Positions 1 through 37,546 of a stretch of DNA of 37,546 nt are shown here, in pieces. Origin of the DNA: Deltaproteobacteria bacterium. GTDB lineage: Bacteria; Desulfobacterota; Desulfobacteria; Desulfobacterales; B30-G6. The stretch is taken from contig QMMS01000005.1 in NCBI GenBank assembly GCA_003647375.1, positions 1-37,546 on the forward strand, written 5' to 3'. The stretch's first letter is position 1. Every line of letters begins with the position of its first letter. The translations under genes and the position numbers were made by a program. The notes under the pieces are model-generated. The model did no database searches. It was not told the origin of the DNA and saw nothing but the letters and a program-made list of their open reading frames with translations.

Positions 1-47
1 CGAATTTCCGCAGACCGCCAAGACAGATCAGCTTGAGTTTTTCGGAT
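1..47. repeat. Fragment of dispersed repeat at window edge
   Basis: The first 16 bases are identical to 25385-25400, and similarity continues to about base 47 (compare 25385-25430). The copy at 25201-25430 is part of a longer element with inverted repeats, so this is probably the right end of a second copy that begins before the window. No coding content is seen. Confidence 0.6.
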
Positions 48-75
48 AACCGGTTAAAAAAATATGGCCTACAAA

Positions 76-804
76 TTAAATTGGGAGGAACATATCTGCC
101 ACTTCTTTGGTGTAGGTACCATCCTCATTATAAATGACAATAGGCGGACCCACTTTCAGGCCCGGTCGTCCCTGCTTGATGCCCTCCATCATCATGAGCT
201 TTGATTCACTGTCCCTCCTGGAATGAATAAATCGCACATTTTTAGGTTCAATCCTGCAAGCTCTCATATATTGGACCAACTCCGGTAGTCGCTCGGACGT
301 ATATACAAGTACGAATAGTCCGGCTGTCTTCAATATGTCACCGGCAGCTTTTACGACATCAAGAAGGGTTACCCTGATTTCATGTCTTGCCACGGCACGT
401 TGCCGGTTCGGGTTGATCCTTCCGGATGCAGCTTTGTGAAAAGGTGGATTGCTGACCACAATATCGACAGGTCCCTGGAACATGGCGGGCTGGATGGTCT
501 GCATATCCCGATGGACAATCCGGACGGTTTCTTGCATCCCATTCTCCCTGACATTATCGTCCGCGATGTCTGCCAGTTCCTTTTGGATCTCTATACCGAA
601 CATGTGGGTTGCCGGGTGGCGATAAGCGACAATCAGCGGCACAATTCCGCAACCCGTTCCCAGGTCCACAACCCGCTCACCCGGCCTCGGTCTGACATGG
701 TGCGCCAGGATAACGGCATCGATGGAAAACCGATATCCCACCTGCTCCTGTTTGACCGTCACCTTGCCGTTGAAAAAAGTATCCCGGGTGAGTCTGTCTT
801 GCAT
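76..804 (-). CDS. trmN6: tRNA1(Val) (adenine(37)-N6)-methyltransferase, TrmN6-like
   Basis: A class I SAM-dependent N6-adenine methyltransferase of 242 aa, the usual family length. The SAM-binding motif DLGTGCG is at residues 47-53. The catalytic NPPF motif, typical of N6-adenine enzymes, is at 119-122. Just after it comes the family pattern in which an N-P pair is followed by ARHE at about 139-142. The known TrmN6 (YfiC) role is methylation of A37 in tRNA1(Val); exact substrate here is inferred from family similarity. The start ATG overlaps the TGA stop of the upstream DUF721 gene by one base (TGATG), so the two are probably translationally coupled. A broader annotation would be 'methyltransferase domain protein'. 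Confidence 0.85.
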   Translation of the reverse strand: MQDRLTRDTFFNGKVTVKQEQVGYRFSIDAVILAHHVRPRPGERVVDLGTGCGIVPLIVAYRHPATHMFGIEIQKELADIADDNVRENGMQETVRIVHRDMQTIQPAMFQGPVDIVVSNPPFHKAASGRINPNRQRAVARHEIRVTLLDVVKAAGDILKTAGLFVLVYTSERLPELVQYMRACRIEPKNVRFIHSRRDSESKLMMMEGIKQGRPGLKVGPPIVIYNEDGTYTKEVADMFLPI

Positions 805-1124
805 CAGTCCACCGGGCCGATTTTAAATTTAATATCCTTCACCGGGACCTCCCCCAGGGCATGGTTGATCTTCTGGATGATCTCCGGCTTCAGAAATCTG
901 AGCTGCTGCAGCCAGCTGGAACTCGTTGCATTCACGATCAGCAAATTCCCCTTGAAGGCTGCCGGACGTGTATTTGCCGCAATCACTTCTCCCACAGCTT
1001 CTTCCCAGATATCCCAGACCCGGATCAGGGACGTGTCCGTTCCCAGACGGTGATTCTTCAACATGCCCCGGATCACACTGCCTATGTGAACAAACGATCG
1101 CTTTTCTTTATCTGGTCTGGTCAT
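804..1124 (-). CDS. DUF721 / DciA-like protein
   Basis: A 106-aa protein that fits the DUF721 family. It has an N-terminal helical part (IGSVIRGMLKNH), a central W-D-I-W-E-E-A-V-G segment at about 37-45 with following A-A-N-T, and the F-K-G-N-L-L-I-V-N-A strand followed by S-W-L-Q-Q-L-R-F. In many bacteria DUF721 proteins (DciA) help load the replicative helicase DnaB; that function is known for the family and not shown here. It lies first in a two-gene unit with trmN6. No Shine-Dalgarno sequence is visible before the ATG. Instead an A/C-rich heptamer array on the sense strand begins 11 bases upstream. Confidence 0.75.
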   Translation of the reverse strand: MTRPDKEKRSFVHIGSVIRGMLKNHRLGTDTSLIRVWDIWEEAVGEVIAANTRPAAFKGNLLIVNATSSSWLQQLRFLKPEIIQKINHALGEVPVKDIKFKIGPVD

Positions 1125-1135
1125 GCGGCCAACAA

Positions 1136-1227
1136 TTTGGTATTTGGTGTTTGGTGTTTTGTGTTTTGTATTTTGTGTTTTGTGTTTTGTGTTTTGTGTT
1201 TGGTGTTTGGTGTTTGGTGTTTGGTAG
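1136..1227. repeat. Heptamer tandem array (TTTGGTG/TTTTGTG), 5' of dciA-like gene
   Basis: About 12-13 tandem 7-bp units on the plus strand, alternating between TTTGGTG and TTTTGTG. On the sense strand of the dciA-like gene this reads as an A/C-rich leader (CCAAACA-like). It ends 11 bases before the start codon. A related array lies at 28905-29018, 10 bases before cdsA. Long open frames through this array encode only TPNTKHQ-like repeats and are not genes. Confidence 0.9.
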
Positions 1228-1305
1228 TTTTACATAGTTAAGACCGGTTTCGTCAATAAAAACCCCTGTCCGTTTCTGTCGGCATCCGATTTTTTCCGTT
1301 TTTCC

Positions 1306-1334
1306 TTGACTTGGAGGCATTGGGATCTTAGATT
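1306..1334 (+). promoter_or_regulatory. Sigma-70 type promoter for hflKC
   Basis: TTGACT at 1306-1311 and TAGATT at 1329-1334 are separated by 17 bases. The first gene downstream is hflK at 1417, leaving a leader of roughly 75 bases with AAGGTA before the ATG. Confidence 0.55.
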
Positions 1335-1416
1335 AGTACTTTATATTTCGGGTCGAATCCGTCTACAGACCTTTAATTTTTAAAATCATCTATCACCCTA
1401 CGACAAGGTAACTATC

Positions 1417-2448
1417 ATGAATTGGGATTGGGAAAAATTGAAAGAACAGCAACAGGATGGTAAAGGCATTCCACCGCAAGTCGACGAGCTGTTTAAACAG
1501 TTCAAGAAGTTCAAGCTTCCGGGGGGATTCTTGATGATTCTGATCCTCGCGGTATTGTTTTTTGGATCCTCGGTGGTCTTCACGGTGAAACAGGATGAGG
1601 TCGGAGTCGTGCAACGTTTTGGAAAATACGTTCGTACCGAAGAACCCGGCCTGAATTTCAAGTTGCCGGCCGGCATCGAAAAGGTCACCAAGGTCAATGT
1701 CAAACGCGTGAACACCGAAGAGTTCGGGGTTACGACCACCAGGGGGGCTCAAAACTCCCGCTACGTCTCCGCCAATGAAAACATGAACGTCGCCCTGATG
1801 CTGACCGGTGATCTGAACGTCGGCCTGGTCCCATGGATCGTCCAGTATCGGATCAAAAATCCATTTGACTATCTCTTCAAGGTCAAGGAACCCCGGACCC
1901 TGCTGATCGACATGTCAGAAGCGGCCATGAGACTGGTTGTGGGGGATAGAAGCATCAATGAGGTCATCAGCAAGCGTGATGAAATCGCCATCGAAGCCAA
2001 ACGGGTGTTGCAGATGGAACTGGACAATGCCGAATCAGGTGTCCACATCGTGACGATAGAAATGAAGAGAACCAATGTTCCCGGACCGGTCCAGCCTTCC
2101 TTCAACGAGGTCAACCAGGCCACCCAGGAGAAAGAGCAGACGATCTACCAGGCCAAGGAGGATTACAACAAGGCCATACCGGCAGCAAGAGGTGAAGCGG
2201 ACCGTACCATCAAGGCGGCCGAGGGTTATGCCCTGGACAGGATCAACCGGGCCCAGGGGGACTCCACCCGATTTATTGCCTTCTACAACGAGTACGCCAA
2301 AGCCAAGGATGTCACCAAACGAAGGCTCTACCTCGAAACCTTGAAAGATCTTTTCCCCAAGCTCGGCAAAAAATACATTATCGATTCGGACCAGAAAAAT
2401 TTATTACCTCTACTCAATATAGGCTCAAAAGAAGGTGTTACCAAATGA
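1417..2448 (+). CDS. hflK: FtsH-associated membrane protein HflK
   Basis: A 343-aa SPFH/prohibitin-domain protein. The short N-terminal cytoplasmic part is followed by one transmembrane segment at about 37-56. The SPFH domain starts at V57 with the typical VKQDEVGVVQRFGKY. It ends in an alanine- and glutamate-rich coiled coil at about 240-300 (A-A-R-G-E-A-D-R, A-E-G-Y-A). In the known complex, HflK and HflC form large cages around the FtsH protease and modulate its access to membrane substrates. The stop overlaps the hflC start by four bases (ATGA), which supports a coupled operon. An AAGGTA Shine-Dalgarno sequence lies upstream of the ATG. Confidence 0.92.
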   Translation: MNWDWEKLKEQQQDGKGIPPQVDELFKQFKKFKLPGGFLMILILAVLFFGSSVVFTVKQDEVGVVQRFGKYVRTEEPGLNFKLPAGIEKVTKVNVKRVNTEEFGVTTTRGAQNSRYVSANENMNVALMLTGDLNVGLVPWIVQYRIKNPFDYLFKVKEPRTLLIDMSEAAMRLVVGDRSINEVISKRDEIAIEAKRVLQMELDNAESGVHIVTIEMKRTNVPGPVQPSFNEVNQATQEKEQTIYQAKEDYNKAIPAARGEADRTIKAAEGYALDRINRAQGDSTRFIAFYNEYAKAKDVTKRRLYLETLKDLFPKLGKKYIIDSDQKNLLPLLNIGSKEGVTK

Positions 2449-3386
2449 AATCAAAAGGCTTTCTCATAATTATTGCGGCAGTCATCGTGATACTCGTCTA
2501 TAATGGCGCCTATAGTGTGGATGAAACCGAGCAGGTAATCATTACACAGTTCGGAAGGATTGTCGGTAGTCCCAAAATAGCTCCCGGGCTGAAATTCAAG
2601 CTGCCATTCATCCAAAAGGCCAATTTTTTCCCCAAGAATCTTCTCGGGTGGGATGGTGATCCAGGCCAGATTCCAACCCTCGACAAGACATTCATCTGGG
2701 TTGACACCTTTGCCAGATGGAAAATCGTGGAGCCGGTCAGCTTTTTCCAGACAGTCAACAACCGTTTCAATGCCATTGGAAAACTGAATGACATTATCGA
2801 TCCGGCCGTCCGAAACGCTATCACCTCTCACAGCCTCATCGAGGCGGTTCGAAACACCAATCGCGAAATGGATACCCTTGAAATCGGCCTGGACGCGAGG
2901 GAACAGCAAACCACCTACGCCGTTGATGTCGGCAGGGCAAATATCACCAAGATCATCCTGGAACAGGCCCAGCCCAAGCTGACGCCATTTGGTATCGAAC
3001 TGGTGGATGTCAAAATCAAACGTATCAACTACGTGGAGCAGGTCAGAAAATCGGTTTACGGACGAATGATTGCCGAACGTAAACAGATTGCCGAAAAATT
3101 CCGCTCGGAAGGAAAAGGTGAGGCCAGAAAAATACTGGGTGAGAAGGAAAGAGACCTGAAAAGAATTACTTCTGAAGCATATAAAACAGCCCAGGAACTC
3201 AAGGGTACCGCAGATGCGGAGTCCACCAGGATATTTGCGGAAGCGTTTGGACGTGATCCGGAATTTTACTCGTTTACGAAAACGCTCGAACTTTACGGCG
3301 AGGCCTTGGGCAAAGACAGTGAGCTGGTTCTTTCGACGAATTCAGAGTTCTTCAAATATCTCAAAGGATATTCAGACACCCCTTAA
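2445..3386 (+). CDS. hflC: FtsH-associated membrane protein HflC
   Basis: A 313-aa SPFH-domain partner of HflK. It starts with an uncleaved membrane anchor at about 5-22 (FLIIIAAVIVILVYNGAYSV). The SPFH domain follows, beginning with VDETEQVIITQFGR, with the VDVKIKRINY stretch near 186-195. A charged coiled coil lies at about 205-260 (R-S-E-G-K-G-E-A-R). It pairs with HflK in the FtsH-regulating complex. The gene begins inside the hflK stop codon (ATGA overlap) and is followed by a strong intrinsic terminator at 3401-3444. Confidence 0.92.
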   Translation: MKSKGFLIIIAAVIVILVYNGAYSVDETEQVIITQFGRIVGSPKIAPGLKFKLPFIQKANFFPKNLLGWDGDPGQIPTLDKTFIWVDTFARWKIVEPVSFFQTVNNRFNAIGKLNDIIDPAVRNAITSHSLIEAVRNTNREMDTLEIGLDAREQQTTYAVDVGRANITKIILEQAQPKLTPFGIELVDVKIKRINYVEQVRKSVYGRMIAERKQIAEKFRSEGKGEARKILGEKERDLKRITSEAYKTAQELKGTADAESTRIFAEAFGRDPEFYSFTKTLELYGEALGKDSELVLSTNSEFFKYLKGYSDTP

Positions 3387-3400
3387 AACCGTTGTTGGAA

Positions 3401-3444
3401 AAAAAGAAAGCACCGGCTTTATTTAACCGGTGCTTTCTTTTTTT
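3401..3444 (+). terminator. Intrinsic terminator after hflC
   Basis: A GC-containing stem (GAAAGCACCGG at 3406-3416 with CCGGTGCTTTC at 3427-3437), extended by A/T pairs, is followed by a run of T. The A-tract on the left makes it possibly bidirectional, serving also the minus-strand bS22 transcript. Confidence 0.9.
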
Positions 3445-3470
3445 ATAATCCAAAAATATTATATCTTATT

Positions 3471-3616
3471 TAGTGTCCATCCAGAAATGGTGGATTTTGG
3501 TTCAGAGCAAGGCCTGAGCGATTTTGAAACCACACGAATAACAGGTTATTTCGAAGATTTCAAAAGAGCGAAAACGCAGCTCTGGGCCAAAAGATGCCGT
3601 TTATGGATGGGCGCTA
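3471..3616. mobile_element. 146-bp foldback element, copy A
   Basis: The two halves are long imperfect inverted repeats. The left end is TAGTGTCCATCCAGAAATGG, and the right end read on the minus strand begins TAGCGCCCATCCATAAACGG. The centre holds a small hairpin, AATAAC-AG-GTTATT. A 147-bp relative with the same ends and centre lies at 30426-30572. The outer TAG of the right end is the stop codon of the bS22 gene at 3614-3616. A plus-strand open frame over this element (3430-3699) has no family resemblance and follows from the repeat. No transposase is present, so if mobile it is non-autonomous. Confidence 0.75.
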
Positions 3617-3712
3617 TTTACCCTTTCTGCGCTGATGGCGAGTCTTTGCCAACAGTTTTCGATGCTTGTGCTTCCGCATTTTCTTGCGACGTTTTTTAAT
3701 AACACTACCCAA
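3614..3712 (-). CDS. Small ribosomal protein bS22 / AURKAIP1-COX24 domain protein
   Basis: A 32-codon gene starting with TTG. The product begins M-GSVIKKRRKKMRKHKHRK and ends LLAKTRHQRRKGK, so over half its residues are Lys, Arg or His. This matches from memory the bS22-type peptide of mycobacterial 30S subunits (GSVIKKRRKRM..KKHRKLL) and the bacterial AURKAIP1/COX24 domain family. Such peptides sit near the decoding centre in known ribosomes. The start is decided by AGGAGGTGATC at 3715-3725, an 11-base complement of the 16S rRNA 3' end, two bases before TTG. The promoter at 3769-3798 fits. The stop TAG is the last three bases of the foldback element at 3471-3616. Confidence 0.85.
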   Translation of the reverse strand: MGSVIKKRRKKMRKHKHRKLLAKTRHQRRKGK

Positions 3713-3714
3713 TT

Positions 3715-3725
3715 GATCACCTCCT
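3715..3725 (-). promoter_or_regulatory. Extended Shine-Dalgarno site of bS22 gene
   Basis: AGGAGGTGATC on the minus strand matches the full 11-base complement of the common 16S rRNA 3' end GATCACCTCCT. It is followed by AA and the TTG start. Such a strong site explains use of a TTG codon in a very short, presumably highly expressed gene. Confidence 0.85.
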
Positions 3726-3768
3726 GTCTTAATCCTAATCTTAACTGAATTTATGAATGTAACTTTAT

Positions 3769-3798
3769 CTTATAACAGTTCTGTATTGGACATGTCCA
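3769..3798 (-). promoter_or_regulatory. Promoter of bS22 gene with palindrome over the -35 box
   Basis: On the minus strand TGGACA (3793-3798) and TATAAG (3769-3774) are spaced by 18 bases and each matches the sigma-70 consensus at five of six positions. The 12-bp perfect palindrome TGGACATGTCCA at 3787-3798 covers the -35 box and may be an operator. The predicted leader is about 50 bases. Confidence 0.5.
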
Positions 3799-3917
3799 TA
3801 CTTTTTCATATATTTTCTCATTTTTTTAACCGTGGGTTTGCAGGATCCTGTTGATCCCACTAAGCAGTCATGATAATGATATCTAAAAGGATGGTATTTT
3901 TTCCATTGAACATCGAA

Positions 3918-3933
3918 TCCCGCCATGGCGGGA
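3918..3933. repeat. 16-bp perfect palindrome in intergenic repeat
   Basis: TCCCGCCATGGCGGGA is self-complementary and lies between two AACATCGAAT-like words at 3909-3918 and 3941-3950. The stretch 3726-4000 otherwise holds only the bS22 promoter and this repeat-like sequence. Confidence 0.6.
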
Positions 3934-4000
3934 AACGTCCAACATCGAATTTTGAATGGGAAAAGAAGAAACAGAAGAACACCTGAGAACTTATTATTGA

Positions 4001-4246
4001 CTCAACTTTCGGGTTTCACCATCGATAGAGCAAAATGGGTGATCCAATGGCGATTTGCGCTGTTTGAGCCGTTTAGGGCACCTTACATCAGCGCATGTTA
4101 ATGAAAATCCAATATGAAAACACGATCATTTGGCAACCATACCTGTTTAACACTATGGCCAACGCTGATGTTAGGAGCCCTTGCGGCGAGTTCGCAAAGC
4201 GCCATGGGATTATTCATTTCGCGTTCGCTGAATCCAGAAAGTTGAG
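4001..4246. mobile_element. 246-bp MITE-like element, copy 1, with 7-bp target duplication
   Basis: The ends are inverted repeats: CTCAACTTTCGGG on the left and CTCAACTTTCTGG on the right, read inward on the minus strand. The element is flanked by TTATTGA at 3994-4000 and again at 4247-4253, a 7-bp target-site duplication. A same-length copy, about 88-89% identical by eye, lies at 19326-19571. An internal inverted repeat (ACATCAGCGC and a CGCTGATGT relative about 70 bases later) adds secondary structure. No transposase is encoded. It separates the HExxH gene at 4250 from its former upstream DNA. Confidence 0.85.
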
Positions 4247-4249
4247 TTA

Positions 4250-4789
4250 TTGAAAAAGAAACAGCTTTTTTCAAAAGCCCACCTCCATGTGGTCAACGAG
4301 TCGGTTGCCATGGCAGAAGAACTTGTCAGCGAATACTACAAGATGTCTGCTTCTGAATGGCTCCGACCAAAATTTGACGTCAAGACCCGCGTCGACCTTT
4401 CATCGGATGAGATCGTTCCGGGTCCATTCGCCCAGATTGTCCGATATGAAGGCCGACTCAAAGACGCTTCGCTGGGGTCCTCGTCCTATGACTATTACAA
4501 GATCTGCCTTCAGGATCATGAAATTCTTGGGGCAATTGCTAATAATCAGCAACTGGAACTTCTCCCGTTTGCACTCTACATTCTCACCCATGAGCTCATC
4601 CACATCGTTCGATTCAGCAAATTTCTGCAGAATTTCAATGCAAAACCCGAGGAAAGAATGACCGAGGAATCCAGGGTCCACGAATTGACTCACAAAATTC
4701 TCCACCCGGTACGCATTGACGGCCTCCCGGAGGTTCTCCATTTTTATATCCAATGGCGCGAGCCCATCAACAAACTTGAAAATACATAG
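4250..4789 (+). CDS. Uncharacterised HExxH-motif protein (putative metalloprotease fold)
   Basis: A 179-aa protein with HELIH at 114-118, the zinc-binding signature of gluzincin-like metalloproteases, in a hydrophobic context (PFALYILTHELIHIVRF). An acidic segment ERMTEESRVHE at about 135-145 could supply a third ligand. There is no signal peptide or membrane segment, so it should be cytoplasmic. I do not recognise a named family, but the sequence looks conserved and well folded. The TTG start lies inside the right target duplication of the MITE, and no clear Shine-Dalgarno site precedes it. The true start may be an internal codon such as the ATG at residue 21, or the insertion may have changed the 5' end. 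Confidence 0.7.
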   Translation: MKKKQLFSKAHLHVVNESVAMAEELVSEYYKMSASEWLRPKFDVKTRVDLSSDEIVPGPFAQIVRYEGRLKDASLGSSSYDYYKICLQDHEILGAIANNQQLELLPFALYILTHELIHIVRFSKFLQNFNAKPEERMTEESRVHELTHKILHPVRIDGLPEVLHFYIQWREPINKLENT

Positions 4790-4810
4790 CTCATATTAGA
4801 TTTCACTCTC

Positions 4811-4838
4811 TTGACAACTCAAAAACACTCACTATATT
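4811..4838 (+). promoter_or_regulatory. Sigma-70 type promoter for fmdB-like gene
   Basis: TTGACA at 4811-4816 and TATATT at 4833-4838 are separated by 16 bases. Transcription would start near 4845, about 50 bases before the ATG at 4894. It may also feed groESL downstream, since no terminator is visible between 5227 and 5358. Confidence 0.65.
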
Positions 4839-4893
4839 AGGTCTGAATTTGTTCTAAGTCCTTGTTTACAACACCTTTTTCAGGAGGAACTAC

Positions 4894-5226
4894 ATGCCCA
4901 TTTACGAGTATCAATGTAAAAAATGCGGCACTATTGAAGAAGCTCTTCAAAAATTTTCCGACAAACCCCTGACCAAATGCAGGCACTGTTCCGGAAAGCT
5001 TCACAAACTTGTTTCCCGAAGCAGCTTCCACTTGAAAGGTACGGGATGGTACGTGACCGATTATAAAAACAAGTCCAAAGATCCCGCTGCCGCATCCGAG
5101 AAAAAAACCGAGAGCGTTGGTTCTACCAAGTCCGAAAAAGCCGCATCGACTGCTAAGAAGACCTCGGCATCATCTGAAAATAAAATCACCGAAAACAAAG
5201 GGGCTGACAACACCAAAAAACCTTAA
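4894..5226 (+). CDS. FmdB family zinc ribbon protein
   Basis: A 110-aa protein whose first 50 residues are a FmdB/CxxC zinc ribbon: MPIYEYQCKKCG, with C8-x2-C11 and C29-x2-C32 as the four likely zinc ligands. The SFHLKGTGWYVTDYK segment at about 44-58 is typical of the family. The rest is a low-complexity Lys/Ser/Ala/Thr/Glu tail that is probably disordered. FmdB was first noted as a putative regulator of formamidase genes, but the general role is unknown. An AGGAGG site lies before the ATG. It sits just upstream of groESL, a position that suggests but does not prove a link with protein quality control. Confidence 0.88.
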   Translation: MPIYEYQCKKCGTIEEALQKFSDKPLTKCRHCSGKLHKLVSRSSFHLKGTGWYVTDYKNKSKDPAAASEKKTESVGSTKSEKAASTAKKTSASSENKITENKGADNTKKP

Positions 5227-5358
5227 TAACAACTCTTTACAAACATGAATGTGTGCTTACTTTTGATTAACCAATTTGAACCCAATCATTTTAAGCAGCT
5301 ATTTTAATCATTAGGTTTTACTTATTAACGAACGTTTAAGAAAAGGAGAGAAGGCAGA

Positions 5359-5646
5359 ATGAAACTGAGACCATTACAGGACCGAATTTTGGTACAACGT
5401 GTTGCAGAGGAAACAACTACCAAGGGTGGCATCATCATTCCGGATACCGCTAAAGAAAAACCTGCAGAGGGCAAAGTCACTGCCGCTGGAAACGGAAAAG
5501 TCGGTGATGATGGGAAACGGATTCCCCTTGAGATTAAAAAGGGTGACCGGATCCTGTTCGGCAAATATTCAGGTACCGAAGTTAAGATCGAAGGCGACGA
5601 ATATCTGATCATGCGTGAAGATGATGTTCTTGGCATAATTGAATAA
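5359..5646 (+). CDS. groES: Co-chaperonin GroES
   Basis: 95 aa, the normal GroES length. It begins [14 protein letters not shown], carries the mobile-loop region with [17 protein letters not shown] at about 19-33, and ends [14 protein letters not shown]. It forms the heptameric lid of the GroEL folding chamber. AAGGAGAG precedes the ATG, and groEL follows after 32 bases. The leader at 5227-5358 shows neither a CIRCE inverted repeat nor a clear sigma-32 promoter, so the mode of heat-shock control cannot be read from the sequence. Confidence 0.97.
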
Positions 5647-5651
5647 TTTAA

Positions 5652-7334
<1,683 letters not shown>

Positions 7335-7373
7335 GCCCTTTTTTATCTACCCATCTGTTACGAACAATACGTC

Positions 7374-7410
7374 AAAGCCCTTATGCATTTATGCATAAGG
7401 GCTTTTTTAT
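7374..7410 (+). terminator. Intrinsic terminator after groEL
   Basis: A perfect 15-bp stem (AAAGCCCTTATGCAT at 7374-7388 with its complement from 7391) and a 2-base loop are followed by TTTTTT. Confidence 0.92.
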
Positions 7411-7418
7411 TGAAATGC

Positions 7419-7448
7419 TTGACAAAACACCTAAAAATGGGGTATTTA
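7419..7448 (+). promoter_or_regulatory. Sigma-70 type promoter for LysM gene
   Basis: TTGACA at 7419-7424 is followed 18 bases later by TATTTA at 7443-7448. It starts immediately after the groEL terminator and serves the LysM gene. Confidence 0.5.
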
Positions 7449-7496
7449 ATCGGACTATCGACTGCAAATACCAACCGATAACATAAATGGAGATGT

Positions 7497-8576
7497 GTGA
7501 TGAACGGCAAACGCCTTATGCAGATATTCAAGTGCTTGACCGTATCCGCTGCTATAACCCTCGCCTTCTCACCCAGCGTGACAGCAGGCACCGGCGAAGA
7601 AACCATAGAACACGAAGCTGGATTCTATTACACGATTCAGCGAGGAGATACGCTCTGGGACTTGTCGGACAAATTTTTTGACTCGCCGTGGTATTGGCCT
7701 GAATTGTGGCAGGAAAACGAACAGATTCCCAATCCCCACTGGATCTATCCCGGTGAACGTATTCGGCTTTTTCAAAAACAGGGTAAAGACACATTCTCCT
7801 TTCATATCCCGGAGCCTGAAATCATTGTTCAGGAAAGTGCCGTCGAACTCGTCCAGGAAACGCCCATGCCCGAAGAAAAGACCGTCTATTATTCATACCC
7901 GCCCATGGATGCCGTCGGTTTCATCCGTAAAGAAACGGTCAATCCTCTTGGATACATCTTCAAGGTCAAGGATGATGCGATTCTGATTTCTGAGGGGGAC
8001 ACGGTCTATATCAGCTATGCAGACAAAGACGCCCTTCCCATTATGCAGGGCGGAAAGTACACGATCTACCGGAAACTGCATCCCACAACAGACCGCAAGC
8101 AGAACCGGCAACTGGGAGGTCAGTATTACATCCTCGGTATCGTTGAAGTCACCCGATTGGAAGCAGATTTTGTCATCGCAAAAGTCCTCAAATCCTTCCG
8201 ATCTATCGCCATCGACGACTTCATTCTGCCTTACGAGCGACGGTCGCCCGAAATTCCCATTACAGAAAGTGTTCCCAATTTAATCGGGAAACTTATCGTC
8301 TCGGAAGAGCATGCTGAAATCATTGGTGATATGACAGTGGCATTCATCGACAAGGGCAAGGTTGACAAAATCCAGGAAGGCCAGATTTACAACATTTTCT
8401 ACCAGGAAAAAGAAAACGTGAAAAAAAAGGGGGAAAAATCGGTGATCCTCACCCCGGTCGAGATTGGCCGGCTCATCGTCCTGCACACCGAGCAGGAAAC
8501 CGCCACCGTGCTGATCACCCAGACCGACCGGTCCGCGACTCCGAACGCTCTGATCCACACACCACCGGCCGAATAA
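7497..8576 (+). CDS. Secreted LysM domain protein
   Basis: A 359-aa exported protein. An N-terminal signal peptide runs to about residue 30 (SPSVTA, then GTGEE). A LysM peptidoglycan-binding domain follows at about 44-93, opening FYYTIQRGDTLWDLSDKFF and closing with HWIYPGERIRLF. The remaining 250 residues are beta-rich without a domain I can name, and contain the repeated pattern of a conserved deltaproteobacterial LysM family. It probably binds the cell wall in the periplasm. GTG (7497) and ATG (7500) are adjacent start candidates; the GGAG at about 7489-7492 is better spaced for ATG 7500. Confidence 0.8.
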   Translation: MMNGKRLMQIFKCLTVSAAITLAFSPSVTAGTGEETIEHEAGFYYTIQRGDTLWDLSDKFFDSPWYWPELWQENEQIPNPHWIYPGERIRLFQKQGKDTFSFHIPEPEIIVQESAVELVQETPMPEEKTVYYSYPPMDAVGFIRKETVNPLGYIFKVKDDAILISEGDTVYISYADKDALPIMQGGKYTIYRKLHPTTDRKQNRQLGGQYYILGIVEVTRLEADFVIAKVLKSFRSIAIDDFILPYERRSPEIPITESVPNLIGKLIVSEEHAEIIGDMTVAFIDKGKVDKIQEGQIYNIFYQEKENVKKKGEKSVILTPVEIGRLIVLHTEQETATVLITQTDRSATPNALIHTPPAE

Positions 8577-8584
8577 CCAGACTG

Positions 8585-8618
8585 TTCTTCGCTCAAGCCT
8601 TCAGGCCTGAGCGAAGAA
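8585..8618 (+). terminator. Strong hairpin after LysM gene
   Basis: TTCTTCGCTCA (8585-8595) pairs with TGAGCGAAGAA (8608-8618), enclosing a further AGCC/GGCC-type pairing. There is no long T run, so it probably acts together with the terminator at 8631-8671. Confidence 0.55.
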
Positions 8619-8630
8619 GTGCTGTCATAC

Positions 8631-8671
8631 AAAAAAGGCTCACACTTCTTTGCGAGGTGTGAGCCTTTTTT
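8631..8671. terminator. Bidirectional terminator between LysM gene and pilB
   Basis: AAAAAAGGCTCACAC (8631-8645) pairs with GTGTGAGCCTTTTTT (8657-8671). The A-tract and T-tract allow termination in both directions, as expected between two convergent genes. The end overlaps the last codon of the minus-strand ATPase gene. Confidence 0.92.
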
Positions 8672-10490
8672 ATTGTTCCCAGGTTACCCGCATAACCTCC
8701 TGATATGTGGTAACCCCCGCCAGAAACATATTGATGGCGTTTTCCCGCAGGCTCACCATTCCCTCTTGTATAGCTTTTTCCCGGATGGCTGTCAGGTCCG
8801 TCACTTCTGTGGTCAGCTTCCGGATAGCCTCGCTATAGGGCAAAACTTCGTGAATACCTATGCGGCCCTTGTAACCGGTTCCACGGCAGTGCTGGCACCC
8901 CCTGCCACGATAGACAGTGACCGTCTCTTGTGTCCCGATATTGAGACCCATCTGCTTCAACTCGGTTGTATCGATCTGAATAGCTTCTTTGCATCGATCA
9001 CAAATCTTTCGTACCAGGCGCTGGGAAACGATACCCCGCAGGGTCGCCTGAATCAGAAAGGGCGGCACCCCGAGTTCGATCAGCCGGGTGATGGACGCAG
9101 GTGCGTCGTTGGTATGTAGTGTCGAAAGGACCAGATGCCCTGTCAAGGCCGCCTGAATAGCATTCTCAGCCGTCTCCAGGTCACGCATCTCCCCCACCAT
9201 GATGACATCCGGGTCCTGCCGCAGAATATTCCTCAAAATTGAACCAAAGGTGACACCCACGATCGGGTTGACCGATATCTGGTTAAAGTCCTCATGGACC
9301 ATTTCAATGGGGTCCTCAATGGTCGTAATGTTAATTTCAGGGGTACAGATACTTCGCAGCGTGGAGTACAGGGTCGTAGACTTGCCACTCCCGGTGGGTC
9401 CGCACACCAGCACGATACCGTTGGGCATACTGACAAACTGGTTGTAACGGATCAGGTCCGTGGGGGTAAACCCCAGCTCATCGAGGTCCTGGAACAAAAT
9501 ATCCGGGTCCATGATCCGCATGACCACCTTTTCTCCGAAAGCCGTGGGGATCATGGATACACGTATTTCGACTTCCACACCCTCTTTTTCAGTCTTGATC
9601 CTGCCATCCTGGGGCCGCCGCTTTTCAGCCATGTCGATTCGAGACAGGTTCTTGATCCGGCTGACGATAGCCGGGTGAACTTTTTTAGGTATCTTGTGGA
9701 CTGTGTGCAGGACACCATCGATACGCATCCTGACCATGCTGGTATCTCGTTTCGGTTCAATATGAATATCGCTGGCCCGCTGATCAAATGCATAGGTAAA
9801 GAGATGGCTCACGGCATTGACAATATGTGAATCATTGGATGGGAGTTCATCCACGGACTTGAGCTGCACATACTGTTCAAGATTCCCCAGATCCACAATC
9901 GGGGCATTGAACTGGTTTTCGGCAGCGGCAATAGAACGTTTGAAACCAAAGAATTCATGGATCAATTTCAGGATGTCGGTCCTTGTGCTGACCACCACAT
10001 TGACCTCTAGTTTACTGGCTCTGGCAATGTCCTCCAGGACTTCGGTATTGAAGGGGTTGGCAGTGGCCACGGTCAAGCGCCCCTCACTGATGGCGATGGG
10101 AAGCATCAGGTGCTTCAAAGCAAAATTCCTAGGGATCGTGGTCGTGACCACGTTGAGATCCAACTTTACAGGATCGACTTTTTTAAAAGGAATTTTCCAC
10201 GCCTTGGCCAGGGCCTGATAGATAGCCTCTTCGTCAAGGGCAACCTCCGGCCGGGTTTCCTGCTTCATATTTAGCGCATCGATCACATCGATCATGGTAA
10301 CAGGCGTTTCAATGCGTGCCGATGGCAGGTCCGGATCGAGGTTCTTTTTTCGTTGTTTGGAAAGCTTCTCTTTTAAAGAGGTTTTTCTTTTGAGGATTTC
10401 GCCTGCTTTGGATGCTGAAATCAGTTGCTGCTTGACAAGAACCTGAAAAATTCTTTCATCCGAGAGGGGGTGGTTGACGTCGAAGGGCAT
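8670..10490 (-). CDS. pilB: Type IV pilus assembly / type II secretion ATPase, PilB/GspE family
   Basis: A 606-aa AAA+ secretion ATPase. The N-terminal T2SSE-type domain covers about 75-190. The ATPase core follows, with Walker A GPTGSGKST at 364-372, Walker B around DVIMVGEMRD at 428-437, and the His box GHLVLSTLHTND at 451-462. A zinc-binding tetracysteine (C497-x2-C500, C532-x2-C535) is typical of PilB and GspE. It powers pilin polymerisation from the cytoplasmic face of the inner membrane. Its place behind the minor pilin/PilY1 cluster favours PilB over GspE, but sequence alone does not separate them. The AAGGA site lies somewhat far (about 14 bases) from the ATG. Confidence 0.88.
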   Translation of the reverse strand: MPFDVNHPLSDERIFQVLVKQQLISASKAGEILKRKTSLKEKLSKQRKKNLDPDLPSARIETPVTMIDVIDALNMKQETRPEVALDEEAIYQALAKAWKIPFKKVDPVKLDLNVVTTTIPRNFALKHLMLPIAISEGRLTVATANPFNTEVLEDIARASKLEVNVVVSTRTDILKLIHEFFGFKRSIAAAENQFNAPIVDLGNLEQYVQLKSVDELPSNDSHIVNAVSHLFTYAFDQRASDIHIEPKRDTSMVRMRIDGVLHTVHKIPKKVHPAIVSRIKNLSRIDMAEKRRPQDGRIKTEKEGVEVEIRVSMIPTAFGEKVVMRIMDPDILFQDLDELGFTPTDLIRYNQFVSMPNGIVLVCGPTGSGKSTTLYSTLRSICTPEINITTIEDPIEMVHEDFNQISVNPIVGVTFGSILRNILRQDPDVIMVGEMRDLETAENAIQAALTGHLVLSTLHTNDAPASITRLIELGVPPFLIQATLRGIVSQRLVRKICDRCKEAIQIDTTELKQMGLNIGTQETVTVYRGRGCQHCRGTGYKGRIGIHEVLPYSEAIRKLTTEVTDLTAIREKAIQEGMVSLRENAINMFLAGVTTYQEVMRVTWEQ

Positions 10491-10568
10491 AGGGCTTCTG
10501 TTATCCTTCTTTTGGGTATCTGAAATCCGGCATCACGAATTAGAAAGCGTTTACGTTCCTATAAGTAA

Positions 10569-10606
10569 GGGTTCGAGGATACAAGGGTTCAAGGGGCCGA
10601 GGGGCC
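10569..10606. repeat. Short G-rich array (GGGTTCGAGG-like)
   Basis: AAGGGTTCGAGGATACAAGG and the following GGTTCAAGGGGCCGAGGGG repeat the same words found at 28036-28081 and 33079-33382, in the opposite orientation. Here the array lies upstream of pilB, about 80 bases from its start codon. Confidence 0.7.
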
Positions 10607-10635
10607 AATGTTCTGGGTTTCTTGTGTTTGTTGCG

Positions 10636-10767
10636 TTGATATTAACCCGGCGACTAAATAGCCAAACCCCGTCATGCCGGACATGATCCGGCATCCAGTG
10701 TTTTTCTGGATTCCCGCCTTCGCGGGAATGACAACTGTGGGGTATTTAACCGCCGGAGTAATATCAA
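10636..10767. repeat. 132-bp nested palindromic element
   Basis: The outer ends are inverted: TTGATATTAACCCGGCGACT on the left, and TTGATATTACTCCGGCGGTT read from the right. The core 10670-10732 opens GTCAT and closes ATGAC. It contains three hairpins: GCCGGA/TCCGGC, CCAG/CTGG and ATTCCCG/CGGGAAT. The core resembles a very common intergenic repeat of proteobacterial genomes. The rest of 10491-10866 holds repeat words such as AGCTATAAGCTAATA and no gene. Confidence 0.75.
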
Positions 10768-10866
10768 GGGATAAGCTAATAGCAGCATCCTAGCCTCCAA
10801 GCTTCCCAGCCTCATAGCCTATCACTCCTATCACCTATGACCTATACGAGCTATAAGCTAATATTG

Positions 10867-11334
10867 CTATTCCTTATCGCCTTTCTTGTATGCTTCCAGT
10901 TTTTCCCGAAACCCTTTCAGTTTGACCTCATAAATATTCAACTGAATATTATAATCCTGGATCTTTTTTTTATGAGCGGCAATCTCTTCCGGGGTGCTGG
11001 GTTGTGGTGCCGCTTCAATACTGTTGCGCATTTCCATCAACTGACTGTATTCATTGTCGAGAGCCCCTTTTTCATCCGTGAGCTCTTTTTCGGCTGCCCT
11101 TGCATCCTGGGCAGCCTCTTTTTCAGAAGTATTGGCGGGTGCTTGCACAGCCGTGTCTGCCGTTGTCTTGATCTCCTGGTATTGCTCCATGCGTTCCCGC
11201 TGCGCAACAGGCACCTCAGCAAGATTGTCCGTAAAACGGAGCACGCCGTTTTGATCCCGGTATTTGTAAATCTCTGCTGAGACAAGTGCGGGCAGGATCA
11301 TCAGAACCAGAAGCATGGTTATGATTCGATTCAT
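10867..11334 (-). CDS. DUF4124 domain secreted protein
   Basis: A 155-aa protein starting MNRIITMLLVLMILPALVSA, a signal peptide of about 20 residues. The DUF4124 motif follows directly (EIYKYRDQNGVLRFTDN). The rest is charged and helical, with a likely coiled coil at about 70-150 rich in Glu, Lys and Gln. DUF4124 proteins are periplasmic with unknown function. The ATG at 11334 is chosen because AAGGAGG at 11346-11352 lies upstream of it and inside the longer open frame; GTG 11337 is the alternative. It follows the pilY1 cluster, so a role in pilus or envelope assembly is possible. Its TAG stop is the first three bases of an intergenic repeat word. Confidence 0.8.
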   Translation of the reverse strand: MNRIITMLLVLMILPALVSAEIYKYRDQNGVLRFTDNLAEVPVAQRERMEQYQEIKTTADTAVQAPANTSEKEAAQDARAAEKELTDEKGALDNEYSQLMEMRNSIEAAPQPSTPEEIAAHKKKIQDYNIQLNIYEVKLKGFREKLEAYKKGDKE

Positions 11335-11374
11335 CACGATGCATCCCTCCTTCATACATGCTATTGTGCGGTTT

Positions 11375-11782
11375 TTATTTCATGATAGGTGGGGACCATG
11401 CAGTTGTGGCCCCGCTCAACGGCCCCTTGTAGATAATTCGCCATACAAAGGGATTGTTGAGCCTTCCCGGTTCGTACTGGATCTTTGCCGTGCAGGGAAC
11501 CGGCATTTTTGCCAGTTCCATGGTTTTGCCTTTGCTGTCCACCACTTCGGTTGACTCCGTCACCAGAAAGTTCATGTATCGGGTCTGAATCATCTCAGGT
11601 GTCTTGCCGATAATCCTGAGATTGATGCTTTTGGTCTGCACATCATCAGGGCTTGCAACTGGGCGCCGACGCTGCTCGGTGTCCTCCTGAGCAACAACAG
11701 TTCCCAGGAAAATCAGCTGGCACACCAGGGCAAAGATCAAGATTCCTGTCAGTCTATTGGGCCATCTTTTAAGTATCTTCAT
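11375..11782 (-). CDS. Conserved secreted protein of the pilus cluster, function unknown
   Basis: A 135-aa protein with a signal peptide (GILIFALVCQLIFLGTVVAQ, cleavage near residue 32). The mature part is about 100 residues, has one cysteine and no domain I recognise. It contains the phrases TKSINLRIIGKTPEMIQTRY and VDSKGKTMELAKMPVPCTAK, which look beta-rich. The ATG at 11782 is preceded by AGGAAAAGGTGG, so a longer frame reaching 11875 is not needed. It lies between pilY1 and the DUF4124 gene in the same direction, so it is probably part of the pilus transcript and periplasmic. Confidence 0.65.
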   Translation of the reverse strand: MKILKRWPNRLTGILIFALVCQLIFLGTVVAQEDTEQRRRPVASPDDVQTKSINLRIIGKTPEMIQTRYMNFLVTESTEVVDSKGKTMELAKMPVPCTAKIQYEPGRLNNPFVWRIIYKGPLSGATTAWSPPIMK

Positions 11783-11864
11783 GATGCCACCTTTTCCTCT
11801 GGAAATAAAAAAATGGTTATTGTTATTATTTACATATTTTAAACATTTCACGGAGCGAGGTTGC

Positions 11865-11935
11865 TGCATCCGCAAGGCGTCGGACCATGAAGCTGTAGCT
11901 TGCTACCGCGAATGGTCCGCAACACAGTGGATGCG
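11865..11935. other. Large imperfect hairpin between pilY1 and the next gene
   Basis: GCATCC near 11867-11872 and CGGACCAT at 11881-11888 pair with ATGGTCCG at 11912-11919 and GGATGC at 11929-11934. It lies in the 226-base gap inside the pilus unit and could pause or attenuate transcription after pilY1. Confidence 0.5.
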
Positions 11936-11958
11936 GTAAGATCGCTTCGCCCGAAGGG

Positions 11959-11994
11959 TGAAAGTTGACGAGCTGAAAAGCTCGTCAACTTTCA
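11959..11994 (-). terminator. 16-bp perfect hairpin just after pilY1
   Basis: TGAAAGTTGACGAGCT (11959-11974) and AGCTCGTCAACTTTCA (11979-11994) are perfectly complementary with a 4-base loop. It starts 15 bases after the pilY1 stop. No T run follows, so it may protect the mRNA end or partially terminate and not fully stop transcription. Confidence 0.55.
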
Positions 11995-12008
11995 TGAAAT
12001 ATCCGCGT

Positions 12009-15000
12009 TTAGTTGGTTCGCCAGGTTGTCAGCCCGCTCTTGATGTTGAACGGGGTTTCGATATCCACTTCCACCACCTCCCCGGTACTCATCTGCAGGA
12101 AGGCTTTGGCGCCCTTTTCCCTGCCAGCATGGATACCCACAGCCGGCGGCGGCATGCCCTCGCCCAGCGGAATCTTGACCTTTACAGACTTATAGTCCTC
12201 ACCGGCCACATCGTTAGATCCATTGGGAAGGAGTGGATTGAAATAGGCTGTACCGGTTTCGTAGTAGAGGCCATAAAAGTTGCTGTCCCCACCGAACCCG
12301 CAGATATCCGAGTTGGGCGTAAAGGCAGGCAGGTAAACGCCACCACCCAGTATGGCCGGTTTGGTGATCACCCGCTCCGACGGATCCGTTGCTTCGAGAC
12401 TCCGGTACCATCCGTCAAAGTAATCCGGATATGCACCCTGGTCCTCGGTATTGCGAACCACGTTCAGCAGCGAGTACCAGTCGTAGATACGCGCCAGACC
12501 ACCGTCGACATTCCGGTTCGTATAGACCGTATAGGCATCTGATTCAAACAGATTACCGAGACCTAAGGGGAGCATGGTCGGGCTTTCTTTGAACAAGGGG
12601 TCTCGGATACCGATTATGTATTGCTGGTCATCGTTGGTCTTGTCTGCATCAGTGACATAACTGCCGGTACCGAAATAGACCCACACATCGTCCATGGCAT
12701 CCACGCTGATGGAAGCCGCCGCCGTGATGGGGCGAGGACCGCTGAATATCTTGGTAATGGTCCAGTCGGATGGCTGAGCACTCGGCGATCTTGGTGCATC
12801 TGGATCAGCAGGATCCTGGGGCTCAAGAGTACTGATATGATAAAAGTTACCGGCCGTATCACCGAAGTATATGGCATCGACACTGTTGGTCAGATCCTTA
12901 TCGAGAGACGCCGGAGAATTCATGTACGTATTGGCCACTCCCGTATCAAATTGCCAGGAACTGGCGCCTGTCGGCCAGATGGGCTCACCGGTCTTGAGAT
13001 CCACCACAAACACATACCCGTTCTGGGAACTGCTCCCGTCGTAATCTGTGGGGCCGGAACCAAACACCGTATACCAGTCACCCAAAGGAAAACCGTTGTC
13101 AGCTGTGCTTCCATTTTCAATACGGATCACCGCCGGCGTAGCCCGGGACATGCCAAGTTCCGTGTACGTCCTTTCCCACAAAAGCTTGGGATTGAGAGGA
13201 TCCGTAATGTCCATAGCCACATAGGAAGGATAGAAATGACGTGTGGTCACACCGTTCCCGTCGTTAAAATCACCTTCAGCCCAGATGTGCCTCCCCCCCA
13301 TATTTAAACCACAGATGAGAATGGTCCGCCAGGTGGGGTCTCCGCCTGCTACCAGGGGATCGCCGATGCGTGCATCAAACACCTTGGGTTTGAAGTCCAC
13401 ATAATAGACATGCGTGTAATCCGGATCCGGCAGCCATTTCAGGTGGGGCAGGAGTGTCTGGGGTATGTAGGCCCACAACTCCTCACCAATGGTTACGCGG
13501 CCACCCGGTTGGGTATATGAACCCGTATCTCTGTCGTATTGCCACGATGTAAAGGCATGCAGCATACCGTCGTTAGCGCCGACGTATATGGCCGTTTCCC
13601 GGTCACGGTTGGCTCTCAAGAAATCCTGGTAGGACTCATCCTTGTAGATGATGTGGTAATTGTCTGCCGGTGCCGCAATGGTAACCGGTGTGGAATTGAC
13701 GATATCTCCCAGTTTCCAGACCTTGCCGTTGATGGTTCGCGATCGTGCACCGGCCTTGTCTGTACCGCGTATGTAATCGATAAGGTTGCTCACCCGATCG
13801 TCGTGGGTGGCCCCCAGATAATCCCAGGCATCTGTTGCTCCGGAGTCCATGACCCCAAGATAAGGTTTGATGGCATCCGCATTTCCCGAATTAAAGGAGA
13901 TCACTTCACCATCGGTATCATCATAAATATCTGTATAAACACCCTCATCCAGTTCCTGGTCATTGTCGGTATCGATAAAGGTAAAAATACGCCGGGTATC
14001 AGGATCTCGATCAGCCAGGACCTTGCCCACTTCCCAGATGGGTTCGATATCCTCGAGCCCCAATGCTTCATAGACATAATCACCAGGGTTACCCTCTCCA
14101 TCACAATCCAGGGGATGGTGATAGAGATAATGGTCCGTGTACCGGTGGATCATGGTATCGGAAGTGGTAGCATCTGAATAGTAGGTAACGATCTTGTCCT
14201 CGGATATCGCGGTGTCGAGAACGCCGTTGCCGTTGACGTCTTCGCCGCCGTCTAAAATACCGTTGCCGTTGAGATCTTCATTCAGGTTCAATCGTTTATC
14301 CTGATTGGAGTCTTCCCTCAGGTTACCACAGGGATCGACCCACAGCGCCTGGAGGTACCCCAACCAGTTGACTTCATCCGTGCCTTCGATTTTGGTAGGC
14401 CGGAAATAGGCCTGCACCAGATTGCCTTCACCCTCGGCATTGGTGGCCAGCACCGATGCCGCCGTACCCGAGGCCGCCCTGGCCAGGATATCGTTGATGG
14501 CCGCGATGAGCTGAGCCTCCATGGCATATCCGTCCGAAGCCTCGTAATAGGTGTCAGGAACGCCGTCCCCATTCTTGTCCCACTCTTTTCGGTCATCGGG
14601 GACATCCGCTGTCGTGCCGTCCGGCCAGCCATTGGCGTTATGATCTTCAAAACCGCCCTGACGGGCCGCCTCTTTCAGAAGGTTGCGGGCATTGGGGTCG
14701 TCTCCAAAAGCATAAACCGTGTAAAGAAAAATATTCTGCTCGCCTTCGATGGTGGGTCGCAAGTCGGTGGTCCGGGCGTAATGTGCCACGTCCTTGAGAT
14801 AATCGGTGCCGCCGCTGGGAAACTCACAACCCGCGCCGGTATTTTCGTTACAGTCGACACCGTCGTCCCCGCCCAAAAAGGTTTCATGACCGTCAGCCAG
14901 GTCTTTGAGACCCGATGGAATTTTGCCGTCTTTGGTGGAAGCGCCGTCGGTTAACAGGATCACGAAACTCTTGGCACACCAGACCTCCTGGCCCTGGTAA

Positions 15001-16508
15001 TAGGGATCATTCACGTCATTGAACGGCCCGGTGGGATTGTTGGGGTAATCCAGACCACCGGCTACCGCCTCTTGTTTGAAGTACTGGGTGGCCACATAAA
15101 AGGACTCTCCCAGGGGCGTCCACGTATCCGCAGACGTGTTTTGCAGGTCGGTGATTAGAGACGTCATATTGGTGCCGATGGGTGCGGCAATGTCTCCGCC
15201 GCTTTCATTGGAACCGGTCCCTTCATTAAACCAGGTGTTACCCCAAAAGGCCTTGTCCCCTACGCGTTGAAGCACGCCGGAAAGGTTGCCGTCGATAAAA
15301 TCCTGGGGCTCAAAATTGATATCTTTAGCGACTTTGATCCGATAACGGGCCAGGTATCCTGAGTAGGGATTACTATCATCATCCACGTAAATATAACCGT
15401 CCGCCATGCCAAAATAATAGGCGCCATCGTAGGGAGACACGCCGGTCCCGTCAAATTCCTTCAGAATAGACCAGCCGGACGGATCCTCACCATAAAGGGT
15501 CTGGTTGCCGCCTCCGGTTCGGGCCGTGGCCAGACCACCCATGAGCACTTTTCTGGCCACGTCGACCTTGCGCATGGAAACCCAGTTCAGCCAGTTCCCG
15601 TCCCAGGCTCCGCTGGGATCCCGAACAAATCCACTGCTGTAGCTGTAGCGTGAATCGGGGTCGAAATACCCGTAGTAGCGTGTGCTTTCAATATCGTCGC
15701 AGACCGCATCATATTCGATCACCAGGACCGGTCCCGAGCTGTGCGAAGCGTAGTCCCATGATCTGGTCACTCGTGTACCTGAACCGGTAATTGTGAAAGC
15801 CATGGCATTACCGCTGTCCCAGTCGCCACGATCAACGATCTCTTTGACGATAGTTGTCAAGTCCGGTGTGTTGTAGGTACTCCCTGTGGACCAGTTATTG
15901 GTGATATTCCAGGTCGCTGACGCACCGGTATCAGTTCTGTCGGAAATATTGCTGTCTGCGGTGCTGAATCTGGATGCACTGCCCACATCTTCCCCTCGGA
16001 TAGTGAAAGAGGCATTACCGCTACCATTGGTGTAGGCTTGAAAGGTAATATATGCATTGGTGATATCCGCACCTGGCGGCACCTCGACGTTTCTAAAACG
16101 CAGACCCACCATGCTGTCGAAATACTCTGTGGTCCAGCGCCGACAACGTCCCCTTCGCCAGCGGGTACAGACCTGTTCTTCGCCTTCGCCCAGATACAGA
16201 TTGGTGGTATCGGTTCTGACACTATCGTCGTCCAGGCGTTCCTCGGCATCGTCCCTGGATTCCAGTGGTCGGGCCGTTGCCGTGCCACATTCCGATACGC
16301 TGCCGCCAAATTCATCTGAGTAGGCTGGTTCGTTCATACTACCCGAGTTATCGAGCATGATCAGAATGTTGGGTTCTACGGTGCTGGCCATAAACACCGG
16401 ATAAGAGGTGTAGTCAGCCAGGTTCGGTTCCACAGCCTGAGCTGTTTCGAACCCCGAAATAAAGGCAAGTGCTATCCATAAACCTATTATGATAATATTT
16501 TTTTTCAT
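12009..16508 (-). CDS. pilY1: PilY1/PilC-like pilus adhesin-assembly protein with VWA domain
   Basis: A 1499-aa exported protein. The signal peptide covers about 1-25 (ETAQA). A von Willebrand A domain begins at about 45, with the metal-site DNSGS at 53-57, a threonine near TPLGES at about 465, and LLTDGAS at about 518. Residues about 109-265 look like an inserted carbohydrate-binding-module-like beta domain (VGLRFRNVEVPPGADITNAY ... GPVLVIEYD). Calcium-type loops rich in DxNxNGxxD occur at about 723-763. The C-terminal PilC beta-propeller covers about 940-1400 (DGMLHAFTSW). Known PilY1 proteins promote pilus extension and surface sensing. AGGAGG precedes the ATG, and the gene follows pilX after one base. 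Confidence 0.9.
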   Translation of the reverse strand: MKKNIIIIGLWIALAFISGFETAQAVEPNLADYTSYPVFMASTVEPNILIMLDNSGSMNEPAYSDEFGGSVSECGTATARPLESRDDAEERLDDDSVRTDTTNLYLGEGEEQVCTRWRRGRCRRWTTEYFDSMVGLRFRNVEVPPGADITNAYITFQAYTNGSGNASFTIRGEDVGSASRFSTADSNISDRTDTGASATWNITNNWSTGSTYNTPDLTTIVKEIVDRGDWDSGNAMAFTITGSGTRVTRSWDYASHSSGPVLVIEYDAVCDDIESTRYYGYFDPDSRYSYSSGFVRDPSGAWDGNWLNWVSMRKVDVARKVLMGGLATARTGGGNQTLYGEDPSGWSILKEFDGTGVSPYDGAYYFGMADGYIYVDDDSNPYSGYLARYRIKVAKDINFEPQDFIDGNLSGVLQRVGDKAFWGNTWFNEGTGSNESGGDIAAPIGTNMTSLITDLQNTSADTWTPLGESFYVATQYFKQEAVAGGLDYPNNPTGPFNDVNDPYYQGQEVWCAKSFVILLTDGASTKDGKIPSGLKDLADGHETFLGGDDGVDCNENTGAGCEFPSGGTDYLKDVAHYARTTDLRPTIEGEQNIFLYTVYAFGDDPNARNLLKEAARQGGFEDHNANGWPDGTTADVPDDRKEWDKNGDGVPDTYYEASDGYAMEAQLIAAINDILARAASGTAASVLATNAEGEGNLVQAYFRPTKIEGTDEVNWLGYLQALWVDPCGNLREDSNQDKRLNLNEDLNGNGILDGGEDVNGNGVLDTAISEDKIVTYYSDATTSDTMIHRYTDHYLYHHPLDCDGEGNPGDYVYEALGLEDIEPIWEVGKVLADRDPDTRRIFTFIDTDNDQELDEGVYTDIYDDTDGEVISFNSGNADAIKPYLGVMDSGATDAWDYLGATHDDRVSNLIDYIRGTDKAGARSRTINGKVWKLGDIVNSTPVTIAAPADNYHIIYKDESYQDFLRANRDRETAIYVGANDGMLHAFTSWQYDRDTGSYTQPGGRVTIGEELWAYIPQTLLPHLKWLPDPDYTHVYYVDFKPKVFDARIGDPLVAGGDPTWRTILICGLNMGGRHIWAEGDFNDGNGVTTRHFYPSYVAMDITDPLNPKLLWERTYTELGMSRATPAVIRIENGSTADNGFPLGDWYTVFGSGPTDYDGSSSQNGYVFVVDLKTGEPIWPTGASSWQFDTGVANTYMNSPASLDKDLTNSVDAIYFGDTAGNFYHISTLEPQDPADPDAPRSPSAQPSDWTITKIFSGPRPITAAASISVDAMDDVWVYFGTGSYVTDADKTNDDQQYIIGIRDPLFKESPTMLPLGLGNLFESDAYTVYTNRNVDGGLARIYDWYSLLNVVRNTEDQGAYPDYFDGWYRSLEATDPSERVITKPAILGGGVYLPAFTPNSDICGFGGDSNFYGLYYETGTAYFNPLLPNGSNDVAGEDYKSVKVKIPLGEGMPPPAVGIHAGREKGAKAFLQMSTGEVVEVDIETPFNIKSGLTTWRTN

Positions 16509-16509
16509 T

Positions 16510-17100
16510 TTACAGTCCTCCTGCTACGCCCACCACCTTGCGGTAATCGGCAATCACATTGGCTGCAGCCCTGCGGGTGCTCTGTCCCCAAGACTCGAGC
16601 TCATAATAAACAGCAACACCACCGGTGGCACCAACGCCGATACCTTCAGAGCCGCTGGCAAATTCCGCACCACCGCCTGCCAAGATCCGGCTTCTGGTGC
16701 GTTCAACATCGACCTGGGTACTAAAGCCGCCCTGCCCCATGACAATGTCCTGCGTAGGATCATAAGGATCATACCCCATCACCTGATCGAAAAAGATATC
16801 CTGGTCGGTGGTGGCATCCCAGGTCACACCGGCTGCAATGGAGTCGGCTTCAGCAGCAATGCCCACCGGATCGCTGGTATCGACGATCCGCGATATGATT
16901 TTTGGGGTCCCGTATACGCCGCTGTCTGCATTGTAGAAGGCTATGCGGCTACGCTGATCGTTGCTCGCAATCTGAAGTTCCACCGTGGTCGTGTCCATGG
17001 CCGACAGTCCCACCAGTGTGACAATCACCAGAATTAGAACAGCGGCTATGATGGTAGCGGAACCTGATTCGTTTTGTATATGGATATTCATCGTTTTCAT
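16510..17100 (-). CDS. pilX: PilX-like minor pilin / pilus assembly protein
   Basis: A 196-aa protein with a hydrophobic N-terminal helix after a short leader (NESGSATIIAAVLILVIVTL). It fits the PilX N-terminal family: NESGS resembles a prepilin leader, but the usual glutamate at position 5 after the glycine is absent. The pattern LSAMDTTTVELQIASNDQRSRIAFYNADSG is typical of PilX, where the first helix is followed by a turnover of surface-exposed residues. It is probably a minor pilin of the initiation complex with PilV, PilW and FimT. GAGG lies before the ATG at 17100, and the gap to pilV is 16 bases. Confidence 0.8.
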   Translation of the reverse strand: MKTMNIHIQNESGSATIIAAVLILVIVTLVGLSAMDTTTVELQIASNDQRSRIAFYNADSGVYGTPKIISRIVDTSDPVGIAAEADSIAAGVTWDATTDQDIFFDQVMGYDPYDPTQDIVMGQGGFSTQVDVERTRSRILAGGGAEFASGSEGIGVGATGGVAVYYELESWGQSTRRAAANVIADYRKVVGVAGGL

Positions 17101-17116
17101 GGTGTATCCTCAAGAG

Positions 17117-17584
17117 TTATATGATCAACGGAATGATCTGCTGCATGGTGACTGCTTTTCTAACGGAAGCCCCGGCATGGGTGACCGTTACCGCCACGGT
17201 TTTGGTTCTTTCGATGGGCCAGTCGGTGGTCACCGTATATTGAATCGTGATGGGTCCGGTTTCATCTGCCGGCACATCTTCATCGATTAGACCGTTGTAA
17301 TTATTGTCGACCCTGTCCGTTGCCTGGTTCAGGACATGAACCCCGGCAGAAAGAGCCGGATCGTCATAGGGCAGGCTTCGCAGCATTTCCAGCCTGTCCG
17401 TCGCTATCAGGGCAATGTCGGTGACACCCCTGGCACTGGTGTTGCCTCTGATGGATCCGGACTGCAGAGCAGCCACCCCGAGAATACCGATGGCAAATAT
17501 GACCAGGGCAATAAGCACTTCTATGAGTGTAAAACCGGTATTCCCCTTGACGAATCGAGTATTTTGTCTGATCGTTGACAACAT
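17117..17584 (-). CDS. pilV: PilV-like minor pilin (prepilin)
   Basis: A 155-aa prepilin. The class III leader is cleaved at G17/F18 (NTGFTLIEVLIALVIFAIG) with the conserved Glu at 22, so it needs PilD-type peptidase. The body contains a calcium-loop-like DNNYNGLIDED at about 93-103 and a C-terminal beta region with the VTVTHAG phrase. It is a minor pilin of the initiation complex. Spacing to pilW is 11 bases, so the genes are surely cotranscribed. Confidence 0.85.
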   Translation of the reverse strand: MLSTIRQNTRFVKGNTGFTLIEVLIALVIFAIGILGVAALQSGSIRGNTSARGVTDIALIATDRLEMLRSLPYDDPALSAGVHVLNQATDRVDNNYNGLIDEDVPADETGPITIQYTVTTDWPIERTKTVAVTVTHAGASVRKAVTMQQIIPLII

Positions 17585-17595
17585 GAATCTTCTCC

Positions 17596-18381
17596 TTACA
17601 AGAGACCGATGTTTCGGCTCCTCACCTCTGAAATAAGGCGAACCCGGCGGAACCCGTCATTTTGCGCCGGCAGAATGATATTACCGGCAATAGGTTGGTT
17701 ATAATAGGTATTTACATCTGTATAAGGCATTGACAAGCCGGGAATCGTTTCCCCGGCACGGGCAATAACCGTAATTTGAACAGAACGAATATTTCTCCGT
17801 TCTTGGGCTGATGTAGGGTTCACCAGGAGACAGTTTTCTATGCAGGTGGGATCGGTATCATCCACGCCCAGATAGACAAAGTTCAGGGCATCGATATTGG
17901 ATGCCAGCCGCTGTCCGTTCCGCAACAGGTGACAGGGGTTGTTGTTGACACCGAACAGGGCATCGTTCATGCCATCCTGGGGGTTGGCATCGTTGCTGAG
18001 TGCATAGGTCATCTGCTCTGGAATGCGGTCGTACCATTCCCCGACATCGGGGACACCGTCCCCGTCATTATCTATGCCATCAGCTTCACCGCCGGTTATA
18101 TCCATTGAGATGGTGATGGCATCGGCAGAGGCAACATCGACACCCGAATCCGCCAGACCCGACGGATCGAGTCCGGCAAGCCGGATCTCTCTTTCCATAA
18201 AATGCATGGCAACCCGAACACTCTGCTGCATATCCACAACCTGGTTCTCGGTATTGTTGACCCGCATCTGCAGCACGTATGCCTGGTAGATGCCCGTCAT
18301 GACCATTCCAGAGATAGCCATAGCTATCAGGATTTCGATGAGTGTAAATCCTGCACTATTTTTAAGATGTCGATGGTTCAT
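17596..18381 (-). CDS. pilW: PilW-like minor pilin (prepilin)
   Basis: A 261-aa prepilin with cleavage at G11/F12 (SAGFTLIEILIAMAISGMV) and Glu at 16. The first long helix continues through the phrase QVVDMQQSVRVAMHFMEREI, a hallmark of PilW and PulJ-like pilins. A calcium-type loop, DNDGDGVPDVGEW, lies at about 104-116. Two cysteines occur in CIENC at about 180-184. It is a minor pilin of the priming complex. It lies 41 bases after fimT and 11 before pilV. Confidence 0.87.
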   Translation of the reverse strand: MNHRHLKNSAGFTLIEILIAMAISGMVMTGIYQAYVLQMRVNNTENQVVDMQQSVRVAMHFMEREIRLAGLDPSGLADSGVDVASADAITISMDITGGEADGIDNDGDGVPDVGEWYDRIPEQMTYALSNDANPQDGMNDALFGVNNNPCHLLRNGQRLASNIDALNFVYLGVDDTDPTCIENCLLVNPTSAQERRNIRSVQITVIARAGETIPGLSMPYTDVNTYYNQPIAGNIILPAQNDGFRRVRLISEVRSRNIGLL

Positions 18382-18422
18382 TTTCTTTCCTGCTCCCGGA
18401 TTTTGTGAAAAACAATATCTTA

Positions 18423-18902
18423 TTATTGAATTCTTGAACTGCCTGCCAACTCGAGGAAAATCTGTCGGGTATCCCCACTGCTATCTGTAAGGGTGATGGT
18501 TCCCGCAGTTGACGCTATTCCCTGAGTGTCAAATGCCACCCAATCCCCTGGGAGGGTGGTGACGGATATATCGATACCGTTCGCCAATGTCTTCTGTGCA
18601 ATGACCGTCTCGCCCCCATCCAAAACACCGTTGCCGCTATTGGCCGGTGTGCCGGCGCCATCATCCAGAAATGCAGTGTAGCTTTCATTCCCGGTATCGA
18701 ACATCAAGACATAATTGGTGTTGTCCTTTATCGCCTGAACACGTGTTTTCTGAAGGATACCCAATACGTCCCTGGATGCACCCCCCAGCTTGAACTTGGG
18801 TACCCAGGCGATAAAATTGGGTATAACGATGGCTGAAAGTATCGCAATGATGGCGATGGTGACCATCAATTCCATTAATGTAAAACCAGATGTTTTTTGC
18901 AT
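18423..18902 (-). CDS. fimT: FimT/GspH-like minor pilin (prepilin)
   Basis: A 159-aa prepilin with leader MQKTSG and cleavage before F7 (GFTLMELMVTIAIIAILSAI), Glu at 11. The AWVPKFKLGGASRDVLGILQ segment fits the GspH/FimT domain. A calcium-loop-like NSGNGVLDGGE is at about 88-98. The ATG at 18902 is chosen because GGGAG lies 9-13 bases upstream and a prepilin leader is expected to be short; a longer frame to 18989 would destroy it. It is the first gene of the minus-strand pilus cluster and lies directly behind a sigma-54-like promoter. Confidence 0.88.
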   Translation of the reverse strand: MQKTSGFTLMELMVTIAIIAILSAIVIPNFIAWVPKFKLGGASRDVLGILQKTRVQAIKDNTNYVLMFDTGNESYTAFLDDGAGTPANSGNGVLDGGETVIAQKTLANGIDISVTTLPGDWVAFDTQGIASTAGTITLTDSSGDTRQIFLELAGSSRIQ

Positions 18903-18928
18903 GATGTTATCTCCCTGCCCCAGAACTA

Positions 18929-18944
18929 TACAATTTGTGTGCCA
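18929..18944 (-). promoter_or_regulatory. Sigma-54-type promoter before the pilus cluster
   Basis: On the minus strand TGGCACACAAATTGTA fits the -24/-12 pattern TGGCACG-N4-TTGCA with exact spacing and two mismatches. Transcription would start near 18918, giving a short leader of about 16 bases that still contains the GGGAG site of fimT. Pilin operons in proteobacteria are often RpoN/PilR dependent. Confidence 0.5.
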
Positions 18945-19325
18945 CCTCGCATAACCATGGTTAAGCATGGTCCCCCGACCTCTCAACATGCACCGTCTTT
19001 TCGACTTAACTCATTATAATTTAATGATATTTAATACCATTATGCTTTCCACCAGTTCATCAGGAAAATTGAGTGAAACTCGGCACAAGACAGCCATACC
19101 TGTGATGATAGCCCGGTTAACTATAAAGTTTTTTTATACTGAGATTAAGAAGTTTAATAGATCACGATGGGATATGTAATGCTTCACAAGACACGTATAT
19201 ACTTAATTATTGTAGGTATTCAATGCGTAACCATGCAGGATTGATTGAGCTGTGATTGTGGCGTTATGTTACAACACGTAACTGAAAAGTCAAATGCTTT
19301 CTGGGAGTTAGGTATTAAGCTGTAA

Positions 19326-19571
19326 CTCAACTTTCGGCTTTCACCATAGATAGAGCGAAATGGGTGATCCAATGGCGATTTGTGCTGTTTGAGGCGCTTA
19401 GGGATCCTTACATCAGCGCATGACAATGAAAATCCAATATGAAAACCCGGTCACTTTGAAGCCATGCCTGCTTAACCATATGGCCGGCGCTGATGTTAGG
19501 AGTCCTTGCGGCGAGTTCGCAAAGCGCCAGGGGATTATTCATTTCGTGGTCGCTGAACCCCGAAAGTTGAG
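19326..19571. mobile_element. 246-bp MITE-like element, copy 2
   Basis: The ends are CTCAACTTTCGGC and, from the right, CTCAACTTTCGGG, with CTGTAA on both flanks as a 6-bp target duplication. Removing the element restores a continuous repeat word (TTAAGCTGTAAGCTATAAGC), so it jumped into pre-existing repeat DNA. Length is identical to copy 1 at 4001-4246. The surrounding 18945-19716 has no gene that I can support. Confidence 0.85.
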
Positions 19572-19577
19572 CTGTAA

Positions 19578-19632
19578 GCTATAAGCGGTAAGCCTCAAGC
19601 TCGTTCACAGCATAGTGCTTACCGCTTATAGC
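19578..19632. repeat. 16-bp perfect inverted repeat next to MITE copy 2
   Basis: GCTATAAGCGGTAAGC at 19578-19593 is repeated inverted at 19617-19632 with a 23-base spacer. The words are those of the intergenic repeat family seen at 10768-10866 and 27961-28035. No T run follows, so a terminator is not supported. Confidence 0.6.
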
Positions 19633-19716
19633 ATTTGTCAAAATACCGTTCCGGTTAAACCGTAAAGGGGATTCCATATTTTTTTAAAAAGGACATATCA
19701 AACGAAGCCTCGTCTT

Positions 19717-20253
19717 GTGCCCACCATGCGGGCGGATGAGGGCTTTACATTGATCGAACTGCTCACGGTCATTTCGATTCTCGGCATTCTCATGGCCTTG
19801 GCAATTCCCAATTTCAAGGGCTGGCAAACCAACCGCGAGTTACGGATCGCTACTACCGAATTGTACCACGCCCTGCAGCATGCCAGGCTCTATGCCATCA
19901 AGGAAAACAGGAAGGTTATCGTCTCTTTTGACCCGGATGGCGACCGGGAACTGGAGGGCGACTATATCTCCTTTGTGGACAACGGACTGGACAGGAAGAC
20001 CTTCTGGACCCGGGAACCCGATGAAAGAATTGTTCAAAAGGGCCGCATCTCAGAGAATATCGAATTCCATGATATTTCCTTTGCCGGAGGCATACCACGC
20101 ATGCGCTACGATCCCCTGGGACTTCCCAATGGATTCGGTGGCCACATCTATCTGACCAACAGTCAAAAACGATACCTGGGAATTCACGTCAACATTACCG
20201 GAAGCCCACGAATTGTGAAAAGCGAGGATGGGGTTAGAGGGAGTTGGGATTGA
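19717..20253 (+). CDS. GspH/FimT-type pseudopilin (prepilin), orphan
   Basis: A 178-aa prepilin with leader MPTMRADEG and cleavage before F10 (GFTLIELLTVISILGILMAL), Glu at 14. The GspH-like body has TTELYHALQHARLYAIKENR at about 46-65 and an acidic patch around DPDGDRELEGD. It lies on the strand opposite to the pilus cluster and is not in an operon with another pilin, so it may be an extra minor pilin or a type II secretion pseudopilin. The start may be GTG 19717 or ATG 19726; AAAAAGGA lies rather far upstream of both. Its TGA stop directly precedes a G-rich array. Confidence 0.8.
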   Translation: MPTMRADEGFTLIELLTVISILGILMALAIPNFKGWQTNRELRIATTELYHALQHARLYAIKENRKVIVSFDPDGDRELEGDYISFVDNGLDRKTFWTREPDERIVQKGRISENIEFHDISFAGGIPRMRYDPLGLPNGFGGHIYLTNSQKRYLGIHVNITGSPRIVKSEDGVRGSWD

Positions 20254-20341
20254 GAGCAGGGGTGGAGGGTGGAGGTTTTATGGGTTGGAGGGGTGGTGGG
20301 GTGGAGAGTCGGGGGGTTGGAGGGTTGGAAGGGTGGAGGGT
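20254..20341 (+). repeat. G-rich octamer-like array directly after pseudopilin stop
   Basis: Units such as GGGTTGGA and GGGTGGA begin within a few bases of the TGA. The last part reads GGGGGG-TTGGA-GGG-TTGGAA-GGG-TGGA-GGG, which meets the canonical G-quadruplex spacing rule. The G-rich strand is the sense strand of the upstream gene. An inverted relative lies at 20840-20916. Confidence 0.85.
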
Positions 20342-20362
20342 CTAAAATTACCAAAATGATTC

Positions 20363-20742
20363 ATGGGAGATAAAAAAGTGTTGAAAAGCTTCAGGGAGTT
20401 AAAAGTATGGAAGAAAGCTTATGATCTCTGTTTGGAAATCTTCCGAATAACAAAAAAATTCCCAAGGGAAGAAAGATATGTCCTTTCATATCAGATGAGA
20501 AAATCGGCATTATCCATCCCTTCCAATATGCGGAGGGATATGGCCGCAAAACCAGGGCGGATTATATCCGAATATTGTACATTGCATATGGTTCCGCGTG
20601 TGAACTGGATACTCAGATATCATTGTCTGGAGATTTGAACTATATCCAAGAAACCGAACTCGAAAATATCAAAAAAGAAATATCTGAAGTGGGAATCATG
20701 TTAAGGGCGCTCATACGGGCTCTAAAAAAAACCTCCCCTTAA
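20363..20742 (+). pseudogene. Frameshifted four-helix-bundle protein (S23/IVS, TIGR02436-like)
   Basis: The first 55 residues (FRELKVWKKAYDL ... YQMRKSALSIPSN) belong to the four-helix-bundle family linked to 23S rRNA intervening sequences and to bAvd-like proteins. At about 20529 one base seems missing. In the next frame, 20530-20742 reads on without gap as AEGYGRKTRADYIRILYIAY and then ACELDTQISLSGDLNY to TSP and a TAA stop. The reconstructed protein is about 126 aa. A single-base loss could be real decay or an assembly or sequencing error. The gene stands between two inverted G-rich arrays. Confidence 0.85.
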
Positions 20743-20839
20743 ATGCCCACGCCATTAGCCTTGCTAACCAACACCCTCCAACCCTCGTTAGCCTTTTAGC
20801 TGTTTAGACTGTAGCTGCTGATAGCGGATGGCTTTCAGC

Positions 20840-20916
20840 TACCCTCCAAACCTCCAACCCCCCAAACCTCTAACCCGCCAAACCCCCAAACCTCCAACCC
20901 TTCTCACCTCCAACCC
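20840..20916 (-). repeat. C-rich octamer array directly after purQ stop
   Basis: About nine 8-bp units such as CCTCCAAC, CCCCCAAA and CCTCTAAC on the plus strand, which makes the sense strand of purQ G-rich. The last unit merges with the purQ TGA. With 20254-20341 it forms an inverted pair. Smaller pieces of the same word lie at 20770-20786. Confidence 0.85.
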
Positions 20917-21747
20917 TCAATCCCTAAAATAGGCCACTGCATTTCCAAACACCTTCACCCCCGGCGTCAGACCGGAAGGCAGAGCTTCCCCCTTTCTCTT
21001 CAAATTTTCCTTCAAGAACGGCCAATCAGGGTGATTGGTCCAGTGGTTGTAGGCTTCCGGATGAGGCATGAGTCCGAATATCCGGCCAGTGGGATCGCAG
21101 ATGCCGGCAATGTCACCGATAGATCCATTGGGGTTGTAGGGAAATGCCTGGCCTGCAGGGCGCCCATCCTGTAGCGCATACTGAAGGACCACCTGCTGAT
21201 TATCCGTGATACGCTTCAGGGTTTCGGGATCGGTATAGAATTTGCCTTCACCGTGTCGGATTGGCAGTTCCAAATCTGTCAAACCTCGTGTGTAGACACA
21301 AGGGGATCCAGTATTGATGCGCATGTTCACCCATTGATCCCGGAAATTGCCGCAGTCATTGAATGTCACGGCCACAGTTCGCCCGGCATTTTCCGGTCGC
21401 CGGCCAGCAAGCTCGAATCCCGGGAGAAGCCCGAGATTGACCAGCGTCTGGAATCCATTGCAGATCCCCATAATTAGATTTCCCTTTTCGATAAAGTCGA
21501 AAAGATCCTTTCCGATGCTTGTCTTCATCCGCACGGCTTGAATCACACCCGCACCATGGTCGTCTCCCCAGCTGAATCCGCCGCCGAAAACCAGAATTTG
21601 AAAATCAGACAGGCTCACAGCACCGGCGATCAAGGCATTGATGTGCACCCGCCGTGCCGATGCACCGGCCAACTCAAAAGCGTAGGCTGTTTCGTTATCG
21701 CAATTCAATCCATATCCGGTCAGAACCAGTACATTCACTGCTTTCAT
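20917..21747 (-). CDS. purQ: Phosphoribosylformylglycinamidine synthase, glutaminase subunit PurQ
   Basis: A 276-aa class I glutamine amidotransferase. The nucleophile elbow MGICNGFQTLVNLG places Cys at 96, and the His/Glu pair is in PHPEA at 228-230. It supplies ammonia from glutamine to PurL in the fourth step of purine synthesis. It is longer than the common 225-aa PurQ. ATG 21747 overlaps the purL stop by four bases (ATGA), which fixes this start over a longer frame and shows translational coupling. Its stop lies at the edge of a G-rich repeat array. Confidence 0.93.
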   Translation of the reverse strand: MKAVNVLVLTGYGLNCDNETAYAFELAGASARRVHINALIAGAVSLSDFQILVFGGGFSWGDDHGAGVIQAVRMKTSIGKDLFDFIEKGNLIMGICNGFQTLVNLGLLPGFELAGRRPENAGRTVAVTFNDCGNFRDQWVNMRINTGSPCVYTRGLTDLELPIRHGEGKFYTDPETLKRITDNQQVVLQYALQDGRPAGQAFPYNPNGSIGDIAGICDPTGRIFGLMPHPEAYNHWTNHPDWPFLKENLKRKGEALPSGLTPGVKVFGNAVAYFRD

Positions 21748-24740
21748 ATGAGAGCTCCAAATGATGCTTTCCAGGCTTTTTTGAGTTCGGAAACAGAGGT
21801 GGCAACCAGGGGTTTGCAATCCACACCCGCAATCTTTAGTTCAGGTGTTTTGGTAACACTCCCGATACAGACACAAGGCAGATCCTTGAAGATCGCCTCG
21901 AAGGAAGCTTTGTTATCCGGGTCCACCGTGATAATAAACCGCCCTGCTGATTCGGAGAAGAGCACTGTATCGTTACGACTACATCCTTGCGCAGGAACCG
22001 ATTCCAGACATAGGTCCATTCCCAGGCTGCCACCCATGGCCACCATGGCCAGATGCACCCCCAGGCCGCCACGATAGACACCGTGGGCAGAGGCTACCAG
22101 TTCCTGTTCGATGGCATGCGCTACAGCACGGTAAAGCTTGAGAAACTCCTGGGGAATCACCTTGGGAATATTACAGCCGATATATTTCAGATGCTCATAA
22201 TATTCCGATCCCCCCATTTCGTCACGGGTAACACCAGCCACATAGACGAGATCCCCGGGCACCTTGCTCTCCATGGTAACACACTTGTGCACGTTCCGGA
22301 CGATGCCGGTGGCTGAAAACTGCAGCGTTTCCAGCGCCGAAACTTTGTGGGATTCACCGTAGCGCCCCTTCAGATGACCATCCACATACATGCTGTCCTT
22401 GCCGGAAAGGAGTGGTATCTCATATGCGAGGCACATGTCACGCAGGGCTCGGCAGGATCGAACCAGTTGGGCCGCCTTGAATTTGCCGTCCGGGTTTTTC
22501 CGGGGATCATACTGGATGCTGGGCCAGCAGAAATTGTCCACTCCGCCGATATGATCCAGCCCGGCACCCACAGCCACCAGACGGCGGACGGCCTCATCAA
22601 TGGTGCAGGTGGTCATGTGAAAGGCATCGATGGCCGAATAGAACGGGAGAAGAGCCTGGGAAAAAGCCAGTCCCTTCTCGGATGGTAGTACCGGCCGGAT
22701 AACACTTGCATCGCTGACCATATCCCTTTCAGCACCCACCAGGGGCTTGATTACGCTCGTTCCCTGAACTTCATGATCGTACTGCCGGGTTATCCATTCC
22801 TTTGAGGCAATGTTGGGACGGGACAGCAGGTCCAGCAGAAGCCGGTTGAAATCAACGGGTGTGCTCAGGACCGGTTCGAAGAGTCCACGCCGCTCCGGTG
22901 ACGTCCATTCAGCATTGAACTCCCACTGGGGAAAGCCCGATTTCATGAGATCCATATCCACATAAGCACAGGTTTCCCCATCATAGGTAATATGGAGCTT
23001 GCCTGAATCGGTGTAAGTGCCGATAATGGTGCTCTCAACCGCATGCAAGGCCGACAGTTCGAGAAAACGATCGATATGCTCCGGCTGTACCGCCACTGTC
23101 ATCCGCTCCTGTGATTCCGATATCCAGATCTCCCACTGGTCAAGCCCCTCATATTTCAAGGGAACTTTCTCAAGCTGGATTTCGCATCCATTGGAAAAAC
23201 GGGCGGTTTCACCCACCGATGAAGAGAGCCCCCCACCGCCGTTGTCGGTAATAAACCGCATGAGACCTTCATCCCGGGCTTCCAGCAGGAAGTCGTGCAT
23301 TTTTTTCTGGGTATAGGGATCGCCGATCTGCACGTGTCCGGCCGGTGTGTTTTCAGAAAATGTTTCAGATGCCGCAGTGACACCATGGATGCCATCCTTA
23401 CCGACCCTTCCACCGCTCATGACCACGAAGTCACCCGGTTCGATATCTTTTTCATGGGAAGGCTTTCCCTGCACCAATGCCGGCATGATCCCCAATGCCG
23501 TTACAAAAACCAGGCATTTCCCGATATATCCCGGGTGAAACATGACCTGTCCGTAGGTCGTGGGGATACCACTTTTGTTACCTCCGTCCCGAACCCCCTC
23601 GATCACACCGTCCAGGAGTCGCCGTGGATGGAGTCGGGGTTTGAGATCACCATCATAATTTCGAGGCCCTACACAAAACCCGTAGCTGCCCATTATCAGC
23701 TTCGACCCCATACCCGTCCCCATGGGATCCCTATAGATACCGACAATTCCCGTAATGGCCCCGCCGTAAGCTTCCATATTGGAGGGAGAATTATGCGTTT
23801 CTCCTGTAATGACATAATGGTGTTCATCATCAAACTTACCGGCACCGGCATTGTCCCAGAGCACCGATACAACCCAGGGTTTCTGTGCCTTGAGCGCAAG
23901 TGTCGGTGCTTCGATGCATGTCTTGAAAAGACTGTCGACTATCTCTGTCTCACCGGTCGAAAGGTCAGTGTACCGAAACAGGCCCTGGAACGTGTTGTGA
24001 TTGCAGTGATCGCTGCGGGCCTGAGAAATGTATTCCAGCTCCAGGTCCGTGGGGCCGTGAAGCCCTTTTTCACTACGTTCTTTCTGAATTACCTCTTCAA
24101 GAAAATAGGCTCGAATGGTGGGAATATCATTGGGGTTGAGTGCCAGATTCCGTTCATCACTCAACCGCATAAGTGTTGCATCGCTGTCGATGGGGATGTC
24201 GGAAACCGTTGGGGTATGATTCAGAATGACTCTCGGTGTTATCATGCCGACACCTTTGGCAGGGTCCCAAACATCTTTTGAATATATTTTTCTTTGCTGG
24301 ATAAGATCGTTTGCCAGGAGTTCCCCCGCAATTTTATCAGCCTCCTCCGGGCGCAGTCCCTTGCATTGAATGCAGTAACGCCTGGACGTATAGACCGCCT
24401 CGTTTTCACCAAGAGAAACACCCAGAACATCCCTGATGGCTTCAATGGCGGTACTCCCGGGATTGTCTCTGACACCTGGCCGGTATCCCACCCAGATAAT
24501 CCAGTCGAACGCCATGGGCAGGGGATCATAGGATGAAATCTGCGTAACCGGATTGGTAAAGATGTCTGTCTGAATGGTTTTGAGCTGCTCTATCGACAGT
24601 TCCGCGTCGATGGTAAGGATGTGGACGACCCTTACCTCCTGAAGCCGTATACCAAAATAATCTTCGGCCTTTTTTCGAATCCCTTCACCTTCAGCGTCGG
24701 GCATCTCGGGTTTTAGCATAATTTCGAGTCTGCTGGGCAT
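21744..24740 (-). CDS. purL: Phosphoribosylformylglycinamidine synthase PurL with PurS-like N terminus
   Basis: About 998 aa, intermediate between small PurL (about 740) and the 1300-aa fused form. The first about 150 residues look like one or two PurS-like ferredoxin-fold units (RLEIMLKPEMPDAEGEGIRK; VRVVHILTIDAELS). The synthase core then carries SQARSDHCNHNTF and GETHNSPSNMEAYGG, followed by the two ATP-grasp-like AIRS halves. It converts FGAR to FGAM with ATP and ammonia from PurQ. ATG 24740 is preceded by AAGGATGG at a good distance; TTG 24746 is less likely. A hairpin repeat lies directly upstream of the ribosome binding site. Confidence 0.93.
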   Translation of the reverse strand: MPSRLEIMLKPEMPDAEGEGIRKKAEDYFGIRLQEVRVVHILTIDAELSIEQLKTIQTDIFTNPVTQISSYDPLPMAFDWIIWVGYRPGVRDNPGSTAIEAIRDVLGVSLGENEAVYTSRRYCIQCKGLRPEEADKIAGELLANDLIQQRKIYSKDVWDPAKGVGMITPRVILNHTPTVSDIPIDSDATLMRLSDERNLALNPNDIPTIRAYFLEEVIQKERSEKGLHGPTDLELEYISQARSDHCNHNTFQGLFRYTDLSTGETEIVDSLFKTCIEAPTLALKAQKPWVVSVLWDNAGAGKFDDEHHYVITGETHNSPSNMEAYGGAITGIVGIYRDPMGTGMGSKLIMGSYGFCVGPRNYDGDLKPRLHPRRLLDGVIEGVRDGGNKSGIPTTYGQVMFHPGYIGKCLVFVTALGIMPALVQGKPSHEKDIEPGDFVVMSGGRVGKDGIHGVTAASETFSENTPAGHVQIGDPYTQKKMHDFLLEARDEGLMRFITDNGGGGLSSSVGETARFSNGCEIQLEKVPLKYEGLDQWEIWISESQERMTVAVQPEHIDRFLELSALHAVESTIIGTYTDSGKLHITYDGETCAYVDMDLMKSGFPQWEFNAEWTSPERRGLFEPVLSTPVDFNRLLLDLLSRPNIASKEWITRQYDHEVQGTSVIKPLVGAERDMVSDASVIRPVLPSEKGLAFSQALLPFYSAIDAFHMTTCTIDEAVRRLVAVGAGLDHIGGVDNFCWPSIQYDPRKNPDGKFKAAQLVRSCRALRDMCLAYEIPLLSGKDSMYVDGHLKGRYGESHKVSALETLQFSATGIVRNVHKCVTMESKVPGDLVYVAGVTRDEMGGSEYYEHLKYIGCNIPKVIPQEFLKLYRAVAHAIEQELVASAHGVYRGGLGVHLAMVAMGGSLGMDLCLESVPAQGCSRNDTVLFSESAGRFIITVDPDNKASFEAIFKDLPCVCIGSVTKTPELKIAGVDCKPLVATSVSELKKAWKASFGALI

Positions 24741-24754
24741 AGACAACCATCCTT

Positions 24755-25003
24755 AAATAAAATCACTGCGCGATTTTATCGAACGCGACTTTGTCGCTTT
24801 TTTCAGGCCTCAGGTTCGTGACCTGTTTTTATTGGCATGCATAATCATGCCGAATCTACGTTGTGGTTTTATAAATCATTAAATTAGAATTCCCCGCTTC
24901 TTGATGCAGATCCCGATTCATCAGAGCTGCAGGGATAGGATTTTTTTCTTTTGCTCTAAAGCGACAACGTCGCGTCAAATAAAATCGTCTTACGATTTTA
25001 TCT
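24755..25003. repeat. 249-bp element with 41-43 bp terminal inverted repeats upstream of purL
   Basis: The left end (24755-24797) contains AATAAAATC, CGATTTTAT and GCGACTTTGTCGC. The right end (24961-25003) carries the same parts inverted (GCGACAACGTCGC, AATAAAATCGTCTTACGATTTTAT in two pieces). Each end folds into two small hairpins. The interior also holds CAGGT/ACCTG plus TTTTT at 24811-24830 and GGCATG/CATGCC at 24834-24851. The left edge touches the purL ribosome binding site. No gene is visible. Confidence 0.7.
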
Positions 25004-25040
25004 GGAATATCAAAAACAGAGACAAAATGAAATACCCAAA

Positions 25041-25118
25041 AGTAGGTTGGTGGTATCGCGGATGGATAATCCCTGTGCGAACGTGAAAAACTCGCTCCAA
25101 AGAGACCGTAATACCGAA
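25041..25118. repeat. 78-bp dispersed repeat, copy 1
   Basis: The sequence from AGTAGGTTGGTGGTATCGCG to ACCGTAATACCGAA is nearly identical to 37349-37426, with about three differences. Flanks differ, so this is a discrete unit. Both copies lie some hundreds of bases upstream of a minus-strand gene (purL, rho). Function unknown. Confidence 0.85.
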
Positions 25119-25200
25119 CAGGGCCATATCTTTAAGATGAGTTTTGCTTTTTGAATACCGGATGCGTTTATCTATAAAGCTCAAGCGAGACCACTTACAG

Positions 25201-25430
25201 AGGTCTGCGGGGGTTCGTTTTAAAGTCGGGCAACTGTCTGAGATCGTTAGGCGCCGTTAGGCCCGCAACATAAACAAAATGGTTACAAAGACATAACCAA
25301 ATGTTACTTAAAAACATATTTAAAGACGACTGGCAGCGGCGGGTCTTACGGCGCCTTAGGAGCGAGTTTTGGCCGGCTTTAAAGCGAATTTCCGCAGACC
25401 GGCAATACAACCCAGATTGAGTTTTGCGGA
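25201..25430. repeat. Foldback element with about 60-bp inverted repeats
   Basis: AGGTCTGCGGGGGTTCG with following TTTTAAAGTCGGGCAA and TAGGCGCCGTTAGGCCCGC (25201-25265) is mirrored at 25339-25400. A tail beyond the right arm, to about 25430, recurs at window position 1-47. The element has an AT-rich centre and no open frame with family resemblance. It is the last part of the 721-bp gene-free gap before rseP. Confidence 0.7.
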
Positions 25431-25461
25431 CAAAAGGTAAACCTAAATCTGTTCTCTGTTT

Positions 25462-26529
25462 TCAGCTGGTAAATATCCGCGAAATGTCGTTGTAAAAAAC
25501 GAAGATCATCAGCGTAATCAAAATGAAGATGCCGGCCTGCTGGGCAATCTCGCGTGTACGCATTTTCACCGGTCTGCCGATGATGAGTTCTATGAGGAAA
25601 AAGAGGATGTGCCCGCCATCCAATACGGGGATGGGCAGAAAATTGATGATAGCCAGATTGATACTGAGAAGGGCGATCAAAAAAATAAAATTCAATACGC
25701 CTTCCCTGGCCTGCTGACCCGCGAGCTCTGCAATCATGATGGGTCCGCCAATGGTTTTGGTGGAGATAGTTCCCTTGATAAGCTTGGCAATACTGACGAC
25801 GGTCAGCTCTGCAATATTGTAGGTTTGCCGGACACTTTCGATCACAGATTCACCAAGGCCGAGTTTCCGGTTCTCCACATCTCCTGCCGATGCCACACCA
25901 ATGAAATACCGATCAATGTCTTCACCGAACAGGTTCTTTGTTTTTTTAGCAATGGGTTTTATTTCAAGGGCAATCACCTCATCCAGCCGTTGAACTGAAA
26001 ATACAAGGGGTCGGCCATTGCTTGCTGCAATACCTTCTGCCATCTCTTCCCAGGTGGAAATCGCCTGTCCATCGACGGCCTTGATGATATCTCCCTTTTG
26101 AAGTCCACTTTCATGCGCCGGCATATTCTCCTGAACTTCTCCGATCGTCGGCCTGAGGATATAGGTACCTGAAAAAAAGAAAATACAGAGAAATATTAAA
26201 ATCGCCAGCAAAACGTTGAAAAGAGGCCCGGCGGCCACAATAAGGAGTTTTTTCAAAACGTGTTTATGGGTAAATGAAAAGGGGATATCTTCAGGATCCA
26301 TTTCCACGGCAGGATCGTCCCCTACCATCTTGACATACCCCCCCAGGGGAATGGCTGATACACGGTAATCCGTAAGACCGGACTTCCAGCCGAATATTCG
26401 AGGCCCGAAACCAAGAGAAAATTTTTCGACCCCGACACCAAACATTCGTGCAAATAAAAAGTGTCCCAATTCATGAAAAAAAATCAAGACACCCAGCACG
26501 ACAATAAATGCAAGTATACTGGTTCCCAT
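25462..26529 (-). CDS. rseP: Site-2 protease RseP
   Basis: A 355-aa membrane metalloprotease. HELGH lies at 19-23 in the first membrane helix, and the third zinc ligand region NFLPIPVLDGG is at 296-306. A single PDZ domain covers about 128-192 (E. coli RseP has two), followed by the C-terminal membrane helices. It cleaves anti-sigma factors and remnant signal peptides inside the membrane. ATG 26529 is chosen, since it starts directly with the first membrane helix; a 24-residue longer frame has no support. It follows dxr in the usual order, but 233 bases of repeat-like DNA lie between. Confidence 0.93.
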   Translation of the reverse strand: MGTSILAFIVVLGVLIFFHELGHFLFARMFGVGVEKFSLGFGPRIFGWKSGLTDYRVSAIPLGGYVKMVGDDPAVEMDPEDIPFSFTHKHVLKKLLIVAAGPLFNVLLAILIFLCIFFFSGTYILRPTIGEVQENMPAHESGLQKGDIIKAVDGQAISTWEEMAEGIAASNGRPLVFSVQRLDEVIALEIKPIAKKTKNLFGEDIDRYFIGVASAGDVENRKLGLGESVIESVRQTYNIAELTVVSIAKLIKGTISTKTIGGPIMIAELAGQQAREGVLNFIFLIALLSINLAIINFLPIPVLDGGHILFFLIELIIGRPVKMRTREIAQQAGIFILITLMIFVFYNDISRIFTS

Positions 26530-26639
26530 ATATTGACTCTCTAAATATAATTCTTGTCCGGGTTCATGTGCCCCGGCGCTGATTAAACCCCATAGTTGCA
26601 TAAATAATCAAAACAGCTCATGGGCTTTAACGGTAACAT

Positions 26640-26715
26640 CTTATTTTGAACATTTGAATTTTGAACATTTGATATTATTTCGAATTTCGATATTCGTGCT
26701 TCGAATTTAAATAAT
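26640..26715. repeat. TTGAACATTTGAATTTT-like intergenic repeat
   Basis: Repeated words TTTTGAACATTTGAA and TTCGAATTTCGATATTCG fill the gap between dxr and rseP. Similar words occur at 3903-3956. The stretch 26530-26762 has no gene. Confidence 0.6.
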
Positions 26716-26762
26716 AAGAATGATGTCTGGATCCGTCAACCTCAGCAGGTGTATTCATGAAA

Positions 26763-27932
26763 TCAAGATCTGTCTGACCCGCTATCGATAAACCTATATG
26801 CAGCCTTTCTGGCCCACTGATCAGCAGTCAAAATATCATCGAGAGATGGTTTCGGCTGATTCGTATGATACGTCAGGGTCTGTTCGATGACAACCGGAAT
26901 CTTGTCAAAGGACAACCGGCACTCCAAAAAAGCAAGCACAGCCACCTCATTAGCTGCATTCAACACAGACGGCAGGGTCCCGCCCGTTTTGCCCGCTTTC
27001 ATGGCCAATCCCAGGCAGGAAAATTTTACCAAGTCCGGCTCTTTGAAGGTAAAACAACCGATATCGGCAAAATCGGGCAATGGCTGCCCCAGGGGCAGTC
27101 GTTCTGGAAAAGATAAGGCAAAGGCAATAGCGCCTTTCATATCGGGTATCCCGAGTTGCGCGAGAATAGAGCCGTCCTGAAAGGAAACCATGGAGTGAAT
27201 AATGCTTTGGGGGTGCACCACAACCCGGATCCTGTCCATCGCTACATGAAAAAGATGTTTGGCTTCAATGACTTCCAGTCCCTTGTTCATGAGAGTAGCT
27301 GAATCGATAGTAATTTTGCGTCCCATCTGCCAGTTCGGGTGGTTCAGAGCAGCCTCGGGACTGACACCCGGAAATGATTGGATTGGCATATCCATGAAAG
27401 GGCCACCTGAAGCCGTTATCAACAATACATCCAGATCGGATGCCCGCTGTCCCATCAAGCACTGAAATATTGCGCTATGCTCGCTGTCCACCGGAATAAT
27501 GTTCACCCCGTTTTTTTGGGCAAGCTGCATGACCAGTTCACCTGCCATGACCAGCGTTTCCTTGTTGGCCAGGGCGATGTCCTTACCTGCTTCAATGGCT
27601 GCGATCGTCGGCATCAAGCCTGCTGCACCCACGACCGCCGTCAGGACCATATCAGATGTTTCATAAGCTGCTGCGGTTTGATAGCCGGACTCACCATACA
27701 CAATGTTGACATCCGCATCCTTCGCCAAAGCCCGTTCCAGATCCGCCGCCCCAGCCTCGTCAAATACGGCTACCAATTCAGGTCGAAACTGTTTAACCTG
27801 CTCGGCCAGTTTGGAGATATTACGCCCGGCAGTCAAAACCTTTGCGGTAAAACGTTCCGGAAATTGCGCGACAACCTTGAGGGCATTGGTACCAATGGAA
27901 CCGGTGGAACCCAGGATAGTAAGATTTTTCAA
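26763..27932 (-). CDS. dxr: 1-deoxy-D-xylulose 5-phosphate reductoisomerase
   Basis: 389 aa, the full Dxr length. The NADPH-binding GSTGSIG is at 8-14. The catalytic region contains ALANKETLVMAG, VDSEHSAIFQC, ASGGPF and the metal-binding NHPNWQMGRKITIDSATLMN. It makes 2-C-methyl-D-erythritol 4-phosphate, the committed intermediate of the MEP isoprenoid pathway, which feeds UppS encoded nearby. The start is TTG at 27932 with AAAGGA six bases upstream, as no ATG is possible in frame. Repeat DNA of 149 bases separates it from cdsA. Confidence 0.96.
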   Translation of the reverse strand: MKNLTILGSTGSIGTNALKVVAQFPERFTAKVLTAGRNISKLAEQVKQFRPELVAVFDEAGAADLERALAKDADVNIVYGESGYQTAAAYETSDMVLTAVVGAAGLMPTIAAIEAGKDIALANKETLVMAGELVMQLAQKNGVNIIPVDSEHSAIFQCLMGQRASDLDVLLITASGGPFMDMPIQSFPGVSPEAALNHPNWQMGRKITIDSATLMNKGLEVIEAKHLFHVAMDRIRVVVHPQSIIHSMVSFQDGSILAQLGIPDMKGAIAFALSFPERLPLGQPLPDFADIGCFTFKEPDLVKFSCLGLAMKAGKTGGTLPSVLNAANEVAVLAFLECRLSFDKIPVVIEQTLTYHTNQPKPSLDDILTADQWARKAAYRFIDSGSDRS

Positions 27933-28035
27933 ATGTAATCCTTTTTCTCTGGAGAAAGTTGCATGCTATCAGGCTAGGATGCTTGGAGGCTGGGAGGCTG
28001 CTCTTAGCGTTTAGCTGTCAGCCTTAAGCTTGTAA

Positions 28036-28081
28036 GGTCTTACCCTTGAACCCTGGAAACCTCGAACCCTTGAACCCTTTC
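28036..28081 (-). repeat. G-rich array (GGGTTCAAGG/GGGTTCGAGG) after cdsA stop
   Basis: Read on the sense strand of cdsA, TAA is followed by GAAA and then GGGTTCAAGGGTTCGAGG and GGGTTCAAGGG. The preceding 27961-28035 is made of other repeat words (AGGATGCTTGGAGGCTGGGA). The same G-rich words follow prmC at 33079-33382. Confidence 0.8.
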
Positions 28082-28894
28082 TTAAAACAAATACACCTTA
28101 AACAGATAGGCAACGGGTGCTGCAAACAAGGTTGCATCGGCTCGATCCAGTATCCCGCCATGACCGGGAAAAATCCCGCCGGAATCCTTGATCCCGGCCA
28201 CACGCTTAAGCCCGGATTCAAACAGATCGCCCATCTGCCCCATGATGCCAAGTGAAATAAAAAAAAGAAAACTGATTCCCCAGGATAACTCCGGCAGGAG
28301 CAGTAGTTTAATACATATACCGATGATTATATTGACAGCGATACCGCCAAGAGACCCTTCGATGGTTTTTTTCGGGCTCACCGCCGGATTCAGTTTGTGT
28401 TTTCCAAAAAATGTCCCAGCGTAAAGCGCACCGATATCTCCTGCAAACACAATTGCCAACGTTAAAAACATCCAGTATGCCCCTTCCATTTGTTCACCAT
28501 CCCGAATCAGGACCAGATAAGAAAACAGCACCGGAATATAGACAACACCGAGCACTGTCTTTTTGGATATCTCATAGACGAGGCGATTTTTTTTATACAA
28601 CAGGACAGACAAAAGTGCGGTCACGATAAAATAGAGGGTGATTATATGGAACATGAGGCCGACAACATGAAAGTGAGCTGCCCACATGATTGCTGGGATG
28701 GACAGGTAGCCAACCAGAACAATGAGACTCCTGGCGGTCTCACGATTGTCACTGAAAACCACACGGGTATATTCCCAGAAACCCATCAGTGCCAAGAGCC
28801 CGATAAATGCCGAGAAAAGAACACCGCCCTTGATGATGATGAAAATCAGAAAAGGTAATACAACAAGACCTGTAATCCAGCGTTTTAAATGCAT
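28082..28894 (-). CDS. cdsA: Phosphatidate cytidylyltransferase
   Basis: A 270-aa polytopic membrane enzyme with about seven or eight hydrophobic segments. The CDP-diglyceride synthetase signature lies near the C terminus (GQMGDLFESGLKR, then GIKDSG and PGHGGILDRAD), and GDIGALYAGTFFGKHKLNP is at about 152-170. It makes CDP-diacylglycerol, the precursor of all bacterial phospholipids. No clear Shine-Dalgarno site precedes the ATG; an A/C-rich heptamer array begins 10 bases upstream. Its stop is followed after four bases by a G-rich array. Confidence 0.94.
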   Translation of the reverse strand: MHLKRWITGLVVLPFLIFIIIKGGVLFSAFIGLLALMGFWEYTRVVFSDNRETARSLIVLVGYLSIPAIMWAAHFHVVGLMFHIITLYFIVTALLSVLLYKKNRLVYEISKKTVLGVVYIPVLFSYLVLIRDGEQMEGAYWMFLTLAIVFAGDIGALYAGTFFGKHKLNPAVSPKKTIEGSLGGIAVNIIIGICIKLLLLPELSWGISFLFFISLGIMGQMGDLFESGLKRVAGIKDSGGIFPGHGGILDRADATLFAAPVAYLFKVYLF

Positions 28895-28904
28895 TTTAGC
28901 AAGA

Positions 28905-29018
28905 GTGTTTGGTGTGTTGTGTTTTGTGTTTTGTGTTGTGTTTTGTGTGTTGTGTTTGGTGTTTGGTGTTTGGTGTTTGGTATATTGTGTTTGGTATATT
29001 GTGTCTGGTGTCTGGCGG
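28905..29018. repeat. Heptamer array (TTTGGTG/TTTTGTG) 5' of cdsA
   Basis: About 15 units of seven bases or close variants (TTTGGTG, TTTTGTG, TATTGTG). It is the same family as 1136-1227 and in the same position relative to a minus-strand start codon. The whole gap between uppS and cdsA (28895-29105) consists of this array and flanking AT-rich sequence. Confidence 0.9.
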
Positions 29019-29105
29019 TATGATAGCTTAGTACATCAGACCCTATTTCAAATAAAGGCTAAATACGAAACACTAAATACAAAACACAAATTCCCCCTAA
29101 ATGAT

Positions 29106-29858
29106 TTACGTCTGACTGATCCTGCCGAACCTGCGTTCGCGTCTCTGAAAATCACCCAGTATGGCCATGAATTCTTCTCGTGAAAACTCCGGCCAGAGGG
29201 TATCCGTAACAAAAATCTCTGCATAGGCGATCTGCCACAGCAGAAAATTACTGATACGCATGTCGCCGCCGGTCCTGATGAGCAGATCCGGGTCACACAT
29301 CCCCCGGGTGTATAAATTATCGGAAACGATCTCAGGGGTGATGGCGGAGGGATCCAACCGGCCATCTTTTACATGGGTTGCAATCTGCTTCACCATCTCA
29401 ACAATTTCGGTTCTACCGCCATAACTGAGTGCCAGATTCAGCATCAACCCCGTGTTTGATGCCGTCATTTCCATATTCTGCTGCAGTACACTGCGAACGC
29501 TCTTCGGAATTCGATGGGTCTGTCCGATGGTGTTCAAGCGGATATTGTTTTCGTGCAAGTCCCTTGATTCGGACTTCAAAAAGCGCTTGAGAAGATCCAT
29601 CAGGGCGGCGACTTCTGCTTTGGGTCGCTGCCAGTTCTCCGTCGAAAAAGCATAAAGGGTCAGGATCTCGATGCCGATTTCGCGGCAAATACGAACAATC
29701 CTTCTGACGGCATCGGCCCCTTTTTCATGCCCATTGATACGATTCATCAAGCGCTGTTTGGCCCAGCGTCCGTTTCCATCCATGATGATAGCAATATGAG
29801 AAGGAAGTTTTGAAAGGTCAGGATCACCTGAGTCAGGATGAGACATATTAGAATTCAA
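29106..29858 (-). CDS. uppS: Isoprenyl transferase (undecaprenyl diphosphate synthase)
   Basis: A 250-aa cis-prenyltransferase. The catalytic HIAIIMDGNGRWAKQR has Asp at 27, and the C-terminal RTGGDMRISNFLLWQIAYAE and RRFGR motifs are present. It makes the C55 lipid carrier for cell wall and surface polymers. The frame allows TTG at 29858, which overlaps frr, or ATG at 29846, which follows the frr TAA stop after one base; neither has a strong Shine-Dalgarno site, and family alignment does not decide. It is next to cdsA and dxr in the usual order. Confidence 0.95.
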   Translation of the reverse strand: MNSNMSHPDSGDPDLSKLPSHIAIIMDGNGRWAKQRLMNRINGHEKGADAVRRIVRICREIGIEILTLYAFSTENWQRPKAEVAALMDLLKRFLKSESRDLHENNIRLNTIGQTHRIPKSVRSVLQQNMEMTASNTGLMLNLALSYGGRTEIVEMVKQIATHVKDGRLDPSAITPEIVSDNLYTRGMCDPDLLIRTGGDMRISNFLLWQIAYAEIFVTDTLWPEFSREEFMAILGDFQRRERRFGRISQT

Positions 29859-30405
29859 GAATTTCTTTCTCTTTTTCTTTGTAAATAGCGTCTACCTGTT
29901 TGATGTGGTCATCCGTAATTTCTTGAACTTGATCCTGCCCCTTGAAGGATTCGTCTTCTGATATATCACCTTCCTTCTTGAAACCCTTGATGAGCTCGTT
30001 GGAATCCCGTCGAATGTTGCGCAAGGCAATTTTGTGGTCCTCACACATCTTGTGAACCACTTTGACCAGTTCTTTGCGTCTCTCCTCGGTGAGGGGTGGA
30101 ATCGATATCCGGATGATCTTACCATCACTTGAAGGGGTGAGACCTAGATCGGATTTCAATAATGCCTTTTCGATTTCCTTGATGACCGACACATCCCAGG
30201 GTTGAATGGTAATCAAGCGGCTCTCCGGAACGGACAACGTGGCCATCTGGTTGAGGGGCGTCAGTGTCCCGTAATAGTCTACCCGTATACCATCCAGCAG
30301 GGACAAGGAAGCTCGGCCTGTCCGGACGCGTTTCAACTCGTTTTTCAATGCGGCGATGGTTTTCCCCATCCGCCCCCGCATTTCCTGATAGATGTCATCC
30401 AGCAT
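29848..30405 (-). CDS. frr: Ribosome recycling factor
   Basis: 185 aa, the normal length. The family phrases RTGRASLSLLDGIRVDYYG and the C-terminal ESFKGQDQVQEITDDHIKQV are visible. With EF-G it splits post-termination ribosomes. AAAGGAT lies a few bases before the ATG. It is separated from pyrH by a 147-bp foldback element but keeps the usual tsf-pyrH-frr order. Confidence 0.97.
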   Translation of the reverse strand: MLDDIYQEMRGRMGKTIAALKNELKRVRTGRASLSLLDGIRVDYYGTLTPLNQMATLSVPESRLITIQPWDVSVIKEIEKALLKSDLGLTPSSDGKIIRISIPPLTEERRKELVKVVHKMCEDHKIALRNIRRDSNELIKGFKKEGDISEDESFKGQDQVQEITDDHIKQVDAIYKEKEKEILEF

Positions 30406-30425
30406 TGGTTTTATCCTTTGTTAGA

Positions 30426-30572
30426 TAGTGCCCATTCACAAATGAGAAATTTTGTGTGAGTTCAAGGCGGACGTCAGATTTGAACCGCAGGAATAGCGGG
30501 CTATTTTGAGGATTCAAATCATGGCGTCCAACGCCGAAATCACGCAAAAGAGCCATTTGTGGGTGGGCACTA
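30426..30572. mobile_element. 147-bp foldback element, copy B, between pyrH and frr
   Basis: The outer ends are TAGTGCCCATTCACAAATG and, read from the right, TAGTGCCCACCCACAAATG. Inner arms continue imperfectly for about 60 bases, and the centre contains AATAGC-GG-GCTATT followed by TTGAGGATTCAAA. It matches copy A at 3471-3616 in length, ends and centre. Its right TAG is the pyrH stop codon. The frr ribosome binding site lies just outside the left end. Confidence 0.8.
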
Positions 30573-31286
30573 GTTGTGAATATAGGTCCCAATAGCCTCA
30601 CCGCAACCAACACGTTTGATATTCCCTTTCTCCTTCAGGTTGAACACCACCACAGGCAGATGGTTGTCCATCGCCAGTGAGATGGCCGTCATATCCATAA
30701 CCCTCAGTTGCTTTTCAATGACTTCCATGTAGGTAATATCGTCAAAACGTTTAGCATCCGGGTTGTCAACCGGGTCAGCATCATAAAGCCCGTCCACCTT
30801 TGTTGCCTTGAAAAGGATCTCGGCATGAATCTCCTGGGCCCTCAGAACTGCGGCCGTATCGGTCGTAAAATACGGATTGCCTGTCCCGGCTGCAAAAATA
30901 ACGATGCGGCCTCTTTCCAGATGTCGAGCAGCCCTTCTGCGGATATACGGCTCGGCTACCTCGTGCATGGAAATAGCTGTCTGAACACGGGTCTGTATTC
31001 CACTTTTTTCCAGTGCGTCCTGAAGAGCAAGACTGTTCATGATTGTCGCCAGCATCCCCATATGATCCGCCGAGGTTCGCTCCATGCCATAGGAACTTGC
31101 TGCAACACCCCTGAAAATATTGCCCCCGCCAACAACGACAGCAAGTTCGACACCCATTTCATATATGGACTGAATCTCCCCAGCGACATAAGCCAGCATC
31201 TCCTGACTGATACCGAACGCCTGGTCTCCCATGAGGGCTTCGCCACTCAATTTTAACAACACTCTCTGATACCTGGCGTCAGGCAT
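30570..31286 (-). CDS. pyrH: UMP kinase
   Basis: A 238-aa amino-acid-kinase-fold enzyme. It shows [10 protein letters not shown] at 11-20, [10 protein letters not shown] at about 51-60, and the [16 protein letters not shown] phosphate region. It makes UDP from UMP. The protein ends [10 protein letters not shown], a normal family end. The TAG stop is the first three bases of the foldback element on the minus strand. The gene follows tsf after three bases. Confidence 0.96.
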
Positions 31287-31289
31287 GGA

Positions 31290-31886
31290 TTAATCTCCCA
31301 CCTGGAATCGTGCAAATCGCCGGATATTAATCTTTTCACCGGTCTTGGCAATGACGTCGTTCAGGTAATCCTGAATGGTCATATTGGGATCTCGAACATA
31401 GACCTGGTTCATGAGACAGCTTTCCTTAAAAAATTTATTGAGCTTGCCTTCTGCGATCTTATCGATCATCTTTTCAGGCTTTCCCATCTCCAGTGCTTGC
31501 GCACGATAGATTTCCTTCTCTTTTTCAATGACCTCCGCGGGCACATCCTCCTGAAGGATACCCACGGGGTTGGTGGCAGCGATATGCATGGCGATGTTCT
31601 TTACAAACGCCGTAAAATCATCGGTCTTGGCTACGAAGTCGGTCTCACAGTTGACTTCTACCAGGACACCAATTTTGCCTCCCATATGGATATACGCCTG
31701 CACTACACCTTCCTTGGTGGCCCTGCCGGCCCTTTTCTGCGCAGTTGCCAGGCCTTTTTTGCGTAAATAGTCAATGGCTTTTTCAATATCACCATCACAC
31801 TCCGCCAATGCGTGTTTACAATCCATGATGCCTGCCCCGGATTTTTCACGGAGCTGTTTAACCATTGTTGCACTAATTTCTGACAT
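31290..31886 (-). CDS. tsf: Elongation factor Ts
   Basis: 198 aa, the short form of EF-Ts seen in many deltaproteobacteria and Thermus. The N-terminal UBA-like part reads VKQLREKSGAGIMDCKHALA, and the core motif TDFVAKTDDF is at 82-91, which inserts into EF-Tu to release GDP. The gap to rpsB is two bases, so the pair is cotranscribed, as in most bacteria. Confidence 0.97.
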   Translation of the reverse strand: MSEISATMVKQLREKSGAGIMDCKHALAECDGDIEKAIDYLRKKGLATAQKRAGRATKEGVVQAYIHMGGKIGVLVEVNCETDFVAKTDDFTAFVKNIAMHIAATNPVGILQEDVPAEVIEKEKEIYRAQALEMGKPEKMIDKIAEGKLNKFFKESCLMNQVYVRDPNMTIQDYLNDVIAKTGEKINIRRFARFQVGD

Positions 31887-31888
31887 AT

Positions 31889-32800
31889 CTATTCTCCTGT
31901 ATCTTCAGCTTTCGCTGTCTCCTCTTCCACTGCAACTGCTTCGGTTTCCGGTTCCGACGGCATTTCCTCTTTGGTCGATCGGCGGATAATTTCTACGACA
32001 GGTCCCTCGGTACCATCCGAAATAACTTTTCTCTCACCCGGTTTCAGATCATCAGGTGCATCAACCATAAGATCCTTTTCGATTTTCTTGTCTGAGGCTG
32101 CCTGTTTCCTTTCCTCGTGAAGTTCTCTTCCCTCAATGCATGCATCGGAAATTCTGGAGGAGATCAACCGTATGGCCCTGATGGCATCATCGTTTCCAGG
32201 AATAATATAATCGATATCATCCGGATCACAATTGGTATCCACTATAGCCACAATCGGGATGCCTAACCGCTTGCCTTCACGAACCGCAATGGCCTCGTTT
32301 TTCGGATCGATAATAAACATAGCCCCGGGAAGTTTCGTCATGTTCCGGATCCCCCCCAGTGTGTTGTCGAGTTTGACGCGTTCTTTGCCGAGTTTCAGTC
32401 TCTCTTTTTTGGGAAACAGTTCGATAGACCCGTCATTTTCTATGGTGTTTAGATAGTTGAGCCGGTCGATGCTCTGCTTGATGGTCTTGAAGTTGGTCAG
32501 CATGCCGCCGAGCCACCGGTTGTGCACATAAAACATTTCACATCGATTCGATTCTTCGTAAACAGATTCCCGGGCCTGTTTTTTGGTGCCAACAAATAAT
32601 ACCGAGTCTCCTTTTGCAACGGTATCCACAATGAAGTCGTAGACAGTCCTGAACATCCGGACAGTCTTCTGCAGATCGATAATATAGATGCCGTTCCTTG
32701 CCCCGAAGATATAGGGTTTCATCTTGGGATTCCATCGTTTGGTCTGATGACCGAAATGAACGCCGGCCTCCAGGAGTTCCTTCATCGTAATGTACGCCAT
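31889..32800 (-). CDS. rpsB: 30S ribosomal protein uS2
   Basis: 303 aa from ATG 32800. It opens [20 protein letters not shown] and contains [14 protein letters not shown] and [16 protein letters not shown], typical of S2. The C-terminal 65 residues after the fold are an acidic extension ([12 protein letters not shown]), longer than in E. coli. GGAGAAAGAC before ATG decides this start over a 28-residue longer frame. A hairpin leader and promoter lie upstream. Confidence 0.97.
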
Positions 32801-32843
32801 GTCTTTCTCCTTTTCTCTTGGTTTTCCCTTCGCTTTTATCCTC

Positions 32844-32895
32844 CCTGTTTCCGACTTTAATGGAAAAATTTCCACCTGAAGCACCGGGAAACAGG
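32844..32895 (-). promoter_or_regulatory. Structured rpsB leader (possible S2 autoregulatory site)
   Basis: CCTGTTTCC and GGAAACAGG form a 9-bp stem across about 34 bases, with a GGAAA/TTTCC inner hairpin. It lies 44-95 bases upstream of the rpsB ATG. Many rpsB transcripts carry an S2-binding leader; whether this one does is inference. Confidence 0.45.
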
Positions 32896-32937
32896 TCCAA
32901 AAGCGTGTGGTATTTGTATGGTGTTATTAAACAGTGA

Positions 32938-32966
32938 TTTGTAGCAAATTCATTTGTGGAATACAA
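32938..32966 (-). promoter_or_regulatory. Possible sigma-70 promoter for rpsB-tsf operon
   Basis: On the minus strand TTGTAT (32961-32966) and TACAAA (32938-32943) are 17 bases apart. The match to consensus is moderate. It would give a leader of about 130 bases containing the hairpin at 32844-32895. Confidence 0.4.
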
Positions 32967-32986
32967 CTCTTTTTTTTGCCCTTTCG

Positions 32987-33053
32987 AGCGTCATTTACAC
33001 TTCGTGCGATATTAGTCCTTCGGACGTTATTAGCGCTTCGCGCGTCATTTATT
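32987..33053. repeat. 18-bp tandem repeat with hairpin units
   Basis: About 3.7 units of 18 bp in which CTTCG is flanked by complementary bases (GTCCTTCGGAC, GCGCTTCGCGC). On the minus strand in one frame it would read as NDAR-like hexapeptides, but no gene is supported. It lies upstream of the rpsB promoter. Confidence 0.7.
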
Positions 33054-33078
33054 GCTGCCGACAGCTGATAGCTTTCAG

Positions 33079-33382
33079 CCCCCCTCGAACCCTTGGAACC
33101 TCGGATCCTGGAACCTTGGTCTACTCCTCCACCCATCAGAACCTTTAAGCCTTGTTATTTTTACCCTCGAACCCTTAGTTTTCCCCTCAGACCCTCCACC
33201 CCTCGAACCCTTGTTTTTTCCCCTCGAACCCTTGTATCCCCCTTGGACCCTCGAACCCTCAGATTTTCCCCTCGGATCCTTGTATGCTGGCAGATAGGAT
33301 GCTTGGAAGCTGGAACGCCGCTGTCCGCTTATAGCTGTCAGCTACCCTCGAACCCTTGTATCCCCCTCGAACCCTCGAGCCC
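33079..33382 (-). repeat. Long array of GGGTTCGAGG-like words after prmC stop
   Basis: On the sense strand of prmC, the TAA stop is followed at once by GGGCTCGAGGGTTCGAGGG, then GGATACAAGGGTTCGAGGG. This has five G-runs separated by 5-6 bases, the canonical G-quadruplex spacing. The array continues with variations (GGGTCTGAGGGG, AAGGTTCCAGGATCCGAGG) to about 33079. A block of other repeat words is inserted at 33290-33345. With 32801-33078 this fills the 582-bp gap between rpsB and prmC. Confidence 0.85.
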
Positions 33383-34276
33383 TTAGTTTCTCCTCATACA
33401 AATCACCCGATCATTTCCGCCGTAATCCTTGCGAACGGATATGGCCTCGTATCGCCCGGCAGCCATGGCAAGTGCTGTCACATCGTTTTTCTGGTTGTAT
33501 CCGATCTCCATGATCAGGTGACCGCCCGGTTTCAGGTATGGCCACACATTTTGAACAAGATGACGCAGGCACACCAGACCATCGGCACCCGCATCAAGCG
33601 CCAACAAGGGTTCGTAACGGCAAATTTCAGCCTGCAGACTGGGAATCTCACCACTGGGGATATACGGCGGATTCGACACGATCAGATCAAATGGCTTGGC
33701 CGATGTCCGCAACGGCACCAACCAATCCCCTGTAAAAAAGTGAATATGGGTCAATCCATTTTCCATAGCATTGGCTTTGGCAAGAACTGTTGCCTTTTCG
33801 GAAATATCAGAAGCAAAATAGACAGGGCCTTGACACTGGGAAGCAATGGAAAGAATAATAGCGCCGGAGCCGGTTCCCAGATCGAGAATTCGAAGAGGCA
33901 AACCAACGGGTTCGTGCTCCAGAATGCCCAAAGCCGTTTCCACCAGGCATTCTGTATCGGGTCTGGGAATCAGGACATCCTGTGTAACCGCCAAAGGCAG
34001 CGACCAGAACTCCTTGTTACCCACAATATAAGCTACGGGTTCTCTATTTCGCCGACGTTGAACCAATTGTTTGAATGCCGAGAGCTCATCCCTGTTCAAG
34101 GGGCGATCATATTGTAGATAAAGATCAATCCGTTGCAGTTGCAGCGCATGAGACAACAATATTTCAGCAGTGGATTTGGGATTGTCGATATCGTGTGATT
34201 TAAAATAGGATGCCGCCCAATTGAGCAGCTTAAGAATGGTCCAAGGAGTGTCCCTGTGTGTCGCCTGAATGTTCAT
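33383..34276 (-). CDS. prmC: Peptide chain release factor N5-glutamine methyltransferase
   Basis: A 297-aa SAM-dependent methyltransferase with DLGTGSG at 132-138 and the catalytic NPPY at 202-205, followed by IPSGEI. It methylates the GGQ glutamine of RF1 and RF2. It overlaps the end of prfA by 47 bases, in the normal prfA-prmC order, which implies coupling. The long overlap leaves a little doubt about the exact start, and no good Shine-Dalgarno site is seen. The stop codon directly abuts the G-rich array. Confidence 0.93.
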
Positions 34277-35330
34277 TCTTCAATGCCTGGGCCTGGTAAT
34301 AGGTTGTCAGTTCATCCACTATTTCGGTAATATTGCCCTGCAGAACGCTGTCCAGTTTGTATAGGGTGAGGCCGATGCGATGATCCGTTACCCTTCCCTG
34401 GGGAAAGTTGTAGGTTCGGATCCGCTCGCTCCTGTCACCACTGCCAACCTGGCTCTTGCGCTCTTCGGAACGCTTTTCGTTCTGTTCCTGTATCATGGCG
34501 TCAAGCAGGCGTGCACTCAGGACCTTCATTGCCTTAGCTTTGTTCTTGTGCTGTGATTTTTCATCCTGGCAGGTTACCACGAGACCGGTGGGGAGATAGG
34601 TGAGGCGCACGGCAGAATCCGTTGTGTTGACGGACTGTCCTCCCGGACCTGTAGCCCGGTAAACATCAACCTTGATATCGTTTGGATCGATGTCGATATC
34701 CACCTCTTCCGCCTCAGGCAAAACAGCCACGGTAACAGCGGAGGTATGTATGCGGCCCTGGGTTTCCGTCGCTGGGACCCGTTGAACACGGTGGGTCCCG
34801 CTCTCGTATTTGAGACGGCTGTAGGCATTCTTGCCGTGAACCATCGCGATAACCTCTTTCAGACCACCGACACCCGTAGCATGGTGGTTGAGAATCTCCA
34901 CCTTCCAATTCGCGATCTCGGCGAACCGCTGGTACATTTTAAAAAGATCATTGGCAAAAAGCCCGGCCTCCTCTCCCCCGGTACCGGCTCTGATTTCGAG
35001 GATAACATTCTTACCGTCCAGAGGATCCTTGGGAATCAGAAGCTTTTTGAGTTCTGCCTCCAGGGACTCCTTTTTTTCGTTCAAACGGTCGATCTCATCC
35101 CGCGCCAGCTTGTTGATTTCCGGGTCATCGTCCTTGAGAAGCTCCAGGCTCTCGTCGATTCCACCAGCAACCGCCTGATAGTCTTTAAATACGATAACAA
35201 TTTTGTTGAGGTCTGAATGCTCGCGGGCATACTTCTGATATAGCTCATAATCCTGAATTACTTTTGGATCGCTCAGAAGTCCTTCGAGTTCATGATATCG
35301 TTTTTCAATGCCGATAAGTTTGTCAAACAT
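34230..35330 (-). CDS. prfA: Peptide chain release factor 1
   Basis: A 366-aa class I release factor. PAT at 186-188 is the RF1-type codon-recognition tripeptide, which reads UAA and UAG. GGQ at 230-232 ([16 protein letters not shown]) triggers peptidyl-tRNA hydrolysis. RF1 is the factor that reads TAG, and two stops in this window are TAG codons formed by the foldback element. The gene lies between rpmE and prmC. Confidence 0.97.
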
Positions 35331-35424
35331 GTTTGCCTGCTATACCCATCGTGGCTATTGGGTCCAATTGGTTCCGCATACCTCTTAACCCGGAAGTTTC
35401 ACGAATCAGTGAGCGTTAAACACG

Positions 35425-35454
35425 AAAGCACGAAAACGTTTGGTTTCGTGCTTT
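35425..35454. other. 11-bp hairpin between rpmE and prfA
   Basis: AAAGCACGAAA (35425-35435) and TTTCGTGCTTT (35444-35454) pair perfectly. It is surrounded by CACGAAAGCACGAAA words of an intergenic repeat type. A weak terminator or processing site between rpmE and prfA is possible. Confidence 0.5.
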
Positions 35455-35484
35455 TGAATTTGGGTCACGTCTTGATATTGTGGT

Positions 35485-35703
35485 TCAGTTTTCCACTTTT
35501 TTTTGAAATTTCTCGTATTTCCTGCGAAATCTTTCAATACGGCCGGCCGTATCGATGAGCTTTTGTTTCCCGGTGAAAAAAGGGTGACATTTCGAGCAAA
35601 TCTCAACGCTGATATTCTCTTTGGTCGAACCAACCTCCAAGATGTTACCACATGCACATTTGATGTTTGTTTCCGTATACTTCGGATGAATGTCCGCTTT
35701 CAT
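35485..35703 (-). CDS. rpmE: 50S ribosomal protein bL31
   Basis: 72 aa, the normal length. It opens [20 protein letters not shown] and ends FRRKYEKFQ. The four cysteines C16, C18, C36 and C39 mark the zinc-binding (C+) form, which is replaced by a C- paralogue under zinc limitation in some bacteria. It follows rho after 17 bases, a conserved order. Confidence 0.96.
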
Positions 35704-35720
35704 TAAATTTTAACCCCCTG

Positions 35721-36968
35721 TTATGCGTTCATAGATTCCAGAAATGTTTTATTATCCTTTGTTCCGGTCATTTTTTCAAGTAAAAATTCGAGTGAGTCCA
35801 CCGGATTTAAGGAAGAAAGTAATTTTCTTAGTATCCATACGCGGTTTAAGGTCTTTTCATCAAGCAACAGTTCTTCTTTTCGGGTTCCTGATTTATTGAT
35901 ATCGATGGCCGGAAAGAGTCGTTTATCCGAGAGTCTCCTGTCCAGCTGTAGTTCCATGTTGCCGGTGCCTTTAAATTCTTCAAAAATAACCTCATCCATA
36001 CGACTACCGGTATCGACGAGTGCAGTTGCGATGATGGTGAGGCTACCGCCCTCCTCGATGTTTCGTGCCGCGCCAAAAAATCTCTTTGGACGTTGAAGGG
36101 CATTGGAGTCCACGCCACCCGAGAGTATCTTGCCGCTGGGTGGCATGACGGAGTTGTATGCTCTGGCCAATCGCGTAATACTGTCCAGTAGGATAATGAC
36201 ATTCTTTTTGTGCTCTACAAGTCTCTTGGCTTTTTCAATCACCATTTCGGCCACCTGAACATGTCTTTCAGCAGGTTCGTCGAAGGTGGAACTGATCACC
36301 TCGCCTCTGACCGATCTTTCCATATCGGTAACCTCTTCAGGTCGCTCATCGATCAACAGTACAAATAGCTCGACATCCTTATGACTGGCCACAATACTGT
36401 TGGCAATAAACTGCAGCAACATGGTCTTGCCCGTCCTGGGTGGCGATACGATCAACCCCCTCTGACCAAACCCGATGGGCGTCATGAGATCCATAATACG
36501 TGTCGAATAGTTGTCCTTTTCCGATTCAAGATTCACCTTTTTTTCCGGATATAGCGGCGTCAAGTTATCAAAAAGAATTTTGTCCCGGGCAACTTCCGGG
36601 TCTTCATAGTTGACGGCCTCAACTTTCAGAAGCGCAAAATATCGCTCGGATTCTTTTGGTTGACGAATCTGACCCGAGACGGTGTCACCGGTACGCAAGT
36701 TAAACCGTCGAATCTGCGATGGAGACACGTAGATGTCATCCGGACCCGGCAGGTAGTTGTAGTTGGGTGCCCGTAGAAATCCGAAACCATCCGGCAGAAT
36801 TTCCAATGTGCCTTCCCCAAATATCAGCCCATCTTTCTCTATTTGGGCTTGTAGCAGGGCAAAAATAAGCTCCTGTTTGCGCATGCCGGCAGCCTGTTCG
36901 ATCTTGAAATCCTTAGCCATCTTGGTAAGTTGACTGATTTTTTTTTCTTTTAGTTCAACGATATTCAT
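35721..36968 (-). CDS. rho: Transcription termination factor Rho
   Basis: A 415-aa hexameric RNA-dependent ATPase. The N-terminal helical part (1-47) is followed by the cold-shock-like RNA-binding domain at about 52-105 ([20 protein letters not shown]). The Walker A PPRTGKT is at 176-182. The Walker B region reads [10 protein letters not shown], and the R-loop/Q-loop segment follows. It is the head of the unit rho-rpmE-prfA-prmC. AGAGG lies about ten bases before the ATG. Confidence 0.97.
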
Positions 36969-37348
36969 GATCTATCTACCTCTTTGATTAATATGGCTAT
37001 CTGTGACAGTTTCCCTCCGGATATTTATCAGCATCTTTTGCCAAATACTTCACCCATATATTGAGCCCCCGCGTCGGCATCTGAATTTGCAGAACCGATC
37101 GATATCAGCAATGTAAAAAAACTGAATTGCAGACGGCTTAGAGTCTGCTAGTCGTGTCGAGGAAAATTCGAATGCTTCGTGATATTTAAACCTTGCAGGT
37201 GTTTTTCCAAAAGGCGGGTTCGTTGCCTTGATTTATGAGGTATAGATAATTCATGATTCGGTGCCTGTCAAGCTTTTTGGTATAAACATCTCGGAAATTC
37301 CACAATTGTGAGCGAAGCGATATAAATTCTACGGGACTATAACCTAAA

Positions 37349-37426
37349 AGAAGGTTGGTGGTATCGCGGATGGATAATCCCTGTGCGAACGTGAAAAACT
37401 CGCTCCCAAGAGACCGTAATGCCGAA
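37349..37426. repeat. 78-bp dispersed repeat, copy 2
   Basis: Nearly identical to 25041-25118, about 380 bases upstream of rho. The rest of 36969-37546 holds no gene that I can support; the frame at 37186-37443 runs through this repeat. Close to the window end, CTGAGCTCAG at 37526-37535 is a short palindrome within a sequence that resembles another common intergenic repeat. Confidence 0.85.
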
Positions 37427-37546
37427 ATTCTATATTGACGCATTCATAATAAATCACATAAGTTTACCCCAGTGTTGCAAAAACCGGAGGGCTTCAGAGT
37501 CAAGGCGTCTGAGGGTGGGCATCGACTGAGCTCAGCCGAAGTCAAG

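Follow-up and report, generated by a model that had tools for sequence, protein, structure and literature searches.

Two foldbacks at stop codons of a Desulfobacterales contig: probable insertions of a MITE-like element with a conserved core hairpin

The window, a stretch of 37,546 nucleotides from contig QMMS01000005.1, holds two long foldbacks at the ends of minus-strand genes, which we interpret with good confidence as insertions of one short, non-coding, palindromic MITE-like element whose core probably serves the element itself. The element would be mobilised in trans, presumably by a DDE-type transposase. An in-frame stop would survive both when the element enters a TAA or TAG stop at its TA and when it lands beside a stop in the YTRR-like sites of another end type, owing either to the G with which the element begins or to a duplication of the stop, and such insertions would thus be neutral and persist. 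At least one end type may, in addition, physically favour the 3' ends of genes. With this reading, what could be listed as multicopy palindromes becomes a mobile family that is defined and whose target rule can be measured; stop codons rebuilt by the insertion may offer mobile DNA a neutral niche.

Extent and target sites of the two copies

The first-pass annotation placed the copies correctly at 3471-3616 and 30426-30572 and rightly identified the outer TAG as the stop of a bS22-like ORF and of pyrH, respectively; the mobile unit itself is shorter at both places, the outer TA being part of the target duplication (Table 1). As plus-strand RNA the first copy folds with -65.2 kcal/mol (z -8.4) and the second with -78.9 kcal/mol (z -11.8), and in either case none of 200 shuffles was as good. 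The first copy ends in TAGTGTCCA/TAGCGCCCA and the second in TAGTGCCCA at both ends, while the end 9-mer, with one mismatch allowed, is not enriched in the window (6 occurrences versus 6.2 in shuffles). A covariance-model search, as had been proposed, matched the window at the two known places only (136 and 130 bits, with weaker other-strand matches there), both copies being among the 18 training rows of the model. Against Rfam 15, the window gave no match at the gathering score and the segment 3441-3650 none at E up to 1.

Table 1. Features of the two element loci in the window
Feature	Position	Strand	Remarks
Element A proper	3473..3614	+ (CAAGGC strand)	142-bp foldback between the bS22-like gene and a likely terminator
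Element B proper	30428..30570	+	143 bp, between pyrH and frr
Left target duplication of A	3467..3472		6 bp, TATTTA
Right target duplication of A	3615..3620		6 bp, TATTTA; with element C forms the minus-strand TAG stop
Left target copy of B	30422..30427		TAGATA
Right target copy of B	30571..30576		TAGTTG, 4/6 identical to left copy
Covarying conserved core of A	3504..3582	+
Covarying conserved core of B	30459..30539	+
bS22-like ORF	3614..3712	-	32 aa, TTG start; stop TAG = target TA + element G
Likely terminator	3406..3437		Inverted repeat GAAAGCACCGG/CCGGTGCTTTC then T7, read from sequence
pyrH, UMP kinase	30570..31286	-	PF00696; in-frame stop TAG at element end
frr, ribosome recycling factor	29848..30405	-	Next gene downstream of pyrH

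The family duplicates 6 bp of target with the consensus TANNTA: flank identity reaches 46-54/58 at exactly six positions and 10-19/58 outside them. Off-consensus duplications (GAGTTA/GAGTTA in locus L122, TAAGTT/TAAGTT in L131) show that the terminal TA derives from the target, and the notion that the element carries the TAG was rejected on these grounds. Since it brings only the G, a TAA or TAG stop that receives the element in its TA reads TAG afterwards; in terms of annotation, pyrH and bS22 here terminate in a partly element-derived codon. The earlier proposal of an element that inserts at stops without harming the protein thus holds for the insertion, the spared protein and the over-representation of stops, but not for the origin of the whole codon. 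With a typical length of about 146 bp the element is too short to encode a transposase. Its ends are terminal inverted repeats, of which several types occur (GTGYCCATCC, GAGACCTTTGAAAA, GGTACCTTGAAAA and CAGGCTGTTSAAAAA), and two other end types, with 7 and 10 copies, show duplications of about 4 and 5 bp.

At the bS22-like gene the duplication is perfect and the reconstructed empty site reads AAA TAA. The ORF has matches in 18/19 genomes searched. Among the 13 orthologues that could be read (7/20 loci were not read by the patterns used), nine stop with TAA and none carries the element in the 60 nt scanned after the stop. A stop site older than the insertion had been named beforehand as an outcome that would speak against a special relation to stops; at bS22 it is the outcome found, and the choice between coincidence and preference is addressed by the stop counts given below. 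A repeat comparable to the likely terminator lies 3' of the bS22 stop in several relatives; the one in the window is absent from the output of a scan with a loop limit of 8. At pyrH the duplication agrees at four of six positions only. The nearest relative examined (84% identity, the upper limit of the orthologues compared, with 7/30 loci not read by the patterns used) ends in TGA and lacks the element. A degraded copy at the pyrH stop of another genome (G025) may, by our own reading, have brought its own stop.

Overlap with gene stops

That two of two copies lie at stops does not extend to the family: stops are over-represented, but most copies elsewhere are off-stop, and the on-stop location is enriched rather than the rule. 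Tabulation against the nearest stop, as had been suggested, places roughly one in every four or five copies of this end type on a stop. Only copies with two good ends were kept; 47 of the 80 loci fetched first had no pair on the first pass, and later loci without an end pair were likewise excluded. The first set comprises 59 copies, 58 from the finder plus copy A, which just missed the finder's arm limit and was included manually, and the fresh, second set comprises 36 elements from 40 loci, some with boundaries apparently off by a base. Copy A was also labelled on-stop by hand, because its 32-aa gene falls under the limit of the gene caller; both window copies are excluded from the totals outside the window.

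Outside the window, 22/83 non-coding copies overlap a gene stop (p 3e-5 against an expectation of about 10%); taken separately, the fresh set gives 6/32 (p 0.11). An insertion at the TA of the stop is seen in 12/51 copies of the first set and 4/32 of the second, combined 16/83 (19%) versus 5.8% for motif-weighted sites (p 1.9e-5), the fresh set by itself being not significant under this null (p 0.11). The three null models applied to the TAGTG type differ in their results. All TANNTA sites put 6/180 on a stop, whereas a locus-conditioned null expects 9.7 against the 16 observed (1.6-fold, p 0.005). Restricted to clean duplications, a filter failed by 10/59 first-set and 11/36 fresh-set copies, the locus-conditioned comparison gives 13 versus 8.5 (p 0.02). 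In the fresh set the locus-conditioned null leaves zero excess (3 versus 2.65, p 0.53). In a Syntrophales genome (G422), where the elements have other ends, 9/15 non-coding copies abut an in-frame stop when outer boundaries are used (5.5% expected, p 2e-8), the outer boundary being set by whichever end pair in the range of 110-160 bp was longest, a rule picked after stop-like flanks had been seen, and the expectation coming from a motif model trained on the same sites. Uniform inner boundaries give 5/14 (p 7e-4).

These counts bear on a purely passive overlap, to which we give slightly less than an even chance. The targets agree on T-A-R-Y-T-A between flanking Y/R, and a site of the form YTARYTAR has TAR on both strands, so that, with coding insertions lost, stops would be among the remaining sites by arithmetic. 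Such an account is in line with the locus-conditioned null, which covers most of the TAGTG-type on-stop copies and all of the fresh-set excess, and with the absence of a clear on-stop pattern among 7 G289-type and 10 GAGACC-type copies. The motif-weighted null, at less than a third of the observed fraction, and the Syntrophales copies, with either boundary, argue against it.

The core hairpin and the genes beside it

The inner ~80 nt form a strongly covarying hairpin with conserved internal loops and the motif order CAAGGC...AACCGCAGGMRTA...TAYKYCGAGGATT...AACGC, common to element types with differing ends and 4-, 5- and 6-bp duplications. In an alignment of 18 copies, chosen at one or two per genome, 93.8% of the cells are paired and 110 double-change cells are counted versus 36.9 after shuffling; over 30 sequences (30/34 core stretches found) the covariation score is 0.610, compared with 0.182 after shuffling and no more than 0.188 after sliding. 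Palindromes could, though, acquire covariation without selection through arm-to-arm correction. The differing ends of the elements that bear this module probably point to different transposases, and a core common to them makes it a testable question why the inside of a transposon is conserved better than its ends.

As to the active strand, wobble pairs on the RNA-predicted structure are strongly skewed (G-U 79 versus A-C 13), but we set aside the argument for an RNA strand, given that a neutral self-alignment of the 18 copies shows little strand preference (90 G-T versus 70 A-C). The fold is better on the CAAGGC strand in 76/79 copies, a bias which could come from common ancestry alone. The core hairpin would most likely act, as folded DNA or RNA, for the element itself and not for a host gene. 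In a more specific role, which seems to us unlikely, the ~80-nt module would travel in several elements and, in the form of folded RNA or single-stranded DNA, guide or permit their insertion at stop codons, whereby they would enter transcripts while proteins stay unharmed.

Somewhat less likely still is a host regulatory device, i.e., selection at gene ends for a 3'-UTR hairpin by which mRNAs are stabilised or terminated. The very stable folds, the conserved internal loops, the covariation and the place between pyrH and frr would suit such a device, as would the term used by the Geobacter authors for the apparent core, predicted short RNA elements (in the relevant passages of PMC2700814). Yet gene orientation is unbiased, with 8 sense and 10 antisense stop copies and 24 and 18 in co-directional pairs, and divergent genes flank 22/74 classified copies. 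The absence of the element after the stop in all readable bS22 orthologues and in the closest pyrH relative, as well as the neutral wobble counts, are also at odds with it. The idea that the copies tune frr or benefit mRNAs was not supported either: the more stable strand of stop copies is sense in 7 and antisense in 7 cases, 8 versus 10 when a second offset class is added, and antisense to the neighbouring gene in both window copies.

Distribution, known families and possible partners

The MITE-like interpretation agrees with the abundance of the ends, which match 9 to 325 times per genome in 11 genomes, versus 0-2 for the reversed pattern. Exact ends followed by NNTA occur in 32/194 genomes of the order, and the core in Desulfobacterota, Geobacter/Desulfuromonas and Nitrospirota. 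One copy searched against plasmid and phage records showed zero similarity. Covariance models are provided for locating further family members.

Two family searches, end pairing in the fetched loci and inspection of the 29 ends of G066, a genome with nearly all of its 4.2 Mb on one contig, revealed no transposase enclosed by matching ends; the searches covered two transposase families in mostly draft genomes, so that a partner may have escaped them. The DDE_Tnp_1 search gave 27 matches in the six genomes covered, and the ISNCY model nine weak matches, none above the cut-off and none with matching ends. The only IS-sized end pair in G066 (1546657-1547717) consists of two separate elements with no ORF >102 aa between them. 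The ends that came closest among the DDE_Tnp_1 matches belong to an IS5-like element in G008 (L272); these ends, GTGCTTATCCGTAAATA, are 13/16 like the element and have TTA flanks, and the candidate was dropped because its repeat is 3 bp. What a pair of elements at L124 encloses is an apparent electron-transfer flavoprotein gene rather than a transposase. No transposase domain was seen in five ORFs close to ends in G422, one of them being without any Pfam match.

MITEs such as NEMIS, RUP, ERIC and Bcr1 are short, non-coding foldback sequences with terminal inverted repeats, target duplications and high copy number. The elements described here share all of these traits, but differ in having several end types and duplication lengths around one structured core across phyla, in the stop-codon excess, and in that the searches made yielded no autonomous partner. 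The four families are listed as bacterial MITEs in a passage of PMC3733652, and RUP and a 155-bp Correia element have stop codons in all frames according to a passage of PMC2229807. Literature searches with end and core strings returned unrelated papers only, and nothing on a Desulfosarcina MITE, on compensatory changes in bcr1 or on stop codons together with deltaproteobacterial palindromes.

IS200/IS605-class elements are not known to make target duplications, and GTAG REPs are mobilised by RAYT, which is not known to leave a target duplication, whereas 6-bp duplications are found here. A REP-type repeat moved by such a tyrosine transposase (RAYT) is highly improbable: although the copies are palindromic, intergenic and numerous, and GTAG REP termini often give the TAG stop of flanking ORFs (a passage of PMC3733652), the target duplications of 4 to 6 bp, the length of ~146 bp rather than 20-40 bp and the terminal inverted repeats all speak against it. 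GTAG REPs are described as 20-40 bp palindromes with GTAG at one end, which the window copies are not; both kinds are palindromic and supply a TAG stop, but in the present elements it is the target that contributes the TA. The first-pass annotation knew of no named family with a stop-supplying property; GTAG REPs are such a precedent.

For Geobacter metallireducens, passages of PMC2700814 report 24 predicted short RNA elements, multicopy and intergenic, with similar sequences in Desulfotalea. Their central palindrome, GRCGTAGCGCTGCTACGCC, corresponds, on the opposite strand, to GGCGTAGC-N-GCTACGTC at the centre of the core, and the core of one genome (G095), GGCGTAGCAGCGCTACGTT, agrees by eye at 18/19 positions with the reverse complement of GRCGTAGCGCTGCTACGCC; many other copies have AATA where G095 has CGTA. 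The predicted short RNAs thus look like the core described here, an identity resting on a 19-nt motif; the passages on them contain nothing on target duplications, end types, mobility or stop codons. In two Geobacter genomes the core model itself gives 6 and 8 hits.

Two foldbacks of a mobile family

Both long foldbacks proposed in the first-pass annotation, of 146 bp (copy A) and 147 bp (copy B), were confirmed by direct reading, and their folds are better than 200 of 200 shuffles on both strands. The minus-strand TAG at their right end is indeed the stop codon of a neighboring gene in each case. Copy A is flanked by an hflC-like gene and a 32-aa bS22-like ORF, which lies on the minus strand and is directed towards the element, while copy B has pyrH on one side and frr on the other; tsf lies upstream. 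As read from the sequence, the bS22 stop and a likely terminator lie on opposite sides of copy A, so the bS22 transcript would probably include the whole element.

Features of the window
Feature	Position	Remark
Copy A	3471-3616	Long foldback, 146 bp
Copy B	30426-30572	Long foldback, 147 bp
hflC-like gene	2445-3386	Band_7
Likely terminator	3406-3437	Read from sequence
Tandem arrays, 7-base unit	1117-1254; 28887-29031	TTTTGTG/TTTGGTG; about 28 kb apart
C-rich arrays	10786-10827; 20835-20932; 28036-28077; 33118-33393	CCTCCAAA-like and CCCTCGAACCCTTG-like short units
247-nt repeat	4000-4246; 19325-19571	89% identity
85-nt repeat	25034-25118; 37342-37426	95% identity

Comparisons beyond the window were drawn from relatives; the pyrH genes closest to that of the window belong to Desulfobacterales. 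With one mismatch allowed, the end TGGATGGGCACTA has 73 occurrences in G008 and 58 in G003, two of these relatives' genomes, and 0-8 in the other 16 genomes of the same search, where the reversed control gave 0-4. NNTA after an exact end was found in 32 of the 194 genomes surveyed within the order. With one mismatch, counts of the end GTGYCCATCCAKAAA in 11 genomes range from 9 to 325 per genome, against 0 to 2 for its reversed control.

The 80 + 60 fetched stretches, the search loci and the window yielded 58 paired elements, or 59 with copy A added by hand. At exactly six positions the two flanks of an element are the same in 46-54 of 58 elements; at other positions this holds for 10-19 of 58. 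This six-base target reads TANNTA, with a middle leaning to R-Y and Y/R outside. Two copies with the unusual targets GAGTTA and TAAGTT show the unusual letters on both sides, hence the terminal TA belongs to the target. The element proper begins with G and ends with C; the earlier idea that it carries the TAG itself must thus be abandoned, as it supplies the G. A second, GGAAACTRCTTAGTGCTC-like repeat is joined to TGGATGGGCACTA-end copies in G003 (L152, L154, L158, L166, L167, L190), the second end being absent in most.

Stop codons probably rebuilt by insertion

When a TAA or TAG stop receives the element at its TA, the G of the element comes to stand behind this TA, which results in TAG. The proposed comparison with element-free relatives is consistent with this for bS22: the duplication of copy A is perfect, the reconstructed empty site reads GGT AAA TAA, and 13 readable orthologues end in TAA (9), TAG (3) or TGA (1), with no element within 60 nt after the stop in any of them. 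For pyrH, the target copies of copy B are identical at four of six positions and either one yields an in-frame TAA. The closest pyrH relative among those searched (84%) has a TGA stop and no element. Among other genomes, G008 has a short related copy of 29 bp at the pyrH stop and G025 a full but degraded one; insertions may thus have struck this stop more than once. In G025 (L366, around 2199) one extra G stands behind the TAG, and the flank copies TAAATA/TAAATT suggest that insertion may have shifted the stop by one codon.

Copies were classified after restoring their empty sites, with genes called by a simple codon-usage method, and the counts cover non-coding copies, window copies excluded. 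Among copies with the end type of the window (TAGTG), the TA of the stop is the inner TA of the target in 12 of 51 copies of the first set and the outer TA in four more; in a second sample gathered afterwards these counts are 4 and 2 of 32. Together, the inner TA is used by 16 of 83 copies, where motif-weighted non-coding sites would give 5.8% (p 1.9e-5), and either TA by 22 of 83, where 10.4% is expected (p 2.9e-5); the second sample alone gives p 0.11 by either count. Under a stricter null, the choice among sites of the same locus, 9.7 are expected against 16 observed (p 0.005), 8.5 against 13 for clean duplications only (p 0.02) and 2.65 against 3 in the second sample (p 0.53). The rule suggested by two of two window copies is therefore reduced to a modest excess carried by the first set: TAGTG-type copies are mostly off stops.

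Elements with another end type, CAGGCTGTTSAAAAA, were read in 18 loci of the Syntrophales genome G422. When the longest end pair is taken as the boundary, a rule chosen once the flanks had been seen, the stop of a called gene directly abuts 9 of 15 non-coding elements, where a motif model fitted to these very sites predicts 5.5% (p 2e-8); uniform inner boundaries give 5 of 14 (p 7e-4). Both counts come from a single genome and a single gene caller and need repeating. Among the 18, a four-base repeat of the flanks (CTGA, ATAG, TCAG) is exact in 3, and in six others it differs by one letter.

We favor a non-autonomous DNA element that would be moved in trans and tolerated where insertion rebuilds the stop; an extra preference for gene ends is possible in at least one end type. 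End pairing in the fetched loci, searches for two transposase families, made mostly in draft genomes, and inspection of ORFs near ends revealed no partner transposase. An IS5-like element in G008 (L272, 178-1102; two overlapping ORFs, TTA flanks) terminates in GTGCTTATCCGTAAATA, which resembles the ends of the family at 13 of 16 positions. A role for the host, including the suggested tuning of frr, would be an alternative, yet the stable strand at TAGTG-type stops is sense in seven cases and antisense in seven (8 and 10 with the second offset included), and co-directional gene pairs give 24 and 18.

A conserved folded core

Alignment of copies across genomes (59 copies of 143-148 bp, and 18 chosen ones) reveals subfamilies that have different arms but retain the pairing. 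Across 18 chosen copies, 93.8% of cells are paired and 25 of 48 pairs show double changes (110 double-change cells versus 36.9 shuffled and at most 38 slid). The covariance-model search proposed earlier was run with a whole-element model of these 18 copies. With the best 26 candidates per genome scored, it matches 36 of 118 genomes sampled from the phylum at E up to 1e-3, most listed matches being 144-147 nt long. In the phylum of a Nitrospiraceae record, 44 of 100 genomes match, with lower scores and mostly 120-131 nt among those listed; E-values are rough and four of these loci were read.

Terminal repeats differ at these loci and in several Desulfobacterota genomes, but the motifs of the core (CAAGGC, AACCGCAGGMRTA, TAYKYCGAGGATT, AACGC) change little. 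One end type (G289; seven copies, one genome) has a flank repeat of 4 bp, with agreement at 27 of 28 positions, and counting outer letters common to the ends makes it 6 bp, with 36 of 42; the GAGACC type (10 copies, four genomes) has one of 5 bp (39 of 50).

Covariation in 30 core sequences scores 0.610, compared to 0.182 after shuffling and no more than 0.188 after sliding, with 168 double-change cells versus 54.5; further pair types are unremarkable (48 versus 45.5, a value reached in 105 of 500 shuffles). Copying of one palindrome arm onto the other can produce such covariation, but the same unpaired loops are kept, which argues for selection on the core shape, short of proof.

Of 40 genomes from various phyla, 34 have no match to a model of the inner core; the six with matches are two of Geobacter, one each of Desulfuromonas and Nitrospira, the Syntrophales genome and a Myxococcales genome, whose one match is weak and partial. 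The model has 14 matches in G422; of the 18 loci read there, it matches 16 with an E limit of 0.01 and 13 with a limit of 1e-4. Rfam gave no match. The core center matches, on the other strand, the central palindrome of predicted short RNA elements of Geobacter metallireducens (PMC2700814). Palindromic multicopy families are mentioned for G. bemidjiensis in excerpts of PMC2996986, and those of PMC8147514, PMC10969869 and PMC2229807 describe nothing closer; the portions of the literature searched contain no description of these ends or target duplications.

Other repeats of the window

Besides the foldbacks, a 7-base unit is tandemly repeated in two places of the window, short C-rich units form arrays common to several places, and there are two pairs of longer repeats (see table).
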